64,000 nt of DNA from Pseudonocardia sulfidoxydans NBRC 16205 (GTDB taxonomy: Bacteria > Actinomycetota > Actinomycetes > Mycobacteriales > Pseudonocardiaceae): NCBI RefSeq assembly GCF_007989085.1, contig NZ_BJVJ01000007.1, forward strand, positions 62,001 to 126,000, read 5' to 3'. Position 1 is the first letter of the stretch. Each line of letters begins with the position of its first letter. This document shows, piece by piece, positions 1-64,000 of this stretch. Both the position numbers and the translations under genes were made by a program. Below the pieces are notes generated by a model. The model saw only the letters and a program-made list of their open reading frames with translations, had not been told where the DNA came from and ran no database searches.

Positions 1-163
1 GGTCCGTGACACCGGGGCCACCGAGATCATGGTGCAGGACATGCTGACCGACCCGGCGCTGCGACGCCGGTCCCGCGAGCTGGTCGCCCAGGCGTTGGCC
101 CCCATCGGGGCCGGCGCCGTGGGGACTCACCAGCCGCCGATCCACCCGTCGAAGATCCCGTAG
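1..163 (+). CDS. 3' end of a truncated gene, possibly an LLM-type oxidoreductase
   Basis: An open frame enters from the left edge (frame starting at base 2) and stops at TAG 161-163, giving about 53 residues. The stretch around 'GATEIMVQDM' followed by a helical 'RRRSRELVAQ' segment resembles the C-terminal end of luciferase-like F420 or flavin oxidoreductases, which often end with a comparable helix. The last 37 bases overlap the 3' end of the convergent dehydratase gene. Only the tail is visible, so the family assignment is a weak inference and the frame may not be a gene. Confidence 0.35.
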   Translation, partial: VRDTGATEIMVQDMLTDPALRRRSRELVAQALAPIGAGAVGTHQPPIHPSKIP

Positions 164-1869
164 GGCTCGGCGGCCGGGTCGTCGGACCGGCCTCGCAGGA
201 AGTCGAAGTCGCAGCCGGTGTCCGCCTGGGTGACCCGCTCGGCGTACAGGGCTCCGTAGCCCCGCCGGTACGCCGAGCGGGTCCGGGGGGCCACCCGGCC
301 CCGCTCGGCGAGGGTCGCGTCGTCCACCTCGAGCTCGAGCACGCCGGCGCGGGCGTCGAGCCGGATCAGGTCGCCGTCCTCGACGAGCGCGAGCGGACCC
401 CCGACGGCGGCCTCCGGGCTGACGTGGAGCACCGTCGTGCCGTACGCGGTGCCGCTCATCCGCGCGTCGGAGATGCGCACCATGTCCGTGACGCCCTCCC
501 GGAGCAGCTTCTGCGGGATCGGGAGGGCCCCCCACTCGGGCATGCCCGGTCCGCCGACGGGCCCGGCGTTGCGCAGCACCAGCACCGAGTCCGCGGTCAC
601 CGGGAGATCGGGGTCGTCGATCCGCTTGCGCAGGTCGTCCATGTCCTCGAACACCACCGCAGGACCGGTGTGCCGCAACAGGTTCTCGCTGGCGGCACTG
701 CACTTGACCACGGCTCCGCCGGGCGCGAGGTTGCCGCGCACGACGGCGAGCCCGCCCGGCCCCTGGACGGGGTCGGCGAGCGGACGGACCACGTCACCGT
801 CGACGGGTGGGGCGTCGGCGAGGTTCTCCCCCACGGTCCGGCCGTTCACCGTCAACGCGTCGCGCCGCAGCAGCGGCGCCAGCTCCTTGAGCACCACGGG
901 CAGCCCGCCGATCTCGAACAGCTGCTCGACGAGGTGCTCCCCCGCCGGGCGGACGTTCGCGATCAACGGTACGTGCGCCGCGATCTCGTGGAAGTCCTGC
1001 AGCCCCACGGCGACCTCGGCCCGCCCCGCGAGGGCCAGCAGGTGCAGGACCACGTTCGTCGAGCCGCCGAGGGCGACCAGCACGGTGATCGCGTTGTGGA
1101 AGGCGTCGGCCGTCAGGATCTGCGACGGCCGCACCCCGTCCTGCGCGAGCCTCACCGCCGCCCGGCCGCAGTCCTCGGCGACCTGGCTGCGGCGGGCGTC
1201 CGTCGCGGGGATCGCGCTCGCCCCGGGCAGCGTCATGCCCAGGGCCTCGACCACGGCCGCGACGGTGGAGGCCGTGCCCATCTCCGGGCAGTGCCCCGCC
1301 GACGGCCCGGCCGAGGCCTCGAGGGCCTCGTACTCGGACACGGACATGCGGCCCGCCCGCACGTCGTCGACGTAGCCCCACAGGTCCGTGCCGACGCCGA
1401 TCTGTCTGCCACGGAAGGTCGCGGGGTTCGCCGGCCCACCGGGGACGACGATCGTGGGGACGTCGGCGCTCGCGGCCCCCATCAGCTGCGCCGGCATCGT
1501 CTTGTCGCAGCCGCCGAGCATCACCACGGCGTCGAACGGGTAGGCGCGCAGCGACTCCTCGACGTCCATGGACATCAGGTTGCGGAACAGCATGGTCGTG
1601 GGCTTCATCAGCTGCTCGCCCAGCGAGATCGTGGGGAACTCCAGCGGGACACCACCGGCCTGCAGGATGCCGCGGCGCACGCTGTCGGCGAGCGCCCTCA
1701 GGTGCAGGTTGCAGCTGATCAGCTCCGACCACGAGTTGCAGATCCCGACGACGGGGCGGCCCTCGAAGCTCGCGCGGGCGAAGCCGGATGCGCGCATCGC
1801 CGTGCGGTGCACGAACCCGGGAACGTGCTCGCCGGAGAACCACCGTTCGCTGCGCAGCGGCGCGTTCAC
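127..1869 (-). CDS. IlvD/Edd-family dehydratase (sugar-acid or dihydroxy-acid dehydratase-like)
   Basis: This is a 580-residue protein of the Fe-S dehydratase family, which turns 2,3-dihydroxy acids into 2-keto acids in the cytoplasm. The cluster cysteines are visible: 'VGICNSWSEL' near residue 44, 'GGCDKTMPAQL' near 121 and 'SAGHCPEMGTAST' near 194. 'KPTTMLFRN' and 'GGCDKT' look more like the L-arabinonate/xylonate branch than biosynthetic IlvD, and there are no branched-chain amino acid genes nearby. The GTG start is chosen because it overlaps the stop of the upstream U32-like gene (GTGA). It is the last gene of the minus-strand operon that begins at 11902. The role is inferred: dehydration of a hydroxy-acid intermediate of the island's pathway. 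Confidence 0.85.
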   Translation of the reverse strand: MNAPLRSERWFSGEHVPGFVHRTAMRASGFARASFEGRPVVGICNSWSELISCNLHLRALADSVRRGILQAGGVPLEFPTISLGEQLMKPTTMLFRNLMSMDVEESLRAYPFDAVVMLGGCDKTMPAQLMGAASADVPTIVVPGGPANPATFRGRQIGVGTDLWGYVDDVRAGRMSVSEYEALEASAGPSAGHCPEMGTASTVAAVVEALGMTLPGASAIPATDARRSQVAEDCGRAAVRLAQDGVRPSQILTADAFHNAITVLVALGGSTNVVLHLLALAGRAEVAVGLQDFHEIAAHVPLIANVRPAGEHLVEQLFEIGGLPVVLKELAPLLRRDALTVNGRTVGENLADAPPVDGDVVRPLADPVQGPGGLAVVRGNLAPGGAVVKCSAASENLLRHTGPAVVFEDMDDLRKRIDDPDLPVTADSVLVLRNAGPVGGPGMPEWGALPIPQKLLREGVTDMVRISDARMSGTAYGTTVLHVSPEAAVGGPLALVEDGDLIRLDARAGVLELEVDDATLAERGRVAPRTRSAYRRGYGALYAERVTQADTGCDFDFLRGRSDDPAAEPYGIFDGWIGGW

Positions 1870-2789
1870 CTCGCCGACGGCGCCGGCGAGAGCCGGACGT
1901 CCGGGTCCACGGTGGACGCGAGCTCCCGCAGGATCGCCGCGTGCCGCACCTTGTGCCGGATGAGCCGGTCGTGGAACTCGGCGTCGGTCCAGCCGTTGTA
2001 CATGACCTCCTCGGACTCCCCCGGTTCGATCTTGAAGTAGACCGGGGCCGCGACCCGGGCGATGTCGGCCGCCTCCCACAGCCGCGTCATCCCCCCGAAC
2101 GAGTCGAAGGTGATGGCCCAGACGTCGAGCGGGACGGACACGGCGGACCGGATGGCGCTGAGCATCGGCCTGCTCAGGTCGCCGACCGGGTTGACGCTGT
2201 CCGCACCGAGGTTCTCCAGCAGCCGCACCGACGCCGGGTTGGCATGGCCCGCGTAGACGGAGACCTTGAAGAACGCGTCCTCGGGGATGTCCCCGCGCGT
2301 GCGGGCGGTGTTGAGCACGTCGAGGACGCCCTCGTCGATCACGAGGAGACCGCGCAGGCCCGCGTCGAAGATGCGCAGCACGTCGTGCAGCAGGTAGCGG
2401 ATGTTGTCGACCCCGCGGATCCGTTTGCCCGCGCTGATGCCCTCCCGGCTGGTCAGCTGGCGGCCGGAGTCCCAGCCGGCACGCGGCCCGGGGCAGGCCA
2501 CGACCTCGATCCCGTTCTCCGCCGCGAGCTGCCCGAACGCCCGCAGCTCCCCCTTGTCGAGCAGCGTCGCGCCGCCGCCGAAGGAGATGATCCGGTGGAC
2601 GAACACGTCGTGGCGTTTCGCCTCGACCAGCAGCGCCTCCAGGTTGGACAGGCGTTCGACGCCGGACACCTCGAGGCGGAACCGGCCGCCGTCGGCGAAG
2701 GTCCGGCTCGACGTCGGAAGGTCGTAGTTGTCCCCGGTCGGCAGCCCCTGGGCGGCCAGGATGGACTCGGGGGTCGCAGTCGTGCTCAT
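1866..2789 (-). CDS. TIM-barrel protein, U32-peptidase-like
   Basis: This 307-residue protein has no signal peptide or membrane segment. Alternating hydrophobic strands with phrases such as 'GLRGLLVIDEGVLDVL' and 'GADSVNPVGDLSRPML' suggest a TIM barrel like that of U32-family proteins, although the peptidase signature is not evident. The ATG overlaps the HyuB stop (ATGA) and the gene's own stop overlaps the dehydratase start, so the three are translationally coupled. U32-like proteins beside hydantoinase/carboxylase-type genes are familiar in actinomycete catabolic clusters, but I know no biochemical role. Sequence alone does not tell whether it is an enzyme or an accessory protein. Confidence 0.6.
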   Translation of the reverse strand: MSTTATPESILAAQGLPTGDNYDLPTSSRTFADGGRFRLEVSGVERLSNLEALLVEAKRHDVFVHRIISFGGGATLLDKGELRAFGQLAAENGIEVVACPGPRAGWDSGRQLTSREGISAGKRIRGVDNIRYLLHDVLRIFDAGLRGLLVIDEGVLDVLNTARTRGDIPEDAFFKVSVYAGHANPASVRLLENLGADSVNPVGDLSRPMLSAIRSAVSVPLDVWAITFDSFGGMTRLWEAADIARVAAPVYFKIEPGESEEVMYNGWTDAEFHDRLIRHKVRHAAILRELASTVDPDVRLSPAPSAR

Positions 2790-4549
2790 CTGTCTCCTCG
2801 CTGGACGTCATCGCGGAGCCTGTCGGTCTCCGCCTCGTCGATGCGGCCGGCCACGACGGCCACCGCGTAGACCTCCCGCGCCCTGGCGGGCGTGATCCAC
2901 CCCTCGGCGACGTCGTGGGCGACCGTCGCGGGGTCGCGCCGGTGCGGGGCGCCGTAGCCACCGCCTCCGCAGCTCTCCGAGACGACGGTCTCGCCCGGCA
3001 GCAGCTGCACGAGCCCGCTCGGCGGCAGGTCGACGAGCGACCCGTCGACGCGCCGGAGCTGTTGCCGCGCCGGGGCTCCGGCTGTCCCACCGCCGGCGCC
3101 GCGGGCCGGGTGGACCGCGCCGTCGCTGCCGTAGCTCAGGGTGAGCGGCGCGGTCGTGGGGCCGTACTCCACGAGGGCGCCGGGTGCCCCGCGGAACTCG
3201 CCGGCGCCCTCGGTGTCGGGGAGGATCCGTTGCTGGGTGACCCGGATCGGGTGGTGGATCTCGTCGATCTCCACGCTGTCGCGCAACATCATCCCGGCGT
3301 TTCCGGCGTGGCCGAAGGTCAGCCAGCCGTCGGTCCACGGGGTTCCCGGACCGCCGGTCACTCCCGGGAACAGGATCTGGTTGACGAACGGCACGCCGGT
3401 CCGCGGGTCGGCCCCCGAGATCACGGCCCAGGCCGGTGGCTGCACCAGCCCGGCCTCGGCCATGCCGACGCCGGGGCCCAGCTCCGCGATCGCGCGCTGC
3501 ACCAGGTTGGTCACCCGGTCCGCGACGTTCGTGGTCGCCACCGAGCAGCTCGCCGGGTGGCGCGGGATGCCGACGACACAGTTCTCCCGCAGCAGCACCT
3601 CGACACGGCGCAGGCTGCCCGCGTTCGCCGGCACCGACGCGGGCAGCGAGTTGAAGACGCCGACGAGCGCGGAGCTCGCGGACGTGCTCTCGGTCAGGTT
3701 CAGCCCGCAGGGCTGGCAGTCCGGGTTGTCCCGCAGGTCCACGACGACGCGGCCGCCGACCGGGTCGACGTCGACGGTGACCGAGACCGGCACCCCACCG
3801 GGCACGCCCGGGAAGGGGTCGTGGGCGCCGTCGAGCGTGACGCGCCCGGCCGGCAGCTCCGCGATGGCCTCGGCCACCCGCTGCTCGGAGAAGTCGAACC
3901 ACTCACCCGCGTACTGCTCCAGCGCGTCCCAGCCGACGTCGGCGGCGAGCCTCTCGACCTCCCGCTCGCCGATCCGCGCCGCCCCGACCATCGCGAGGTA
4001 GTCGCCCCACCACTGGTCCGGGACCCGGATCCGCATGCGGCACATGCGGATCACGTCGTCGACGTCGGTGAAGTCGCGCTGGACGCGCACGGCGGGGAAG
4101 ATCAGCGCACCCTCCTCGTAGACGTCGGCGGCCGACGTCGAGTACGTCGTCGGCGTCCCGTTGCCGCAGTCCGCCTGGTGTGCCTTCACCAGCACGGTGA
4201 AGCGGTGCGTCCCGTCGGGGTCCACGACGGGCACGAGGATGCAGTGGTCGGCCGCGTGCGAGTTGCCGTGGTAGGGCGAGTTGTGCAGGTAGGCGTCGCC
4301 GCGGCGCAGGTCGGGGTGCATGCGCGCGGTGTAGGCGGCCATGATGTCGGGCCCCCGCATGACGTGCACGGGCAGCGACTCGGCCGTCGCCACCAGCTCC
4401 GCGTCCCCGGTGAGGACGCAGCAGGAGAAGTCCCTCGCGGTGTTGATCACCCCGGACCGCGCGGTGCGCGCGAGCGTGTTCGCCATCGCGCGGACCACCT
4501 GCTCCATCCGGCTGGAGAGGACCGCCAGCTGCAGACCGTCGAGTGTCAC
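2786..4549 (-). CDS. hyuB: Hydantoinase B/oxoprolinase-type subunit
   Basis: This 587-residue protein matches the HyuB family, the partner subunit of ATP-dependent hydantoinases, 5-oxoprolinases and acetone/acetophenone carboxylases. Family signs are the N-terminal helix 'LAVLSSRMEQVVRAMANT', the 'RGDAYLHNSPYHGNSHAADH' segment near residue 90, 'GGPGTPWTDG' and the glycine-rich C-terminal 'SESCGGGGYGAP'. The GTG start overlaps the hyuA stop (GTGA) and gives a normal family length. A longer upstream reading in the same frame runs antisense to nothing useful and only overlaps hyuA. It should form a complex with the adjacent HyuA. The substrate may be a cyclic amide or a ketone to be carboxylated; the ketone-oxidising neighbours favour the latter only weakly. 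Confidence 0.88.
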   Translation of the reverse strand: MTLDGLQLAVLSSRMEQVVRAMANTLARTARSGVINTARDFSCCVLTGDAELVATAESLPVHVMRGPDIMAAYTARMHPDLRRGDAYLHNSPYHGNSHAADHCILVPVVDPDGTHRFTVLVKAHQADCGNGTPTTYSTSAADVYEEGALIFPAVRVQRDFTDVDDVIRMCRMRIRVPDQWWGDYLAMVGAARIGEREVERLAADVGWDALEQYAGEWFDFSEQRVAEAIAELPAGRVTLDGAHDPFPGVPGGVPVSVTVDVDPVGGRVVVDLRDNPDCQPCGLNLTESTSASSALVGVFNSLPASVPANAGSLRRVEVLLRENCVVGIPRHPASCSVATTNVADRVTNLVQRAIAELGPGVGMAEAGLVQPPAWAVISGADPRTGVPFVNQILFPGVTGGPGTPWTDGWLTFGHAGNAGMMLRDSVEIDEIHHPIRVTQQRILPDTEGAGEFRGAPGALVEYGPTTAPLTLSYGSDGAVHPARGAGGGTAGAPARQQLRRVDGSLVDLPPSGLVQLLPGETVVSESCGGGGYGAPHRRDPATVAHDVAEGWITPARAREVYAVAVVAGRIDEAETDRLRDDVQRGDR

Positions 4550-6642
4550 CGGTGGTCTCCGTTCCGTCGCAGGACGAGCGCTCCGGTCGAGGCCCGCGTG
4601 GCCGTCGCGGCCGGGTCGACGACGACGACCGTGACCGGCGTCTCGACGATCGCCGGACCCTCGACGACCTCGCCCGGTGCGATGTCGTCCTGGGCCCGCA
4701 CCGTGGCGTCGACGAGTCCGTGTCCGGTGAAGTAGACGCGCCGGGTGCGGTGGGTCCGCGGGCGCGCGGGACCGCCCTCGACCTGGCCGAGCGGCGTGGT
4801 CCGCGTCCGGCAGGAGGCCCGGACCCGCCAGCCGACGACCTCGACGTCGGAGGCGGGGTCGCTGATCGCGAACAGCTTCTCGTGCATCTTGTGGAACGCG
4901 TCCGCGAGCGCGTCGACGTCGGCGTCCGAGGCGATGCGCAGGGTGGTCAGCGGTACCTCCACCTCCCAGACCTGGTGCGGGTAGCGGGCGTCGGCGAACA
5001 GCCGCACGTCCGCGAGCTCCGTCGCGACCCCGGTCGAGGCGACGAACCGGCGGGCGCGCTCGACGAGCCCGTCGGTCACCGCCGAGACCCGCGCGAAGTC
5101 GAAGTCCTGGGTCGTCGCCGGGCAGGCGGCGGCGAAGTCCGACGACAGGTCGGAGATCGCGGCGCCCGCGGCGCTCAGCACGCTGCCGGTGTCCGGGATG
5201 ACGGCCGCGGAGCAGCGCAACCGGGACGCGATGTCGGTCGCGTTGAAGCCGCCCGCGCCGCCACCGGCGACGAGCACGGCCTCGGCCGGGTCGATGCCCT
5301 GGGCCACCGTGGTGTCCTCGATCGCGCGAACCATGTGCTCGGTGGCGAGCGCCATGATCGCCGCGGCGGCCTGCAGCGTCGTGAAGCCCAGGGGTGTCGC
5401 GATCTTCTCCTCGATCGCGCGTTCGGCCCCGGCGACGTCGAGCGTGACCCTGCCGCCGAGGAAGTACTCCGGATCGAGGTAGCCGAGTACCACCGCGGCG
5501 TCGGTCACGGTCGGCTCGGTGCCGCCCTGGCCGTAGCAGACGGGCCCGGGGCGGGCGCCCGCGCTGCGCGGGCCCACGGTGAGCAGCCCCCCGGCGCCGA
5601 CGGCGGCGATGCTCCCGCCGCCCGCGCCGACGCTCTTGATGTCGATGGCCGGCAGGCCGGTCATGTGGCTGAGGTGGGGTGCGCCGAGCCACGCCTCCCG
5701 GGTCGAGGACACGTCGCCGTCGCGGACCACGCCGACGTCGTAGCTGGTCCCGCCGGTGTCCGCGACGAGGACGGTCTGGTGGCCGGTCGTCCGGTCGACG
5801 ACGTCGCGTCCGGCGATCGGTGCCATCGCAGGTCCGGACCCGATCACGTGGACCGGTGCCGCGGCGACCGCGGCCGAGTCCATGACCCCGCCGCCGGAGG
5901 TGACGATGAGCAGCCGCCCGGCCAGCCCCTCCTCGGAGAGCCGGCGCGTCATCGCGTCCAGGTACTGCGTCATCAGCGGTTTGAGCGACGCGTCGAGAAC
6001 GGTGGAGCAGGCCCGCCGGTACTCGCGCACGATCGGGTTGAGCCGGTGCGAGAGCGTGTAGGGGATGCCGGGTGCGTGCTGTTCGATCAGCTCGCCGATC
6101 CGCAGCTCGTGGACCGGGTTCGCGATCGACCACAGCAGACAGACCGCGATCGCCTCTCCCCCCGCGGCGACGACCTCCTGCAGCTGCGTCACCAGGGCTG
6201 CCTCGTCGAGGGGGGTGACGACCGCGCCGTCGGCGCCGACGCGCTCGACGACCTCCCAGGTCAGGGCGCGCGGCACCAACGGGTCGGGATAGCGGCGGGT
6301 GAAGTCGAAGGGGTCGACGCGACCGCCCTCGCGGAACAGCAGGACGTCCGGGTGGCCCCGGGTGGTCAGGAAGGCCGTGCGGGCGGTCGTGCCGGTGAGG
6401 ATCGCGTTGAGCGCGCGGGTGGTGCCGTGCACGAACGTCTCCGTGCCCGCGAGCAGCTCACGCCGGTCCACCCCGATCTCGGCGGCGGCGAGGTCGACGG
6501 TGTCGAGGATGCCGCGGATCGGGTCGTCGAGCACGGTGGGGCTCTTGACGATGTGGACGCGGCCGGTGGTCCGGTCCTCGAGGACGAGGTCGGTGAACGT
6601 CCCGCCCATGTCGGTGGCGATGGTGTACCGGTGCCGGGCCAT
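4546..6642 (-). CDS. hyuA: Hydantoinase A/oxoprolinase-type ATP-binding subunit
   Basis: This 698-residue protein begins with the ASKHA phosphate-binding motif 'DMGGTFTDLVLED' (residues 11-23), followed by 'FVHGTTRALNAIL' and 'AFLTTRGHPDVL', all typical of HyuA and acetone carboxylase beta subunits. Mid-protein 'LVADTGGTSYDVGVV' and 'SVGAGGGSIA' are the second nucleotide-binding elements. The family uses ATP to open a hydantoin or oxoproline ring or to activate a ketone by phosphorylation. Its ATG overlaps the stop of the upstream 114-residue protein by one base, and its stop overlaps hyuB. It is cytoplasmic and transcribed with the monooxygenase operon that starts at 11902. Confidence 0.9.
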   Translation of the reverse strand: MARHRYTIATDMGGTFTDLVLEDRTTGRVHIVKSPTVLDDPIRGILDTVDLAAAEIGVDRRELLAGTETFVHGTTRALNAILTGTTARTAFLTTRGHPDVLLFREGGRVDPFDFTRRYPDPLVPRALTWEVVERVGADGAVVTPLDEAALVTQLQEVVAAGGEAIAVCLLWSIANPVHELRIGELIEQHAPGIPYTLSHRLNPIVREYRRACSTVLDASLKPLMTQYLDAMTRRLSEEGLAGRLLIVTSGGGVMDSAAVAAAPVHVIGSGPAMAPIAGRDVVDRTTGHQTVLVADTGGTSYDVGVVRDGDVSSTREAWLGAPHLSHMTGLPAIDIKSVGAGGGSIAAVGAGGLLTVGPRSAGARPGPVCYGQGGTEPTVTDAAVVLGYLDPEYFLGGRVTLDVAGAERAIEEKIATPLGFTTLQAAAAIMALATEHMVRAIEDTTVAQGIDPAEAVLVAGGGAGGFNATDIASRLRCSAAVIPDTGSVLSAAGAAISDLSSDFAAACPATTQDFDFARVSAVTDGLVERARRFVASTGVATELADVRLFADARYPHQVWEVEVPLTTLRIASDADVDALADAFHKMHEKLFAISDPASDVEVVGWRVRASCRTRTTPLGQVEGGPARPRTHRTRRVYFTGHGLVDATVRAQDDIAPGEVVEGPAIVETPVTVVVVDPAATATRASTGALVLRRNGDHR

Positions 6643-6986
6643 CAGTGGTCGTCCTCCTGAACGGGGGCGGGGATCTTGGCGAAGTCGAAGCTGATCGTGC
6701 GGTCCGGCTCGAGCCGGCCGTCGACGACGACGCCGAGGACGAGCGCCGCCCGGACACCCGAGTAGGAGGGCTCGCGTTCGTAGGCCACGCAGACCTGCGT
6801 GCCGTCCGGCGGGAGCCGGCGGGTGTCGGCCGCCGCGAGCACGAGACCGGTCCCGGCGCCCCGGCTGCTGACGAGACCGGCGACCGGGTCGCCGTTCTCG
6901 TCGAGGTGGGCGAGGACGCCGCCGTCCTCGTCGCGGACGAAGGCCACCACCTCGGCCGGGGTCATCGCGACGTCATGCCTGGGCAT
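6642..6986 (-). CDS. Small protein upstream of HyuA, possible accessory or third subunit
   Basis: This is a 114-residue acidic protein with no clear family match. The predicted strands 'GVLAHLDENGDPVAG', 'TGLVLAAADTRRLP', 'QVCVAYERE' and 'VRAALVLGVVV' follow the pattern of a small FMN-binding split-barrel (PPOX-like) fold, but the resemblance is weak. The ATG at 6986 overlaps the end of the PPOX gene by 14 bases; a second ATG at 6965 (residue 8) is a possible start. The stop and the hyuA start share one base, so the two are probably made in equal amounts. Acetone carboxylases need a small third subunit, which makes this a candidate partner by position only. Confidence 0.6.
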   Translation of the reverse strand: MPRHDVAMTPAEVVAFVRDEDGGVLAHLDENGDPVAGLVSSRGAGTGLVLAAADTRRLPPDGTQVCVAYEREPSYSGVRAALVLGVVVDGRLEPDRTISFDFAKIPAPVQEDDH

Positions 6987-7401
6987 CGGGAGCCTCCAGC
7001 AGCGTCACGTCGGTGAGCGGGACCCGGAACCAGCGTCGCCGCCCGTCGAGGGACCAGCGGGGGTCGCCGGGGACGGGTGCGGTCACCCCGGGGAGCAGGT
7101 AGGTGGGCTCGACCCGGGCCGGTGGCGGCTCGGCGTCCTCCGGGAGCAGCTCGGCGCGACCGCGGACCAGCACGCCGGGTGGGCGCGGAGCACCGTCCCC
7201 GGACTCCACCACCACGACGGCGACCGCCGGGTGCCGGATCATGTTGCGCGCCTTCGCGGACTTCAGGTACGTGTTCATCCAGAGCCCGTCCTCGCGGTGG
7301 AACACCGAGATCGGGTGGACGACGGCCTGCCCGGCCGCGGTCCGCGTGGCGACGAAGCCGCGGGTGCCGGCCTCCAGGATCGCGTGCGCACGATCGGTCA
7401 T
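6973..7401 (-). CDS. Pyridoxamine 5'-phosphate oxidase-like FMN/F420-binding protein
   Basis: This 142-residue protein has the split-barrel layout of the PPOX family: 'GFVATRTAAGQAVVHPISV' (strands 1-2), 'GLWMNTYLKSAKARNMIRHP' (the cofactor-phosphate loop) and 'VAVVVVESG'. Actinobacterial members bind FMN or F420 and reduce or oxidise small substrates. It lies in the monooxygenase operon, 10 bases after the flavodoxin-fold gene, so a role in flavin handling or in one redox step of the pathway is plausible. The exact reaction cannot be deduced. Confidence 0.75.
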   Translation of the reverse strand: MTDRAHAILEAGTRGFVATRTAAGQAVVHPISVFHREDGLWMNTYLKSAKARNMIRHPAVAVVVVESGDGAPRPPGVLVRGRAELLPEDAEPPPARVEPTYLLPGVTAPVPGDPRWSLDGRRRWFRVPLTDVTLLEAPDAQA

Positions 7402-7411
7402 CGGGGTCCTC

Positions 7412-7954
7412 TCAGCCGGCGGCGGGCACCGGCTCCCGGCGTGCGAGCCCGACCAGGCTCGGCACCAGGGGACGCCAGTGCGTGCAGTATGCGGTGATCG
7501 CGGCGAGGCCGGCGGCCCCGTCGGCGGTCAGGTGCAGGGTGGGCGCCAGGCAGCACGCGCCGCGGCGGCGCAGCTCGGCCTCCAGCCACGCCGGGGCGCG
7601 CTGCGCCGAGTTCGGCCAGCCGCCGGTCACGACACCGAAGACCACGCGTCCGGTGAGCGGCCCGGCTGCGTCGAGCAGCCGGCCGGCGCTACGCCGCCAC
7701 CCCGGGAACGCGGCGGGGATCGCGACCACCAGCACGTCGGACGCGGCGACCGCGCACCGGAGCGCGTGTGGGTCGGCGCCACCCTGCGCGACCAGGACCC
7801 GCCGGTCAGCGGACGGGAGAGCGGAGGTCAGCGCGACCCCGACGGCGGCCCCCGCCGTGCCGGTGCCCGCCCCGGCCGGGACGTCCTCCGGGTCCGGGAC
7901 GAGCACCGACACCACCGGGGAGCGCGCCCCGTCGATACCTCGAGGGTCATCCAT
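7412..7954 (-). CDS. NADPH-dependent FMN reductase-like flavodoxin-fold protein
   Basis: This 180-residue protein has a Rossmann/flavodoxin-type arrangement: 'VVSVLVPDPEDV' at the N terminus, 'ASDVLVVAIPAAFPGW' near residue 90 and 'GRVVFGVVTGGWPNS' near residue 115. These match the beta-alpha-beta units of NAD(P)H:FMN reductases such as MsuE/SsuE. The first phosphate loop is degenerate, so cofactor binding is uncertain. Such reductases supply FMNH2 to two-component LLM monooxygenases, several of which occur in this island. The ATG lies inside the last eight bases of the CoA transferase gene. Confidence 0.6.
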   Translation of the reverse strand: MDDPRGIDGARSPVVSVLVPDPEDVPAGAGTGTAGAAVGVALTSALPSADRRVLVAQGGADPHALRCAVAASDVLVVAIPAAFPGWRRSAGRLLDAAGPLTGRVVFGVVTGGWPNSAQRAPAWLEAELRRRGACCLAPTLHLTADGAAGLAAITAYCTHWRPLVPSLVGLARREPVPAAG

Positions 7955-10415
7955 CGTCCTGCAGCCCCTCCCCGATCACCTGGGCGGACTCCAGGCCGGC
8001 GTACTCGTCTGCCGTCATGCCGAGGAGCTCCGTGACGACGTAGCGGTTGTGCTCACCGAGCATCGGTGCCCTGCGCCGGTGGATGTCGTAGCGGTCGCGG
8101 GAGAACCGGACGGGCCACCCGGCGACGAGCGTCGTGCCCTCCCGCGGGTGCGGGACCTGCTCGTAGAACCGGCGCGACGTGAACTGCGTGAGCTCCGGCT
8201 CGTGCGGCATCGCGACCCGGCCGACCGGGACGCCGGCGCTCCACAACAGGTCGAGGATCTCGGCGACGGTGTGCCCGGCACACCACGCCGCGAGCCGGGT
8301 GTCGATCTCGTCCTCGCGCGCCTTGCGCCCGGCGGCGCTCGCGAGCGGCTCCCCGAGCGCCCAGTCCGGCCGGCCGAGGGCCTCGACCAGCACGGACCAC
8401 TGCGCGTCGGTCTCGACCGAGATCGCGACCCGCGGGCCGCCGAGGCCGTCGGGCGGGTCCGCCGTCCGGTAGAGGTTCTGCGGTGCCGCGACGGGTGACC
8501 GGTTCCCGGTCCGGTGGGCCAGCACGCCGTAGGCCGCGTACTCGACGACCTGCTCGGCGGCCACGTTGAGCGCGCTCGCCACCATGGGGACCTCCACGAG
8601 CATTCCCTCGCCGGTCCGGTCCCGGACCGCCAGCGCGACCTGCAGCGCGAACGCGGCGTGGGCGCCGGCGAGCGGGTCGCAGACACCGCTCGGGACCTGA
8701 GGGGCCTCGTCCGGGAAGCCGGTCACCCAGGCCATCCCGGAGGCCTGCTCCATGGTCTGGGCGAATCCGGTGCGGTCGCGCCACGGCCCGGCCAGCCCGA
8801 ACGCGGGCATCCGCACGACGATCAGCCCCGGGTTGGTCTGGCGCAGCACGTCGTACCCGAGACCCCACGAGTCCAGGACGCGGGGGCTGAAGTTCTCGAC
8901 GAGCACGTCGCTGCGGTCGAGCAGGTCGACCAGCAGGTCGGGGCCGCGGGGGCGGTCCAGGCGCAGGCCGAGCCCGAGCTTGTTGGTGTTCGTCGCGTGG
9001 AACAGCGGCGCGTACTCCCACCACTGGTCCTCGTCGAGGCGCCGGGTGCTCAGTGTCCGCATCCCGTCCGGCCGAGCGGGCGACTCGATCTTGACGACCT
9101 CGGCGCCGTGCATCCCGAGGAACTGGGCCGCCGAGGGTCCCGCCCAGAAGGCGGTCAGCTCGATGACGCGCAGGTCGTCGAAGGGGAGCCGGCCCGACGG
9201 TGCCCGCTGCGGCGGTGCGGGCGCGGCGGGGCGCGGCGGGGCGGGGCGGGGCTGCGCGGCTCGGTGCACCCAGTCCGCGGTGTGCTCACCGAGCGCCGGG
9301 GGCGGGCCGAGCGGGGGCAGACCGACCTTGCCGTGCAGCCGGTAGGGCGTCGCGGGCTGCACGAACCCGCCGCGCGGGGTCTCGACGAACATCCCCTGGT
9401 CGGCGAAGTGGTCGATGGTGGGCACCGTGGCGCCCGTCCCCACCGGCGCGGCCGGCACCCGCAGGGCGGCGGCCAGTTCGAGGATCTCCGCGGTCGTGCG
9501 GGACGCCGCCCACGCGTCGATGTGGGCGGTGAGCTCGTCGCGGCGCCGCTCGCGCTCCTCGGCCGAGCCCAGGGACGCGTCGTCCATCCAGTCGACCCGC
9601 TCGACGAGCGCGCAGAAGTCGAGCCACTGCTGGCCGGTCACGGTCATGAAACCGACCCAGCCGTCGGCGGTGGCGTGGATACCGGGCAGCAGCGACACCG
9701 GGTGCGGGTCCCGGGGTCGGCCGGCCTCGGCGAAGTAGGTGACGGGGTGCATGTTGGTGAGGCTGAGCGCGACCGCGTCGAGCACGGACGTGTCGAGGAT
9801 CTGTCCCCCGGGGTCGATCCGCTGTCGGCGGCGTGAGGCGAGCAACCCGGTCGCGGCGAACGTGCCTGCGGCCCATTCCCCCACCCTGCCGCCGACGCTC
9901 ACGGGCGGTTTCCCCGGCAGTCCCCGCCAGCCGATGGCACCGGCCCAGGCCTGCAGCGTGAACTCCGTCGCAGCCCGGTCGGCCCACGGCCCGTCGAGAC
10001 CGAAATGGGTCAGGGCCACCACGTCGAGGGCGGGGAAGCGCGCGTGCAGGGCGGTGGGGTGCAGCTCGGGCAGCGCAGCCAGCCGGGAACCCGGCGACCA
10101 GACGACGGCGTCCGCGACGGCGAGCAGGTCCGACACGAACGCGAGGTCGGCAGGCCGCTCGGGATCGGCCACGACGCTCTGCTTGCCGCAGGCCAGGAAC
10201 TGGAACAGCGCGCCGTCCTCGCCCGGCGGGGACACGGTGCCTGCGGCCGACCGGCGGCGCAGCCCGTCCCCTTCGGGCGGCTCCACCTTGACGACGACGG
10301 CGCCCGCCCCGGCGAGCAGCCGGGTGCAGTAGGCGCCGGCGATCCCGCTCGACAGGTCGGCGACGGTGTAGTCGTCCAGGGGGGCCATGTCCGCCGGCGC
10401 CGGGGCCGTGGTCAC
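7947..10415 (-). CDS. Tandem two-domain CaiB/BaiF (family III) CoA transferase
   Basis: This 822-residue protein is two complete class III CoA transferase units in one chain, joined by a proline/alanine-rich linker around residues 400-420 ('PRPAPPRPAAPAPPQRAP'). Unit 1 has 'VADLSSGIAGAYCTRLLAGAGAVVVKVE'-type features and a 'VGEWAAG' segment where the family's catalytic Asp loop lies. Unit 2 has 'VIELTAFWAGPSAAQFLG' and 'SGVCDPLAG', which keeps the Asp. The family moves CoA between acyl-CoA and free acids without ATP. The GTG start overlaps the monooxygenase stop (GTGA). Single-domain members normally dimerise as interlocked rings, so this may be a pseudo-heterodimer. Confidence 0.88.
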   Translation of the reverse strand: MTTAPAPADMAPLDDYTVADLSSGIAGAYCTRLLAGAGAVVVKVEPPEGDGLRRRSAAGTVSPPGEDGALFQFLACGKQSVVADPERPADLAFVSDLLAVADAVVWSPGSRLAALPELHPTALHARFPALDVVALTHFGLDGPWADRAATEFTLQAWAGAIGWRGLPGKPPVSVGGRVGEWAAGTFAATGLLASRRRQRIDPGGQILDTSVLDAVALSLTNMHPVTYFAEAGRPRDPHPVSLLPGIHATADGWVGFMTVTGQQWLDFCALVERVDWMDDASLGSAEERERRRDELTAHIDAWAASRTTAEILELAAALRVPAAPVGTGATVPTIDHFADQGMFVETPRGGFVQPATPYRLHGKVGLPPLGPPPALGEHTADWVHRAAQPRPAPPRPAAPAPPQRAPSGRLPFDDLRVIELTAFWAGPSAAQFLGMHGAEVVKIESPARPDGMRTLSTRRLDEDQWWEYAPLFHATNTNKLGLGLRLDRPRGPDLLVDLLDRSDVLVENFSPRVLDSWGLGYDVLRQTNPGLIVVRMPAFGLAGPWRDRTGFAQTMEQASGMAWVTGFPDEAPQVPSGVCDPLAGAHAAFALQVALAVRDRTGEGMLVEVPMVASALNVAAEQVVEYAAYGVLAHRTGNRSPVAAPQNLYRTADPPDGLGGPRVAISVETDAQWSVLVEALGRPDWALGEPLASAAGRKAREDEIDTRLAAWCAGHTVAEILDLLWSAGVPVGRVAMPHEPELTQFTSRRFYEQVPHPREGTTLVAGWPVRFSRDRYDIHRRRAPMLGEHNRYVVTELLGMTADEYAGLESAQVIGEGLQDDG

Positions 10416-11902
10416 GTGCGCTCCCCGAGCGTGACGGCGAAGGCCTCGAGGTCGTCCACGCGCGTCATCCGGTCGTACTCGACGACGGTGTACGGGCACT
10501 GGGTGACGACCCGGCCCGAGGGTGCCCGGTAGTACCGGCTGCCCTCGACCTGCCAGGCGCGTACCGCCCCGATGTCCGCCTGCAGCTGCGCGTTGTAGGC
10601 GGTCACGACCTCGGGCCGGACCTCCAGCGCGTGCACACCGTTCTTGAGCAGGTACACGGTCTTGCCGACGATGTAGCGGGTCTGGGTCTCCAGCTTGTCG
10701 ATGATCGACCCGCCGTTGGTGTTGGGCCCGTAGAGCATGAACAGGTTCGGGAAGTCCTCCACGGTCATGCCCAGGTAGGCGTATGCGCCGTCGGCCCACT
10801 TGTCGCGCAGCGCGACGCCGTCGCGGCCGACGACGTCGACGACCGACAGGAACTTGTGGGCCAGGTAGCCCGTCGCGAGCACGATGTGGTCGGTCGGATG
10901 GTCGGTGCCGTCCGCGGTGCGGATGGCGGCCGGCGTGATCTCGGCGATCGGGCTGGTCACGAGGGTGACGTCGGGCCGGTTGAAGGCCTCGTAGAACTCC
11001 GAGGACAGCAGCGGCCGCTGCGCACCGAGCCGGGCGGTCGGGCGCAGGGCCTCCCGGATCGTGGGATCGCCGACCGTGTCGAGGTTGGCCAGTGCGATCG
11101 CCGTCTGCTCGGCGATCTTGGCCTCGCTGTCCAGGTCGGCGAACAGCTCGTCGAGCTCGCGGGCGGCCTTCGCGCGCCCGGCCTCGACCACGGACCGGTC
11201 GTGGCGGCGGGCGCGTCGCTGCTCCTCGGTGTAGAGGCCGTGCTCCTTGGGGAACACCCAGTTCGACGTGCGCTGGAAGACCGACAGGTGACCGGTGTGC
11301 GGGGCGATGGTCGGCACGACCTGGGTCGCGCTCGCCGCGGTACCGATGACCGACACCCGACGCCCGGCGAGGAGATCGAGGTCCCCGTCGGCCCACTCGG
11401 CGGTGTGCGTGACCGGTCCGGCGAAGGTGTCGAGACCGGGGACGGCGGGTGGGACGAACTCGTTGAACATCCCCACGGCGCCGACGAGGACCCGGGCCGT
11501 CCACCGGCGGCCGTTCGCGTCGAGGAGGGTCCAGCGACCGGCCTCGTCGTCCCAGCGCGCGGACACCACGTGGACGCCGAGCCGGATCGTGTCCCGCACA
11601 CCGAACCGATCGACCGCGATCTCCATGTACTCGACGATCTCCGCGCGGGTGGCGAAGGGGCGCACCCACTCGTGGTCGAGGAAGAAGCTGAAGGAGTAGA
11701 GGTCGGTCGAGACGTCGCAGGCCAGCCCGGGATACCGGTTGTTGAACCAGGTCCCACCGACGCCCGCCGACTTCTCGAGGACCAGTACGTCGTCGATCCC
11801 CGCCTGGCGGAGCTGGATGGCCGTACAGATCCCACCGGGACCGGCGCCGATGACGATCACGTCCGCGGCGGCCTCGCCGGTCTCGCCGTTGTCCGCTCCC
11901 AC
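10412..11902 (-). CDS. FAD-dependent Baeyer-Villiger-type monooxygenase
   Basis: This 496-residue flavoprotein has two Rossmann motifs, 'GAGPGG' at residues 19-24 for FAD and 'VIGTAASA' near 185-192 for NADPH. The Baeyer-Villiger fingerprint FxGxxxHxxxW appears as 'FAGPVTHTAEW' (residues 160-170). These enzymes insert oxygen next to a ketone, making an ester or lactone, using NADPH and O2. The start is GTG at 11902, with a purine-rich GGGAGG about 9 bases upstream. It is the first gene of a nine-gene minus-strand operon ending at 127. The substrate is unknown; a cyclic or aryl ketone would fit the downstream CoA transferase and HyuAB. Confidence 0.9.
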   Translation of the reverse strand: MGADNGETGEAAADVIVIGAGPGGICTAIQLRQAGIDDVLVLEKSAGVGGTWFNNRYPGLACDVSTDLYSFSFFLDHEWVRPFATRAEIVEYMEIAVDRFGVRDTIRLGVHVVSARWDDEAGRWTLLDANGRRWTARVLVGAVGMFNEFVPPAVPGLDTFAGPVTHTAEWADGDLDLLAGRRVSVIGTAASATQVVPTIAPHTGHLSVFQRTSNWVFPKEHGLYTEEQRRARRHDRSVVEAGRAKAARELDELFADLDSEAKIAEQTAIALANLDTVGDPTIREALRPTARLGAQRPLLSSEFYEAFNRPDVTLVTSPIAEITPAAIRTADGTDHPTDHIVLATGYLAHKFLSVVDVVGRDGVALRDKWADGAYAYLGMTVEDFPNLFMLYGPNTNGGSIIDKLETQTRYIVGKTVYLLKNGVHALEVRPEVVTAYNAQLQADIGAVRAWQVEGSRYYRAPSGRVVTQCPYTVVEYDRMTRVDDLEAFAVTLGERT

Positions 11903-11936
11903 GAGGGTGCCTCCCGTATCTCCGGATCGTGTCGCG

Positions 11937-11979
11937 ACGCTACCTTTTCGGATGCAGCATCGTCAAGATTGGATCCCAC
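11937..11979 (-). promoter_or_regulatory. Promoter and VanR-like operator for the 11902-127 operon
   Basis: Read on the minus strand, the palindrome GTGGGATCCAAT (11968-11979, 10 of 12 matches to ATTGGATCCAAT as an inverted site) is followed by one base, then -35 TTGACG (11961-11966), an 18-base spacer and -10 TAGCGT (11937-11942). Transcription would start near 11930, leaving a leader of about 28 bases. The operator overlaps the last codons of the acyl-CoA synthetase gene. Confidence 0.65.
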
Positions 11980-13465
11980 TCACGACGTCGTCCCGGACGA
12001 CGCGGCGCAGCAGCTTGCCGGTGTCCGTGTAGGGGAGTTCCTCGCGGAAGGCGACGACAGCCGGCGCGCACGTCGACCGCAGGAGTGCGCGGACGTGAGC
12101 ACGCAGGTCGTCGGCCGCCACCGCGGCCCCGGGTTCGAGCACGACGGCAGCCGCGACGGCCTCGCCCCACTCCGGGTCCGGGACACCGAAGACGGCGACG
12201 TCCGCGACGGCCGGGTGCTCCAGCACCGCCGCCTCGATCTCGCCCGGCGACAGGTTCTCCCCACCCCGGACGATCACGTCGTCGAGGCGGCCGAACACGT
12301 AGAGGAAGCCGCTGTCGTCGAGCATCCCCGCGTCCCGGGTGGGGAACCAGCCGTCGGCCCGGGTGGCGCGGTGCCCGACGTACTCGCCGGACACCTGCTC
12401 ACCGCGCACCCAGATCTCGCCACGCTCCCCCGCCGCCAGCTCCTCGCCCTCCGGGCCGCGGATGCTCACGTCGAGACCGGGCACCGGCCGACCGACGGAA
12501 CCCAGCCGGGCCCGGACCTGCGGGTCCGACGACGCGAACGCCTCGCGATGGTCGTCCGGGCCCAGCACGGCGACGGTGCTCGAGGTCTCGGTGAGCCCGT
12601 AGGCGTTGACGAACCCGACGCCGGGGAAGGCCTCGAGGGCCCGCTGGATCACGGGGAGCGGCATGGGCCCGCCGCCGTAGGACAGCGACCGCAGGGCGGG
12701 CAGGCCGGCGCCGTCGAGATCGTCGAGGATGCGGCCGAGCATGGTGGGCACGACCATCGCGTGCGTGATCTGCTCGCGCCGGGCGAGGTCGGTCCACACG
12801 CGGGCGTCGAAGGACTCCAGACGAACCACGCGCCGGCCCGCGAACAGGTTCGACAGCACCGCGGAGACACCTGCGACGTGGTACGGCGGGACCCCGACGA
12901 GGGCGGCCTCGTCCGGCCCGGCGCCCCCGTACTCGACCGTGGAGAGGATGTAGGAAACCAGGTTGTGGTGACGCAGGATGGCGGCTTTCGGCTCACCGGA
13001 GGTCCCGCTGGTGAACAGCAGCACGGCAACGGCGTCCGGGTCCGACGGAGCCTCCGCGATGGGCGGCACCGCCGCGTCGGCGGCGGCCGCGAGGAGCTCG
13101 TGGCGGGGCAACAGGGTGATGCCCGCGATCGTCCCGATCCGTTCGGCGACGGACCCGTCCGCCACCACGACGGTGGCCGGTGCCAGCCGCTCGACGACCG
13201 CCCGTAGCCGGTCGTCGGCCAACCGGTAGTTGAGCGGGGCGAACGGGACGCCCGCGTACGCCGCGCCGAGCAGTGCCAGCGGCACGGCGTCGGAGTTGAG
13301 GTCGATCATGCCCAGCCGCTCGACGGACCCGGCCACGAGCAGGGCGCCGACGCGCCGCGCCCGCAGGTCCAGCTCCGAGAAGCTGAGTCCGTCCGCGAGC
13401 CCGCCCGCCGCGATCCGGTCCCCCATCCCGTCGGCGGCCATCGTCGAGAGCATCGTGATGTTCAT
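11963..13465 (-). CDS. Acyl-CoA synthetase (AMP-forming, FadD-like)
   Basis: This 500-residue ANL-superfamily enzyme activates a carboxylic acid through an acyl-adenylate to its CoA thioester. The P-loop motif 'LLFTSGTSGEPKAA' is at residues 149-162. 'NAYGLTETSSTVAV' follows, then the hinge and C-domain 'FGRLDDVIVRGGENLSPGEIE', and the catalytic lysine region 'TDTGKLLRRVV' near the C terminus. The protein is short but complete. It is transcribed divergently from the GntR regulator at 13611, with a GGATCC-centred site between them. It is probably the entry step that commits the island's carboxylate substrate. Confidence 0.92.
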   Translation of the reverse strand: MNITMLSTMAADGMGDRIAAGGLADGLSFSELDLRARRVGALLVAGSVERLGMIDLNSDAVPLALLGAAYAGVPFAPLNYRLADDRLRAVVERLAPATVVVADGSVAERIGTIAGITLLPRHELLAAAADAAVPPIAEAPSDPDAVAVLLFTSGTSGEPKAAILRHHNLVSYILSTVEYGGAGPDEAALVGVPPYHVAGVSAVLSNLFAGRRVVRLESFDARVWTDLARREQITHAMVVPTMLGRILDDLDGAGLPALRSLSYGGGPMPLPVIQRALEAFPGVGFVNAYGLTETSSTVAVLGPDDHREAFASSDPQVRARLGSVGRPVPGLDVSIRGPEGEELAAGERGEIWVRGEQVSGEYVGHRATRADGWFPTRDAGMLDDSGFLYVFGRLDDVIVRGGENLSPGEIEAAVLEHPAVADVAVFGVPDPEWGEAVAAAVVLEPGAAVAADDLRAHVRALLRSTCAPAVVAFREELPYTDTGKLLRRVVRDDVVSGIQS

Positions 13466-13504
13466 GGCGCACTGCAGGCGGTTGCTGTATCCATATCGAC
13501 AAGT

Positions 13505-13516
13505 TTAGGATCCCAT
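13505..13516. promoter_or_regulatory. GGATCC-centred operator in the synthetase/GntR divergent region
   Basis: TTAGGATCCCAT matches ATTGGATCCAAT at 9 of 12 positions and sits about 40 bases upstream of the acyl-CoA synthetase ATG. On the minus strand a TTGTCG follows it, but a convincing -10 at 17 bases is missing. An alternative -35 (TTGATG at 13518-13523) would place the operator inside the promoter. It is a likely site for the adjacent GntR protein. Confidence 0.5.
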
Positions 13517-13601
13517 CAACGCCAAGTCGAGCAGTTGCAAGGAGTCACCGTGCCGATCGAACAGAGTGTCGGCGGCATGACTGCGATCCGACACGACGTA
13601 G

Positions 13602-13613
13602 ACTGGATCCATG
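13602..13613. promoter_or_regulatory. Operator overlapping the GntR start codon
   Basis: ACTGGATCCATG, 9 of 12 matches to ATTGGATCCAAT, ends on the ATG of the GntR gene. A possible -10 TAGACT (13599-13604) overlaps it, with a poor -35 about 16 bases upstream, so the transcript would be leaderless. Binding here would block the regulator's own transcription. Confidence 0.5.
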
Positions 13614-14375
13614 ATGGCCGAGGCGACAGCCACCGGAAGCACGCCCGCCCGCGTCACGACACCACGCCGGGCCAACGACCGCGACCTCGTCGACTCACTG
13701 GTCACGGTGCTGCAGGAGCGGATCAACGCGGGCGAGATCCCCGCCGGGTCGTGGCTGCGGCAGGAGGCACTCGCGAAGGAGCTCGGCGTCAGCCGCATGC
13801 CCGTACGGGAGGCGCTGCGCGAGCTCCAGGCCCGGGGCAGCGTCGAGCTGATCGCCAACCGCGGCGCCCGGGTACGGCTGCCCTCGACCCGGGACATCAT
13901 CGAGGTCTACGAGCTCCACGGGCTCCTGCAGGGCCACGCCGGGGAGGCTGCCGCCGAGCTGATCACCTCGCAGCAGCTCGACCGGCTGGCGGCGGCGGAG
14001 GAGCTGTTCCGGCAGTCGGTCGAGGACCTTCGGGCGGCCGACGACGACACCACGACGGCACAGCGCCACTGGCACGAGGCGAACACCGAGTTCCACACGG
14101 TGATCATCGAGGCCGGTGGCAACAAGCACCTCGCGGAGATGTACGACAACCTGCACCACAAGGTCCCGCGCAACCTCACCTGGATCGCCCTGGGCAACGA
14201 CGTGCGCCGGCTCGAGAAGGACGCCGCGGAGCACGCCGGAATCCTCGACGCGATCGGCCGCGGCGACCCCGCCGCCACCCGTGCCCTGCTGACCGAGCAC
14301 GTCAAGAGGGCCAGCGACCTGCTCGTCCGCACCGTGGACGAGATCGGACAGGACAGTCCCCCACGGCGGAGGTGA
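13611..14375 (+). CDS. GntR-family transcriptional regulator, FCD subfamily (VanR-like)
   Basis: This 254-residue protein has an N-terminal winged helix (residues 25-95) with 'LRQEALAKELGVSRMPVREALRELQARG', the standard GntR recognition helix. A C-terminal all-helical FCD domain (about 105-245) keeps the metal-ligand histidines in 'EANTEFHTVIIEAGG', 'EHAGILDAIG' and 'LLTEHVKRA'. FCD regulators sense small organic acids. Two ATGs are adjacent (13611 and 13614). Two GGATCC-centred palindromes flank the gene's promoter and five more lie upstream of other operons. The Caulobacter FCD protein VanR binds ATTGGATCCAAT, so this is the best candidate regulator of the whole island. That link is inference from motif and family. 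Confidence 0.9.
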   Translation: MMAEATATGSTPARVTTPRRANDRDLVDSLVTVLQERINAGEIPAGSWLRQEALAKELGVSRMPVREALRELQARGSVELIANRGARVRLPSTRDIIEVYELHGLLQGHAGEAAAELITSQQLDRLAAAEELFRQSVEDLRAADDDTTTAQRHWHEANTEFHTVIIEAGGNKHLAEMYDNLHHKVPRNLTWIALGNDVRRLEKDAAEHAGILDAIGRGDPAATRALLTEHVKRASDLLVRTVDEIGQDSPPRRR

Positions 14376-14415
14376 CCGCTGGTGGTCGCCGCCGCCCTCC
14401 TCGGAGAGGCGAGTC

Positions 14416-14721
14416 ATGACCACATCCCCCCTGCGCCCCGGCCTCCGGCTCCGCAGCCGGACCTGCACCGCCGAGGTCGTCGTCGTCCGCCCCGGGCCCG
14501 GCACCGGCGTGCTCGAGTGCGGCGGCGAGCCGATGACCTCCGACGACGTCGACGCTCCGGCGGGGGCGGCCGACGGGCCCGGCGTGCTGCTCGGCAAGCG
14601 CTACACCGACGAGTCCCGCACGCTCGAGGTGCTGGCCACCAAGGCCGGCACCGGACCGCTGAGCCTCGACGGGGTCGCGCTGACCGTCAAGGCGGCCAAG
14701 ACGTTGCCGGCATCGGACTGA
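14416..14721 (+). CDS. Conserved small protein of unknown function
   Basis: This 101-residue protein has no signal peptide. It contains 'LECGGEPM' near residue 37 and a C-terminal half 'GVLLGKRYTDESRTLEVLATKAG' that reads like a small beta-rich fold. I recall similar short proteins next to TetR and CoA-ligase genes in actinomycetes but no assigned function. It lies 40 bases after the GntR gene and 57 bases before the first TetR, all on the plus strand, so it may be cotranscribed with either. The single Cys-Gly-Gly could bind a metal only with a partner. Confidence 0.6.
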   Translation: MTTSPLRPGLRLRSRTCTAEVVVVRPGPGTGVLECGGEPMTSDDVDAPAGAADGPGVLLGKRYTDESRTLEVLATKAGTGPLSLDGVALTVKAAKTLPASD

Positions 14722-14778
14722 TCCGGGAGCCCGTCGCACTACGATCGGTGTTCCGCGACACCAGCCGGGGGACGACCG

Positions 14779-15375
14779 ATGACGAAGATCCGCAACAAGG
14801 AGCAGCTCGTCGAGGCCGCGGCCAGGGTCTTCACCGAGAAGGGCTACGCCGCCACGCGGATCGAGGACATCGCGGCCGAGCTGGGCGTCATGCAGGGCAG
14901 CCTCTACTACCACGTGGGCAGCAAGGCGGCGCTGCACCGGCTCGTGGTGCAACACCACCTGCAGCTGCTGCTGGCCAGGCTCACCGCGATCGTCGACGGT
15001 CCCGCGGAGCCGGCCGAGAAGCTGCGGCTGGCCATTCTCGGCCACCTCACGCACGTGGAACAGCACCTGCGGGAGGCCCCGGACTGGTTCAGCGACCCCA
15101 CGACCGCGGCGGACATCACCGACGAGGAGACGGCCCGGCACCGCGACCTGGTGCTGCGCTACCGCGCGGGCTGGGCCCGGATCGTCGAGGAGGCCGTCGC
15201 CCGTCGCGAGGTCGCCGCGGACACGGACGCGACGGCCGTCGCGATCTCGCTGATCAGCATGTGCGACTACGTGTCGTACTGGTTCCGCCGCGACGGCGGC
15301 AAGCGGATCGAGGAGATCGCCGCGCTGCAGCACGAGATCGTGTGGTCCGGCATCGCCGCTCCTCGCGCGATCTGA
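14779..15375 (+). CDS. TetR-family regulator (first of a tandem pair)
   Basis: This 198-residue protein has an N-terminal helix-turn-helix (residues 8-55), 'TRIEDIAAELGVMQGSLYYHVGSKAALHRLV', followed by a helical ligand-binding domain. It closely resembles the next gene at 15465 (both start MTKIR and share 'IEDIA.ELGV.QGSLYYHV'), so the two arose by duplication. They precede the MFS exporter and oxidoreductase genes. A short inverted repeat GGTGT...ACACC (14747-14762) lies just upstream of the start and could be its operator. Confidence 0.88.
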   Translation: MTKIRNKEQLVEAAARVFTEKGYAATRIEDIAAELGVMQGSLYYHVGSKAALHRLVVQHHLQLLLARLTAIVDGPAEPAEKLRLAILGHLTHVEQHLREAPDWFSDPTTAADITDEETARHRDLVLRYRAGWARIVEEAVARREVAADTDATAVAISLISMCDYVSYWFRRDGGKRIEEIAALQHEIVWSGIAAPRAI

Positions 15376-15464
15376 CGCCGATCACCGATTCTTTCGAGGA
15401 CGGTTCGGTTCTGCGGCTATGCTTGCCCGGTCGACACCGAGTCGGGGCGGGGGCTGAACGGGAC

Positions 15465-16085
15465 ATGACCAAGATCCGCAGCCGGCAGCAGGTCGTCGAC
15501 GCCGCCGCCAAGGTGTTCGCCGAGAAGGGCTACGACAACGCCCGCATCGAGGACATCGCCAAGGAGCTCGGCGTCCTGCAGGGCAGCCTGTACTACCACG
15601 TCAGCAGCAAGGCCGCACTGCTGCGGCTCGTGACCCGCGAACAGTTCACCGAGGTCGTGGTGAAGCTGGAGAAGCTCGTCGCCGGCCGCGAGTCGCCCCG
15701 CGACAAGCTCGGGAAGGCCGTCCGCGCACAGCAACGCTACGTGGACCGGCACCGGACGTCCTCGCCACGCTGGTTCACCGACGCCCATGACCCGCGGCGC
15801 ACCGAGATCGAGGCCGACGAGGACGCGAGGCTGCTCGCCCGTTACCGCGCGGCGTGGAAGTCGATCCTCGAGGAGGGCGTCGCCGCGGGCGACATCTCGT
15901 CGGCGATCGACCCGACCGTCACCGTGCTGACCCTGCTCGGCATGTGCATCTCCCCCGCCGCCTGGCCCCCGCCGGGTCCCGGCCGCTCTCCCACCACCAT
16001 GGCCGCGCTCCAGCTCGACATCGTGTGGTCGGGGCTCGCGCGCACGGAGGGCGCCACGGGCCCGGAGCAGCCCGGTCCCGCCTGA
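15465..16085 (+). CDS. TetR-family regulator (second of a tandem pair)
   Basis: This 206-residue paralogue of the preceding TetR has the helix-turn-helix 'ARIEDIAKELGVLQGSLYYHVSSKAALLRLV'. The ligand domain diverges and ends in a proline-rich stretch 'PAAWPPPGPGRSP' where the sister protein has an aromatic helix, so the effector probably differs. The ATG at 15465 is used because it aligns with the sister's start. It is followed by 281 bases before the MFS gene, which contain a perfect TTCGAA-type palindrome. Confidence 0.85.
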   Translation: MTKIRSRQQVVDAAAKVFAEKGYDNARIEDIAKELGVLQGSLYYHVSSKAALLRLVTREQFTEVVVKLEKLVAGRESPRDKLGKAVRAQQRYVDRHRTSSPRWFTDAHDPRRTEIEADEDARLLARYRAAWKSILEEGVAAGDISSAIDPTVTVLTLLGMCISPAAWPPPGPGRSPTTMAALQLDIVWSGLARTEGATGPEQPGPA

Positions 16086-16178
16086 CGCGGCTGCGCTCCG
16101 CGCCTGACGGGAGCGCTGCGGGAGTGCGCCCGGAGAGGGCCCTCCGCGATGCTTGACCACGAACGTGTCGCGTGCCAT

Positions 16179-16199
16179 ATTTCGAAGGCGATTCGAAAT
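16179..16199. promoter_or_regulatory. Perfect palindrome upstream of the MFS gene
   Basis: ATTTCGAA, five bases (GGCGA), then TTCGAAAT form an inverted repeat in the 281-base gap 16086-16366 between the second TetR and the MFS transporter. The size and symmetry suit a TetR dimer. Apart from short GC-rich inverted repeats just after the TetR stop, nothing else is recognisable in the gap. Confidence 0.5.
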
Positions 16200-16366
16200 T
16201 CTGGGTGGTAGGGCAACCTCTCGCGACAGGTCCGCCGACCCGTCCGACACCCGTTCGGTACTGCCCCGAGCAGACACGCCGCCGCCGCCCTCGTGGCAGA
16301 CGCGCGCCGAGTCCCTCGTCCCGCACGTAGCACGCAGGCCAGGCGTCATCCGTCGAGAGGATCAGC

Positions 16367-17848
16367 ATGTCCAGCCACGGTCTCCCCACCTCGAACGATC
16401 CACAGGCCGAACCGGACGACGCCGCCCCGGCGGTCGACGACACGGAGCGCCAGGGCTCGTTCACCACGCTCGCGCTGCTCGTCATGGGTGTCTTCTCCTA
16501 CCTCACGATGGAGATGATGGTCGCCCCGATCGTCCCGTTCGTGCAGCAGGAACTCGGCATCTCCGCGTCGCAGAGCGCGTGGATGCTCACCGGGCTGCTG
16601 GTCGTCGGTGCGGTCTGTCTCCCACTGGCGACCCGGTACGCCGACATCGCCGACAAGAAGAAGGTGTTCCTCGTCGTCCTCGGGCTGTCGGGCGTCGGCG
16701 CGATCCTCGCCGCCGTTGCCACGACCGCCCCGTTGCTGATCGCCGGCCAGATGCTGCAGGGCGTCGGTGTGGCCGTGGTGCCGATCGCCATCGGCATCAT
16801 GCGCGACAGCCAGCCGCTCGACCGGGCCCGCACCGCGAACACGATCTTCGTCGTCAGCGGTGGTCTCGGCGCGGCGGTCGCCTACGTCGCCGTCGGCCCG
16901 ATCGTCACCCACCTGCACTACTCCTACATCTACTGGTTCCCGACGGTCGTGATCGCCGCGGTGGTGCTGATCGGTCTGCGCGCCCTCCCCGCATGCCCGC
17001 CGATCGCCGGTGGCAAGGTCGACTGGACCGGTGCGGTGATCCTCGGTGCAGCACTGGTCGCGCTCCTGCTCGGGCTGACCTTCCCCACCACCCTGGGCTG
17101 GGGTTCCCCGCTCGTGCTGGGCCTGCTCGCCCTGACGGTCCTGCTGCTCGCGGTGTTCGTGGCCGTCGAGCGCCGGCACCCGTCGCCCCTGGTCGACCTG
17201 CGCGGGTTGGCCGAGCGCGAGGTCTTCGGCGTCGTGTCGATCAACTTCGCCCACTCGATCGTCACCTTCGTGATGTACGTGATCCTGCCGACCGTCGCCC
17301 TGCTGCCGATCGCGATCGGCTACGGAATGGGTGGCGACGCCTCGACCGCCGGCCTCGTCCTGCTGCCCTACGCCCTGCTCGTCGTGGTCGCCGGACCGAC
17401 CGCACAGCGTCTCGAGCCCATCCTGGGCCGGCGCGGCAACATGATTCTCGCCGCGGTCCTCATCGTCGCCGCCGGCCTGGTCCTGCTCCCGATCGGCAGC
17501 GCGCCCTGGACGCCGTACCTGTGCTCGGCGCTGATGGGCCTCGGGCTGGGGATCGGCTTCACCCAGTCGCTCAACACGATCGTGCGCGTGGTGCCCGCGG
17601 AGCGGGTCGCCAGCGCCAGCGGTGCGGTGTACCTGGTCCGGTCAGTCGGCGGTGTGCTGGGCGGCCAGATCGCGGCGGCGATCTTCTCCATCGGCCTGAC
17701 CGCCGCGGGCGCACCGTCCTGGGGCGCGATCCTCGCCAACATCCTGCTCATCGTCGCCCTGGGTGTGGTGAGCGTGGGCCTGAGCTACCTGCTGGCGGGG
17801 CGCTCGGCTGCGACCGCCACGGCCGCGCTGACGCCGGCCCGGGCCTGA
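16367..17848 (+). CDS. MFS transporter, DHA2 (14-TM) drug:H+ antiporter type
   Basis: This 493-residue membrane protein starts with a roughly 30-residue acidic cytoplasmic tail and then many hydrophobic segments, e.g. 'LALLVMGVFSYLTMEMMVAP' near 33. The motif A-like loop 'PLATRYADIADKKKVFLV' joins TM2 and TM3 near residue 90, and motif C-like 'FVVSGGLGAAVAYV' is in TM5. The length and number of segments fit DHA2 exporters. Placement downstream of TetR regulators suggests efflux of a toxic substrate or intermediate, though uptake of the growth substrate cannot be excluded. Confidence 0.9.
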   Translation: MSSHGLPTSNDPQAEPDDAAPAVDDTERQGSFTTLALLVMGVFSYLTMEMMVAPIVPFVQQELGISASQSAWMLTGLLVVGAVCLPLATRYADIADKKKVFLVVLGLSGVGAILAAVATTAPLLIAGQMLQGVGVAVVPIAIGIMRDSQPLDRARTANTIFVVSGGLGAAVAYVAVGPIVTHLHYSYIYWFPTVVIAAVVLIGLRALPACPPIAGGKVDWTGAVILGAALVALLLGLTFPTTLGWGSPLVLGLLALTVLLLAVFVAVERRHPSPLVDLRGLAEREVFGVVSINFAHSIVTFVMYVILPTVALLPIAIGYGMGGDASTAGLVLLPYALLVVVAGPTAQRLEPILGRRGNMILAAVLIVAAGLVLLPIGSAPWTPYLCSALMGLGLGIGFTQSLNTIVRVVPAERVASASGAVYLVRSVGGVLGGQIAAAIFSIGLTAAGAPSWGAILANILLIVALGVVSVGLSYLLAGRSAATATAALTPARA

Positions 17849-17866
17849 CCTCGAAAGGACCCTGCT

Positions 17867-18781
17867 GTGCAGGTCGGAGTGCTGTTCTACGTCACCGGGT
17901 ACACCATCGACCCGGTGACGCTCGGCCAGGCGGTCGAGGCGGCCGGGTTCGACTCCGTCTGGCTGCCCGACCACCCGGCGCTGCCGGTGAAGACGGAGCT
18001 GCCGTTCCCGATGACGGGCGGCGACTTCCCCCGGCTCTACGGCGAGATGGCCGATCCGTTCGTGACCATGGGCTTCCTCGCCGCCGCCACGACCACCCTC
18101 AAGGTCGCGACAGGCGTGTGCGTGGTGCCCGGCCGGCACCCGCTCAACCTCGCCAAGGCGGCGAGCACCGTCGACAACTTCTCCGACGGTCGGCTGCTGC
18201 TCGGCATCGGCGTCGGGTACATGCGTGAGGAGATCGAGCTGTTCGGCGTCGACTTCGACACGCGATGGGCCTACACCCGCGAGACGATCGACTTCTGCCG
18301 CCGGCTCTGGAAGGACGGCCAGGCCGCCTACGACGGCAAGATCCTGAGCTACCCCGAGGTGATCGTCGATCCGCTCCCGGTGCAGCGGCCGGGACCGCCG
18401 ATCGTCATCGGCGGCATGAACACCGAGTACACCTACCGGCGGATCGCGCGCTGGGGTGACGGTTGGCTGGCCACGCTCCCCTCCCCCGAGCAGATCGCCG
18501 AGGGGCGCAAGGCCATCACCGCCGAGTGCGAGGCCATCGGACGCGACCCGGCCGAGATCGAGATCTCGGTGCTCACCCACGAGGCCGACCCTGCCCTGCA
18601 GGAGGCCTACGCCGACGCGGGCGCCGACCGCCTCGTGGTGATGCTCTACAACCACCCCGGCCGTGCCGTGACCCCGGACGAGTGGCTGGAGGTCAGCGCC
18701 GTCGCCGCGACCTCCCCCGCGCCCACCACCGACGAGACCCTGCGCGCGCTCGACCTCATCCGCACCCGCGCGCAGCTCTGA
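17867..18781 (+). CDS. LLM-class F420-dependent oxidoreductase (luciferase-like)
   Basis: This 304-residue TIM-barrel flavin/F420 enzyme starts 'MQVGVLFYVTGYTIDPVTL' and carries the typical 'AAGFDSVWLPDHPALPV', 'KVATGVCVVPGRHPLNLAKAA' and 'SDGRLLLGIGVGYMREE' elements. A late 'PIVIGGMNTEYTYRRIARWGDGW' completes the family pattern. Members use F420H2, or FMNH2 plus O2, to reduce or oxygenate organic substrates. The GTG start follows a GAAAGG ribosome site 7 bases upstream, 18 bases after the MFS stop. The same transcript carries an SDR and a molybdopterin oxidoreductase, so it is one redox step of a small pathway. Confidence 0.88.
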   Translation: MQVGVLFYVTGYTIDPVTLGQAVEAAGFDSVWLPDHPALPVKTELPFPMTGGDFPRLYGEMADPFVTMGFLAAATTTLKVATGVCVVPGRHPLNLAKAASTVDNFSDGRLLLGIGVGYMREEIELFGVDFDTRWAYTRETIDFCRRLWKDGQAAYDGKILSYPEVIVDPLPVQRPGPPIVIGGMNTEYTYRRIARWGDGWLATLPSPEQIAEGRKAITAECEAIGRDPAEIEISVLTHEADPALQEAYADAGADRLVVMLYNHPGRAVTPDEWLEVSAVAATSPAPTTDETLRALDLIRTRAQL

Positions 18782-18805
18782 CCAGCACGACGAGAGGACG
18801 CCACG

Positions 18806-19723
18806 ATGACGAAGGACTTTCTGAAGGACGTGCTGGAGAAGCACATCGCGGAAGGCTCGGACAACACGATCTGGTGGGACGAGGAGCGCATCCCGCTCCA
18901 CACGATCGACCAGCGCGTGACCGACGTGATGAGCCTGAAGGGGCGCACGGCCGTCGTGACCGGCGGCGCCGGGATCAACCTGGGACAGGCGATCGTCCAC
19001 CGGCTGGCCGGGCTGGGGGCCGACGTCGCGATCGTCGACATGGAGCCTGCGAAGGCCGCCGCCCTGCAGGAGTCGTGGGGCCGCAAGCCCGGCCCGTCGG
19101 CCGAGGAGCTGGCCAAGATCGTCGCCGACCGGTGGGACGTCGAGGCGGTGGGGATCTACGGCGACGCGCTCGACCCCGCGGGCATCCGCACGATCCTGGC
19201 CGAGGCGAACGAACGCCTGGGCCGGATCGACATCCTGGTCAACAGCGCGGTGGCGACCTACGTCGGTGAGCTGGCGACCGCGACCCCCGAGCAGATCGAC
19301 GCCGCGATCGCGGGCACCCTGGCCGCACCGATCCACTCGTGCCGCGCGGTCCTGGACCACATGATCCCCCAGGGCTACGGCCGCATCGTCAACATCGGTT
19401 CGGAGGCTTCCCGGACCGTCCTCCCGGACCTCGGGCTCTACGGCACGCTCAAGGCCGGGGTCGCCGAGTTCACCCGCCACCTCGGCAAGGAGGTGGCCAG
19501 GCACGGCGTGTTCGTCAACGGGGTCAACGCGGGCAGCATGTGGGGCCCGGGCCGGGAGCTGCTCCCCGACACCTGGCAGACCCTCTACGACCACGGACGC
19601 ACGGCGATCCAGCGCTACCAGCTGCCCGAGGAGGTCGCCAACATGGTGGCGTTCCTGGCCTCGGACGCGGCGAGCTCCATCGTGGGGACGACCGTCGACG
19701 TCGGGGGCGGGATGTCGCTGTGA
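18806..19723 (+). CDS. Short-chain dehydrogenase/reductase with N-terminal extension
   Basis: This 305-residue SDR carries about 45 extra residues before the Rossmann fold. The cofactor loop reads 'VTGGAGINLGQAI', a variant of TGxxxGxG, and the usual NNAG is 'NSAVAT'. The catalytic set is present as Ser near 199 ('NIGSEASRT'), Tyr212 and Lys216 ('YGTLKAG'). NAD(P)-dependent oxidation of an alcohol or reduction of a ketone is expected. The stop overlaps the start of the next gene (GTGA), pointing to coupled expression with the unknown protein at 19720. Confidence 0.85.
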   Translation: MTKDFLKDVLEKHIAEGSDNTIWWDEERIPLHTIDQRVTDVMSLKGRTAVVTGGAGINLGQAIVHRLAGLGADVAIVDMEPAKAAALQESWGRKPGPSAEELAKIVADRWDVEAVGIYGDALDPAGIRTILAEANERLGRIDILVNSAVATYVGELATATPEQIDAAIAGTLAAPIHSCRAVLDHMIPQGYGRIVNIGSEASRTVLPDLGLYGTLKAGVAEFTRHLGKEVARHGVFVNGVNAGSMWGPGRELLPDTWQTLYDHGRTAIQRYQLPEEVANMVAFLASDAASSIVGTTVDVGGGMSL

Positions 19724-21081
19724 CCCTGCCGGGGCAGACCCTCGACGAGCCGCGGGGCGCGGAGCTGACCCCGGACCACGTCACGGCGGTGCACCAGCGG
19801 ATCTGGGACGGGCGCGGCTCGGTGGCGGGCCTGCGCCTCGTGGTCCCGCCCTGCCCGTACACGGCGTCCGAGCTGGCGGCGCTGGAGCAGTCGGGGCGCC
19901 GGGTCGGCTACCTCCCGCCGGAGGCGGCGACCCGCGCCACCCGCCACGTCCTCGGCACGATCTTCCCGGCGATGGGCTGCTACAGCCTGCAGCCGGACAA
20001 CGAGGTGGAGAACCTCGTGAGCCGCGCGGGCTGGTTCGACTACGAGACCGCGATCGATGCCCCGTACGCGGGGACGGACGAGGCCGAGCTGCGCGAACAG
20101 GTGCGGGCCGCGGGTCGCGACCTGGTGAGCATGAACCAGTACATCGTCGCCGCGCAGGACAACAGGCTGTTCACCGGCCACTACCTCGACGAACGCCGCA
20201 CCTGGCCCCGCATCGGGATCCGCGTCAGCGGACGCATCGTGTGCGCGCGCTTCGACGGCGACGAGATGGCCGAGGGGCTGGGCGACGAACCACCGGTCCC
20301 GGGCTCGCTGTTGACCGGCTACGACCTGCACCCGGACTTCCGCGCGCCCTACACCGGCGGACGCTCCGCCGGCGTCTCCCACAGCGAGCGCCTGGTCGAG
20401 GTCGAGCCGGAACCCCCTGCGCCGCAACGAGGTGTCCACCCCTGCCAGGAAGGCGAGGTGGACCTCGACGCGGAGTGGCGACGCCAGGTCGGCGGGCTCG
20501 TGGTGGCCGGCTTCGCCGCCGAGCTCGGGATGGGCGCCGAGGAGTACGCGGCGTCGCTGCCTCGCTTCGCGCCGCAGCCACCGGAGTACCGGGGCCGGCT
20601 CGACGCGCCGGTCGTCGTCGAGACCCGGATCGGGTGGGAACGCCAGTACGAGCTGCTCGGGATCCGCGTCTCCCCGTTCATGGCGTTGTTCCCCGAGGCC
20701 GTGCCGTGGCACCCGGACTCCGCCCACCGGGACGCGCCCTACACGGCGTGGTTCACCCGGTGGGGGCAGCGGTTCGAGGGCCCGACGTCGCCCGACGACG
20801 CCCGCGCGGCCCTGGCGTCCGACGAGGTGGGGGCGAACCTGCAGGAGGGTGGCGCCGTCCTGCACTCCTACCCCGAGCTCAACCGTGCCGCCCGCTTCTT
20901 CGACCTCGTCGGGTTCGTCTACCCGGCGGCCGAGATCGGCGGCGGCGTGCCCTTCGAGCCGATCGAGCGGACACCCGGGATCTGCCGGTGGCGCGGGCGT
21001 CCCGAGTACGCCGCCAACCTGTACCCGTTGGCGTTCAGTGTGTTCCGGCCGCTGGTCCGCGGACGGACGGTCACGGCATGA
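19720..21081 (+). CDS. Unrecognised 453-residue protein coupled to a molybdopterin oxidoreductase
   Basis: I do not recognise this family. It is soluble, with no signal peptide or membrane segment. It has a conserved-looking N-terminal half ('GYLPPEAATRATRHVLG', 'MGCYSLQPDNEVEN', 'VSMNQYIVAAQDNRLFTGHY') and a C-terminal half rich in aromatic residues ('PYTAWFTRWGQRFEG', 'YPAAEIGGGVPFEP'). Three cysteines are scattered and form no cluster motif. The GTG start overlaps the SDR stop and the TGA overlaps the ATG of the molybdopterin enzyme, so the three proteins are translationally linked. It may be a partner subunit or a substrate-processing enzyme of that oxidoreductase; this is inferred from position only. 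Confidence 0.6.
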   Translation: MTLPGQTLDEPRGAELTPDHVTAVHQRIWDGRGSVAGLRLVVPPCPYTASELAALEQSGRRVGYLPPEAATRATRHVLGTIFPAMGCYSLQPDNEVENLVSRAGWFDYETAIDAPYAGTDEAELREQVRAAGRDLVSMNQYIVAAQDNRLFTGHYLDERRTWPRIGIRVSGRIVCARFDGDEMAEGLGDEPPVPGSLLTGYDLHPDFRAPYTGGRSAGVSHSERLVEVEPEPPAPQRGVHPCQEGEVDLDAEWRRQVGGLVVAGFAAELGMGAEEYAASLPRFAPQPPEYRGRLDAPVVVETRIGWERQYELLGIRVSPFMALFPEAVPWHPDSAHRDAPYTAWFTRWGQRFEGPTSPDDARAALASDEVGANLQEGGAVLHSYPELNRAARFFDLVGFVYPAAEIGGGVPFEPIERTPGICRWRGRPEYAANLYPLAFSVFRPLVRGRTVTA

Positions 21082-23264
21082 CCTCCCGGACCAGCCCGTC
21101 GATCTGCCGGGTCTGCATGAACTTCTGCCCGGTCGACGTCGAGATCGTCGACGGCGTCGTGCAGCGGGTGTCCGGGGACCGCACCAACCCGATCTACCGC
21201 GGCTACACGTGCGTGAAGGGGCGCACCCAGGCCGCCCGGTACACCGACCCGTCGCGGCTGCTGCACACCCTCGTCCGTCGTCCGGACGGCACCTACGCGC
21301 CGATCCCGACGGACGAGGCCATCGGTGCGATCGCCGAGAAGCTCACCGGCATCGTCGACCGGTTCGGCCCGCGGTCCGTGGCGCTGTTCGGCGGCACCTA
21401 CATGGCCATGGACAGCCCCCTCAACCTCTCGATGGTCGACGCGTTCATGACGGCCGTCGGCTCCCCGCTGACATTCACCACCAGCACGATCGACCAGCCG
21501 GGCAAACCGCTGGCCAAGGGGTTCCACGGGGCATGGATGGCACCCAGCCAGGCCTTCGACGACCCGGACGTGGCCCTGCTCGTCGGCAACAACCCGTTCG
21601 TGAGCCACCAGGGGCGCAACGGCGCCCCCGCCGACTTCTTCCGCGGGCTCGCCGCCCGCGGGGGCCGGCTGATCGTGATCGACCCCCGCCGGACCGAGAC
21701 CGCGAAGCGAGCCACCCTGCACCTGCAACCCCGCCCGGGCGAGGACGCCGCCCTTCTCGCCGGGATGATCCGGGTGATCCTCGCCGAAGCACTCCACGAC
21801 ACGGAGTTCGTGGCCGAGAACGTCACCGGGGTCGACGCGCTGCGCGCCGTGGTGGCGCCCTTCACCCCTGACGTCGTGGCGGCGCGTGCGGACGTCCCGG
21901 CCGAGGACGTGGTGGCGGCCGCCCGGATGTTCGGCACCGCGGCCAAGGGCTACGCCGCTGCGGGGACTGGGCCGAACATGACGGCCAAGGGCACCCTCGT
22001 CGAGTACCTCCTGCTGTGCCTCGACACCCTCTGCGGGCACTGGATGCGGGCGGGCGACCGCGTGCGCAACGCGCTCTCGCTCGTTCCCGCGGCCATCCAG
22101 CCGGACAAGGCCCAGGCGCTCCCGCCGTTCCCCGCCTACGGATACGGCGAGCAGCTGCGGGTCCGCGGCCTGACCATGACGGCCGCGGGCCTGCCCACCG
22201 CCGCGATGGCGGACGAGATCCTGCTGCCGGGCGAGGGCCAGGTCCGCGCGGTCGTCAGCGTGGGCGGCAACCCGGCCGCGTGCGTGCCGGACCAGCTGAA
22301 GATGGTCGAGGCCCTGCGCTCGCTCGACCTGCTGGTGCAGGTCGACATCCAGATGTCGCCGACGGCCGCCCTCGCCGACTACGTCATCGCGTCCACCCTG
22401 CCCTTCGAGATGCCGGGCACGAACCTCATGGTGGACTTCCTGCCCCTGTACGCCAACGGCGTCGGCCTGCCCGAGTCCTGGGCGCACTACACACCCGCCG
22501 TCGTCGACCCGCCCGACGGGTCGGACGTGATCGAGCAGTGGCGGTTCCTGCACCGGCTCGCGGGCCGGATGGGCCTGCAGCTGGGCCTGTACCCCGCGCT
22601 CGGCGAGGTGATCCACATCGAGGGCAGCGAGCCGCTGCAGCTGGACATGACCCAGGACCCGGACACCGACGACCTGCTCGAGCACATCCACACCGGCTCC
22701 CGCATCCCGTTCACGGAGATCAAGCAGCACCCGCGCGGCGCCCTGTTCCCGGACCCTCCCGTGCACGTGAGGCCCCGCGACCCGGGTTGGGAGGGCCGGC
22801 TCGACGTCGGCAACGCGATCATGCTGACCGACCTGGGCGACGAGCTGACCGCACCGGAACCCGAGGGGTACCCGTTCCGGCTGATCTCGCGGCGCCTGAT
22901 GCACGTCATGAACGCGCCCACCTTCGCCGCGCCGCAGACCCGGCCCCGCCACAACCCCGCGTACCTGCATCCCGCCGATCTCGCCGGACTCGGCGTCGAG
23001 GCCGGCGACGTCGTCGAGATCCGGTCGGACCGGACGGCCATCCTGGCGGTGGCCGAGGCCGACGACACCGTCCGGCCCGGCACGGTGTCGATCAGCCACG
23101 CCTTCGGCGGCCTGCCGGGCGAGGACGACGCCGACGTGCGGCGGGCCGGTTCCAACCCGGGCCGGCTCGTCGCGGACGACGGTGTCCACGACCGGTTCTC
23201 CGGCCAACCGCGGATGAGCAACGTCCCCGTCCGGATCGGGCCCGCGCCCGTCGACCGGCGCTGA
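21078..23264 (+). CDS. Molybdopterin (bis-MGD) oxidoreductase, formate dehydrogenase/DMSO reductase superfamily
   Basis: This 728-residue protein begins with a [4Fe-4S] motif Cys10-x2-Cys13-x3-Cys17-x27-Cys45 ('CRVCMNFC' and 'GYTCVKG'). The molybdopterin domain follows ('LVGNNPFVSHQGRN', 'LIVIDPRRTETAKRA') and the C-terminal dinucleotide-binding domain is 'RLISRRLMHVMNAPTF'. It has no twin-arginine signal, so it is cytoplasmic. The residue after 'KG' is not a clear Cys/SeCys ligand, and formate or nitrate is not implied. Some relatives hydroxylate or dehydrogenate organic substrates without O2. It ends the plus-strand operon and is followed by a strong hairpin. Confidence 0.88.
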   Translation: MTSRTSPSICRVCMNFCPVDVEIVDGVVQRVSGDRTNPIYRGYTCVKGRTQAARYTDPSRLLHTLVRRPDGTYAPIPTDEAIGAIAEKLTGIVDRFGPRSVALFGGTYMAMDSPLNLSMVDAFMTAVGSPLTFTTSTIDQPGKPLAKGFHGAWMAPSQAFDDPDVALLVGNNPFVSHQGRNGAPADFFRGLAARGGRLIVIDPRRTETAKRATLHLQPRPGEDAALLAGMIRVILAEALHDTEFVAENVTGVDALRAVVAPFTPDVVAARADVPAEDVVAAARMFGTAAKGYAAAGTGPNMTAKGTLVEYLLLCLDTLCGHWMRAGDRVRNALSLVPAAIQPDKAQALPPFPAYGYGEQLRVRGLTMTAAGLPTAAMADEILLPGEGQVRAVVSVGGNPAACVPDQLKMVEALRSLDLLVQVDIQMSPTAALADYVIASTLPFEMPGTNLMVDFLPLYANGVGLPESWAHYTPAVVDPPDGSDVIEQWRFLHRLAGRMGLQLGLYPALGEVIHIEGSEPLQLDMTQDPDTDDLLEHIHTGSRIPFTEIKQHPRGALFPDPPVHVRPRDPGWEGRLDVGNAIMLTDLGDELTAPEPEGYPFRLISRRLMHVMNAPTFAAPQTRPRHNPAYLHPADLAGLGVEAGDVVEIRSDRTAILAVAEADDTVRPGTVSISHAFGGLPGEDDADVRRAGSNPGRLVADDGVHDRFSGQPRMSNVPVRIGPAPVDRR

Positions 23265-23268
23265 GCGG

Positions 23269-23299
23269 TACCGGGCCCGACCACCGGGCGGGCCCGGTA
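23269..23299. terminator. Bidirectional hairpin between convergent genes
   Basis: Arms TACCGGGCCCG (23269-23279) and CGGGCCCGGTA (23289-23299) are perfect inverted repeats with a 9-base loop. They lie exactly in the 39 bases between the stop of the molybdopterin oxidoreductase and the stop of the convergent SDR. There is no T-run, as is common in actinomycetes. Confidence 0.75.
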
Positions 23300-23303
23300 G
23301 GGC

Positions 23304-24059
23304 TCAGGTCCGGGGGCCGCCCGCCACGTACAGGACCTGCCCGGACACGAAGCCGGAGCGCTCGTCGACGAAGAAGGACACGGCCTGCGCGATGTCGTCC
23401 GGCCCACCCGCACGCCCGACGGGGATCTCCGCCACGCGCTGGGCCAGGTAGTCGTCCCACGGCACCCCGATCCGGTCCGCGGTCGCGCGCGTCATGTCGC
23501 TGACGACGAAGCCGGGCGCGATGCAGTTGGCCGTGATCCCGAAGCGGCCCAGCTCGAAGGCGAGCGTCTTGGTGAAGCCCTGCAGTCCCGCCTTCGCCGC
23601 GGCGTAGTTGGCCTGACCGCGCTTGCCCAGCGCCGAGGTCGAGGACAGGTTCACGATCCGGCCCCACCCCGCCTCGACCATGTATCGCTGCACCGCCCGG
23701 GTGACGAGGAACGACCCTCGCAGGTGCACACCCATGACCGCGTCCCAGTCGGCCTCGGTCATCCGGAACAACAGGTTGTCCCGGGTGATGCCGGCGTTGT
23801 TGACCAGCACCGTGGGCGGGCCCAGCTCGGCCTCGACGCGGTCGACGGCGACCTGCACGGCATCGGCGTCGGCGACGTCGGCGGCCACCGCGACCGCGGT
23901 CCCGCCCTCGGCGACCACGGCGTCGGCGGCGGCCTTCGCGGCGCTCTCCTCCAGGTCGAGGACGGCGACGGCGAACCCGTCACGGGCGAGACGGCGCGCG
24001 GTGGCCGCGCCGATCCCGCGGGCGGCGCCGGTGACGATCGCGACGCGTGACTCGGACAT
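23304..24059 (-). CDS. SDR-family oxidoreductase, FabG-like
   Basis: This 251-residue classical SDR has the NAD(P) loop 'TGAARGIGAATA' (residues 10-21), 'VLVNNAGIT' near 84-92, and a catalytic triad formed by Ser near 140 ('NLSSTSALG'), Tyr152 and Lys156 ('NYAAAKAG'). The C terminus 'SGQVLYVAGGP' is typical of 3-ketoacyl-reductases and 3-hydroxyacyl-CoA dehydrogenases. It is the last gene of the minus-strand operon starting at 31637, where a hydroxyacyl-CoA or alcohol dehydrogenase step is expected between hydration and C-C cleavage. Confidence 0.9.
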   Translation of the reverse strand: MSESRVAIVTGAARGIGAATARRLARDGFAVAVLDLEESAAKAAADAVVAEGGTAVAVAADVADADAVQVAVDRVEAELGPPTVLVNNAGITRDNLLFRMTEADWDAVMGVHLRGSFLVTRAVQRYMVEAGWGRIVNLSSTSALGKRGQANYAAAKAGLQGFTKTLAFELGRFGITANCIAPGFVVSDMTRATADRIGVPWDDYLAQRVAEIPVGRAGGPDDIAQAVSFFVDERSGFVSGQVLYVAGGPRT

Positions 24060-24087
24060 CGGGGAACACTCCTCGGGGTGGGGATGG

Positions 24088-25068
24088 TCAGGCCGGCCGG
24101 AGGACCCGGCGCAGCCAGTGGGTGCGGCGCTCCACCGCGGCGACCGAGACGGCGGCGGTGGGGGCGAGGATCTCGAAGCAGTGGTAGGCGCCGGGCCACA
24201 CGTGCAGCTCCGCCACTCCCCCGGCCTCCCAGATCCGGGTGGCGTAGCCGACGGCCTCGTCGCGGAACGTGTCGACGGAGCCGACGTCGACGAACGTGGG
24301 CGGCAGACCGCTCAGGTCCGTCGCGCGCGCGGGGGCGGAGTACGGCTCCACGGCCGGTCCGCCGCGGCGGGCGCCGAGCCGGGCCTCCCAGGCCGTGCGG
24401 TTGGCGGTGCGGTCCCACACGCCCACGCCGTCGAGCTGGCGGCTCGCGGGGGTCTGCTCGCGGTCGTCGAGCATGGGGCACAACAGGAGCTGCCCGACGG
24501 CGCGCGGGCCGCTGCGGTCCCGCGCGAGCAGCGCGGTCCCGGCCGCGAGCCCGGCACCGGCGCTGTGCCCGGCCAGGACCAGCCGGGACGGGTCGACGCC
24601 GAGCTCCGCGGCGTGCCCGGCGACCCAGACCAGCCCGGCGTAGCAGTCCTCGACGGCGGCCGGGTCGGGATGCGCGGGTGCGAGCCGGTAGTCGACCGAC
24701 ACGACCGGTACGCCGAGCTCGACCGCCCACGGGAGTACCAGGTCGATGCCGAACCGGAAGTCACCGAGGACGACCCCGCCACCGTGGATCCAGTACAGCG
24801 CGGGCGAGCCGGGACGGGTGTCCGGGGGGCACGCCACGAGGAGCCGCAGGTCGGGGGCGTCCGCGCGGGCGACGGTGACGGTCCGGACGTCCACGCCGTA
24901 CTCGCCGGCGATGGCGGTGAGCGACGGCGCCGACGCGGCCGCCCCGGAACGCAGCGCGGCCAGCATGTCCGGTGTGACCGTCGTCGGGACGTCCTCGGCG
25001 ACCGCGAGGGCGGCGGCGAGCTCCGGGTCGAACGGAGGGTGGACCGGTGAGAGGTCCGTACTGGTCAT
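24088..25068 (-). CDS. Alpha/beta hydrolase, hormone-sensitive lipase (HSL) family
   Basis: This 326-residue esterase has the oxyanion motif 'HGGG' (residues 95-98), 'VSVDYRLAPAHPDPA', and nucleophile elbow 'GHSAG' with Ser169. The acid and base are in the C-terminal part ('DTFRDEAVGYATR' and 'AYHCFE'). It hydrolyses short to medium carboxylic esters or lactones and is probably cytoplasmic, having no signal peptide. In an operon with a Baeyer-Villiger monooxygenase, opening the ester or lactone product is the obvious role. Confidence 0.9.
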   Translation of the reverse strand: MTSTDLSPVHPPFDPELAAALAVAEDVPTTVTPDMLAALRSGAAASAPSLTAIAGEYGVDVRTVTVARADAPDLRLLVACPPDTRPGSPALYWIHGGGVVLGDFRFGIDLVLPWAVELGVPVVSVDYRLAPAHPDPAAVEDCYAGLVWVAGHAAELGVDPSRLVLAGHSAGAGLAAGTALLARDRSGPRAVGQLLLCPMLDDREQTPASRQLDGVGVWDRTANRTAWEARLGARRGGPAVEPYSAPARATDLSGLPPTFVDVGSVDTFRDEAVGYATRIWEAGGVAELHVWPGAYHCFEILAPTAAVSVAAVERRTHWLRRVLRPA

Positions 25069-25099
25069 GTCGTTCTCCGTGCTCGGTCGGTCGGCAGGG

Positions 25100-26224
25100 T
25101 CAGGTGCCGAGCAGCAGTACCTCGCCGATGACCGCGACGAGCGCGATCTCGGCTCCGGCGACCTGGTTCGCCGCGCTCTCGCCGCGCAGCTGGCGCACGG
25201 CCTGCACGACCCGTTGCAGCCGTTGCGACTCGCCGGTGTGCGAGTGCGACATGGTGCCGCCGTCGGTGACGATCGGGTAGCGCCCGGTCGCCTCGATAGC
25301 GTCTCCGGCGACGAGGTCGGCGCCCTCCCCGACGTCGCAGTAGCGCAGGGCCTCGAAGTACCGCACGATCTCCCACGAGAAGTTGTCGTAGAACTCGAAG
25401 ACGTCCACGTCGTCGCGGGAGATGCCGGCCTGCGCGAACGCCGCGTCGCCGGCCTTGCGGCCCCACATCGCGACGCGGTCGTAGGTCGGCGGGTGGGTGT
25501 AGGTCGGCCCCCAGCTGTCCCAGGCGCCGCCCAGCACCCGCACCGGTCGGGCGTCGAGGTCGGCGGCCCGCTCGGCGGTGGTCAGCACCAGCGCCGACCC
25601 GCCCTCGCTGGTGGTGGCACAGTCCAGCAGGTGGTAGGGGTCGGCGATCATCCGCGAGGCGAGGACGTCCTCGGCCGTGTACGGGCCCCGGCCGAAGTAG
25701 ACGGCCTCCGGGTTGCGGGAGCCGTTGTTGCGGATGACCGCGGCGACGTGCGCGATCTTCTCCCGCGGCACGGAGAAGCGGTGCAGGTACTGCTGCGCCG
25801 CCATCGCCCACTCCGCCGGGGTCATCAGGCCCCAGCACTCGATGAACTCGTGCGCGGGCCGCGCCCACGGGGCGACCGCGGCCCGGTCGGTGTACACGCC
25901 CGCCTGCCCACCGGCGAGCACCACGGTCTCGCAGGCGCCGGCCTCGATCGCGGCCGCCGCCTCGACGACGGCGGCCGGCCCGGGCACCTGCGCGCCGGTC
26001 CAGAACCAGGGGATCCCGAGCGCGTACCCGAACGCGTCGGCACCGCCCCGGTACTGCAGGCCGGGCAGCACGGTCAGCCCGTCGACGTCGGCCGTGGTGA
26101 GCCCGGCGTCGTCGAGCGCCCCGGTGATCGCGGCGAGCGTGACCGAGTCCGAGGTCTGGCCCTCGAGCACCCGCGCCTGCGGTGTGTTGTGGGCACCGAC
26201 GACGACGACCTCGCGGCGCCTCAT
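25100..26224 (-). CDS. Thiolase-fold SCP-x/Ltp2-like protein, probably an aldolase
   Basis: This 374-residue member of the SCP-x thiolase family has 'VGAHNTPQARV' at the start, 'IRNNGSRNPEAVYFG' and 'DVFEFYDNFSWE'. The thiolase nucleophile Cys is absent: the region after the first core strand reads 'GAQVPGPAAVVEAAAAIEAG', and the usual GHPxG is replaced by 'MSHSHTGES'. Members of this kind, paired with a DUF35 protein, act as retro-aldolases in steroid side-chain degradation (Ltp2-ChsH2). Its ATG overlaps the stop of the DUF35 gene. C-C bond cleavage of a hydroxyacyl-CoA is therefore more likely than thiolysis. Confidence 0.82.
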   Translation of the reverse strand: MRRREVVVVGAHNTPQARVLEGQTSDSVTLAAITGALDDAGLTTADVDGLTVLPGLQYRGGADAFGYALGIPWFWTGAQVPGPAAVVEAAAAIEAGACETVVLAGGQAGVYTDRAAVAPWARPAHEFIECWGLMTPAEWAMAAQQYLHRFSVPREKIAHVAAVIRNNGSRNPEAVYFGRGPYTAEDVLASRMIADPYHLLDCATTSEGGSALVLTTAERAADLDARPVRVLGGAWDSWGPTYTHPPTYDRVAMWGRKAGDAAFAQAGISRDDVDVFEFYDNFSWEIVRYFEALRYCDVGEGADLVAGDAIEATGRYPIVTDGGTMSHSHTGESQRLQRVVQAVRQLRGESAANQVAGAEIALVAVIGEVLLLGT

Positions 26225-26625
26225 GCGACGAGCTCGAAGCAGGGCAGGGTGATCGCGTCGGTCACCGGGGTGAAGCGCACGCGCACGGCGGCGCCGATCG
26301 TGACCGCGTCGGGCGACGACCCGACGATGTTGGTGACCATCTCGTATCCCTCGTCGAGCCGGACGACCGCGACGACGTACGGCACGCCGAACGCCGGTGT
26401 CTGCGGGCGCCAGACCACCGTGAAGGTCACGACGTGGCCGGCGCCCGCCGACTCCACCCAGGTCAGGGCGTCCGCGTGGCACTCGCGGCAGAACTCCTGC
26501 GGGGTGAACACGTGGGTTCCGCACTTGTCGCAGCGCTGGACGAGCAGCCGGCCGTCCCGGCACGCGGCCCAGAAGGGCTGCGTGAGCGGCGACGGGTGCG
26601 GAACCGGTCTGTCCGGCGCGGTCAC
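26221..26625 (-). CDS. DUF35 OB-fold/zinc-ribbon protein (partner of the thiolase-fold protein)
   Basis: This 134-residue protein has an N-terminal rubredoxin-like zinc ribbon Cys32-x2-Cys35-x10-Cys46-x2-Cys49 ('CDKCG', 'FCREC') followed by an OB fold ('GHVVTFTVVWRPQTPAFG'). DUF35 proteins form complexes with SCP-x/Ltp2 enzymes and help bind the acyl-CoA. Start and stop codons overlap both neighbours (ATGA at each side), consistent with a fixed stoichiometry. Confidence 0.88.
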   Translation of the reverse strand: MTAPDRPVPHPSPLTQPFWAACRDGRLLVQRCDKCGTHVFTPQEFCRECHADALTWVESAGAGHVVTFTVVWRPQTPAFGVPYVVAVVRLDEGYEMVTNIVGSSPDAVTIGAAVRVRFTPVTDAITLPCFELVA

Positions 26626-27860
26626 TCCTGGTCCAGTGGCCGACCGTCGGCGTCGAGGTGCTGGTCGAAGGGCAGCTGGTAGAGCCTGATCGCGTTGCCG
26701 CGCACGATCCGGTAGGTGATGGCGGGGTCGACTCCCGCGAACTGGTCGGCGAGATGGCTGCGGGTGTGCGGGAACGGCCCGTCACTGTGCGGGAAGTCGA
26801 CCTCGAACATCAGGTTGTCGACGCCGATGTGCTCGGCGCTCGCGATCGCGTGCTTGTCGGCGAAGATGCAGCCCCACATGTTGCGCCGCACGTAGGTCGA
26901 CGGCTTCTCCTTGAGCTTCTCCTCGCCCAGCGCCCACGTGTGGTGGGCGTAGGCGTGGTCCATCCGCTCCATCGCGTAGGGGATCCAGCCGGCCTGACCC
27001 TCGGAGTAGGCGAGCTTGAGCCGCGGGAACCGGTCGAGCACACCGGAGAACACGAAGTCGGCCATGGAGGCATACGAGTTCGCGAACTGGAGGACGGGCA
27101 GCAGCAGCAGCGGCGCCTCCGGCGGCAGCGTCATCAGCAGCGACGACGAGCCGATGTGCATGCACACCACCGTGTCGGTCTCCTCGCACGCGGCGAAGAA
27201 CGGGTCCCAGTTGCCGTCGTGGATGCTCGGGTAGCCCAGGTGCCCGACGATCTCGCTGAACGCCACCGCGTGCACCCCGCGGGCGGCGTTGCGCCGCACC
27301 TCGGCCGCCGCGAGGTGCGCGTCCCACAGCGGCACGACCGGGGCCGGCACCAGCCGCCCGCCCGAGTCGCCCGCCCACTCCTCGACCTGCCAGTCGTTGT
27401 AGGCACGGATGAGCGCGACCCCGAGATCACGGTCGTTCTCGGTCTCCTCGCTGAACGCCTGCCCGCAGAACCGCGGGAACGACGGGAAGCCGATGGACGC
27501 CTCGACGCCCTGCTCGTCCATCGCCGCGAGCCGCGCCTTCGGGTCGTAGCACGCGGGGTCCATCTCGTCGAAGGTCACCGGCTCCTTGTCCCGCATCTCG
27601 GCGGAGGTGTGGACGCCGTCGAGCACGACGACCGCGCGCCGCGGCACGTAGACGGACTTCCCGAACACCCAGACGTCGCTGGGCATGCCGTTCTCGTCCT
27701 CCTCGAACCCGAACAGGTCGGTGTCCAGGCTGACCATCCGCCGCTCGACGCGCGGGGCCCCGTACTGGAACTTCCGCGGCAGCCATTGCTCGAACAGGTG
27801 CGCGGGCTCGACCAGGTGGTCGTCGACGGAGATGATCCTGGGAAGGTCGGTTGCGGTCAT
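26622..27860 (-). CDS. Amidohydrolase-2 family protein (ACMSD/resorcylate decarboxylase type)
   Basis: This 412-residue TIM-barrel protein begins 'RIISVDDHLVEPAHLFEQW', the variant in which the usual HxH metal pair is DDHLVE. It later has 'GVHAVAFSEIVGHLGYPS', 'CMHIGSSSL' and 'FEVDFPHSDGPFPHTRS', all typical of actinobacterial family members that decarboxylate or hydrolyse ring compounds. The ATG at 27860 follows a GAGGAACAG ribosome site; upstream in-frame codons overlap the next gene and were not used. It lies between the monooxygenase and the DUF35/aldolase pair. Confidence 0.85.
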   Translation of the reverse strand: MTATDLPRIISVDDHLVEPAHLFEQWLPRKFQYGAPRVERRMVSLDTDLFGFEEDENGMPSDVWVFGKSVYVPRRAVVVLDGVHTSAEMRDKEPVTFDEMDPACYDPKARLAAMDEQGVEASIGFPSFPRFCGQAFSEETENDRDLGVALIRAYNDWQVEEWAGDSGGRLVPAPVVPLWDAHLAAAEVRRNAARGVHAVAFSEIVGHLGYPSIHDGNWDPFFAACEETDTVVCMHIGSSSLLMTLPPEAPLLLLPVLQFANSYASMADFVFSGVLDRFPRLKLAYSEGQAGWIPYAMERMDHAYAHHTWALGEEKLKEKPSTYVRRNMWGCIFADKHAIASAEHIGVDNLMFEVDFPHSDGPFPHTRSHLADQFAGVDPAITYRIVRGNAIRLYQLPFDQHLDADGRPLDQE

Positions 27861-27867
27861 CTGTTCC

Positions 27868-29679
27868 TCACCCTCGGGTTGTGGTGGTGTGGGCGGCGCC
27901 GTCGGGAAGCGGTGACCCGTCGAAGAGCAGGCCCTGGTAGCGGCCGTCGGCCCGCCACTGCTCCACGATCCGTTCGAAGCGCCACACACCGGGCGCGAAG
28001 GGACCGTTGCGGCGGAAGGCCTCGATGTTCGGGTTGCCCTCGTTGTTGTAGTAGCCGGGCGTGCAGGTCGCGAGGAACTCGCCGTTGCGGCGGGCGGACT
28101 CGATCACCGTGCGCACCCAGGAGTCCTCGGCCTCCTGCTCCACGTCGACGGACCCGGCGCCGGCGGCGCGGGTGGCGGTGACGACGTCGGCGATGTGGCG
28201 GGCCTGGACGTCGAGGAGATGGGTCTGGTTCGACGAGATCCCGGCCTGGTTGATGGAGACGATGAAGAAGTTCGGGAAGCCGCGGGTCTGCATCCCGTAG
28301 AGCGTGGCGATCCCGGTCGCGAACTTCGCGCTGAGCGTGGCGCCGCCGCGGCCGGTGACGTCGTAGCCGAGCCGGCGCGAGAACGGTGCACCGACCTGGA
28401 ACCCGCTGGCGAAGACGATGCAGTCGACCTCGTACTCGAACCCGTTCGCGACGACGGCGGTCTCGGTGATCTTCTCGACGCCCTGGCCGTCGGTGTCCAC
28501 GAGGGTGACGTTGGGCCGGTTGAAGGTGGGGAGGTACTCGTCGTGGAAGGTCGGGCGCTTGCAGAGCGCGCGGTAGTACGGTTTGAGCGCCGCGGCGACC
28601 GCCGGATCGGTGACGATCTCGTCGACCCGGCCGCGCACCCCTTCCATCACCTCGAAGTCGACGTCCTCGTCGAGCACGCCGCCGTGCAGCGCCCGGTTGC
28701 GGAAGATCTTGGTCCAGCCGTCGTTCACGAGGTCCACGCCGACGTCCTCACCGGCGATGAACCCGGAGAAGTTGCGTACGCGCTCGTGCTGCCAGCCCGG
28801 CTCCAGCGCCGCGGCCCACGCAGGATCGGTCGGCCGGTTGTCCCGGACGTTGACCGCCGACGGGGTGCGTTGGAAGACGTAGAGGTGTTCGGCGCCGGCG
28901 CCGAGGTGCGGGACCGCCTGGATCGCGGTGGCCCCGGTTCCGATGATCGCGACCTTCTTGTCCGCCAGCCCGGTGAGGTTGCCGTACGCGTCCCCACCCG
29001 TGTACGCGTAGTCCCAGCGGGTGGTGTGGAACGCGTGTCCGGCGAAGCCCTCGATCCCGGGGATGCCCGGCAGCTTCGGCAGGTCCATCGATCCGGCGGT
29101 CATCGCCACGAACCGTGCGCGGAACCTGTCGCCGCGGTTCGTCGTGATCGTGTATCGCTGCCCGTCGTCGTCCCAGCGGACGTCCTGGACCCTGGTGTGC
29201 AGCAGCGCGTCGCGGTAGAGGTCGAAGTGCCGCGCGATCCGCCGGCAGTGCTCGTGGATCTCGGGGCCCTTGGTGTAGCGCTCGGTGGGGATGTAGCCCG
29301 TCTCCTCCAGCAGCGGCAGGTAGATGTAGGACTCGGTGTCGCAGGCGGCTCCCGGGTAGCGGTTCCAGTACCAGGTCCCGCCGACGTCCCCGCCCTGCTC
29401 GATCAGCCGCACCCGCTCGACACCGGCCGCGCGCAGCCGGGCCCCGACCAGCAGCCCCCCGAACCCGCCCCCGATCACCGCGACCTCGACGTCGTCGGTC
29501 ACGGGTTCGCGGTCGGCCACCGGGAGGTAGGGGTCGACGAGGTAGCGCTCGAGGTCCTCGGTGATCTGGCGGTACTGGGCGGACCCGTCGGACCGCAGCC
29601 TCTTCTCGCGCTCCTGGCGGTACTTCTCCCGGAGCGCAGCGGTGTCGAGGGTGGGCGCGGTACGGGGGTGCTCGGTCAC
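27868..29679 (-). CDS. Baeyer-Villiger monooxygenase (type I, FAD/NADPH)
   Basis: This 603-residue enzyme has an N-terminal extension like cyclopentadecanone, phenylacetone or hydroxyacetophenone monooxygenases. The FAD loop 'IGGGFGG' is at 69-75, 'GGTWYWNRYPGAACD' near 100-114, fingerprint 'FAGHAFHTTRW' followed by D at 212-223, and the NADP loop 'IGTGATA' near 245. Full length and intact motifs suggest an active enzyme converting a ketone to an ester or lactone. The hydrolases on both sides in the operon can open the product. 114 bases separate it from the preceding hydrolase, so an internal promoter is possible, though none is obvious. Confidence 0.93.
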   Translation of the reverse strand: MTEHPRTAPTLDTAALREKYRQEREKRLRSDGSAQYRQITEDLERYLVDPYLPVADREPVTDDVEVAVIGGGFGGLLVGARLRAAGVERVRLIEQGGDVGGTWYWNRYPGAACDTESYIYLPLLEETGYIPTERYTKGPEIHEHCRRIARHFDLYRDALLHTRVQDVRWDDDGQRYTITTNRGDRFRARFVAMTAGSMDLPKLPGIPGIEGFAGHAFHTTRWDYAYTGGDAYGNLTGLADKKVAIIGTGATAIQAVPHLGAGAEHLYVFQRTPSAVNVRDNRPTDPAWAAALEPGWQHERVRNFSGFIAGEDVGVDLVNDGWTKIFRNRALHGGVLDEDVDFEVMEGVRGRVDEIVTDPAVAAALKPYYRALCKRPTFHDEYLPTFNRPNVTLVDTDGQGVEKITETAVVANGFEYEVDCIVFASGFQVGAPFSRRLGYDVTGRGGATLSAKFATGIATLYGMQTRGFPNFFIVSINQAGISSNQTHLLDVQARHIADVVTATRAAGAGSVDVEQEAEDSWVRTVIESARRNGEFLATCTPGYYNNEGNPNIEAFRRNGPFAPGVWRFERIVEQWRADGRYQGLLFDGSPLPDGAAHTTTTRG

Positions 29680-29793
29680 GGATGTGTCCCTTCGCCGCCG
29701 GGCGGCGTGCCTTTCGCGGGCGGCCGACGGCCTGCCTCACAGCTTTCTCGGACGGTGCGGACGGCCGGGGCCGCGGTCGGTGCGGTCACGACG

Positions 29794-30687
29794 TCAGAGC
29801 CGGCGCCGCGCGTTGGTGGCGAACTGCTCGACGACGGTCGCGTGCACCCCCACCGGGAGCTCGTGGCCGAGGCCGGGGATCACGACGAGCCGCGCGTCCG
29901 GGATCGCCGCGGCGGTCGCCACTCCCCCGTCCACACCGACCAGCGGGTCGTCGGCTCCGTGGATGACGACGGCCGGGAGCCGCAGCTCCCGCAGCGCGGG
30001 CGTGCGGTCCGGCGCCGTGAGGATCGCCGCCTGCTGGCGCAGCTTCCCCTCCGGGTGGTGGCAGCGGTCGTAGGCGTGGGCGGCCCGCGCGCGGACGTGG
30101 TCGGCGTCGAACGCGAACCCGCCGCCCGCCAGCGCCCTGGCCATGTCGACCTGGGCCTCGACGACCTCGGCCCGGGTGCGTGGGGCACCTGAGCGGATCA
30201 CGGCGAGCACCTCAGGCCGGGCCTTCCCGACGGTGCGGTCCCCGGTCGTCGACATGATCGAGCAGAGCGAGTCGACCCGGTCCGGGTACCGGACGGCCAG
30301 CACCTGGGCGATCATCCCGCCCATCGAGGCGCCCAGCACGTGCGCCGTGCCGACGCCCAGCGCGTCGAGGAGGCCGACGGCGTCGTCCGCCATGTCCTGC
30401 AGGCCGTACACGGCGGCGTCGCGATCACCGCGCCGGGCTGCCTCGATGTCCGGGACGCCCGTGAGCTTCGTGGAGTGCCCGACGTCGCGGTTGTCGAACC
30501 GGATCAGGAAGTACCCGCGGTCGACGAACAGTGCGCAGAGCTCCAGGTCCCACGCGTCGAGCTGCATCCCGTGCCCCATGACCAGCAACAGTGCCGGGTC
30601 CCGCGGGTCGCCGTGGGTCTCGTATCGCAGGTCGATCCCGTTCGCCCGGACCGTTCCCGAGGCGGGTCTGCTCGGCGCCCGCGTCAC
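29794..30687 (-). CDS. Alpha/beta hydrolase
   Basis: This 297-residue hydrolase has 'LLLVMGHGMQLDAWD' (oxyanion strand), 'LIRFDNRDVGHSTK' and the nucleophile elbow 'GASMGG' with Ser121. The acid is in 'VIHGADDPLVG' and the base in 'IPGLGHELPVG'. This is the aclacinomycin methylesterase/3-oxoadipate enol-lactonase-like group. The GTG start overlaps the stop of the upstream esterase-like gene (GTGA). It probably hydrolyses an ester or lactone made by one of the Baeyer-Villiger enzymes. Confidence 0.9.
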   Translation of the reverse strand: MTRAPSRPASGTVRANGIDLRYETHGDPRDPALLLVMGHGMQLDAWDLELCALFVDRGYFLIRFDNRDVGHSTKLTGVPDIEAARRGDRDAAVYGLQDMADDAVGLLDALGVGTAHVLGASMGGMIAQVLAVRYPDRVDSLCSIMSTTGDRTVGKARPEVLAVIRSGAPRTRAEVVEAQVDMARALAGGGFAFDADHVRARAAHAYDRCHHPEGKLRQQAAILTAPDRTPALRELRLPAVVIHGADDPLVGVDGGVATAAAIPDARLVVIPGLGHELPVGVHATVVEQFATNARRRL

Positions 30688-31637
30688 CGGGCGGCACCGA
30701 GGTGGAGCAGTTCCCTGCCTGCGCCGGCGTGCACGGCCGGCTCCACAGCGCACCCGGCACAGGCCCCGGCGGCCACGACCTCGACCGGGGACTCGGCCGT
30801 GCGCAGCAGCTCGGCCACGTCGCCGAAGGGGAGATCGTCGTGGGCCACCAGCCCGAACGGGGTCCGGCCCTGCTCGTGGCGCAGGGTGGTCTCCACCCGG
30901 GCGATCACGGTCGCGTCGACCTCGCGCAGGTCGTCGCTGCCGTCGGGGTCGGCGTCGAGGAGGGTGAGGAACGCGGCTGCGGCACGGGCGGCCCGAACCG
31001 GCGTCTGGACGTGTCCCTCGGGAACGTCGGCCGGGAGGACCAGGCGGCGCACCAGCGGACCCGTGCGGGGAAGGCCCGCCAGCAGCGCGGCCGCGTGCGC
31101 GCCCTGCCCCCGACCGGAGACGGTGATGGTCGCGGGGTCGCCGCCGAAGGCGCGGCCGTGGGTCGCGACCCACGTCAGGGCCTCCATCTGGTCGAGGAGC
31201 CCGAAGTTGCCGTTGCCCAACCCGTCGCGCACCGCGGTCAGGTCGAGATAGCCCAGTGCTCCGCGGCGGTGCCGGGGCGCGACGACGACGATGCCGTGCT
31301 CGGCCGCGAGGCGGGCGCAGAACCGCCGCCCGGAGGCGGCGCCCGTCTCGTCGTCGAACCAGACGAGCACCGGCCGGCCCACGGCGTCGGCCGGCGTCCA
31401 GATGTCGAGGGTCAGTTGCGTGGCTTCGGCGAACGCGGCGCCGAGCGCGTCGGGCACGGCGCCCCCGAGCGGGGACCAGGTGTCGGGCCGGGGGCACGGC
31501 GCCGGTGGCGCGAAGCGCAGCAGGCCGACGGGCGGTGCGGCGTACGGGAGCCCGAGGAAGGCGCGGACCTGCGGGAACTGCTGGGCCCAGCCTCCCTGGA
31601 CGGGCCCATCGGGCAGGGTGACGGTCAGGTGTGACAT
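30684..31637 (-). CDS. Carboxylesterase type B-like protein lacking the catalytic serine (pseudoenzyme)
   Basis: The 317 residues follow the N-terminal two-thirds of type B carboxylesterases: 'FLGLPYAAPPVGLLRF', 'GNGNFGLLDQMEALTWV' (142-157) and 'FGGDPATITVSG'. The nucleophile elbow, normally GESAGG, reads Gly175-Arg-Gly177-Gln-Gly179, so the serine is Gly. The oxyanion HGG is also lost ('VWFDDETGAASG'). The chain is about 180 residues shorter than active relatives and lacks the usual C-terminal histidine region. The frame is intact and it starts the operon, coupled to the real hydrolase by GTGA, so it is expressed rather than a recent pseudogene. A binding or regulatory role is possible. Confidence 0.8.
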   Translation of the reverse strand: MSHLTVTLPDGPVQGGWAQQFPQVRAFLGLPYAAPPVGLLRFAPPAPCPRPDTWSPLGGAVPDALGAAFAEATQLTLDIWTPADAVGRPVLVWFDDETGAASGRRFCARLAAEHGIVVVAPRHRRGALGYLDLTAVRDGLGNGNFGLLDQMEALTWVATHGRAFGGDPATITVSGRGQGAHAAALLAGLPRTGPLVRRLVLPADVPEGHVQTPVRAARAAAAFLTLLDADPDGSDDLREVDATVIARVETTLRHEQGRTPFGLVAHDDLPFGDVAELLRTAESPVEVVAAGACAGCAVEPAVHAGAGRELLHLGAAR

Positions 31638-31712
31638 CGCGCTCTCCCCTTCCTGGCCGAACGGCTCACCGGTGGTACGCGGACCTCGCGACGGTGCGTC
31701 GGTGTCTCCACG

Positions 31713-31754
31713 ACGGTAACTTCAGGATTCACTCCGGTCAATATTGGATCCCAG
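31713..31754 (-). promoter_or_regulatory. Promoter and VanR-like operator for the 31637-23304 operon
   Basis: On the minus strand the operator CTGGGATCCAAT (31743-31754, 10 of 12) is followed by one base, -35 TTGACC (31736-31741), a 17-base spacer and -10 TACCGT (31713-31718). The start would be near 31706, giving a leader of about 70 bases before the esterase-like gene. Confidence 0.65.
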
Positions 31755-31791
31755 CTTTGGCATCACACCCGTCCGGACCGACCACGCCGTT

Positions 31792-31814
31792 GAAACGGGG
31801 TATGCCCCCGGTTG
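31792..31814. promoter_or_regulatory. Possible second operator of the 36127 TetR
   Basis: GAAACGGGGT, three bases, then GCCCCCGGTTG aligns with the 23-bp palindrome at 36197-36219 at 16 positions, with the left arm intact. It lies about 40 bases upstream of the GGATCC operator of the esterase/monooxygenase operon, in the 288-base gap 31638-31925. It is less symmetrical than the 36197 site, so binding is uncertain. Confidence 0.35.
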
Positions 31815-31878
31815 ACGAGCCATCATAGGGAGTGGCCCCCCACTTGTCGAGACCACGTTCGTCCCCCGGACACGACGA

Positions 31879-31915
31879 AGCGCCGGTGGTGGCCTCCTCG
31901 GCCACCACCGGCGCT
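31879..31915 (-). terminator. Strong hairpin after the LLM gene
   Basis: Arms AGCGCCGGTGGTGGCC (31879-31894) and GGCCACCACCGGCGCT (31900-31915) are a perfect 16-bp stem with a 5-base loop, 10 bases beyond the stop of the minus-strand LLM gene. No T-run follows. Confidence 0.8.
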
Positions 31916-31925
31916 GCGCCTGCCG

Positions 31926-33077
31926 TCACTCCCCGTTCAGCGACTCCGGGAGCGGGGGGTCGATCGCCTGCAGCCGCGGCAGCACCTCGGCCGCGAACAG
32001 ACGCATCGACCGCTCCGCGGTCTCGGCGGACATCCCCCCGAAGCGCGGGTTGACGATGAACTCGACCGCACCCGTCTTCTGCTGGATGAACTGCAGCTTC
32101 TCGAACACCTGGTCCGGTGTGCCCCAGGCCTGCGGGCGCGCGGCGTACTCCAGCATCTGCTCGTCCTTGGCCGGGTCGGTCCCCGGTCCGAGGTAGGGCG
32201 GGACCTTCGCGTAGTGCTCGTAACCCTTGACGCCGATGAACTGGGACGGGTCGTCGAGGCCGTACTGCTTCGCGCTGCTGTTGTAGCTCTCGAGCATGTG
32301 GGTCGACATGACCCCCCACGCCTCGGCCTCGCTGTCGAAGCAGGACAGCATGACCTGGACGGTCGGCTGCGTCGGCCCGAGCCCGATGCTGCGGCGGATC
32401 TTGTTGACCTGCTGGATGTCCTCGGCGTACTCGTCCCAGCTCTTGGTGTTGGTCATGATCACACCGTGGCCGGAGTTGGCCACGATCGGCAGCGTGTCCG
32501 GGCTCTGCCACGCGATCCGCATCCGCTCCAGCAGTCGCTCCGGGTTACGGAAACCGGGACGGATCGAGGTCTCCGGGATCTGGAAGTGCTCGCCCTCGAA
32601 CGAGAACCACTCGTTCTTCAGCGCCCGGCGCAGGATCTCGACCGACTCGGCGAACCGGCCGCGGGCATGCGGCATCGGGACGCGGAACCGGTCGAACTCC
32701 TGCTTCGCGGCGCCACGGCCGAGGCCGATCGTGAGCTGCCGACCCTGCAGCATGTTGTCGAGCACGCTGATCTGGTCGACCACGGCGAGCGGGTCGTACC
32801 AGGGCAGGACGACGACGATCGAGCCGAAGTCCAGCTTCGTGGTCTTGCCGGCCATGTAGGTGAGGTGCTGGAGCGCGCCACCGGTCATCGCGTAGGGGGT
32901 GAAGTGGTGGTCCACCGCCCAGTAGGAGTCGAAGCCGAGCGGCTCGACGAGGCCGGCGAGGTGAAGGTCCTCCTCGTAGATCTGCTGGTCGGTGATCGCC
33001 GGCGGACCCGGCTGCCTCGACTTGAAACGGTCCCAGTCCGTGTAGTTCTGGAAGTAGAGATGGACACCGATCTTCAT
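31926..33077 (-). CDS. LLM-class flavin-dependent oxidoreductase
   Basis: This 383-residue luciferase-like enzyme starts 'MKIGVHLYFQNYTDWDRFK' and has 'LVEPLGFDSYWAVDHHFTPY' and 'GSIVVVLPWYDPLAVVDQIS'. 'RQLTIGLGRGAAKQEFDRF' follows, the usual flavin monooxygenase order. It resembles the long-chain alkanal/alkane monooxygenase-like group that uses FMNH2 and O2. It is a single-gene unit: its own hairpin lies downstream and a 253-base divergent region upstream is shared with the lactonase gene. The ATG at 33077 follows GAGGAAG. Confidence 0.9.
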   Translation of the reverse strand: MKIGVHLYFQNYTDWDRFKSRQPGPPAITDQQIYEEDLHLAGLVEPLGFDSYWAVDHHFTPYAMTGGALQHLTYMAGKTTKLDFGSIVVVLPWYDPLAVVDQISVLDNMLQGRQLTIGLGRGAAKQEFDRFRVPMPHARGRFAESVEILRRALKNEWFSFEGEHFQIPETSIRPGFRNPERLLERMRIAWQSPDTLPIVANSGHGVIMTNTKSWDEYAEDIQQVNKIRRSIGLGPTQPTVQVMLSCFDSEAEAWGVMSTHMLESYNSSAKQYGLDDPSQFIGVKGYEHYAKVPPYLGPGTDPAKDEQMLEYAARPQAWGTPDQVFEKLQFIQQKTGAVEFIVNPRFGGMSAETAERSMRLFAAEVLPRLQAIDPPLPESLNGE

Positions 33078-33148
33078 GATCACTTCCTCGGGAGTCCGAC
33101 GACGGCGGCCGTGGGCGGGCGTTGCCGGGGCTCTGGCCACGCAGCAAC

Positions 33149-33167
33149 TCGAATAAGATTCGAATCT
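33149..33167. promoter_or_regulatory. Overlapping TTCGAA-type palindromes upstream of the LLM gene
   Basis: TCGAAT, AAG, ATTCGA (33149-33163) and the perfect 12-mer AGATTCGAATCT (33156-33167) overlap, about 75-90 bases upstream of the LLM ATG. They look like operator half-sites for a dimeric repressor and resemble the palindromes at 16179 and 33271. Confidence 0.45.
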
Positions 33168-33270
33168 GGCAGGGTTAGGATCGCAGGCAGCCCCATCGAC
33201 GTCAAGGCTGTACCGGAAGGACCCCCCACTTGACGAGTCCGTCGCCGGGGGTGTGTGATTCCGACTCGAC

Positions 33271-33292
33271 TTCGAACCTACTCCGGTTCGAA
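33271..33292. promoter_or_regulatory. Perfect palindrome upstream of the lactonase gene
   Basis: TTCGAACC, six bases (TACTCC), GGTTCGAA, about 40 bases upstream of the GTG at 33331, where an operator would overlap the promoter. The rest of the 253-base divergent region 33078-33330 holds the 33149 site and a 16-base repeat (33222-33237); I see nothing else in it. Confidence 0.5.
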
Positions 33293-33330
33293 AACAGCAC
33301 ACCGACATCGACGTCCGCGGAGGAAGCCCG

Positions 33331-34209
33331 GTGCCCGACCCCACCCTGTCGCCCCCGGCCGCACCGCTGATCGGCGGCCTGCGGTTCGCCGAGGCGCCCC
33401 GCTGGCACGCGGGGTGGCTCTGGTTCTCCGACATCTTCGCCCACCGCGTGCTCCGCGTCGACGAGTCCGGGAACCAGGAGATCGTCCACGAGTTCACCGA
33501 CGGCGAGCACCCCTGCGGCCTCGGCTTCCTCCCCGACGACCGGCTCCTGATCGTCAACATGGCCCGCCCGGAGATCCTGCGCCTCGATGCGCCCGGAAAG
33601 ATCGCCGTCCATGCCGACCTGGCGGAGTTGGCCGTCGGCGCCCTCAACGACATGGTCGTCGACGCGCAGGGCCGCGCCTACGCGGGATCGATGGGCACGC
33701 ACGACCCCGCCGCGCCGCGTCCGGTCGACCCCGACGGCCGGGTGATCCTGGTCGAGCCGGACGGCTCGGCACGCCTCGTCGCCACCGAGGTCGACGACCC
33801 CAACGGTCCCGTCCTGCTGCCCGACGGGACCTACGTGGTCGCATCCTTCCCGTCGGCCCAGCTCATCGGCTTCGACCGCGGTGCCGACGGAACCTTCACG
33901 AACCGCCGGGTGTGGGCCGATCTGGCCCCCGGCAGCGCCGACGGCATCGCCGCCGACAGCGAGGGGGCCATCTGGACGGCGTCACCCCTGCAAGGTGTGC
34001 TCCGGCGGGTGCGGGAGGGCGGCGAGATCACCGACGTCGTCCCGATCTCCGACGACATCGCCCGCAAGATGCCCCTGGCCTGCGCCCTCGGCGGCGTCGA
34101 CGGCCGGACGCTGTTCGTGCTCTGCCTGCTCGGCGGGGTCGAGGCGATCACGGCGGGCACGACCGAGTCCGTCGTCGAGACGGTCCGCGTGACCGTCCCC
34201 GCCGCGTAG
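33331..34209 (+). CDS. SMP-30/gluconolactonase-family lactonase
   Basis: This 292-residue beta-propeller protein has the first metal-ligand Glu in 'FAEAPRWHAGWLWFSDI' (residues 19-35). 'GALNDMVVDAQGRAYAG', with the Asn-Asp ligand, is near 103-119, and 'DDPNGPVLLPDGTYVV' carries the second Asn. These are the Ca/Zn-binding positions of SMP-30/DRP35 lactonases, which open gamma- and delta-lactones. The GTG start follows a GGAGGAAG ribosome site. It is cotranscribed with the LLM oxidoreductase 9 bases downstream, suggesting oxidation to a lactone followed by ring opening. Confidence 0.88.
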   Translation: MPDPTLSPPAAPLIGGLRFAEAPRWHAGWLWFSDIFAHRVLRVDESGNQEIVHEFTDGEHPCGLGFLPDDRLLIVNMARPEILRLDAPGKIAVHADLAELAVGALNDMVVDAQGRAYAGSMGTHDPAAPRPVDPDGRVILVEPDGSARLVATEVDDPNGPVLLPDGTYVVASFPSAQLIGFDRGADGTFTNRRVWADLAPGSADGIAADSEGAIWTASPLQGVLRRVREGGEITDVVPISDDIARKMPLACALGGVDGRTLFVLCLLGGVEAITAGTTESVVETVRVTVPAA

Positions 34210-34218
34210 GGGACGACG

Positions 34219-35508
34219 GTGGAGTTCGGGCTCTTCTTCGCCCAGCAGCTGCCCCGGCCGTGGGGACCCGACGCCGAGCTCGACCTGTTCCAGGAGAGCC
34301 TCGACCAGGTCGAGCTGGCCGACCGGCTCGGGTTCGACTACGCCTGGGCGCCCGAGCAGCACTTCCTCGAGGAGTACTCGCACTCGTCCGCACCAGAGCT
34401 GTTCCTGGCGGCCGCGAGCCAGCGGACCAGCACCATCAGGCTGGGGCACGCCGTCGTCCTGATGCCCCCCGGCTACAACGAGCCCGCACGCGTCGCCGAA
34501 CGGATCTCGACGCTCGACGTGCTCTCGCGCGGGCGCGCCGAGTTCGGCATCGGGCACTCGAAGACGCGCATGGAGCTGGAGGGCTTCGGCGTCGATCCGC
34601 AAGCGCGGCACGAGATGTCGCTCGAGGCGCTGGGCCAGGTCACCGAGATGATGGCCCGCGAGCCCTACCCCGGCCACGTCGGCAGGTACGTCTCGATGCC
34701 CGCGCGCAACGTCGTGCCCAAACCCGTGCAACGGCCTCACCCTCCACTGTGGATCGCCTGCTCGGACGACGAGACCGTGCGACTCGCCGCGCGGCTCGGG
34801 ATCGGGGCTCTCGCCCATTCCTTCTTCGACCCGGCCGAGGCGAAGGCGGTCGTCGACGAGTACCACGAGACGTTCAGACGCGAGTGCGTGCCGATCGGGC
34901 ACACGGTGAACCCGCGGGTCGCGACGATGGTCCCCTTCCACTGCCATCCCGACGCCGACGTCGCGCGCGACCGTGGGGAGCGGGCCGGCAGCTTCTTCAC
35001 CTACGCCGTCCGGCACTACCACGTGTTCGGCCGGCACCGGCCCGGGTCGACGAACCTGTGGGAGCGTTCGGAGGTGGTCCGCGAGGAGCTGGGCGGCGCC
35101 ATCCCCCATCGCGGCGAGCACGCCATCGGCTCTCCCGCCGAGCTGACCGAGAGGCTGCAGGCGTACCAGGAGGCGGGGCTCGACCAGACGATCCTGCTCC
35201 ACCAGTTCGGGCGGTTGCCCTACGCCGAGGTCCGGGCGTCGCTCGAGCTGTTCGCCACCGAGGTGCTGCCCGGGTTCGCCGCGCAGCACGCGCAGATCAG
35301 GGCGCGCCGCGACGCGGAGCTCGCCCCGTACGTCGCGGCCGCGCTGGCCCGGAAGGAGCGAGCCGCCGCGGCGACGTCGCCGCTCGTCGACGCCTACGGG
35401 CTGAGCCGGCCACCCCTGGAGGACCCCGATGCCCATCCCCCGCATGTCAGGGACCTGCTCGCGGAGCTGGCTCGGATGGCCGCCGTGGCGAGGCGACTCG
35501 ACTCCTGA
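34219..35508 (+). CDS. LLM-class flavin-dependent oxidoreductase
   Basis: This 429-residue luciferase-like protein contains 'VEFGLFFAQQLPRPWGPDAE'-type N-terminal strand, 'LADRLGFDYAWAPEQHFLEEY', 'TIRLGHAVVLMPPGYNEPARVAER' and 'SRGRAEFGIGHSKTRMELEGF'. The long C-terminal helical tail is about 60 residues longer than in the other two LLM proteins here. FMNH2/O2 or F420 chemistry is expected. The start is the GTG at 34219, 9 bases after the lactonase stop. Its 3' end abuts a short tandem repeat. Confidence 0.88.
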   Translation: MEFGLFFAQQLPRPWGPDAELDLFQESLDQVELADRLGFDYAWAPEQHFLEEYSHSSAPELFLAAASQRTSTIRLGHAVVLMPPGYNEPARVAERISTLDVLSRGRAEFGIGHSKTRMELEGFGVDPQARHEMSLEALGQVTEMMAREPYPGHVGRYVSMPARNVVPKPVQRPHPPLWIACSDDETVRLAARLGIGALAHSFFDPAEAKAVVDEYHETFRRECVPIGHTVNPRVATMVPFHCHPDADVARDRGERAGSFFTYAVRHYHVFGRHRPGSTNLWERSEVVREELGGAIPHRGEHAIGSPAELTERLQAYQEAGLDQTILLHQFGRLPYAEVRASLELFATEVLPGFAAQHAQIRARRDAELAPYVAAALARKERAAAATSPLVDAYGLSRPPLEDPDAHPPHVRDLLAELARMAAVARRLDS

Positions 35509-35520
35509 CGCCGCATCGCG

Positions 35521-35565
35521 GCGGTCAGGGGCAGGGCGGTCAGGGGCAGGGCCGTCAGGGGCAGG
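35521..35565. repeat. Three tandem copies of a 15-bp repeat
   Basis: GCGGTCAGGGGCAGG occurs twice in a row and then once as GCCGTCAGGGGCAGG. The array covers the gap between the LLM stop (35508) and the end of the TetR gene, whose stop and last codons lie in the third copy. Each copy carries a TCA, so on the minus strand each adds a TGA stop in the TetR frame. Confidence 0.8.
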
Positions 35566-36127
35566 GGTGGATTCCGGTGAGCGCGAGACGCACCAGGCGC
35601 CGCGCGGTCGCGGAGTCCTTCTCGGTCGCCGTTCCGATCGCGTTCATCAGGGTCATCAGGTCGCTCCCGGTCACGCCGGCGCGCAGCACACCGGCGTGCG
35701 CGGCCCGGTCCACCAGGACCTGCAGCTCGTCGGTCAGCCGGTCCGTCACGCAGATCTCGTCGGCCGTGAGGCCGTCGCCCCCGACCGTGTCGGAGCTGCC
35801 CAGCAGGGCGATCCCGAGACCACGGTTGTCGGCGATGTAGGCCGTGGTGTCCTCGACCCACGTGTCCAGCTCGGCGGCCGGGTCGAGGCCCGGCTGCGCC
35901 GCGGCGTGCTCGCACAGCTGCTCGACGCCCTCCCGGTACACGGCTTCGAGCAGGGCGTGCCGCGACGGGAAGTGTCGGTGCAGGGTCGCCGAGCCGAGGC
36001 CCGCCCGGCGCGCGATCTCCTCCAACGACGCCTGAGCGCCCTCCTGGCGGATGAGCTCTGCGGCGGCTGCGAGCAGCCGCGCCCGGTTGCGCCGTCCGTC
36101 CGCGCGCAACGTCTTCACTGCAGGCAC
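35555..36127 (-). CDS. TetR-family regulator
   Basis: This 190-residue protein has the helix-turn-helix 'ASLEEIARRAGLGSATLHRHFPSRHALLEAVYREG' (residues 32-66) and a helical effector domain in the SbtR-like group. It is divergent from the NmrA-like gene at 36248, and the 120 bases between contain a perfect 23-bp palindrome with 10-bp arms. Repression of itself and of the NmrA-like gene is the simple model. Confidence 0.9.
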   Translation of the reverse strand: MPAVKTLRADGRRNRARLLAAAAELIRQEGAQASLEEIARRAGLGSATLHRHFPSRHALLEAVYREGVEQLCEHAAAQPGLDPAAELDTWVEDTTAYIADNRGLGIALLGSSDTVGGDGLTADEICVTDRLTDELQVLVDRAAHAGVLRAGVTGSDLMTLMNAIGTATEKDSATARRLVRLALTGIHPCP

Positions 36128-36196
36128 GGCACTCCTCTCCTCGACAACCGGACCTCCTCGACAACCGGGGTGGCCCTCGATATCGTAGCGCAGAGA

Positions 36197-36219
36197 TAAA
36201 CGGGGTGGTACCCCGTTTA
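36197..36219. promoter_or_regulatory. TetR operator between divergent TetR and NmrA-like genes
   Basis: TAAACGGGGT (36197-36206), GGT, ACCCCGTTTA (36210-36219): 10-bp arms, perfect symmetry, centred 40 bases upstream of the NmrA-like ATG and 81 bases upstream of the TetR start. Confidence 0.75.
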
Positions 36220-36247
36220 GTCAGGACTCGAACCGAGGAGAACTGTC

Positions 36248-37129
36248 ATGAGTGAATTCGTCCTGGTCACCGGCGCGACGGGCCAGCAGGGCGGCGCCGT
36301 CGCCCGGGCCCTCGTCGCGGCCGGTACCCCCGTCCACGCGCTCGTGCGCGACACCCGCAGCGAGAAGGCCCGCGCACTGGAGACGCTCGGGGTCCGGCTC
36401 GTCCACGGCGACCTGGACGAGCCGGCGACCCTCAAGCCGGCCCTCGACGGGGCCCGCGGTCTGTTCTCCGTCCAGACCCCCGACTTCGCGAACCTGGGCG
36501 CGGACACCGAGATCGAGCGCGCCCGCACCCTCGCCACCGCAGCCGCTGCGGCCGGCGTGCCACAGATCGTGCACACCTCGGCCTCGGGGGCCACCCGGAT
36601 CATCGACGAGGAGCGCTGGGGCCCCTTCGTCGGGCACGCCTTCCGGGTCAAGACGTTGACCGAGGACGCGCTGCGCGAGGCCGGCGCGGGGTCGACGACG
36701 ATCCTGCGGCCGTCCGCCTTCATGGAGAACTTCCTCACGCCCTCCTACTTCTACGCGCCGGGCTCCACGGAGAAGATCCTCGTCGGCTACGACCTCGACG
36801 TGCCGCAGGCGTTCATCGCGGTCGCCGACATCGCCTCCGCGGCAGCCGCCGCGTTCGCCGACCCGCAGCGGTTCGACGCGGTCGAGCTGGAGCTGGCGGG
36901 CGAGCGGATCAGCCTTCGCCAGGCGGCGGCCACCCTGTCGCGGGTGTGGGGCCGGCCGATCACACTGCCGGCGAGCCGCGACGCCGCGATCGCCGACGGG
37001 CTGCCCGAGGTGTTCCAGCAGTCGCAGGGCTACCTGAGCGCGCACCCCGCGCCGGCGTTCCCGGAGTACCTGCGCGCGTTCGGCCTGCCCGTCACCACCC
37101 TGGAGGAATGGGCCCGCGGCGTCGCCTGA
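36248..37129 (+). CDS. NmrA/HSCARG-like NAD(P)-binding protein
   Basis: This 293-residue atypical SDR has 'VLVTGATGQQGGAVARAL' (NAD(P) loop GxxGxxG at residues 9-15), 'LVRDTRSEKARAL', 'GARGLFSVQTPDF' and 'TTILRPSAFMENFL'. The family lacks the catalytic Tyr-Lys of classical SDRs in many members; some are redox sensors, others quinone or isoflavone reductases. The ATG lies 8 bases after a GAGGAGAA ribosome site. Regulation by the adjacent TetR through the shared palindrome is likely. Confidence 0.88.
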   Translation: MSEFVLVTGATGQQGGAVARALVAAGTPVHALVRDTRSEKARALETLGVRLVHGDLDEPATLKPALDGARGLFSVQTPDFANLGADTEIERARTLATAAAAAGVPQIVHTSASGATRIIDEERWGPFVGHAFRVKTLTEDALREAGAGSTTILRPSAFMENFLTPSYFYAPGSTEKILVGYDLDVPQAFIAVADIASAAAAAFADPQRFDAVELELAGERISLRQAAATLSRVWGRPITLPASRDAAIADGLPEVFQQSQGYLSAHPAPAFPEYLRAFGLPVTTLEEWARGVA

Positions 37130-37181
37130 CGACGCGTCCCGACGAGGAGGGTTCGATGGGTTCCACCGCCGCCGGCTCGCT

Positions 37182-37481
37182 GTGCCGCGTGTCGAAGGGG
37201 TCCCCGACATCCTTCCCGACCGGGACGCGATCCGGCGGTGGCTGGTCACGACCTGGGAGGGCATGGCCGCGCGGCGCTACGGGGGCGCCACCACGACCTC
37301 CCGCACGGTGACGGTGCTCGCCCCGCGCACGGTGCTGCTCCGTGCGCGGGGCACCCGGCACGACGTGTCGGATGCCCCGCTCGAGGACGTCGACGTCCGC
37401 TACGTGCTGGTCCGCACCGGGTGCGACGACCCGTGGCGGATCGCGGTCGTCACCCCGGTCGATCCCACAGGCATCACTTGA
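37182..37481 (+). CDS. Short SnoaL/NTF2-like protein, probably N-terminally disrupted
   Basis: The 99-residue frame reads 'DILPDRDAIRRWLVTTWEGM', 'TVTVLAPRTVLLRARGTR' and 'VRYVLVRTGCDDPWRIAVVTP', the C-terminal two-thirds of small NTF2/SnoaL-like proteins. The only candidate start is a weak GTG at 37182. A well-placed ATG with GACGAGGAGG upstream lies at 37156 but in another frame that stops at 37311. A frameshift or sequence error near 37160-37200, or a decayed gene, would explain this. It overlaps the convergent cyclase gene by 8 bases. Confidence 0.45.
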   Translation: MPRVEGVPDILPDRDAIRRWLVTTWEGMAARRYGGATTTSRTVTVLAPRTVLLRARGTRHDVSDAPLEDVDVRYVLVRTGCDDPWRIAVVTPVDPTGIT

Positions 37482-38385
37482 TGGCGAGCGGGTTCACCGG
37501 CGACCCGACCGCGCCCACGAACTTGATCGGCGGGCCGGTGAACAGGAACTCGTAGACCCCGTCGTTCGCGCAGTCCGCGGCGAGCTCCTCGAAGTCGAGG
37601 ATCTCACCGAGCGGCATGCCCATGTCCCGGATCAGCACGCAGTGCACCGCGAACTTCTCGTCGCCCTCGCCCGGCAGCACCTCGATCGCCCAGTTGTCCG
37701 AGCACAGTGCCGCGACGTCACGATCGGCGAGCCACTGCGCGCAGGCCAGCCCGATGCCGGGCTCCCCGTTCATGAACGCCGCGGGGTCGCCGGTCGTGGT
37801 GAACACGCGCCGCCACCCCGTCCGGATCAACAGGATGTCCCCCGCTCCCACGGTGACCCCCTGGGTCCGGGCGGCCTCGTCGAGGTCCGCGGGGGTGATC
37901 GAGTAGCCGCGCTCGAGGTGGTCCACCCCCTTGAGCCGGGCGATGTCGAGCAGCACGCCGCGCCCGGCGATGCCCTTGCCGAACTTGTCGATCGCGAGCT
38001 TCCCGGCCCCGCGCGGCCCCACCTCGGCGGCCGGATAGCCGTTGTAGAGCAGGTCGTCGTAGAAGACGTGGGACAGCCCGTCCCACTGGGAGGCGGCCTG
38101 CAGCGGCATGAAGATGTAGTCGTCGGCGAAGTGCATCCCGCCCGGGTAGACCTGCCCGGCGCCGGTGTCGCGCATGAGGTGCACCGGGTTGATCCGCCCG
38201 CCCCCGGGCTGCGGCCCGTCGGAGGCGAAGGGGATGCCGAGGTCGAAGATCCGGCCCGTCCGCACCAGCCCCGCGGCCGCGACGACGGCCTCCGGCGTGA
38301 TGAGGTTGAGCGTGCCCAGCTCGTCGTCGGGGCCCCAGCGGTGCCAGTTGCTCAGCCGGCGGCCCACGTCGCGGAAGCGTTCCAC
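37474..38385 (-). CDS. Cyclase-family (kynurenine formamidase-like) metal hydrolase
   Basis: This 303-residue protein matches the actinobacterial branch of the cyclase/KynB-like family: 'NWHRWGPDDELGTLNLIT' near the start, 'HFADDYIFMPLQAASQWDGLSHVFYDD' around 100-125, and 'LLIRTGWRRVF'. The usual HxGTHxD metal motif is replaced by 'QWDGLSH', normal in this branch. GTG at 38385 is taken as the start because it follows the acyl-CoA dehydrogenase stop by one base; an ATG 33 bases upstream is possible. It is the last gene of the 43322 operon. Members hydrolyse amide, ester or cyclic substrates; the substrate here is unknown. Confidence 0.8.
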   Translation of the reverse strand: MERFRDVGRRLSNWHRWGPDDELGTLNLITPEAVVAAAGLVRTGRIFDLGIPFASDGPQPGGGRINPVHLMRDTGAGQVYPGGMHFADDYIFMPLQAASQWDGLSHVFYDDLLYNGYPAAEVGPRGAGKLAIDKFGKGIAGRGVLLDIARLKGVDHLERGYSITPADLDEAARTQGVTVGAGDILLIRTGWRRVFTTTGDPAAFMNGEPGIGLACAQWLADRDVAALCSDNWAIEVLPGEGDEKFAVHCVLIRDMGMPLGEILDFEELAADCANDGVYEFLFTGPPIKFVGAVGSPVNPLAIK

Positions 38386-38386
38386 G

Positions 38387-39508
38387 TCAGATCCCGATCG
38401 CCCGGCCGACCAGGCCACGGTGGTGACCCGGGGTGCCGAGCAGGAACTCGCTGCTCTTGGCCCGCTTGTAGTAGAGCTGCACCGGATGCTCCCAGGTGAA
38501 GCCGATGCCGCCGTGCAGCTGGATCGCCGTCGCGGCCGCGCGGGTGCAGGTGTCCGAGCAGACCGCCTTCGCGACGGACGCCGCCAGTTCGAACTCCGGG
38601 TCGTCCTCGGCCGCTGCGCGCGCGGCGTCCTGCGCGGCGGACCGGGCCGACTCGATGGCGACGAGCATGTCGGCGAGCTTGTGCTTCACCGCCTGGAAGG
38701 ACCCGATCGGGCGGCCGAACTGGTGCCGCACCTTCGCGTACGCGACGGTCATCTCGAGAACCCGTTGCGCCCCACCGACCTGCTCCGCGGCCAGCGCCAC
38801 CGCCGCGAGGCGCAGCGCGCGCCGGACCCCGTCCCACGCCTGCCCGCTGCGCCCGATGAGCACCGCGGGTACCCGGTCGAGGACGACGCGCGAGAGCGGG
38901 CGCGTCAGGTCCAGGGTCAGCTCGACCTCGACAGTGCAGCCCGCGGCCCCCGGCTCGACCGCGAAGAGCGAGAGCCCGTCCGCGGTGTGCGCGACGACCA
39001 GCAGCAGGTCCGCGACGTGCGCCGCGGGCACGAAGCGCTTCACCCCGCTCAGGGTCCAACCGGCTCCGGCCGGTTCGGCCCGCATCCGGACGGCGGACGC
39101 GTCCCAGCCACCGTCCTGCTCACCCAGGGCGAGCGTCGCGACCAGCCCGCCTGTCGCGATCTCCGGCAGGTACCGCGTGCAGGCGACCTCGTCGCCGCTG
39201 TGCTGCAGGACGTTGGCCGCCAGCGCGACGGTGGCGAAGAAGGGCGACGGCAGCAGCGCCCGGCCCATCTCCTCGAACACGACGCACAGGTCCTCGTAGC
39301 CGAACCCGGCGCCGCCGTGGGCCTCGGGGATCGCCATCGCCTGCAACCCGAGCTGGTCGGCCATCACCGACCACAGGTCGCGGTCGTACCCGGCGGGGTC
39401 CTCCGACAGCCGACGGACGTCGGCCTCCGTCGAGCGCCGCTCGAGGAGGCCGCGGACCACCCGGCGGAGGTCGTCCCTGGCTTCGTTGCTGCTCATCGTG
39501 TCGTCCAT
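38387..39508 (-). CDS. Acyl-CoA dehydrogenase, FadE28-like subunit
   Basis: This 373-residue acyl-CoA dehydrogenase-fold protein has 'GGAGFGYEDLCVVFEEMGRALLPSPFF' (N-terminal helices), a central beta domain, and 'RHQFGRPIGSFQAVKHKLADM' with 'IQLHGGIGFTWEHPVQLYYKRA' in the C-terminal helical domain. It is adjacent to a second dehydrogenase of the FadE29 type. In mycobacterial steroid side-chain degradation such pairs form alpha2beta2 enzymes with shared FAD sites, where only one subunit carries the catalytic base. A heteromeric enzyme is likely here too. Confidence 0.9.
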   Translation of the reverse strand: MDDTMSSNEARDDLRRVVRGLLERRSTEADVRRLSEDPAGYDRDLWSVMADQLGLQAMAIPEAHGGAGFGYEDLCVVFEEMGRALLPSPFFATVALAANVLQHSGDEVACTRYLPEIATGGLVATLALGEQDGGWDASAVRMRAEPAGAGWTLSGVKRFVPAAHVADLLLVVAHTADGLSLFAVEPGAAGCTVEVELTLDLTRPLSRVVLDRVPAVLIGRSGQAWDGVRRALRLAAVALAAEQVGGAQRVLEMTVAYAKVRHQFGRPIGSFQAVKHKLADMLVAIESARSAAQDAARAAAEDDPEFELAASVAKAVCSDTCTRAAATAIQLHGGIGFTWEHPVQLYYKRAKSSEFLLGTPGHHRGLVGRAIGI

Positions 39509-39511
39509 GGC

Positions 39512-40690
39512 TCAGCCCCGCGGGATCCGGGAGAACGGGAGGTGCTTGTCGCCGCGCGGCTCGGGCGGCAGGCCGAGCACCCGGTCGGCCAGGATCGTGC
39601 GCATGATCTCCGACGTGCCGCCCTCGATCGTCTGGGCCCGCGAGCGCAGGAACCGGCGGCGCAGGTCGGACTCCCCCTGGGCGGCCAGGGCCGCCTCGGT
39701 GTAGGCGACCGGCTCGTAGGAGTCGTAGAGCAGGCTCTCGTCACCGAGCAGGTCCAGGCAGAGCTCCAGGGCGTCCTGGTTGAGCTCGGCGTAGACGAGC
39801 TTGCCGATCGAGCCCTCGGGGCCGGGGATGCCGGCCGTCCGGTTGGCGGCGGCCCGCACGGTGTTCAGCCGCTGGACCCGCGCCCGGACCCACAGCTCGA
39901 TCATCCGGGTGCGCAGCTCGGCGTCGCGCTCGCGGCGGTGGTAGAGCTCCAGCGCGAGCTCGGCCGGGCCCTTCTCGTCGCGCTGCCGGTTGAACAGGAC
40001 GCGCTCCTCCATGAGCGTCGTCATGGCGACCTTCCAGCCCGCCCCGGGCGCGCCGATCCGCGCTGCGTCGGGAACCCGGACGCCGGTCAGGTAGACCTCG
40101 TTGAACTCGGCCTCCCCCGTCATCTGCCGCAACGGCCGGACGTCGACGCCCGGTGAGCGCATGTCGAGCAGGAAGTACGTGAGCCCCTGGTGCTTGGGCA
40201 GCTCCGGATCGGTGCGGACCACCAGCATCCCGACGTCGGAGATGGTCGCCATCGAGCTCCACACCTTCTGCCCGTCGACGATCCAGTCGTCGCCGTCGCG
40301 GACGGCGCGCGTCGTCAGGCCCGCCAGGTCCGAACCGGCGCCGGGCTCGGAGAAGAGCTGGCACCAGCGTTCGTCGCCGACGAACAACGGCCGCAGGTAG
40401 CGCTCCTGCTGCACGCGCTCCCCCCAGGCGACCAGCGTCGGGGCGCCCATCGCGTAGCCGAGCCGGTTGGTCGCGGCGCCGTCGGGTGCACCGGCCTCCG
40501 CCAGGCGCACCACCACCTCCCGCTGCAGCTGTGGCGCGACGCCCAGCCCGCCGAGCCCGACGGGGAAGTGCACCCACGCCAACCCCGCGTCGTACTGCGC
40601 CGCCAGGAACTCGCGTCGGGCGGTCGTCGCCGGCGGGTGGTCGCGCAGGAGTCCCTCGATACCGGCTCGCACCAGGTCGATCTCGGACAT
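39512..40690 (-). CDS. Acyl-CoA dehydrogenase, FadE29-like subunit
   Basis: This 392-residue acyl-CoA dehydrogenase contains 'WVHFPVGLGGLGVAPQLQREV', 'WCQLFSEPGAGSDLAGLTTRAV' (FAD/substrate loop), 'WIVDGQKVWSSMA', and the C-terminal signature 'AQTIEGGTSEIMRTILADRVLGLPPEPR'. The gap to the partner gene is only 3 bases. Its start overlaps the last base of the enoyl-CoA hydratase gene. The pair should introduce the alpha-beta double bond into the island's acyl-CoA. Confidence 0.92.
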   Translation of the reverse strand: MSEIDLVRAGIEGLLRDHPPATTARREFLAAQYDAGLAWVHFPVGLGGLGVAPQLQREVVVRLAEAGAPDGAATNRLGYAMGAPTLVAWGERVQQERYLRPLFVGDERWCQLFSEPGAGSDLAGLTTRAVRDGDDWIVDGQKVWSSMATISDVGMLVVRTDPELPKHQGLTYFLLDMRSPGVDVRPLRQMTGEAEFNEVYLTGVRVPDAARIGAPGAGWKVAMTTLMEERVLFNRQRDEKGPAELALELYHRRERDAELRTRMIELWVRARVQRLNTVRAAANRTAGIPGPEGSIGKLVYAELNQDALELCLDLLGDESLLYDSYEPVAYTEAALAAQGESDLRRRFLRSRAQTIEGGTSEIMRTILADRVLGLPPEPRGDKHLPFSRIPRG

Positions 40691-41604
40691 CAGACGAACC
40701 CCTCGGACCGGAAGGCACCGTCACGCCAGTCGAGGGCGGCCTGCAGCCCGCCCTCGTCGAGCCGTTCACGGAACGCCCGGGCACCGGGGCGGAAGTTGCC
40801 GCTGAAGGAGTGCCACGCCCAGGACTGGTCGAAGTGCGTCTTCATGCCCTGGATCTCGTAGGCCTGGTTGACCGAGTGCTTGTTCGCGGCCAGCAACCCC
40901 GGGGCGATCGACGAGATGGCCCGCAGCTCGCGCTGCGTCTGCGCCTCCAGCTCGGCGGCCGGGAAGGACTTCACCACCCAGCCCATCCGGGCCGCCTCGG
41001 CGCCGGTCACCGAGTTCCCGGTCAGCTGGAGGTACTTGGCCTGCGCCATGGTCATCTTCCAGGGGAAGAACGGCACGTCGGGGCTGGTCATCCCGCGCAT
41101 GGGCGGGTAGCCGATCCGGGCGTCGTCGGCGACGAAGGCGATGTCGCACATCGACATGAGCTCCGTGCCGCCGGCCACGCAGTGCCCGTGCACCATGGCG
41201 ACGACGGGCTTGAGCAGGTCCCAGATCGTGTACCAGTCCCGAACGCAGCTGCGCGCCCACTGGTCGGTCCAGCCGTCGAACTCCGCGGCGTCGACCCAGC
41301 GTTCGGGCCGGACGCCGTCGTCGCGGTAGTAGCCCGAACTCTGCTTCCCGCTGGTCTTCGGCCCGGTGGAGAGGTCGTACCCGGCGCAGAACGACGGTCC
41401 GGCCGCGCGGACGAGCACGACCGACACGTCGTCGTCGGCCTCGGCGACGCGCAGGGCATGGATGATCTCGCGGCGCATCAGGTAGCTGAGCCGGTTGCGC
41501 TTGTCCGGGACGTTCAGGGTGATCGTCGCCACCCGGTCCGCGACCGCGTAGAGAATCTCCTCGTAGCCGGCCCGGGGCTCTGTCGTGGTCTCTGTCGTGG
41601 TCAC
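40690..41604 (-). CDS. Enoyl-CoA hydratase/isomerase-family protein
   Basis: This 304-residue crotonase-fold protein has the CoA oxyanion strands 'FCAGYDL' and 'VHGHCVAGGTELMSMCDIAF', and a long C-terminal part. The first catalytic Glu position is within 'AGGTELM', as in 2-enoyl-CoA hydratases. An insert of about 30 residues ('STGPKTSGKQSSGYYRDDG') after the first oxyanion strand is longer than in the average hydratase. Its ATG overlaps the synthetase stop by 4 bases. It would hydrate the product of the adjacent dehydrogenase pair. Confidence 0.88.
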   Translation of the reverse strand: MTTTETTTEPRAGYEEILYAVADRVATITLNVPDKRNRLSYLMRREIIHALRVAEADDDVSVVLVRAAGPSFCAGYDLSTGPKTSGKQSSGYYRDDGVRPERWVDAAEFDGWTDQWARSCVRDWYTIWDLLKPVVAMVHGHCVAGGTELMSMCDIAFVADDARIGYPPMRGMTSPDVPFFPWKMTMAQAKYLQLTGNSVTGAEAARMGWVVKSFPAAELEAQTQRELRAISSIAPGLLAANKHSVNQAYEIQGMKTHFDQSWAWHSFSGNFRPGARAFRERLDEGGLQAALDWRDGAFRSEGFV

Positions 41605-43322
41605 GAGCGGTCCGATCTGGTCGGGGGGTTGGGCGTGTCGACGAGTGCGCGGAGCTCGCGCTTGAGCACCTTCCCGGCGGCGTTGCGCGGCAACGGGTCC
41701 GGGCCGATGAGGAACCTGGTGGGAACCTTGAAGGGGGCGAGCATCGGTGCGGCGTGCGCGCGCAGGTCCTCCGCGGTCACGACCGCTCCGGGTCGCACCT
41801 GCACCACGGCCGCGACCTCCTCACCGAGCCGGCGGTCCGGGACGCCGACGACCGCGACGTCCTCGACCCCGGGGTGGTCGCCGAGCCGTTCCTCGACCTC
41901 GGCGCAGTACACGTTCTCACCACCCCGGATCACGACGTCCTTGATGCGGTCGACGATGGACACGAAACCGTCGGCGTCGCGGCGGACCAGGTCCCCGGTG
42001 CGGAACCAGCCGTCGGGGGTGAACGCCCCGGTGTCCTGGTTCCAGTAGCCGCGGGCGACGTTCGGCCCGCGGAACCAGGCCTCGCCGACCTCGTCGGGGC
42101 CGACGTCCGTACCGTCCGCGGCGACGACCCTGACCTGCGAGGTCGGGAAGGCCCGGCCGACGGACAGGGGGCGGCGGAAGTAGTCGTGCGATCCGATCAT
42201 CATCATGGCGCCCGTGGTCTCGGTGAGCCCGTACCCGGTCGCGGTGCCGGTCCGGCCCTCGAACAGGGTGCCGATCCGGTCGATCAGCACAGCGGTCGAC
42301 TGGGCGCCGCCGGTGGCCAGCGTGCGCAGCGACGGCAGCCGGGTGCCGGTGCGCTCGATCTCGTCCATGAGCTGGCGGGCGACGGGCGGCACCGCGGTGA
42401 GGGAGTCGACCTGCTCCCGCACCATCAGCTCGACGGCGCGGCGCGCGTCCCACCGGTACATCAGGACCAGGTGCAGCCCGGTGATCGCCGCCGAGACGAC
42501 GCGGGGCAGGTAGGCGACGTGGAACAGCGGCCCGGTGACGAGCATCGTCGGTCGCTGCGGTGCCGGCGCCACGTCGTCCCCGCGGTCCCGGGCGAGCTCG
42601 GCCTCGACCATGGCGTGCACGCGCATGTTCATCGAGGTCGTGAGGTGCGCACGGTGGGTGGCGACGGCGCCCTTCGGCCGGCCGCTGGTGCCGGAGGTGT
42701 AGAGGATCGTGGCGTCGTCGTCCGGGTGCAGGGGCACGGTGGCGGGGTCGAACCGGCGATGCTCCCGCGCCAGGACGGCGGTCCACTCGTCGTCGCCGCG
42801 CACGGTGTCACCGGGGCGGACCTCGACGACGGCCCGCAGCGCCGGGAGCTGCGCCCGCCGGGCCTGGACGGCCTCGGTGCGCTCCCGGTCCGCGACGAGC
42901 AGCCGGGCCTCGCAGTCGGCGAGCGCCGCGGCCAGCTCCGGCCCGGTCCACCAGGCGTTGAGCGGGACACAGACTGCTCCGACACTCACCGCCGCCGCGA
43001 ACGAGACGATCCACTCGGGATGGTTGCGCATGGCGATGGCGACTCGGTCGCCCTTGCCGATCCCGTACCGGTGGACCAGGAGCGTGGCGAACCGGTCCAC
43101 GGCCTCCTGGTGCTGCGCCCAGGTGTGGCGCTCGTCCTCGTAGGTGACGGCGAGCCGGTCGCCCCAGTGGCCGCCCCCGGCCATGACCTCGCGCAGACTC
43201 GCCGGAGCGTTGACGTAGACGGGATGCTCGTCGCGACCGATGCGGACGCGGCGGAGCGCGAACTCGCCGTCCCCGTCGGTCAGCCGGGCGATGATCGCAG
43301 CGCGGCGTTGGGTCTCGTTCAC
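41601..43322 (-). CDS. Acyl-CoA synthetase (AMP-forming, FadD-like)
   Basis: This 573-residue ANL enzyme carries 'ATILYTSGTSGRPKGAVATH' near residue 205, 'TGYGLTETTGAMMMIG', the hinge 'VDRIKDVVIRGGENVYCAEVEE', and the catalytic lysine in 'RNAAGKVLKRELR'. It activates a carboxylate with ATP and CoA. It is the first gene of a five-gene operon (synthetase, hydratase, two dehydrogenases, cyclase) behind a GGATCC operator promoter. Confidence 0.93.
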   Translation of the reverse strand: MNETQRRAAIIARLTDGDGEFALRRVRIGRDEHPVYVNAPASLREVMAGGGHWGDRLAVTYEDERHTWAQHQEAVDRFATLLVHRYGIGKGDRVAIAMRNHPEWIVSFAAAVSVGAVCVPLNAWWTGPELAAALADCEARLLVADRERTEAVQARRAQLPALRAVVEVRPGDTVRGDDEWTAVLAREHRRFDPATVPLHPDDDATILYTSGTSGRPKGAVATHRAHLTTSMNMRVHAMVEAELARDRGDDVAPAPQRPTMLVTGPLFHVAYLPRVVSAAITGLHLVLMYRWDARRAVELMVREQVDSLTAVPPVARQLMDEIERTGTRLPSLRTLATGGAQSTAVLIDRIGTLFEGRTGTATGYGLTETTGAMMMIGSHDYFRRPLSVGRAFPTSQVRVVAADGTDVGPDEVGEAWFRGPNVARGYWNQDTGAFTPDGWFRTGDLVRRDADGFVSIVDRIKDVVIRGGENVYCAEVEERLGDHPGVEDVAVVGVPDRRLGEEVAAVVQVRPGAVVTAEDLRAHAAPMLAPFKVPTRFLIGPDPLPRNAAGKVLKRELRALVDTPNPPTRSDRS

Positions 43323-43390
43323 TCGCCGACTCCTTCACAGGCGGCCGCGGGCGCATCGATGCGCACGCGGCCCACCTTCGTTCCCCACCG

Positions 43391-43432
43391 ACGCTACGTG
43401 CGGGATACCAAAGCGTCAATACTGGATCCTAT
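43391..43432 (-). promoter_or_regulatory. Promoter and VanR-like operator for the 43322-37474 operon
   Basis: Minus strand: operator ATAGGATCCAGT (43421-43432, 10 of 12), one base, -35 TTGACG (43414-43419), 17-base spacer, -10 TAGCGT (43391-43396). The leader would be about 60 bases. The operator sits 5 bases beyond the stop of the upstream hydratase gene. Confidence 0.7.
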
Positions 43433-43437
43433 TGATG

Positions 43438-44199
43438 CTATCGGCCGACCCACCTCGGCGCCCGCTTCTCGACGAAGGCACGAGCACCCTCGGCGGCGTC
43501 CGCGGACTCACGCACCCGCTGCGCCGGGCCCGCCTGGCCGGCGAACCCCTCGGCATCGGCCGCCCAGCCCGCCGTCAGCACCTGCTTCGTCGCCGCCACG
43601 GCGAGCGGGCCGTTGGCGGCGATCCGGGCCGCGAGCTCGCGCGCGGTCGCCAGCGCCGCCCCGTCCGCGACCAGCCGGTTCACCATGCCGAAGCCGTGCG
43701 CGTCGGCCGCGGTGAACCGCTCACCGAGCAGCGCGATCTCCATCGCCCGGTGGTACGGGACCCGGCCCGGGAGCCGCAGCAGGCCCCCGCCGGCCGCGAT
43801 CAGGCCGCGCTTCACCTCCGGCAGCCCGAACACCGCGGACCCGGCTGCGACCACGAGGTCGCACGTCAGCACGATCTCGGTACCGCCGCCGAGCGCCGGG
43901 CCCTCGACGGCCGCGATCAGCGGGGTGGCCGGCGGCCGCTCCACCAACCCGGCGAACCCGCGGCCCTCGACGGTCGGTCGCTCCCCCGCACCGAACGCCG
44001 TCAGGTCCATCCCGGCACAGAAGAAGCCACCCGCGCCGGTGATGATCCCGGCCCGCAGCCGCGGGTCGGCGTCGAGCCGGTCCATCGCCGCGGCCAGCCC
44101 CTCGGCGACCGCCCGGTTCACGGCGTTGCGCACCCGCGGACGGTTGATCGTCGCCACCAGTACGCCGTCGGCCACGTCCACCAGCACCGCGTCGTTCAC
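43438..44199 (-). CDS. Enoyl-CoA hydratase/isomerase-family protein
   Basis: This 253-residue crotonase-fold protein has 'VATINRPRVRNAVN', 'FFCAGMDLTAFGAG' (first oxyanion), 'VEGPALGGGTEIVLTCDLVVA' (second oxyanion with Glu) and 'FGLPEVKRGLIAAGGGLLRLP' with the second catalytic-side Glu. All motifs are intact, so hydratase or isomerase activity is expected. Its ATG overlaps the stop of the CoA transferase gene by 4 bases. It is the last gene of the 46932 operon. Confidence 0.9.
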   Translation of the reverse strand: MNDAVLVDVADGVLVATINRPRVRNAVNRAVAEGLAAAMDRLDADPRLRAGIITGAGGFFCAGMDLTAFGAGERPTVEGRGFAGLVERPPATPLIAAVEGPALGGGTEIVLTCDLVVAAGSAVFGLPEVKRGLIAAGGGLLRLPGRVPYHRAMEIALLGERFTAADAHGFGMVNRLVADGAALATARELAARIAANGPLAVAATKQVLTAGWAADAEGFAGQAGPAQRVRESADAAEGARAFVEKRAPRWVGR

Positions 44200-45380
44200 G
44201 TCCGCACCGCGCCCAGCACGTCGTCGGTGTGCTCGCCCAGCAGCGGGGTCGGGGTGACACCGCCCGGCGTGAAACCCCGGTAGCGGGCCGGTGTGCGGAC
44301 GGCCAGCTCAGTGCGACCGCCCGCCTCCACCGTGACCGCGAGCTCCGCCTCGGCGAAGGCCGCCGAGCCGATCACCGAGCTCCAGCCGCGGACAGGCGAT
44401 GCCATCACCCCCGCCGCCGTCAGCAGCTCCACCCACTCGGCCACGGTGTGGGCGGCCAGCGCCGTCTCGAGGGTCGCGGCCAGCTCGACGGGATGCCGGG
44501 CCCGCTCCAGCTGGTCGGCGAACCGCGGGTCGGCGCGCAGATCGGGCCGCCCCAGCACCTCGGTGAGCAGGTTCCAGTGCTTCGGCACGTAGGCGAAGAG
44601 CATCAGCCAGCCGTCGGCCGCGCGGAACGGGCCGGACGGGGCGACCGCCATCGACGAGCGCCCGGTCTCGGTGAGGTGGGCGTGTTCCGGCACGGTGTGC
44701 AGCTGGCGGGTGATGTGGGGAGCCTGCATGCTCACCGCGACGTCGTAGAGGGCGACCTCCACGGCGTCGCCCTGCCCGTGCCGCTCCCGGGCCAGCAGCG
44801 CGGCGAGGATCGCCTGCGCGAGGACGTGCCCGCTGCACGCGTCGACGACCGTCGGGGCGGGCAGCAGCGGTGCCCCGTCCGCCCTCGTCAGGCCGGTGAG
44901 CAGGCCTGACTCGGCCTGGATCAGCGCGTCGATCCCGGGCCGGAGGTGCTGGTCACCGTCGCCGGAGAACGCGGACAGGGAGGCGTGCACGAGCCGCGGG
45001 TTGCGCCGGCGCAGCACGTCCGCGCCCAGCCCGAGCCGGTCGAGGACACCGGGCCGGAAGCCCTGCACGAAGACGTCCGCGGTGTCGGCCAGCGCGAGCA
45101 GCCGGGTGACGTCCCCGTCGTCGTGCAGGTCGAGGACGACCGACTTCTTGCCCCGGTGGTGCGGCAGGAAGTACGGCCGCAGGTCCTCCTGGCCGGGGAT
45201 CGTCGAGCGGATGTTGCGACCCGCCTCGCCGGTGGGCGGCTCGATCTTGACGACTTCCGCCCCGAGGTCGACCAGTACCTGGCAGGCCAGCGGCCCGGCG
45301 ACGTTGGACGTCAGGTCGAGGACCCGCATCCCCTCCATCGGCCGCCGGTCGGTCACATCTGCGGTCACAGCTGCGGTCAC
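44196..45380 (-). CDS. CaiB/BaiF (family III) CoA transferase
   Basis: This 394-residue protein has 'MRVLDLTSNVAGPLACQVLVDLGAEVVKIEPP', 'HHRGKKSVVLDLHDDGD', 'GFRPGVLDRLGLGADVLRRRNP', 'APTVVDACSGHVLAQAIL' (catalytic Asp) and C-terminal 'PTPLLGEHTDDVL'. The GTG at 45380 overlaps the DUF35 stop; in-frame GTGs at 45368 and 45356 are alternatives in a repeated VTA segment. It transfers CoA to or from an intermediate released by the thiolase/DUF35 pair. Confidence 0.9.
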   Translation of the reverse strand: MTAAVTADVTDRRPMEGMRVLDLTSNVAGPLACQVLVDLGAEVVKIEPPTGEAGRNIRSTIPGQEDLRPYFLPHHRGKKSVVLDLHDDGDVTRLLALADTADVFVQGFRPGVLDRLGLGADVLRRRNPRLVHASLSAFSGDGDQHLRPGIDALIQAESGLLTGLTRADGAPLLPAPTVVDACSGHVLAQAILAALLARERHGQGDAVEVALYDVAVSMQAPHITRQLHTVPEHAHLTETGRSSMAVAPSGPFRAADGWLMLFAYVPKHWNLLTEVLGRPDLRADPRFADQLERARHPVELAATLETALAAHTVAEWVELLTAAGVMASPVRGWSSVIGSAAFAEAELAVTVEAGGRTELAVRTPARYRGFTPGGVTPTPLLGEHTDDVLGAVRT

Positions 45381-45769
45381 GGTCCCTCCAGGACACCCAC
45401 GGGGTACGACGCGCCCTCGGCCGGGTGCGCGAAGGTGATGCGGACGGGCGACCCGGCGGCGGGCTCCCCCGCCGCGGTGAGCCGGACCTGCAGCCACGGC
45501 CCTTCGGTCAGCTCGACGATCGCGGTTCGGAACGGCACGGCGTCGGCGAAGTCCGGATGTGGCGCGGTGTGCACGAGCGCCCACGTCACGACGATCCCGC
45601 GGCCCGCCGCGGCCACCCACTCCAGCGGCCCGCAGCAGGTCGTGACCTCCGGCGGGTGCCAGGCCCCACATCCCTTGCAGCGCAGGAGCAGCAGCTCGTC
45701 GCGGGCGGCCGCGGCGAAGAACGGCGCGGTCGCGGCGTCGGCCTCGATCGGTGGTCCCGGCGTCGTCAT
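45377..45769 (-). CDS. DUF35 OB-fold/zinc-ribbon protein
   Basis: This 130-residue partner of the thiolase-fold protein has a ribbon read as Cys31-x2-Cys34 then Cys45-Cys46 ('CKGCG', 'TTCCGPL'), so the second knuckle lacks the usual CxxC spacing. The OB fold follows ('GIVVTWALVHTAPHPDF'). ATG and TGA overlap both neighbours. Weak zinc binding is possible because of the altered knuckle. Confidence 0.85.
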   Translation of the reverse strand: MTTPGPPIEADAATAPFFAAAARDELLLLRCKGCGAWHPPEVTTCCGPLEWVAAAGRGIVVTWALVHTAPHPDFADAVPFRTAIVELTEGPWLQVRLTAAGEPAAGSPVRITFAHPAEGASYPVGVLEGP

Positions 45770-46932
45770 CGCACACGCTCCCGGCGGTGGGGGGACAGGA
45801 CCACGGTCGAGTGGTGGTCCAGGATTCCGCCGTTGCCGCTGACCATGACCACGTCGTGCCTCGGGACCTGCCGCTCGCCCGCGTGCCCGCGGGCCTGCAG
45901 CACGGCCTCGGTCAGCGGCGTCATGCCCCACAGGTAGTAGCCCGACAGCTGCCCGCCCCCGGTGTTGACCGGCAGCGAGCCGCCCGGTGCGGTGTGCCCG
46001 GCGGCGACGAACGGACCGCCCTCCCCCTTGGGGCAGAAGCCGTAGTCCTCGAGCGTGACGACGACGGTGTAGGTGTAGCAGTCGTAGAGCTCGAGGACGT
46101 CGACGTCGCCGGTCCGGACGCCGGCCATTCCCAGCGCGTCCGCGCCGGACCGCGCGGCGCCGGTCGTGAGGCCGAAGCCGGAGCCGCGGGCGGCCGGGTA
46201 CCCGGGGTGGCCCTGGCCGAGACCGAGGACGTGCACCGGGGGCCGGGCCAGGTCCGCGGCCCGGTCGGCCCGGGTGACGACGACGGCGGCACCGCCGTTG
46301 GACACCAGGCAGCAGTCGAGCAGGTGCAGCGGTTCCGCGATCCACCGCGAGGCCTGGTGCTCGTCCAGGGTGAGCGGTCGGCGCATCTCGGCGAGGGGGT
46401 TGAGCGCGGCCCACCGCCGTTGCGCGACGGCGACCGCACCGAGCTGCTCGCTCGTGGTGCCGTAGGTCTGCATGTGCCGCCGGGCGGCGAGGGCGTACTG
46501 CACGGTCGGGTTGCCGCCCGCGACGGTGCGCAGCGCGGGTGCACCGGTGAGCGCGTAGCGGCGGCGTCCCGCGTAGGCGGCTCCCGAGGACTCCCCCGCC
46601 CGGCGCGGCGCGTCGGCGAAGACGCAGGCGACGACGTCGGCGAGGCCGTGGGTGACGGCCGCGGCGGCGTGCGCGAGCATCGCACCCGCGGTGGCGCCGA
46701 ACGCCTGCATCGCGCTGAGCAGCCGGAGGTCGCGCAGCCCGAGCCGGCGCTGCAGGGAGACGTCGACGTCCTGGGTCGTGCCCGAGCTGACCAAAAGCCC
46801 GTCGACGTCGGCGAGGGTCAGCCCGGCGTCGGTGACCGCACGGCGGACGGCGTCCGCGGCGAAGTCCGGTGCGCTGCGGCCGTACACCCGGCCGACCTCG
46901 GTGATCCCGAGGCCGACGATCGCGGCGTCCAT
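45766..46932 (-). CDS. Thiolase-fold SCP-x/Ltp2-like protein, probably an aldolase
   Basis: This 388-residue SCP-x-type protein starts 'MDAAIVGLGITEVGRVYGRS'. It lacks the thiolase Cys: the helix reads 'SAMQAFGATAGAMLAHAAAAV'. It keeps tyrosines typical of Ltp2-like aldolases in 'DVLELYDCYTYTVV' and 'GGGQLSGYYLWGMTPLTEAV', where GHPxG would be in thiolases. With the overlapping DUF35 gene it forms a likely retro-aldolase complex acting on a beta-hydroxyacyl-CoA. The ribosome site GGGAGG is 7 bases upstream of the ATG. Confidence 0.85.
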   Translation of the reverse strand: MDAAIVGLGITEVGRVYGRSAPDFAADAVRRAVTDAGLTLADVDGLLVSSGTTQDVDVSLQRRLGLRDLRLLSAMQAFGATAGAMLAHAAAAVTHGLADVVACVFADAPRRAGESSGAAYAGRRRYALTGAPALRTVAGGNPTVQYALAARRHMQTYGTTSEQLGAVAVAQRRWAALNPLAEMRRPLTLDEHQASRWIAEPLHLLDCCLVSNGGAAVVVTRADRAADLARPPVHVLGLGQGHPGYPAARGSGFGLTTGAARSGADALGMAGVRTGDVDVLELYDCYTYTVVVTLEDYGFCPKGEGGPFVAAGHTAPGGSLPVNTGGGQLSGYYLWGMTPLTEAVLQARGHAGERQVPRHDVVMVSGNGGILDHHSTVVLSPHRRERVR

Positions 46933-46961
46933 CCGACGACCTCCCGTCTCTCTGCGGCGTA

Positions 46962-47003
46962 ATTGCATCCAATCTAGACGATTCTGAATCCCTTCGATAG
47001 CCT
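46962..47003 (+). promoter_or_regulatory. Promoter and best-matching VanR-like operator for the CoA transferase at 47032
   Basis: ATTGCATCCAAT (46962-46973) matches ATTGGATCCAAT at 11 of 12 positions. One base later come -35 TAGACG (46975-46980), a 17-base spacer and -10 TAGCCT (46998-47003), in the same order as in the minus-strand operons. The site also lies 30 bases upstream of the divergent thiolase-fold gene and may control both. Confidence 0.7.
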
Positions 47004-47031
47004 GGCTACTCACGATCCACCGGGAGACCAC

Positions 47032-48249
47032 ATGACGCAGGACCTGCCGTTCGCCGGGGTGGTGGTCGTCGACCTGAGCCAGGGCATCGCCGGCCCCATG
47101 GCCACGATGATGCTCGCCCAGTACGGCGCCACCGTGATCAAGGTGGAGCCACCGGGCGGCGACTGGCTGCGCGCCCCCGCGCGCATCCCCGGCGGGAACA
47201 CCGGCGTCACCGTCTCCGGCAACATGGGCAAGCGCAGCATCTGCCTCGATCTCAAGTCGGATCGGGGCGCGGAGGTCCTGAGGCGGCTCGTCGCCGGCGC
47301 GGACGTGTTCGTCGAGTCCTACCGCCCGGGTGTCGTCGGACGGCTCGGCTTCTCCTACGACGCGGTGGCCGCGCTGAACCCCGACATCGTCTACGCGTCC
47401 GTGTCCGGCTTCGGGCAGTCCGGGCCGCACGCGCAGCGCCCGGCGATGGACCCCGTCCTCCAGGCGTACGCGGGGCTGATGGCCGAGCACGGGACGTTCC
47501 TCGACGGGCCGCACCGGCTGATCACGATCCCGGTCGACCTCACCGCGGCCCTCTTCACCTTCTCCGCGCTCTCGGCCGCGTTGTACGGCAAGCGGATCCA
47601 CGGCAACGGCACCCACCTCGACCTCACCCTGCTGCAGGCTGCCGCGTGGCTGGACCTGCACGCCCTGCACGAGCGGCTGCTGCACGACGGCCGGCTCGCC
47701 CCCCAGCCCACGATCTACGGCAACTACCGCACCGCCGACGGCGAGATCTTCGTCGCCGCGCTCAACGAGACCGAGTGGGCACGGCTGCGCACCGCACTCG
47801 GCGACGACGAGCGCCTCGTCGCCGACCGGTTCCGCCCCTACGGCGCGCTGCGCGCCCCCGAGCCGCACACCGGCGCCTCGGCCGAGCTGCGTGCCCTCGT
47901 GGCCGAGCTGCTCCTCGGCGGGACCACCGCGCACTGGGTCGAGACCTTCAACGCGCACCGGGTCATGTGCGCCCCGGTCAACGACTCGCTGGCGTTCCTG
48001 CAGGAGCCGCACGTCGAACAGCTCGGGCTGTTCGACCGGCTGACGCAGCCCGGCCTCGACTCACCCGTACCGATCCCCGCGCTGGCCGGCCTGCCCATCA
48101 GGGAGGGCACCGCACGCGCGGTCGCACCGCTCGCCGGTGCCGACACCGCGGCGATCCTCGCCGACCACGGATACTCGGCGGAGGAGATCTCCTCGCTCCT
48201 GGACGCGGGAGTCGTGTCCTCGTCCGCCGAGCCGGTCGCGGCCGAGTAG
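47032..48249 (+). CDS. CaiB/BaiF (family III) CoA transferase
   Basis: This 405-residue class III CoA transferase has 'VVVVDLSQGIAGPMATMMLAQYGATVIKVEPPG', 'GNMGKRSICLDLKSDRG', 'SYRPGVVGRLGFSYDAVAALNP', and the catalytic Asp loop 'ITIPVDLTAALFTFSALSAAL'. Intact single-domain length. The start has GGGAGA 6 bases upstream. It faces the thiolase/DUF35 operon and ends one base from the convergent transporter operon. Confidence 0.92.
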   Translation: MTQDLPFAGVVVVDLSQGIAGPMATMMLAQYGATVIKVEPPGGDWLRAPARIPGGNTGVTVSGNMGKRSICLDLKSDRGAEVLRRLVAGADVFVESYRPGVVGRLGFSYDAVAALNPDIVYASVSGFGQSGPHAQRPAMDPVLQAYAGLMAEHGTFLDGPHRLITIPVDLTAALFTFSALSAALYGKRIHGNGTHLDLTLLQAAAWLDLHALHERLLHDGRLAPQPTIYGNYRTADGEIFVAALNETEWARLRTALGDDERLVADRFRPYGALRAPEPHTGASAELRALVAELLLGGTTAHWVETFNAHRVMCAPVNDSLAFLQEPHVEQLGLFDRLTQPGLDSPVPIPALAGLPIREGTARAVAPLAGADTAAILADHGYSAEEISSLLDAGVVSSSAEPVAAE

Positions 48250-48250
48250 C

Positions 48251-49432
48251 TCAGGGGGCGTGGACGACGCCCGCGGCGTGCAGCCGCTCGATCTCCTCGG
48301 TCGCGAGGCCCGCCGATCCGAGCAGCTCACGGGCGCCCTCCCCCAGCGCGGGTGTGCGGGCGACCCGGGTCGCGTCCGGCGGGCCGAGGTGCAGCGGCAT
48401 CGCGGGAGCCTCGACGACCGAGCCGTCCGGGTGCCGCAACCACCCCACGCCCGCGCGTTCCCGCACGTGCGGCAGCCGCAGGCCCTCCGCGACCGTGAGC
48501 ACCGGCGACACACAGACGTCCTCGTCACCGAAGACCGCGAGCCACTCCGCCCGGCTACGGGTCGCCAGCACCTCGGCGACGGTGGCGCGCAACAGGTCCT
48601 GCCGGCCGCGGTCGTGCTGGGCCCCGCCGTCGTCGATCCCGGTGAGCGCACAGAAGCGCTGCCAGAACCGTTCCTCGAGCGCCGCGACCGCGAGCAGTTC
48701 GCCGTCGGCGCAGCGATACACCGAATAACAGGCGAGCTCGCCGCTGAGCATGCTCGTGCGCGCCCCGACGTCGACGCCGAGCATCAACGCCTGCGCCTGG
48801 GCGACGACCAGCGAGAACATCGCGCCGTCGAACAGCGACGACTCGGCGACGACACCGTCGCGGGTCCGGCCCGCCTGCAGCACCCCGCTGACGGCGGCCA
48901 GCGCGGCCAGCGTCGCGGCCAGCCAGTCCGCGACCTGCACCGGTGCGGGCGCGGTGGTCTCCTGGCGGGCCATCGACAACACACCGGCCATGGCGGCGTA
49001 GTTGAGATCGTGGCCCGCCGCACCCGACAGCGGTCCGCCCGACCCGTAGCCGGGCAGCGTGACATAGCTCAGCGCCGGCCGCCGCTCCCGCAGCGCGCCG
49101 GCCCCGATCCCGAGCCTGTCGGCCACCCCGGGCCGCATCCCCTCGACGACCACGTCGACCGTCCCCGCCACCGCCAGGAAGACGTCGCGGCCCGCCGGCA
49201 GGCGCAGGTTCACCGGGAGGCTCCTCTTGCCCCGGTCGAACACGAGATGGTTGACGCCGACCCCCCGCACGAGCGGCTCCATGGTGCGGGCGTTGTCGGT
49301 GCCGTCGACCGGCTCGACCTTCCAGACGTCGGCGCCCAGTTCGGCCAGCAGCCACGTCGTGATGCACCCGACGCCGATCCAGGACAGGTCGAGCACCCGG
49401 ACGCCGGCGAGCGGGCCGGCCCCCTCCGCCAC
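48251..49432 (-). CDS. CaiB/BaiF (family III) CoA transferase in the transporter operon
   Basis: This 393-residue protein has 'VRVLDLSWIGVGCITTWLLAELGADVWKVEPV', 'FDRGKRSLPVNLRLPAGRD', 'GMRPGVADRLGIGAGALRERRP' and catalytic Asp loop 'VQVADWLAATLAALAAV'. GTG at 49432, two bases after the ATPase stop, is taken as start since the family's first strand follows it directly. Cotranscription with an ABC importer suggests that the imported carboxylate is charged with CoA on arrival. Confidence 0.88.
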   Translation of the reverse strand: MAEGAGPLAGVRVLDLSWIGVGCITTWLLAELGADVWKVEPVDGTDNARTMEPLVRGVGVNHLVFDRGKRSLPVNLRLPAGRDVFLAVAGTVDVVVEGMRPGVADRLGIGAGALRERRPALSYVTLPGYGSGGPLSGAAGHDLNYAAMAGVLSMARQETTAPAPVQVADWLAATLAALAAVSGVLQAGRTRDGVVAESSLFDGAMFSLVVAQAQALMLGVDVGARTSMLSGELACYSVYRCADGELLAVAALEERFWQRFCALTGIDDGGAQHDRGRQDLLRATVAEVLATRSRAEWLAVFGDEDVCVSPVLTVAEGLRLPHVRERAGVGWLRHPDGSVVEAPAMPLHLGPPDATRVARTPALGEGARELLGSAGLATEEIERLHAAGVVHAP

Positions 49433-49434
49433 GG

Positions 49435-50577
49435 TCAGGACACCAACGAGGGGCGGACGCCGTAGGACTCCACGAGCCGTCCCTGCTCGCCGGACTCGTA
49501 GAGCAGGGCCGTCGAGTGCCGGAACACGGCCTCCACCCGGTCCCCGGAGCCGAACGGCCAGACGCCGGTCCGGGCGGCGGCCACGATCCGTGCCTCCCCG
49601 ACCTGCACCACCCATTCACTGCTCTCACCGCTGTAGACGACGTCGGTGACGACGCCGGGAACCCTGCCGACGTCGGCGTCGTCGGGACCGGACCCGGGAA
49701 CGGCCAGGGACACGTCGGTCGAGCGCAGGTACAGGTCGAACCGGTCGCCGGGCAGATCGCCCGCCGCGGGCAGCCCGATCCGGACGTCACCGCCGCCGAC
49801 CGCCCAGAGCCCGCCCGGGTCCCGGGCGAGCTCGAGACGGTTGCCGATCCCGAGGAACCGGGCGACGTAGGCGCTGGCCGGACGTGAGAACAGGCTCGCC
49901 GGCTCGGCCAGCTGCTCCACCTTGCCGTCCTTCAGGACCGCGACGACGGTGCCGAGCTGCATCGCCTCCGTCTGGTCGTGGGTGACGTAGAGGCCGGTGA
50001 ACCCCAGGGTGCGGTGCAGCTCGCGCAGCTGTTGGCGCAGCTGCGCCCGCAGCCGGTAGTCCAGGTTGGACAGCGGCTCGTCGAACAGCATGAGCCCCGG
50101 CCGGGCGACGAGCGCGCGGGCGAGCGCGACGCGCTGCTGCTGCCCGCCGCTGATGGCCGACGGGACCCGGTCCGCCAACGCCTCGCACTCCACCAGGGCC
50201 AAGGCCTCCCGGGCCTGCCGGCTCCGCTCGTGGCGCGCCGTCCCGCGCACCCGCAACGGGTAGGCGACGTTCTGCTCGACCGTCATGTGCGGCCACAGCG
50301 CGTAGTTCTGGAAGACCATCCCGATCCCGCGCCGATGCGTCGGGACCTGGGTCCGGCCGCCGCGGCCGAACATCAGCGCGCCGCCGATCTCGATCGTCCC
50401 GCTGTTCGGCGTCTCGAGCCCCGCGACGCAGCGCAGCAACGTCGTCTTTCCGCAGCCGCTGGGTCCGAGCAGCACGACGAGCTGGCCCTCGGCGAGGGTC
50501 AGGCTCAGGTCGTCCACCGCCCGCACCCCGCCCGAGTCGAACAACTTGGCCAGCCGGTCGATCCGTACTTCGCTCAC
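49435..50577 (-). CDS. ABC transporter ATP-binding protein (PotA/FbpC type)
   Basis: This 380-residue ATPase has Walker A 'GPSGCGKT' (38-45), Q-loop 'VFQNYALWPHM', signature 'ISGGQQQRVALARAL', Walker B 'LMLFDEPLSNLD' and H-loop 'YVTHDQTEAM'. A C-terminal TOBE/OB domain spans about 250-380. It matches importers for spermidine, iron(III) or phosphonates. It is downstream of the fused permease, separated by an 88-base gap that holds a long inverted repeat. Confidence 0.93.
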   Translation of the reverse strand: MSEVRIDRLAKLFDSGGVRAVDDLSLTLAEGQLVVLLGPSGCGKTTLLRCVAGLETPNSGTIEIGGALMFGRGGRTQVPTHRRGIGMVFQNYALWPHMTVEQNVAYPLRVRGTARHERSRQAREALALVECEALADRVPSAISGGQQQRVALARALVARPGLMLFDEPLSNLDYRLRAQLRQQLRELHRTLGFTGLYVTHDQTEAMQLGTVVAVLKDGKVEQLAEPASLFSRPASAYVARFLGIGNRLELARDPGGLWAVGGGDVRIGLPAAGDLPGDRFDLYLRSTDVSLAVPGSGPDDADVGRVPGVVTDVVYSGESSEWVVQVGEARIVAAARTGVWPFGSGDRVEAVFRHSTALLYESGEQGRLVESYGVRPSLVS

Positions 50578-50604
50578 TTCGGTGCTCCAACGTTGTGAGG
50601 GCGA

Positions 50605-50669
50605 CTAGGAGGGTGCTGAACAACTCCGGCCGTCGCGCAGTAGGTCCGAGTTGTTCAGTGCGCTCCTAG
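50605..50669. repeat. 65-bp inverted repeat between permease and ATPase genes (MITE-like or RNA hairpin)
   Basis: The left arm 50605-50626 and right arm 50648-50669 are each 22 bp; the right arm's reverse complement differs from the left at 3 positions. Both ends are CTAG, and the TAG on the minus strand at the 50666 side is the permease stop codon. The arms share TGAACAACTC. The loop is 21 bases. The size and CTAG borders suggest a small non-autonomous element; alternatively it is an RNA stem tuning ATPase expression. Confidence 0.6.
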
Positions 50670-52393
50670 ATCTTGTCGACGGTGTTGCCACCGGCGATGA
50701 CCCAGGAGATGGCGATGCCGACGAGGGTCACCGCGAGCATGAGCAGGGAGAGGACGGCCACGTTCGGCGCGGAGCCGTTGACCGTCTCGTCGTAGAGCAG
50801 GGAGCCGATCACACGCCGCGTCGGCGAGGTCACCATCAGGGAGACGGTGAACTCGTGGGCGACGATGATCGTGACGAGGGCCGCGGCCACCCCCAGACCG
50901 CTGCGGATCAGGGGGAACGTGACCCGCAGGGCCGTTCCCAGCGAACCCGCGCCCGACACACGTGAGGCCTCCGAGTACTCGGGACCGATCGCCGTCAGGG
51001 CGGAGAGCTGGGGCCGGACCGCGAAGGGGATCGTCAGCGTCACGTACGCGACGACCACCATCGCCGTGGTGCCGTAGAGCTGGAAGGGCGGCTCCGAGTA
51101 GGTGAACAGGAAGGCGAACCCGAGCAGCGACACCGGCATGCAGAGGGCGATGCTGCCGAGGATGTCGATGGGGAGCCGGACGACGCCCGGGACCCGGGTG
51201 CGCTGCAGCAGCGCGACCGACACGAGGTAGCTCAGCGGCAGCACGACCACCAGCGTCAGCAACAGGGCGAACAAGGTCGTGACGATGGCGTCGACGGTGT
51301 TGCTGTTGCTCCACACGGACGTCCAGTTGTCCAGGGTGAACGTCGACGGGTCGATGCGCCCGGACCAGAAGGGCGACAACGAGACCGACACGAGCGCGCC
51401 CAGCGGCAGGACCACGGCGACGACCAGGTAGCCGAGGATCGGCACGAGCGCCCAGCGGGACGTGGTGAGCCCGACCTGGCGGCTGCGGGCCGACACCGAG
51501 ACGTAGCGTCGCTCGTCGCGCAGCGCCCGCCGCTGGACGAGGATCACCGCGATGCCGACGACCAGCAGCGGTAGCGCGAGCGCGCCGCCGAGGGCGTAGT
51601 CCACCGGGTAGTCCGCCGACACCTTGTAGACCGCGGTGCTGACGACGTCGATGCGGTCCGGCGTGCCCAGCAGCAGCGGCACGGTGAACTGGCCGAGCGC
51701 CAGCAACGCGACGATGGCCGTGGAGTAGACCAGCGCGGGCCGCATCATCGGGAGCGTGACGGTCAGGAACGTGCGCCCCGGCGACGCACCGCACGCCGCG
51801 GCCGCCGCCTCCAGCTCCGCGCCGCGCTGCCGAAGGCTCGCGCTCACGAACATGAAGACGAACGAGGTCAGGATCGTCCCGGCCATGAGGATGATGCCCG
51901 TCATGGAGTAGACGTCCAGCGGGCCGCTGTCGCCGGACCCGATGCCCCACCCGCGCAGATACTGGTTGAGAATCCCCGTCCGCGGCGAGAGCAGGTACGA
52001 CCAGCCCTGGACGCTCGCGACCGAGGGCATCAGCAGCGGCACGATCGGCAACAACGACATCGCCTTGTACAGCCGCTTCGGCACGCGGGTGAGGCACCAT
52101 GCGAGGCCGGTCCCGGCCACGACGGCGACGGCGGTGGAGCCGACCGCGATGATCAGCGTGTCGAGGTAGGTCCGGCCGAGGTCCGGGACTTCGGCCAGCC
52201 TGCCGAGGGCGCCCGGCAGGTCGTCGACCATGCGCGCCTCGAGTGCGACCAGCGGCCACAGGATCAGTGCTGCCATGACCAGGGCGAGCAGCGCCCAGTG
52301 CCAGCCGGCGGCCGTCGGTGACCGGCGGCCCGTCGGCCGGGCCGTCGGCGTCGTCGCGTCGGGGGTGCGGGTCTGTTCCTGCGTCGATGTCAT
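50666..52393 (-). CDS. ABC transporter permease, fused two-unit FbpB type
   Basis: This 575-residue membrane protein has two permease units of about 6 TM segments each. The EAA loops are 'LEAAAAACGASPGRTFLTVTLPMM' near residue 195 and 'SEASRVSGAGSLGTALRVTFPLI' near 475, the sites that contact the ATPase. This fused arrangement is typical of iron(III)/phosphonate-type importers. The ATG follows the binding protein by 17 bases. Its stop codon lies inside the 65-bp inverted repeat, so the last residues 'NTVDKI' may have been shaped by that insertion. Confidence 0.92.
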   Translation of the reverse strand: MTSTQEQTRTPDATTPTARPTGRRSPTAAGWHWALLALVMAALILWPLVALEARMVDDLPGALGRLAEVPDLGRTYLDTLIIAVGSTAVAVVAGTGLAWCLTRVPKRLYKAMSLLPIVPLLMPSVASVQGWSYLLSPRTGILNQYLRGWGIGSGDSGPLDVYSMTGIILMAGTILTSFVFMFVSASLRQRGAELEAAAAACGASPGRTFLTVTLPMMRPALVYSTAIVALLALGQFTVPLLLGTPDRIDVVSTAVYKVSADYPVDYALGGALALPLLVVGIAVILVQRRALRDERRYVSVSARSRQVGLTTSRWALVPILGYLVVAVVLPLGALVSVSLSPFWSGRIDPSTFTLDNWTSVWSNSNTVDAIVTTLFALLLTLVVVLPLSYLVSVALLQRTRVPGVVRLPIDILGSIALCMPVSLLGFAFLFTYSEPPFQLYGTTAMVVVAYVTLTIPFAVRPQLSALTAIGPEYSEASRVSGAGSLGTALRVTFPLIRSGLGVAAALVTIIVAHEFTVSLMVTSPTRRVIGSLLYDETVNGSAPNVAVLSLLMLAVTLVGIAISWVIAGGNTVDKI

Positions 52394-52410
52394 GATCGGG
52401 TCCCGGGGAC

Positions 52411-53523
52411 TCAGCCGAGCCGCATCTTCGCGTTCCAGAGGTCGGTCACCCAGGTCTTCTGTTCCGGAGTCAGGACCCCGTCGACGACGGTGGCGCCTGC
52501 CGGGATCGACCGCATGGTCGTGGGCACCTCGCCCAGCGCCGCGAGGTCGAGCGGGGTCAGCAGGGATCCGCTGCCGTTCAGGGCGATCTGCCCGGCGGGC
52601 GAGAGCAACCAGTTCTGGAAGACCTGGGCGGCATTGGGGTTCTTCGCCCAACCGACGACCGCCGCGGTCACCGGCGTCGAGATCACGGGTTCGAGGGTCA
52701 CGAACTCGACGGGGGCGCCCTTCGCCGCGAGCGCGTCGATCGTCCCCTTGATGTTGTAGGCCCCGACCGCGACCTCGCCGGAGGCCAGGTCGGTGGCGAG
52801 GGTGGCGGGCACGGTGTAGAGGCGGGGCTGGAGATCGGCGAGCTGTCCGACCGCGGGGTCGCCACCCATCTCCTTGGCCGCGTAGAACCACCACTGCTCG
52901 GCGGCGGGCGCCCCGGTTCCGGGGACGATTCCGAGCGCGCCCTTGAGCTGCGGTGCCAGCAGGTCCTTGTAGGTCGTCACGGGCGGGTTGCCGAGCTTCG
53001 CGAGCTGCTCGGTGTTGATCCCGGCCCCCAGCGGGGTCGCGGCGGCGAGGACGTACTTCCCGTCGCCGTAGACGTAGCTGCTGTCGCCCCAGTACTTGCC
53101 CAGTGCGGGACCGGTCGATGCGACCAGGACGTTCAGGTTCGCCTCGAGCCAGGGCTTCGTGGAGACGGTGATGACGTCGGCACCGGCGACGCCGCCGCCC
53201 TTCTCGGCGTCGAGCTTGGTGGTGAGCTCACCCGAGGCGTACTTGGAGACGACGAGCTCGATCCCCGGGTACGCCTTCGCCCAGGCGGCCTCGAACTCGG
53301 CGTTGACCCCGTCGGAGTTGCTGTAGAGGACGACCTGGCCCTCCTTGTTGGCCGCGTCGACCACGGCCTGCCAGGCCGGTCCGCCACCCTCGTTCGGATC
53401 GGCGACGGACCCACCCGCGGCGGCCGGCGCAGCGGCCGAGCCACACGCGGCGGTGAGCGCCAGCGCACCGGCGGCCAGTACCGCCGTCACAACGGATCTG
53501 CACGTGCGGGAAAAGAACCTCAT
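52411..53523 (-). CDS. ABC transporter substrate-binding lipoprotein (iron(III)/PotD-like fold)
   Basis: This 370-residue extracellular solute-binding protein has an N-terminal signal 'SVVTAVLAAGALALTAAC' with lipobox Cys27, then a serine/alanine-rich tether. The mature domain begins 'WQAVVDAANKEGQVVLYSNS', typical of the FutA/FbpA-type family 1 proteins. The usual iron-ligand tyrosine pair is not seen, so an organic anion is a likely ligand. The ATG at 53523 has AGGAGGAG 8 bases upstream; a longer in-frame start would put 21 residues ahead of the signal and was rejected. First gene of the operon. Confidence 0.9.
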   Translation of the reverse strand: MRFFSRTCRSVVTAVLAAGALALTAACGSAAAPAAAGGSVADPNEGGGPAWQAVVDAANKEGQVVLYSNSDGVNAEFEAAWAKAYPGIELVVSKYASGELTTKLDAEKGGGVAGADVITVSTKPWLEANLNVLVASTGPALGKYWGDSSYVYGDGKYVLAAATPLGAGINTEQLAKLGNPPVTTYKDLLAPQLKGALGIVPGTGAPAAEQWWFYAAKEMGGDPAVGQLADLQPRLYTVPATLATDLASGEVAVGAYNIKGTIDALAAKGAPVEFVTLEPVISTPVTAAVVGWAKNPNAAQVFQNWLLSPAGQIALNGSGSLLTPLDLAALGEVPTTMRSIPAGATVVDGVLTPEQKTWVTDLWNAKMRLG

Positions 53524-53621
53524 CGCGTCTTCTCCTCCTGAGTCGGGCACGTCCGCGGAGCGGTCCTCATCGCTCGACGGCGACACGCCTCGTTGCGTAT
53601 CGGGCCCCTGTGGTGGCCAGG

Positions 53622-53663
53622 AGCGTATGCACGGGATACGGTCGTGTCAATATTGGATCCTAC
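53622..53663 (-). promoter_or_regulatory. Promoter and VanR-like operator for the ABC importer operon
   Basis: Minus strand: operator GTAGGATCCAAT (53652-53663, 10 of 12), one base, consensus -35 TTGACA (53645-53650), 17-base spacer, -10 TACGCT (53622-53627). This is the strongest promoter of the set by match to sigma-70-type elements. The leader is about 90 bases. Confidence 0.75.
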
Positions 53664-53695
53664 TCACGGAGCGTGTCCACGGCGACCGGAAACGA

Positions 53696-54757
53696 TCAGC
53701 CCTCGGCCGAGCCACCGCCGCCGACGACGGTGCCGATCGCGTCGACGAGACCCCAGTCCCGGGCCACCTCCGCCGACAACGACACACCGGACAGCGCGAG
53801 GTACAGCGTCCGATGACGACCGATCCGACGCGGAATCGACACGGTGCCCCCCGCACCCGGAATCAGCCCCATCGCGACCTCCGGGAGCCGGATCGTCGTG
53901 CCCGGCGCGGCGACCACCCGACCCGCGAACGCCGGGAGCTCGATCCCCGCGCCGACGCAGGCCCCGTGCAGCCGCACCTCCACCCGGCCGGCCAGGGCGT
54001 GCAGCGGGCGGGCGGCGCCGCCGCGGGTCCGGACGAGATGCGCGGTGACGAGGTCCGGGGTCGTCCCGAACTCGGCCAGGTCACCACCGGCACAGAACGC
54101 GGGCCCCGCCCCCGCGAGGACGACCCGCTCCACCGACGCGTCCAGCAACGCGAGATCCAGCGCGTCCACGAGCGCGTCACGCAGCAGGCGGCCGTAGGCG
54201 TTGCGGCGCTCCGGACGGTTCAACGTCAACCGGAGCTCACCCCCGACACGCTCCACGAGGACCGGGTCGTCGACCTCCGGCGGAGCCGGTCGTGCGCCCC
54301 GGCGGTCGAGCCACTCCCGGAACTCGACGCCACCGAGCAGGGTCGAGTAGGCGAAGGACTCCGCGTCGAGCCCGTCGTGGACCGACAGGCCGCCGGACCA
54401 GCGGAGCAGGCCCGCCAGCGCACCGGCAGCTCGCGGCGCGACCGCGACCGCCGCGCCGAGCGCGTCGAGCGCGGCCACCGGGTCGGGGACCGCCACGGTC
54501 GCCACACCGGCCGCGCTCGGGGCCAGCGTCAGGTCGAGGTCGTCGACGAGCCCTTCCCACCCGGGCGCCACCGGTCCGATACCGACCAGGATCCGATCGC
54601 CGCGACGCCCACCGGTCGCTCCGACCCCTCCGACGGCGGTCACCGGACCGCGCAGGTCGACCCCGACCACAGGGTCGTCGACGGCCAACAGGTCGCCGCC
54701 GCGCGGTTCGGGGAGCACACCGAGATCTGCCGGACGCACGATCGGGACACGGGTCAT
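53696..54757 (-). CDS. Enoyl-CoA hydratase-family protein with a 170-residue N-terminal extension
   Basis: The C-terminal 180 residues are a crotonase fold: 'LRLTLNRPERRNAYGRLLRD', 'FCAGGDLAEFG' (first oxyanion), 'LHGACVGAGIELPAFA' (second oxyanion with Glu) and 'LPEVAMGLIPGAGGTVSI'. The N-terminal 170 residues ('LLAVDDPVVGVDLRG', 'VATVAVPDPVAALDALGAAVAVAP') look like a degenerate copy of a crotonase N-terminal part, without oxyanion motifs. It is divergent from the rearranged CoA transferase with only 26 bases between starts, so the two probably act together on one CoA ester. Confidence 0.8.
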   Translation of the reverse strand: MTRVPIVRPADLGVLPEPRGGDLLAVDDPVVGVDLRGPVTAVGGVGATGGRRGDRILVGIGPVAPGWEGLVDDLDLTLAPSAAGVATVAVPDPVAALDALGAAVAVAPRAAGALAGLLRWSGGLSVHDGLDAESFAYSTLLGGVEFREWLDRRGARPAPPEVDDPVLVERVGGELRLTLNRPERRNAYGRLLRDALVDALDLALLDASVERVVLAGAGPAFCAGGDLAEFGTTPDLVTAHLVRTRGGAARPLHALAGRVEVRLHGACVGAGIELPAFAGRVVAAPGTTIRLPEVAMGLIPGAGGTVSIPRRIGRHRTLYLALSGVSLSAEVARDWGLVDAIGTVVGGGGSAEG

Positions 54758-54783
54758 GGTCGCCGTAACCTATCCTCCGCGGC
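54758..54783. promoter_or_regulatory. 26-bp bidirectional promoter region
   Basis: Only 26 bases separate the ATG at 54757 (minus) and the GTG at 54784 (plus). TAACCTATCC (54766-54775) gives TAACCT as a -10 in one direction and TAGGTT in the other, placing both transcription starts at or within a few bases of the start codons. Neither gene has room for a Shine-Dalgarno site, so leaderless mRNAs are expected. Confidence 0.5.
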
Positions 54784-55923
54784 GTGCAGGAACGTGACGC
54801 CGCCGCCGACTGGACGGCGTCCGGGGTGGTCGCGCTCACCGGCCACCCCGACGCACCACCACTCGTCCCGCCCGGGCGCGCAGCGTCGGTGGCGCGCGAA
54901 CTCGGCGAGATGTTCGACGTCGACGGCGCCGCACTGCTCGGCGAGCGTGCCGCGCTCACCGGGCGGGGCCGCGCCGGGCGCGTGTCGGTCGGCGGTGCCT
55001 GCCGGCTGCTCCCGCTCGCGTCCGGCTGGGCCGCGGTGTCCTGCGCGCGTGCCGACGACACCGCGCTGCTCGGGGCGCTCGTCGAGGAGTCCCTGCCCGT
55101 CGCCGACCCGTGGCCCCGCTTCACCGCCGCCGCCGCCGCGATGGAACCCGACACCTTCGACGAACGAGCTGCGCTGCTCGGGTTGCCCGCAGCGGCGGTC
55201 CGTCCCGGCCGGGCCGCCGCGCCGGTCGTCGCGACCCGCCCCCACGACGTCACCGGCCGGCTCGTCGTGTCCTTCGGCGCGCTGTGGGCGGCACCGCTCT
55301 GCGCGCAGCTGCTCGCCGGGCTGGGCGCCAGGGTCGTGACCGTCGAGACCCCCGGGCGACCCGACGGCGCGCGCCGCGGCGAGCCACGATTCCACGCTCT
55401 GCTGCACGCACACGACCGCGCGGTCCGGCTCGACCCCGACACCGACCGCGATGGCCTCCACGCGCTCGTCCGCGCCGCCGACGTCGTCATCGAGGCGTCC
55501 CGGCCGCGGGCGCTGCGGGCGTGGGGTCTCGACGCCGGCACCGAGGTCGCCCGCGGAGCGACCTGGATCTCCATCACGGCCGCCGGACGGTCCTCGAACA
55601 GGGTGGGCTTCGGGGACGACGTCGCCGCCTCGGCCGGACTCGTCGCGCTCGACGCGACCGGGCGACCTGTGTTCGTCGGCGACGCGATCGCCGACCCGCT
55701 GACCGGCCTCACCGCTGCCGCCCTCGCCGTGACCGCACCCGGCAAGCTGCACGACGTGGCGATGACCCACGTCGTGCGCGCGACCCTCGACGGGTCCGCC
55801 GGCGGCCCGGCGGTCGGACCGGTCGCCCCGCCCCGCGCCCGGCCCGTCCCCGGACCGGGCCCCGCGCCGGGCGCCGACACCGCGGCGGTCATGGCCGAGC
55901 TGGGAGTGCCGTGGCCCTCCTGA
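54784..55923 (+). CDS. CoA transferase family III protein with rearranged domain order
   Basis: In this 379-residue protein the CaiB Rossmann start ('RLVVSFGALWAAPLCAQLLAGLGARVVTVETPG') appears only near residue 160. The first 150 residues ('GHPDAPPLVPPG', 'LLPLASGWAAVSCARADDTAL', 'FDERAALLGLPAAAV') resemble the small C-terminal domain of ordinary members. The catalytic Asp loop 'VGDAIADPLTGLTAAALA' is present. This order suggests circular permutation, a form I believe occurs in other actinomycetes. Start GTG 54784; leaderless. Likely CoA transfer or racemase-type chemistry on a partner substrate of the divergent hydratase. Confidence 0.75.
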   Translation: MQERDAAADWTASGVVALTGHPDAPPLVPPGRAASVARELGEMFDVDGAALLGERAALTGRGRAGRVSVGGACRLLPLASGWAAVSCARADDTALLGALVEESLPVADPWPRFTAAAAAMEPDTFDERAALLGLPAAAVRPGRAAAPVVATRPHDVTGRLVVSFGALWAAPLCAQLLAGLGARVVTVETPGRPDGARRGEPRFHALLHAHDRAVRLDPDTDRDGLHALVRAADVVIEASRPRALRAWGLDAGTEVARGATWISITAAGRSSNRVGFGDDVAASAGLVALDATGRPVFVGDAIADPLTGLTAAALAVTAPGKLHDVAMTHVVRATLDGSAGGPAVGPVAPPRARPVPGPGPAPGADTAAVMAELGVPWPS

Positions 55924-57224
55924 TCACCGACGCCGAGATCGGCGGCCGGCGCCGCGACCTGTGGGTGGACGGCGACACGATCGTCCACTCGGGCACCGCG
56001 ACCGACGTGATCGACGCCCGGGGCGGGGCACTCCTGCCCGGTTTCGTCGACCACCACCTGCACCTGCACGCCCTCGCGACCGCGCGCCGCTCCGTGCACG
56101 CGGGCCGCAGCCGCGACGACCTCGCCGCCGCGGTCCGCCGCGCCACGCCCGACCCGACCGGCTGGGTCCGCGTCGTCGGCAGCGACGACGACGCCCTCGA
56201 CGCCACCACACTCGACCGGATCCGCCCCGAGGTGCCCCTGCGCGTGCAGCACCGCAGCGGGGCGATGTGGTCGCTCAACACCGCTGCCCTGGCCCGCATC
56301 GCCCCGTGGGACCACCCGGGCGTCGAGCTCGACCCCACCGGCAACCCCACCGGCAGGCTCCACCGCGCCGACGGGTGGCTGCGCGACAGGCTGCCGCACG
56401 TCGGACCGCCCGACCTGCACGAACTCGGCCGCGAGCTCGCGACCTACGGCATCACCGCGGTCACCGACGCCACACCCGATCTCGACGAGCACGCCGCCAC
56501 GTCACTCGCCACCCTCCCCCAGCGCGTGACGTTGCTCGGCGTCCCCCTCGGCTCCGCCCCGCCCCCCGGGACGGAAGCCGGGCCCTACAAGATCGTGCTC
56601 GCCGACCACGACCTGCCCACCCCCGACGCCCTCGCCGACCGGATCCGTGAGGCGCACGCGGCCGGCCGGCCCGTCGCCGTGCACTCCGTCACCAGGGAGT
56701 CGTTGGTCCTGCTGCTGGTGGCGCTCGACGCCGCCGGCCGGATGCCCGGCGACCGCGTCGAACACGCCGCCCTCGTGCCCGAGGAGCTCATCGCCTGGCT
56801 GGCAGGTCTGGCGGTGGTGACCCAACCCGGGTTCCTGGCCGACCGCGGCGACCTGTTCCGTCGCGACGTCCCGGTCGCCGACCACCCCGACCTCTACCGT
56901 TGCCGCACCCTGCGCGCCGCCGGCGTTCCCGTCGCCCTGTCCTCCGACGCCCCCTACGGACCCGTCGATCCCTGGGTGGTGCTCCGCGCCGCGACCACCC
57001 GCCGCACCCCCGACGGCGAGCCGCTGGGCCCCGCCGAGACGCTCAACCCGCGAGAGGCACTGGCGGCCCTCCACGCGCCGAGCCCCGGCGCGGCGCCGCC
57101 GACGCTGCGACCGGGTGACGCCGCCGATCTCGTACTGCTGCACGTCCCCCTCGACGACGCGCTCCGCGCGCCCGATCGTGCGCTGGTCCGGACGACGGTC
57201 GTCGGCGGGCGGAGGCTGGGCTGA
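55911..57224 (+). CDS. Amidohydrolase-3 family metal-dependent hydrolase
   Basis: This 437-residue protein of the amidohydrolase superfamily opens 'LLITDAEIGGRRRDLWVDGDTI' (beta sandwich), then 'GALLPGFVDHHLHLHALA' with the HxH metal pair, and later 'VAVHSVTRESLVLLL', 'VEHAALVPEE' and 'LSSDAPYGPVDPW' with the last Asp. Imidazolonepropionase/YtcJ-like relatives hydrolyse cyclic amides or related bonds. The GTG at 55911 overlaps the CoA transferase end by 13 bases. The neighbouring amide-type binding protein supports an amide or nitrile-derived substrate, weakly. Confidence 0.85.
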   Translation: MALLITDAEIGGRRRDLWVDGDTIVHSGTATDVIDARGGALLPGFVDHHLHLHALATARRSVHAGRSRDDLAAAVRRATPDPTGWVRVVGSDDDALDATTLDRIRPEVPLRVQHRSGAMWSLNTAALARIAPWDHPGVELDPTGNPTGRLHRADGWLRDRLPHVGPPDLHELGRELATYGITAVTDATPDLDEHAATSLATLPQRVTLLGVPLGSAPPPGTEAGPYKIVLADHDLPTPDALADRIREAHAAGRPVAVHSVTRESLVLLLVALDAAGRMPGDRVEHAALVPEELIAWLAGLAVVTQPGFLADRGDLFRRDVPVADHPDLYRCRTLRAAGVPVALSSDAPYGPVDPWVVLRAATTRRTPDGEPLGPAETLNPREALAALHAPSPGAAPPTLRPGDAADLVLLHVPLDDALRAPDRALVRTTVVGGRRLG

Positions 57225-57299
57225 CTGTCCCGTGCGCCGGAATTCGCTCCGGGGGTCAGGGGTTGTGCATTCGAGCACACGTCACTCTGGAGGCCCCCG

Positions 57300-58373
57300 A
57301 TGATCGGCACGAGCGTGCAGCCGTTCGTCGTCGCACTCGTCGTCCCGCTGACGGGCTCGGCGTCGATCTACGCGCCGTCGTGCGTCCTGTGCGCGCAGCT
57401 CGCCGCGGAGGAGATCAACGGAGCCGGCGGTCTGCAGGGCCGCCCGCTGACGATCAGGATCGTCGACGGTTCCGGGGACCCCGCGCGGGTCGGCGACGAG
57501 GTGGACCGGCTCGTGTCGCGAGGTGACGCCGACGCCATCGTCGGGTGGCACATCTCCGCGGTGCGCCGTCACGTGACGCCGGTGGTCCGGCGGCGGGTTC
57601 CGTACATCTACACGGCCCTGTTCGAGGGTGGCGAGACGACGCCGGGCGTGATCGCCATCGGCGAGACGCCCGACAACCAGCTGCGGCCGGGCCTGTGCTG
57701 GCTCGCCGACGAGGTCGGCGTGCGGAACTGGTTCGTGATCGGCAACGACTACGTCTGGCCGCGCCGTTCGGCCGAGTCGGCCGTCGAGTTCCTCGGTGGG
57801 CGCGACGACACCGGCATCGTCGACGTGCGCTTCGCCCCGCTCGGGACGTCGGAGTTCCGTCCCGTGCTCGACCGGATCGGGCGCAGCGGCGCGACAGGCG
57901 TGCTGATGCTCCTCGTCGGCCGCGACGCGGTGAGCTTCCACCGCCAGTTCGCCGCACTCGGGCTGGAGGACAAGTGCGCCCGGTTCTCCCCGCTGATGGA
58001 CGAGAGCATGCTCGCCGAGATCGGCCCCGGGGCGTCGCAGGACGTGTTCACCGCGTCCGGATACTTCGAGTCCCTCCCGACGGTGGAGAGCCTGGAGTTC
58101 GGCGGGCGGTACTCGCGACGGTTCGGGGCCGGGGCGCCACCGCTGTCCGGCCCGGGCGAGTCCTGCTACACCGGCCTGCTCACACTCGCAGAGCTGGTGC
58201 GCCGCACCGGCTCCACCGAGGGTGACCGCCTGGCCCGGGTCGACAGGGTCACGGTGGCGGGCCCCCGTGGCCTGCTGCGCGTCGACGCGTCCGAGACGAG
58301 CACGCCGACCCGTCAACGGGTCTACATGGCGTCTGCGGACCGGACGGGGTTCGACGTTCTCGACTCCCTGTGA
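57300..58373 (+). CDS. Periplasmic-binding-protein-fold protein without signal peptide (AmiC-like)
   Basis: This 357-residue type I binding-protein fold, as in urea, short-chain amide and branched-chain amino acid receptors, contains 'VALVVPLTGSASIYAPSC', 'AAEEINGAGGLQGRPLTIRIVDGSG', 'ADAIVGWHISAVRRHVTPVVRR' and 'VGVRNWFVIGNDYVWPRRSAE'. No signal peptide or lipobox precedes it, and no permease or ATPase follows. It therefore resembles AmiC, a cytoplasmic amide sensor. An ANTAR-type antiterminator (AmiR) is not in the window. An IR around 57270 (TTGTGC, GCACAC) lies upstream with GGAGG 8 bases from the ATG. Confidence 0.8.
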   Translation: MIGTSVQPFVVALVVPLTGSASIYAPSCVLCAQLAAEEINGAGGLQGRPLTIRIVDGSGDPARVGDEVDRLVSRGDADAIVGWHISAVRRHVTPVVRRRVPYIYTALFEGGETTPGVIAIGETPDNQLRPGLCWLADEVGVRNWFVIGNDYVWPRRSAESAVEFLGGRDDTGIVDVRFAPLGTSEFRPVLDRIGRSGATGVLMLLVGRDAVSFHRQFAALGLEDKCARFSPLMDESMLAEIGPGASQDVFTASGYFESLPTVESLEFGGRYSRRFGAGAPPLSGPGESCYTGLLTLAELVRRTGSTEGDRLARVDRVTVAGPRGLLRVDASETSTPTRQRVYMASADRTGFDVLDSL

Positions 58374-59985
58374 CCGGGGAGTCCGCAGGCGACGCGTGCG
58401 CGGCGGCGCGCTGCAGCGCCGCGACGATGTCGTGCGCGGTCGGGTCGACCAACGCGGCGGCGACGTGGGCGTCGGGCCGCACGACCCACACCTCGCCGCG
58501 CCGGGCGTCGAGCGCCCCGGCGAGGGTGCCGTCCGGATCGAGGTCGGCGAGCGCGAGGACCCGAACCGGGCCGGGCAGCGCTCCCGTCGCCGCGGCCCGC
58601 ACGGCGTCGAGGTCCGTCCCCTGCGCGGTGAGCAGCAGGAACCCGTCCCTGGCCAGCGTCCGCACCGGCCCGGTCGTCCCGTCGGGCCGGGTGACAGGGG
58701 CGTCGGGCAACAGCACGCCGGGACCCGCGGGCGGGAGCTGCCCGCGCGGCGGCCGGCCGGGGAACGGGCGGTGGCCGGCCTCGGTGGTCAGGCGGGACTC
58801 GACGTACCAGAACGGCTCGGCCAACCGGCCGGAGTCGACGCGGGCGCGGCTGTCGGGCTCGTGGGCGGCCGCGGCCAGGACGTCGGCGCGGTAGCGGGCC
58901 CGGGTCTCGTCCTGCGGGACGAGAAAGTCCATCGTCGCGGTGGTGACCGCGACGTTCTCGACGGCCGCCGCGTGCCGCTCGTCGTGGTAGGTCTGCAGCA
59001 GGGCGTCGGGTGACCAGCCGTACCCGACCCAGGCGATCTTCCAGGCCGCGTTCTCGGCGTCGGCGACACCGGAGTTCAGCCCGCGCGCACCGAACGGCGC
59101 CACGAGGTGGGCGGCGTCGCCCGCGACGAGCACCCGCCCGATCCGCATCCGGTCGGCCACCCGGGACTGGAAGCGGTACACCGACTTCCACACGATCTCG
59201 TAGTCCCGGTCGCCGACGATCCGCCGGATCCGGGCGTCGAGTGCCCCGGAGGCGACCTCGGCGGCGAGGTCGTAACCGGCCGGGACCTGCCAGTCGACGC
59301 GGAAGGTGGAGTCCGGGCACGGATGGATCAGCACCTGGCGACCCGGGTTCCACCCGGGGTCGAAGTAGAAGCGCCGCTCCGTCGCCCAACCGGGCAGGTC
59401 CGCCCGGATGTCGCAGATCAAGAACCTGTCGTCGAAGCTGTGCCCGTCGAAACCGATCCCGAGGAGGTCCCGGAGGTCGTCGCAGCGGGCGCCGCCGCAG
59501 ACCACGAGGTAGGGCGCGCGGACCACGCCGCCGTCCTCGATCCGGACCTCGACCCCGGACCGGTCGTGGTCGACGTGCACGACCCGGCTGCCCCAGCGGA
59601 CCTCGACGAGGGGTTCGGCGGCGATGCGCCCGTCGAGGATCTCCTCGGTGCGCGCCTGGGAGATGTTGACGAACGGCGGGAACGCCGGGCGGCCCGCCTC
59701 GGCGAACTCGATCGCGAACAGCTCCGTGTCGCGGTGGAAGGTGCGGGCCGTGGTCCAGGTGACGCCCTCGGCGGCGATCTGCGCCCCGGCCCCGACGGCG
59801 TCCCAGATGTCGAGGACGTCGCGCTGCTGGCAGATCGCCTTGGAACCGACACGGTCGCGTTCGCGCCGCTGGTCGAGCACGATGGTCGGCACACCCCAGC
59901 GGGCCAGCAACAGGGCGGTCGTCTGCCCCACCGGGCCGGCGCCGAGGACGGCGACCGGTGCGTGGGGCCAGGTCGTCGGCATCAC
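58249..59985 (-). CDS. FAD-dependent aromatic hydroxylase (PheA/TfdB-type monooxygenase)
   Basis: This 578-residue class A flavoprotein monooxygenase has 'VLGAGPVGQTTALLLARWG' (GxGxxG, residues 14-19), 'VWKSVYRFQSRVADRM' and the second FAD motif 'GRVLVAGDAAHLVAPFGARGLNSGVADAENAAWKI' near 285. A C-terminal thioredoxin-like domain is also present. It hydroxylates phenols or related rings with NAD(P)H and O2. The last ~42 codons run antisense through the 3' end of the binding-protein gene and add an Arg/Ser/Pro-rich tail after 'IVAALQRAAAHASPADSP', where relatives stop. Cotranscribed with the MBL gene upstream. Confidence 0.87.
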   Translation of the reverse strand: MMPTTWPHAPVAVLGAGPVGQTTALLLARWGVPTIVLDQRRERDRVGSKAICQQRDVLDIWDAVGAGAQIAAEGVTWTTARTFHRDTELFAIEFAEAGRPAFPPFVNISQARTEEILDGRIAAEPLVEVRWGSRVVHVDHDRSGVEVRIEDGGVVRAPYLVVCGGARCDDLRDLLGIGFDGHSFDDRFLICDIRADLPGWATERRFYFDPGWNPGRQVLIHPCPDSTFRVDWQVPAGYDLAAEVASGALDARIRRIVGDRDYEIVWKSVYRFQSRVADRMRIGRVLVAGDAAHLVAPFGARGLNSGVADAENAAWKIAWVGYGWSPDALLQTYHDERHAAAVENVAVTTATMDFLVPQDETRARYRADVLAAAAHEPDSRARVDSGRLAEPFWYVESRLTTEAGHRPFPGRPPRGQLPPAGPGVLLPDAPVTRPDGTTGPVRTLARDGFLLLTAQGTDLDAVRAAATGALPGPVRVLALADLDPDGTLAGALDARRGEVWVVRPDAHVAAALVDPTAHDIVAALQRAAAHASPADSPVTGSRERRTPSGPQTPCRPVDGSACSSRTRRRAAGHGGPPP

Positions 59986-60009
59986 GGGTCCCCCGTCCGT
60001 CGCCGTGGC

Positions 60010-60969
60010 TCAGCCCTGCAGCTGGGCCCAGACCTCCTGGTCGCGCTCCGCGGTCCAGATGACGGGACGCTCGATGCCCGACAGCTCGTCCCACACCCGG
60101 GACACGTCGAAGGGCAGGCAGTGCTCGAAGATCGGCCAGTGGCCGTAGTCGTCGACGAGCGCGGCGTGGGTCGTCTCGAAGGCCTCCTTGAGCGTCCCGC
60201 CGCGCTGCCGGACCGCGCCGACCTCGGCGAGCATGACGCGCAGGAAGTGGCGGGTCTGCGCGATCGCGGCGTCGACCTCCGCCCGGCCGCGGCTCACCGC
60301 GCCGCGGCCGCCGACGAGCTGCTCGGCGCCCAGCGCCTGCAGGCGGTCGAGCGTGGCACCGGCCCAGTCGCGGTGGAACGCGTCGCCGGTGTACAGGGCC
60401 GCCTGCGCCTCGACGAGGTCGCCCGCGAACAGGATCCGCTGCCGGGGCAGCCAGGCGGTGATGTCGCCCTCGGTGTGCCCGCGGCCGTGGTACTGCAGGA
60501 CGAGGTCGCCGCGATCGCCGCCGAGGTCGATGGTCAGCCGGTCGGCGAACGTCAGCGTCGGCCAGGTCAGGCCCGGCACCGACTCCGCGCCCTCGGCCAG
60601 CCGCGGCATCCGCGCGAACTCCGACTCCCAGTCCTGCTTGCCGCGCTCGGCGACCAGCTCGCGGGTGATCTCGTGGGACACGATCGTCGCGGCGCCGAAC
60701 GCGCTCGCGCCCAGCACGCGGACCGCGTGGTAGTGCGACAGCACCAGGTACCGGATCGGCTTGTCGGTGTGGGTCCGCAGCGTGGCCAGCCACTTCTGCG
60801 CGACGACCGGCGTGGCGAGCGCCTCGAAGCACACGAGGAAGTCCTCGCCCTCGATCGCGCCGATGTTCGGGTCACCCTCGGCGGTGAGGGCGTAGACGCC
60901 GTCGGCCAAGACGTCGAGCGTCTGCTCCTTGGCGTCGGTGTCGGCCGACGAGGCGAAGGGCTTGCTCAT
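60010..60969 (-). CDS. MBL-fold metallohydrolase with altered first metal motif
   Basis: This 319-residue metallo-beta-lactamase-fold protein has a first motif reading His79-x-His81-x-Val-Arg ('LSHYHAVRVLG') in place of HxHxDH. His161/His165, Asp169 ('HGRGHTEGD') and Asp184 ('FAGDLV') are kept. One metal site looks complete and the second disabled. The ATG at 60969 has GGAAGG 10 bases upstream; the in-frame codons further up overlap the operator and were not used. It is transcribed with the hydroxylase and probably under MarR control. Confidence 0.85.
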   Translation of the reverse strand: MSKPFASSADTDAKEQTLDVLADGVYALTAEGDPNIGAIEGEDFLVCFEALATPVVAQKWLATLRTHTDKPIRYLVLSHYHAVRVLGASAFGAATIVSHEITRELVAERGKQDWESEFARMPRLAEGAESVPGLTWPTLTFADRLTIDLGGDRGDLVLQYHGRGHTEGDITAWLPRQRILFAGDLVEAQAALYTGDAFHRDWAGATLDRLQALGAEQLVGGRGAVSRGRAEVDAAIAQTRHFLRVMLAEVGAVRQRGGTLKEAFETTHAALVDDYGHWPIFEHCLPFDVSRVWDELSGIERPVIWTAERDQEVWAQLQG

Positions 60970-61035
60970 GGCGGAGGTCCTTCCGTCGGACGCCGTCGAA
61001 GCTTCGACGACCGGACGGTAGCGCACCCGAGGCGA

Positions 61036-61053
61036 TAATCAAACCTTTGATCA
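61036..61053. promoter_or_regulatory. MarR-type operator upstream of the MBL/hydroxylase genes
   Basis: T-x-ATCAAA-CC-TTTGAT-x-A (61036-61053; core arms 61038-61043 and 61046-61051) is a near-perfect palindrome in the 98-base gap after the MarR stop and about 70 bases before the MBL start. Size and composition are like MarR sites, so the gene just upstream is the probable regulator. Confidence 0.65.
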
Positions 61054-61067
61054 TCTCGGAGCGACGG

Positions 61068-61631
61068 TCAGAAGCGCCGGTTCACCCAGGCCTGGTCCTG
61101 CGCGGCGTCGGACAGCTTGCCCAGCAGCCCGATCAGGACGGTCAGCTCGTCGGCCGTCAGCAACCCGGCCCACTCGGCCTCGCGCCGGTTGTGGACCGCG
61201 AACGTCTCCTCCAGCCTGCGCACACCGACGTCCGAGAGACTCAGCCTCACCGACCGGCGGTCGTTCGGGTCCGGGGTCCGCTCCAGCAGGCCCGCGACGC
61301 CGAGCGTCTTCGCGAGACTCGACACCGCGGCCCTGCTCATCCCCGTGAGCTCCGCGGCCCGGCTGGGGTCCTGCCCGCCCGAGACCCACAGCGTGAACAA
61401 CAGGCGGAACGCCGACCAGCTCCACCCCGCCGGCCGGTGCACGGCCGACTCGAGGTCGTAGACGAGGCTGTTCGCGACGCGGTGCAGCAGCAGCACCAGC
61501 GCCATGGCGTCGCGGTCGGTGTCGGGCAGCCGCTCCTGCGTCCGGTCCAGCGCGACCTGGGCGAAACCGAGGAACCCCACGGGCGCCTCGCCCGGACCGG
61601 CAGCGCTCTCGGCATCAGGCGACGGTGACAC
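61068..61631 (-). CDS. MarR-family transcriptional regulator
   Basis: This 187-residue winged-helix protein has 'GWSWSAFRLLFTLWVSGGQDPSRAAELTGMSRAAVSSLAKTLGVAGLLERTPDPNDRRSVRLSLSD', read here as the HTH and the wing (DPNDRRSVRLSLS). N- and C-terminal helices form the dimer. GTG start at 61631. It likely represses the MBL-fold and hydroxylase genes through the ATCAAA palindrome, released by a phenolic ligand as for many MarR proteins. Confidence 0.9.
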   Translation of the reverse strand: MSPSPDAESAAGPGEAPVGFLGFAQVALDRTQERLPDTDRDAMALVLLLHRVANSLVYDLESAVHRPAGWSWSAFRLLFTLWVSGGQDPSRAAELTGMSRAAVSSLAKTLGVAGLLERTPDPNDRRSVRLSLSDVGVRRLEETFAVHNRREAEWAGLLTADELTVLIGLLGKLSDAAQDQAWVNRRF

Positions 61632-61673
61632 GGACGGAGACTAGACGCCGACGGGAACGGCCCCCGCCGGACG

Positions 61674-62036
61674 CTACTCCGCGTCGGCCCTGTGACGGTC
61701 CGCCTCGGCAGCGCGACGCGCACGGTCGGCGTCGGCCCGGTGCGCGCGGGCCTCGGACGTGGAGATGCCGGCGTCAGCACTCGACGCCTTCACGAGGTCA
61801 TCGACTTGCAGGTGGACACGCCGTGCTGGTAGGTCTCCATCACCACCGCGAACAGGGCGTGGTCGACTCAGCGGCGGCGCTCGAGCACGCCGGGGAAGAA
61901 CGAACCGGTGCGCAGCTTCGGGATCAGCAGCTTTAGGTCCCTGGCGGTGGTGGCAGCGTGCGGCCGCGGTGGCCGTTGCGCTGGTTCTGCGGGTCTCGCA
62001 ACGCTCGTGTGAGCGGGCGCCAATGGTGTCGATCAC
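61674..62036 (-). pseudogene. Degenerate IS256-family (mutator-type) transposase fragment
   Basis: Read on the minus strand, pieces of an IS256-type transposase appear in order but in shifting frames: 'IGARSHERCETR', then 'NQRNGHRGRT' in another frame. A third frame gives 'LLIPKLRTGSFFPGVLERRR', a stop, 'VDHALFAVVMETYQHGVST', and finally 'VDDLVKASSADAGISTSE' back in the first frame. The catalytic DDE region is missing and no terminal repeats are visible. It sits in the 574-base gap 61632-62205, which otherwise holds only the iron box. Confidence 0.8.
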
Positions 62037-62174
62037 CCGTCGTCTCCGTCATGGTGAGCGACGGCGGTGGTCGGCGACGGCGAGGACAGCGGCCCCTGCT
62101 CGACAGACCTGGGACTCCAGCATCGATGACCCACGCACCGGGACGAATCACTCTTGCAGGCCCGACGAGGGACG

Positions 62175-62193
62175 ATAGGGTAGACTAACCTAA
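62175..62193 (+). promoter_or_regulatory. Iron box (IdeR/DtxR-type operator)
   Basis: The 19-mer ATAGGGTAGACTAACCTAA matches the IdeR consensus TTAGGTTAGSCTAACCTAA at 16 positions and is palindromic in its core. A -10-like TAGACT lies inside it (62181-62186), with the start codon 13 bases downstream, so repressor binding would block the promoter when iron is present. Confidence 0.8.
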
Positions 62194-62205
62194 CTTGCAC
62201 TGGAG

Positions 62206-63087
62206 ATGAGTACCGGCATGGCAGTTCTCAAGACGTGCATGGCCACGGTGTCCCTGGGCGGAAGCCTCGATCAGAAACTGGACGCCATCGCCGCCGCGGG
62301 TTTCGACGGCATCGAGTTGTTGGACGACGACCTGAACAGATCGGGAATCACCCCGGCGGAATGCGCGAAGCGCTGCGCGGACCTCGGCCTGACCATCGAT
62401 CTGTACCAGCCCTTCCGGCGCGCCGAGGGTGTACCGACCGACGAGTTCGGGGCCGTGCTGACGCGGTTCAGGCACCACCTCGGGCTGATGGACGCGCTCG
62501 GAGCGAGCTCGATCCTCGTCGTCTCCAACACCGACGACGACGCCGACCCGAGCCGCGACCTCTCGGTCACCCAGCTCGCCGCCCTGGCGGACGTCGCAAC
62601 CGAGCACGGGATGACGGTCGCGTTCGAGGCTCTGGCATGGGGAACCCACATCAGCCGGGTCACCGACGCGTGGGACGCGGTGCGCCGCGCGGCGCACCCG
62701 AGCCTGTACCTGGTCGTCGACACGTTCCACCTTCTCGCCGGTGGTGAGGACACCGCCGACCTGGAGCGGCTGCCGGATGGTGCGGTGGGGTTCCTCCAGC
62801 TCGCCGACGCTCCCTGGCTCGACCTGGACGTCCTCTCGTGGAGCCGCGGGCACCGGTGCTTCCCCGACGAGGGCGAGATGGACCTGCTGACCCCGGTCTC
62901 CTCGGTCCTGGCCGCCGGCTACGCGGGCCCGCTCTCCCTGGAGATCTTCAACCCCGGCTTCCGGGAGCGCCCGCCCCACGAGGTCGCGCTCCAGGGCGCG
63001 GCGGCCCTGGAGCGCTTCGCCGAGCGGCTCCAGGGCGCGGCGACCGCTCACCCCGTGGGCACGTCGGCGCCGTCGGTCGGGCTCTGA
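62206..63087 (+). CDS. 3-Dehydroshikimate dehydratase-like sugar phosphate isomerase/epimerase (AsbF/QuiC type)
   Basis: This 293-residue TIM-barrel protein contains 'TVSLGGSLDQKLDAIAAAGFDGIELLDDD', 'LTIDLYQPFRRAEGVP', 'FEALAWGTHISRVTDAWDAV', 'LYLVVDTFHLLAGGED', and 'LQLADAPWLDLDVLSWSRGHRCFP'. These are the metal and substrate motifs of 3-dehydroshikimate dehydratases making protocatechuate (3,4-dihydroxybenzoate). ATG 62206 lies directly against its GGAG; ATG 62218 (Met5) has better spacing and may be the true start. An iron box sits at the promoter. In siderophore pathways the product becomes the iron-binding catechol. Overlaps the convergent carrier gene by 40 bases. Confidence 0.85.
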   Translation: MSTGMAVLKTCMATVSLGGSLDQKLDAIAAAGFDGIELLDDDLNRSGITPAECAKRCADLGLTIDLYQPFRRAEGVPTDEFGAVLTRFRHHLGLMDALGASSILVVSNTDDDADPSRDLSVTQLAALADVATEHGMTVAFEALAWGTHISRVTDAWDAVRRAAHPSLYLVVDTFHLLAGGEDTADLERLPDGAVGFLQLADAPWLDLDVLSWSRGHRCFPDEGEMDLLTPVSSVLAAGYAGPLSLEIFNPGFRERPPHEVALQGAAALERFAERLQGAATAHPVGTSAPSVGL

Positions 63088-63341
63088 AGCTCGGCCAACA
63101 CCGCGAGCCAGCGGGTGAGCCGCTGGTCCTCGGCCAGCGCCGGGTAGTCGAGGTTCTCGACCCCGGCGCTGCGCCACCGCTCCACCAGCTCCATGACCCG
63201 CACCGAGTCCATGCCCTGGTCGCGGAGGTCGGCCTGACCGTCCAGGTCGGCCACCTCCGCGAACAGGACATCGGCGATGTCGGCTTCGGCCTGTTCGGCG
63301 CTCACGCGCAGTGACACCGGTTCGCTCACGCGCTCGTTCAT
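63048..63341 (-). CDS. Aryl carrier protein (phosphopantetheine-binding)
   Basis: This 97-residue protein has the carrier motif 'LRDQGMDSVRVMELVERWR' with phosphopantetheine Ser46, and C-terminal 'DYPALAEDQRLTRWLAVL'. The D-S-V-R form and this tail match the aryl carrier domain at the C terminus of EntB-type proteins, here free-standing. It would hold an aryl acid such as dihydroxybenzoate as a thioester for NRPS assembly. The start ATG has AAGGAGAA upstream. It follows the NRPS stop by 22 bases, so both are on one minus-strand transcript. Confidence 0.88.
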   Translation of the reverse strand: MNERVSEPVSLRVSAEQAEADIADVLFAEVADLDGQADLRDQGMDSVRVMELVERWRSAGVENLDYPALAEDQRLTRWLAVLAELQSPTDGADVPTG

Positions 63342-63363
63342 GGGTGTGTCGGTTCTCCTTCTC

Positions 63364-64000
63364 TCAGGACGGGTCGCGGGTGATCAGCTCGAGGAACGCC
63401 GGCATCCAGCGCTCCGCCTGACCGGCGCCGAGGACGATCTCGGAGTGCGGGGTGTCCACCCGCACGGTGGTGAGCCGGGGCAGGAACGCCGACCACATGC
63501 CCGTCAGCTGTGCGGCGTAGGCCGCGGCGTCCTCTCCAGCGCGGCCATCCTCCCCCGCCGCCGCGACCAGCAGTGCCGGCACGTCGACGAGGCCTTCCGT
63601 CGGCGCTGTCAGCAGCAGATCGACACGGGTGGCCGCGACGGCGATCGCGCGGCGCTGGGTGGCGTCGAGGCCGCCGAACATGCGCTCCCCCAGCTCGGGT
63701 CCCGCCTCGCGCTCCAACGTCGCGGCGATCCGGTCCTGCAGGTCGGGGTCGCCCCGCAGGTCGGCCATCGTCACGGTGACCGGCTCGACGTCCTCCTGCA
63801 GCGGCCCGTCGGCGATGGGGATCGCGTCGACGATCCCCAGCGCGCGCACCGTGTGGCCCCGCCGGACCAGCTCCCGCGCGACGCCGTGGGCGAGGTGCCC
63901 GCCGTAGGACCAGCCGAGCAGGTCGTACGGGCCCTGCGGGCGACACTCGACCACCGCGTCGGCGTACGCGCGGCACGCCTCGGCGAAGTCCGCGAAGTCG
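63364..64000 (-). CDS. 3' end of an NRPS gene: type I thioesterase domain
   Basis: The frame is open to the window edge and ends at 63364; about 211 residues are visible. 'ADAVVECRPQGPYDLLGWSYGGHLAHGVARELVRRG' is the TE nucleophile region (GWSYGG, Ser), preceded by the linker helix typical of EntF-like C termini. 'PALLVAAAGEDGRAGED' supplies the acid region and 'VRVDTPHSEIVLG' the His. The TE releases or cyclises the peptide product. With the aryl carrier next door this is most likely a siderophore synthetase. A separate GTG at 63954 could be read as a start but the upstream codons fit the TE domain. Confidence 0.82.
   Translation of the reverse strand, partial: DFADFAEACRAYADAVVECRPQGPYDLLGWSYGGHLAHGVARELVRRGHTVRALGIVDAIPIADGPLQEDVEPVTVTMADLRGDPDLQDRIAATLEREAGPELGERMFGGLDATQRRAIAVAATRVDLLLTAPTEGLVDVPALLVAAAGEDGRAGEDAAAYAAQLTGMWSAFLPRLTTVRVDTPHSEIVLGAGQAERWMPAFLELITRDPS

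Follow-up and report, generated by a model that had tools for sequence, protein, structure and literature searches.

A soil actinobacterium appears to co-switch several scattered breakdown gene sets through one repressor family

Repressors of the GntR/FCD type are used in synthetic biology, and Caulobacter VanR, among the closest described systems, binds ATTGGATCCAAT. Within the FCD family, the effector domain has six helices in the VanR group and seven in the FadR group. In the accessible text, VanR is described as a GntR-family repressor, and the letters printed for a vanillate-inducible Caulobacter construct, which we infer to be those of the vanillate promoter, contain the 16 nt GGATCCAATCTTGACG together with a second palindrome 39 bp downstream and TTGATT at 21 bp (PMC6538847, available portion). 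Atu1419 of Agrobacterium fabrum, an FCD repressor of the VanR group, carries a metal site of one Asn and three His (N137/H141/H192/H214) and binds a palindrome plus a degenerate palindrome, the site being ATGTATACAT with an essential G3, in pairs 109 or 190 bp apart, of which the 190-bp pair was seen looped (PMC7797058, sections available). As far as the excerpted account goes, Escherichia coli NanR is a GntR-type repressor of which several dimers bind cooperatively, by means of a 32-residue N-terminal extension, to the repeated operator (GGTATA)3 downstream of the polymerase site, where spacing matters (PMC8012715). At the family level, the consulted parts of Suvorova 2015 report palindromic GntR sites with weaker extra boxes (half-sites whose distance from the centre is 7-12 nt), some divergons with double sites at a nearly constant spacing, a consensus TKGT/ACMA, and positions -20/-21 used as negative controls (PMC4494728).

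The window examined here, a whole stretch of 64,000 nt from Pseudonocardia sulfidoxydans NBRC 16205, contains a GntR/FCD gene, seven putative sites, all at the coordinates given by the initial annotation, and five presumed targets delimited from gene calls (for operon 1, also from Pfam/NCBIfam):

11950 to 11979, minus strand: putative tandem operator GGATCC-N15-GCATCC (site 11968) with -35 TTGACG between the cores, facing g9 (BVMO) to g1
13487 to 13516, plus strand: putative tandem operator GTATCC-N15-GGATCC (site 13505), between g10 and the FCD gene
13584 to 13613, plus strand: weaker putative tandem site CGATCC-N15-GGATCC (site 13602), ending at the FCD start codon
31725 to 31754, minus strand: putative tandem operator GGATCC-N15-GAATCC (site 31743) with -35 TTGACC, facing g27-g20
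43403 to 43432, minus strand: putative tandem operator GGATCC-N15-GTATCC (site 43421) with -35 TTGACG, facing g38-g34
46962 to 46991, plus strand: putative tandem operator GCATCC-N15-GAATCC (site 46962) with -35 TAGACG, facing g43
53634 to 53663, minus strand: putative tandem operator GGATCC-N15-GTATCC (site 53652) with -35 TTGACA, facing g47-g44
13611 to 14375, plus strand: GntR/FCD regulator g11 (Pfam domains; co-occurrence with sites)
127 to 11902, minus strand: presumed target operon 1, g9-g1 (g9 BVMO, g8 double CaiB CoA transferase, g7-g5, hydantoinase-like g4/g3, g2, dehydratase-like g1)
23304 to 31637, minus strand: presumed target operon 2, g27-g20 (esterase, hydrolase, BVMO, amidohydrolase, OB-fold, thiolase, hydrolase, SDR)
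37474 to 43322, minus strand: presumed target operon 3, g38-g34 (acyl-CoA synthetase, enoyl-CoA hydratase-like protein, two acyl-CoA dehydrogenases, cyclase)
47032 to 48249, plus strand: presumed target 4, g43, CaiB CoA transferase
48251 to 53490, minus strand: presumed target operon 5, g47-g44, ABC importer and CoA transferase

The five promoters share one order (12-mer, 1 nt, -35, spacer, -10), and their -35 hexamers, -35/-10 spacers of 18, 17, 17, 17 and 17, and -10 hexamers (TAGCGT, TACCGT, TAGCGT, TAGCCT and TACGCT) are as first annotated, down to the one-base gap. One correction is that site 11968 faces the BVMO operon, its upstream core falling within the final codons of the acyl-CoA synthetase gene g10. 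Site 13505, which has counterparts in N23, MAG C_3_1 and CB1190, may be autoregulatory and/or serve g10; the counterpart of site 13602 is the same in N23 and reads ATATCC-N15-GGATCC at the C4 copy c38, while site 46962 lies between divergent operons and also abuts the thiolase operon g42-g39. Some operons of the island seem to lack a site, since none was found ahead of the MFS/molybdo-oxidoreductase operon g15-g19 or among g28-g33.

The operator had been given as a 12-bp palindrome, of which the core is upheld: GGATCC is present in six of the seven window sites, site 46962 having GCATCC, and sites 13505 and 13602 agree with the 12-mer consensus at 9 of 12 positions. Conservation is poor in its left flank, where T stands at position 0 in 8 of 26 promoter sites, against 25 of 26 for the partner A7, and the palindrome alone is only just above chance, with 8 window matches at up to 3 mismatches against a shuffle mean of 2.87, a count that one shuffle in 100 reaches; the eighth match, at 24783, is intragenic and has no partner at 21 bp. 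What the 12-bp description missed is a second core. As read from the DNA, the operator comprises two cores in tandem at a distance of 21 bp, the second lying inside the -35/-10 spacer of the promoters. In a scan of ten stretches without the second half, 35 of 39 intergenic GGATCC palindromes had ATCC 21 bp to one side, the next-best offset reaching 2 of 39, where CB1190, N23, G048a and G060a had been selected by FCD and motif matches together and C1, G048b and G017 by the two-part pattern. For the window (C7) and C4, both chosen independently of the second half, the figure was 9 of 10. Four palindromes fail the exact partner test, and two of these are CB1190 sites whose partner is one mismatch off (GTATTC, GTATAC). 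The pattern G[GC]ATCC-N4-TWGAC-N6-GNATCC occurs five times in the window, once in each promoter, and in none of 300 first-order Markov simulations, and a shared operator is supported; GNATCC-N15-GNATCC occurs six times against a simulation mean of 0.17 and maximum of 3. The two-part form is thus far beyond chance.

The regulon has a vanillate-promoter-like layout, a likeness seen in promoter letters. GGATCCAATCTTGACG, spanning the palindrome core, AAT, one base and the -35, is letter-identical in the 11968 promoter and, in the available text, the Caulobacter construct; a difference is that the second palindrome of that construct lies at 39 bp, whereas the second window core lies at 21 bp, where the construct has TTGATT (PMC6538847). 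Four window promoters carry the full GGATCC plus TTGAC, the fifth, 46962, having GCATCC and TAGAC; AAT follows the palindrome core in four of the five, 43421 having AGT. The target genes of the two systems differ, and no Rieske-type oxygenase was found among 30 window proteins scanned with Pfam. With Atu1419, as described in the sections available, g11 shares the FCD family and the N-x3-H and H-x21-H spacing of the metal site; the window sites are similarly paired, and in our alignment the essential G3 corresponds to the first G of GGATCC. However, ATGTATACAT is unlike the GGATCC site, and the window pairs are separated by 21 bp rather than 109 or 190 (PMC7797058). Cooperative binding to a repeated operator, presumed here, is also the NanR theme, whose operator position and sequence, in the excerpted account, are unlike those of the window promoters (PMC8012715); no GGTATA repeat array was found, the window repeat unit being GNATCC at 21 bp. 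The palindromes with weaker boxes and the double sites of the consulted family survey resemble the window arrangement, but its boxes lie nearer the centre than the second window core, and its consensus differs from the window core GG/CC, which counts against an FCD reading (PMC4494728).

The DNA itself shows that the operator has two parts, where it sits in the promoters, that it co-occurs with FCD genes and that it is conserved, whereas for binding, cooperativity, repression, the inducer and the operon extents we can only infer a model. We consider it probable that one or more GntR/FCD repressors sit on the two-part operator and keep the -35 covered until they are freed by a metabolite. According to this proposal, g11 and probably also two close relatives on C4 would bind both the GGATCC palindrome that immediately precedes the -35 and, in the spacer 21 bp or two helical turns further downstream, its degenerate copy G(not G)ATCC; two dimers on one helix face would lie either side of the -35 and keep RNA polymerase out. 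A pathway metabolite, on occupying the metal site of the FCD domain, would free the dimers and turn on in concert the regulator itself and the operons for the importer, CoA activation, Baeyer-Villiger and beta-oxidation-type steps, the substrate being perhaps an alicyclic or terpenoid-like ketone. It is an even call whether this constitutes a distinct GntR/FCD operator grammar, in which a perfect palindrome and an imperfect copy, at a distance of two helical turns in the promoters, clamp the -35 and are read by paralogs that link dispersed catabolic clusters of one genome through cross-talk; the imperfect copy may tune cooperativity and so give a steep switch. An FCD protein acting instead as an activator, at a class II position just upstream of the -35, and turning on the five operons is unlikely. 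The upstream core is centred at about -43.5 to -44.5, which is also a classical activator position, the -10 hexamers are poor, and some FCD proteins activate (CitO, in the literature as available); yet the second core, centred at about -22.5, would fill the promoter spacer, most -35 hexamers are near consensus, and the same layout in the vanillate-inducible Caulobacter construct goes with a GntR repressor in the accessible text (PMC6538847).

A further possibility is that the operator consists of the upstream palindrome only, the spacer GNATCC being read by RNA polymerase or an unrelated protein. GNATCC does occupy a fixed spacer place in each promoter, and position 23 of the logo is G in 0 of 26 promoter sites (1 of 27 with the omitted CB1190 site 1411058, which has GGATCC as second core), although the logo rows were mostly found by patterns with both halves, so that the core columns are partly conserved by construction; the site matrix, whose 26 training sites include the five window promoters, gives these sites scores of 22.7-36.7 when each is left out. 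Two of 12 non-promoter sites (G060a 113248 and G017 7025548) have GGATCC at both places. However, pairs of cores at 21 bp are also found where FCD genes start, or close by, in C7, C4, N23, CB1190 cluster b, G060a and G017; the first four have the perfect core in second place and no -35 in between, which indicates that the pair is independent of the promoter and makes a palindrome-only operator quite improbable.

Returning to the repressor model, g11 is most likely the operator-binding protein. It combines an N-terminal GntR winged helix-turn-helix (PF00392, 2.5e-15, residues 31-88) with a C-terminal FCD domain (PF07729, 6.3e-23, residues 98-232), in which H162, H208 and H230 are invariant and N158 is conserved in at least 90% of 14 sequences. 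The attribution to a GntR/FCD protein is accordingly supported by Pfam, but not the notion of one single regulator, as the genome holds three close FCD copies, namely g11 and two relatives of 84-85 and 69-70% identity (c38 and c19, both on contig C4). Among 39 FCD domains over cut-off in this genome, of which 30 loci were checked, a tandem site lies within about 1.5 kb of the domain at g11 and c38 only; c19 has none within 1.5 kb. That another regulator of the island (TetR g13, g14 or g31), or an unlinked protein, reads the operator, with the FCD gene a mere passenger, is a very poor prospect. In the window, in N23 and in CB1190 cluster b, TetR genes adjoin the FCD gene, but the fetched G048, G060 and G017 stretches hold no g14 or g31 homolog, and at the MFS operon next to the TetR genes a different palindrome, TTCGAA-N5-TTCGAA, is conserved. 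When g11 was set against g13, g14 and g31, no regulator but the FCD protein had homologs in both clusters here, in both of CB1190 and in the stretches of G060 and G017; g13 itself, without a homolog (E<=1e-20) in three of six site-bearing genomes (G048, G060 and G017), was ruled out by this distribution. Chance similarity or recent promoter duplication has next to no probability, for while the palindrome alone is barely above chance, both are ruled out, as far as sequence can, by the simulations and by the unrelated flanks of the five promoters (25-31% identity in flanks and spacer, against 85 and 79% in the two operator blocks).

Across the whole genome (6.58 Mb), GGATCC-N4-TWGAC-N6-GNATCC with at most 2 mismatches gave 10 matches and the reversed control 0. 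Five are exact (four window promoters and C4:96828), two have one mismatch (the fifth window promoter and C1:176718) and three have two. When the -35 is dropped, GNATCC-N15-GNATCC matches exactly at 14 further places in the genome that lie outside the regulon, the reversed control giving 6, which speaks against the model. The regulon, described initially as a 42-kb unit, is not so confined, with sites also on C4 and C1. The 18 kb fetched around the C1 site contain no g11 homolog, and the importer there was ruled out as an ortholog of the CB1190 dipeptide importer (31% identity over 236 aa). Overall, the initial interpretation of a GntR/FCD regulon with common control of five operons is partly supported.

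The exact motif is present in 4 of 297 Pseudonocardiaceae genomes, all Pseudonocardia, with a reversed control of 0. A relative of g11 of at least 70% identity occurs in 4 of 62 Pseudonocardia genomes, and exactly these four are the multi-site genomes; two others have sites beside 37-38% relatives, and the fetched stretches of the FCDs G060b and G037 (43-45% identity) have no site. Outside the family, Caulobacter vibrioides gave FCD matches in the family search, and the vanillate-type promoter TTGGATCCAATNTTGAC was absent from 289 genomes of Pacificibacter's class, one match with 1 mismatch lying in Pacificibacter between genes that resemble proB and proC by eye. The two-site layout would be a new arrangement of a familiar genetic switch and would extend the operator layouts of a very large repressor family by one with paired sites. 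As a sequence rule, it picks out co-regulated operons of a large, uncharacterised Pseudonocardia catabolic programme, including the scattered operons of the 1,4-dioxane degrader CB1190, and says which genes to test together. The suggestion that the genes form one pathway gains indirect support from orthologous operons, as the site is kept at all five operons in N23 and in CB1190, even though the CB1190 operons are split 2 Mb apart.

The seven GGATCC-type palindromes and five promoters reported in the window by the initial annotation were confirmed, but only half of the operator had been described, as another core, in most cases GNATCC, stands at a distance of exactly 21 bp from each palindrome:

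11968, promoter site: second core GCATCC, 21 bp off
31743, promoter site: second core GAATCC, 21 bp off
43421, promoter site: second core GTATCC, 21 bp off
46962, promoter site: second core GAATCC, 21 bp off
53652, promoter site: second core GTATCC, 21 bp off
13505, beside the FCD regulator gene at 13611 (g11): second core GTATCC, 21 bp off
13602, beside the same gene: second core CGATCC, 21 bp off

In the five promoters, the second core falls within the -35/-10 spacer; the centres of the second and the upstream core are near -22.5 and -43.5, respectively, with the start site assumed 7 nt past the -10 element. The palindrome by itself is weak evidence: at up to three mismatches it has 8 matches in the window against a shuffle mean of 2.87, and 8 were reached in 1 of 100 shuffles. 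The promoter form of the two-part motif occurs five times in the window versus none in 300 simulations. Identity among the five promoters is 25-31% in flanks and spacer, 47% in the -10 region, and 85 and 79% in the operator blocks; because so little is common to them beyond these blocks, they are not recent copies. It is the second core, missed by the earlier reading, that secures the observation. The sequences point to a real FCD regulon that is well conserved, with promoters laid out much like that of VanR and an operator of tandem type.

The 21-bp rule was tested, without reference to the second half, on palindromes with at most three mismatches whose GGATCC core is exact, in ten stretches (three from this genome, two from P. 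dioxanivorans CB1190, one from Pseudonocardia sp. N23, two from MAG C_3_1, and one each from the genus genomes G060 and G017). The scan yielded 43 sites, 39 of them intergenic; ATCC on either strand stood 21 bp to one side in 35/39 intergenic sites and in 0/4 coding sites, and the next-best intergenic offset in the range 5-55 reached 2/39. Motif matches were the reason for fetching several of these stretches, but the window contig C7 and contig C4 were not fetched for the second half, and in these two alone 9/10 palindromes have the 21-bp partner. With a weight matrix built from 26 sites, the five window promoters among them, those promoters score 27.8-37.1 and the two FCD-side sites 16.6 and 13.7; over 115 kb the top score of any unrelated place is 9.5, and three shuffles yield 4-5 places above 9.

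Across the genome (6.58 Mb in 209 contigs; the window is C7:62001-126000, with 72.8% G+C), GGATCC-N4-TWGAC-N6-GNATCC at up to two mismatches has 10 matches and its reversed control none. Five are exact (four in the window and C4:96828), two carry one mismatch (window 46962 and C1:176718), and the three with two mismatches are taken as background. Without the -35 element, GNATCC-N15-GNATCC gives 23 exact rows versus 6 in the reversed control, nine being the C7, C4 and C1 sites and the other 14 (13 places) lying on other contigs. The proposed regulon spanning 42 kb of an island is too narrow, as tandem sites also occur on C4 (96828) and C1 (176718). The C1 site (C1:176718-176744, L107) lies 133 bp upstream of an SBP_bac_5 importer, in opposite orientation, and no g11 homolog was found in the 18 kb fetched around it. 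On C4, a second cluster with two FCD copies carries these sites:

89662, before a Baeyer-Villiger monooxygenase operon
96828, before a branched-chain-type importer
107090, before the FCD copy c38
107184, before c38, without an exact 21-bp partner
86917, before a shortened SDR gene, without an exact 21-bp partner

At C4:82513-86819 (L015, L016) the second cluster has short pieces that match the double CaiB gene, and a shortened SDR (169 aa); the CB1190 counterparts measure 810 and 305 aa, so the cluster looks partly decayed. Gene names (g1-g56 in the window, c1-c57 on C4) come from a simple gene caller made for this analysis.

Close relatives of the source genome belong to Pseudonocardia. All five window operons keep the site in both N23 and CB1190. 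Four of these operons are near 3.42-3.45 Mb in CB1190, and the fifth, that of the acyl-CoA synthetase, is at 1.404 Mb; since the operons are split yet each has the site, the site moved along with them. At up to one mismatch, the motif occurs in 7/62 same-genus genomes: six matches here, ten in CB1190, four each in N23 and the MAG, one in G060, one place on both strands in G017, and a single match in G019 taken as chance. The exact motif was present in 4/297 Pseudonocardiaceae genomes (46 genera; a sample that left out N23), all four Pseudonocardia.

The 13611 gene does encode GntR plus FCD domains, as first described, but it is not the single such regulator: three copies at 70% identity or more occur in this genome, and three in CB1190 plus one at 45%. 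Relatives at this level are found in 4/62 same-genus genomes, namely this one, CB1190, N23 and the MAG. In a comparison of four regulators of the window, only the FCD had homologs in all of these places: the two clusters of this genome, the two of CB1190, and the stretches from G060 and G017. At E<=1e-20, the MAG, G060 and G017 lack a homolog of the TetR protein g13. In this genome 39 FCD domains exceed the cut-off, and among the 30/39 loci checked only 13611 and c38 have a tandem site at a distance of about 1.5 kb or less. Against the FCD protein as reader, no tandem site is that close to the copy c19, and the stretches of G060b and G037 contain none despite their FCDs of 43-45% identity. No g11 homologs were found in the C1 and G048b (MAG) stretches. 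In G060 (L105) and G017 (L108), the same tandem site adjoins an FCD gene of 37-38% identity next to an oxygenase-like gene, which in G060 has Rieske and LigXa_C domains; this arrangement may represent the switch in a simpler version.

Repression is the favoured mechanism and activation by the FCD protein the less likely one; two FCD dimers, spaced by two helical turns, would share one helix face and cover the -35. Caulobacter VanR is described as a GntR-family repressor (PMC13154678), and a vanillate-inducible Caulobacter plasmid construct shares with the 11968 promoter the 16 letters GGATCCAATCTTGACG, which we infer from the methods text to be the vanillate promoter (PMC6538847); its second palindrome is 39 bp away, whereas the second core here is at 21 bp. 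Atu1419, an FCD repressor with an Asn/His metal site, binds a palindrome plus a degenerate palindrome (PMC7797058). The 13611 protein has the same kind of site (N158, H162, H208, H230), and in our site alignment the second core keeps the G and C matching Atu1419 G3/C8, mainly the next position varying. NanR is a precedent for cooperative binding of GntR dimers to repeated sites (PMC8012715), and Suvorova 2015 (PMC4494728) describes GntR sites with additional half-boxes at 7-12 nt from the centre, with positions -20/-21 as negative controls. In searches of open-licence literature, one of them for the letters ATTGGATCCAAT, no description of this regulon or of a 21-bp tandem FCD operator was recognised.

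The presumed targets include two Baeyer-Villiger-type monooxygenases, esterases, hydrolases, an acyl-CoA synthetase, an acyl-CoA dehydrogenase, a thiolase with a ChsH2-type OB protein, CoA transferases and an ABC importer; the second dehydrogenase g36, enoyl-CoA hydratase g37 and transport ATPase g45 were named from sequence start or BLAST neighbours, without a Pfam scan. This set would suit a route in which a cyclic ketone is oxidised to a lactone, followed by ring opening and CoA-dependent shortening. The genes g4/g3 (window 2786-6642) show similarity, below family cut-offs, to subunits of caprolactamase and acetophenone carboxylase, and are perhaps an ATP-dependent lactone/lactam opener or carboxylase.

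Other palindromes occur in the window. A perfect 10-bp inverted repeat, TAAACGGGGT-N3-ACCCCGTTTA, lies at 36197-36219 between the TetR gene g31 and g32, and the pattern used matched no other fetched stretch. The palindrome TTCGAACC-N6-GGTTCGAA at 33271-33292, upstream of g29, also occurs in CB1190 at 3435117. Upstream of the MFS/molybdo-oxidoreductase operon (g15-g19), a perfect palindrome, ATTTCGAA-N5-TTCGAAAT, at 16179-16199 probably serves as operator in a second circuit, that of TetR g13/g14; CB1190 and N23 keep TTCGAA-N5-TTCGAA in this position. In that operon, g18 (453 aa, window 19720-21081) has no match among Pfam and NCBIfam families at E<=0.001, and a g18 relative directly precedes the molybdopterin oxidoreductase in the window, N23, CB1190 cluster a and C4.
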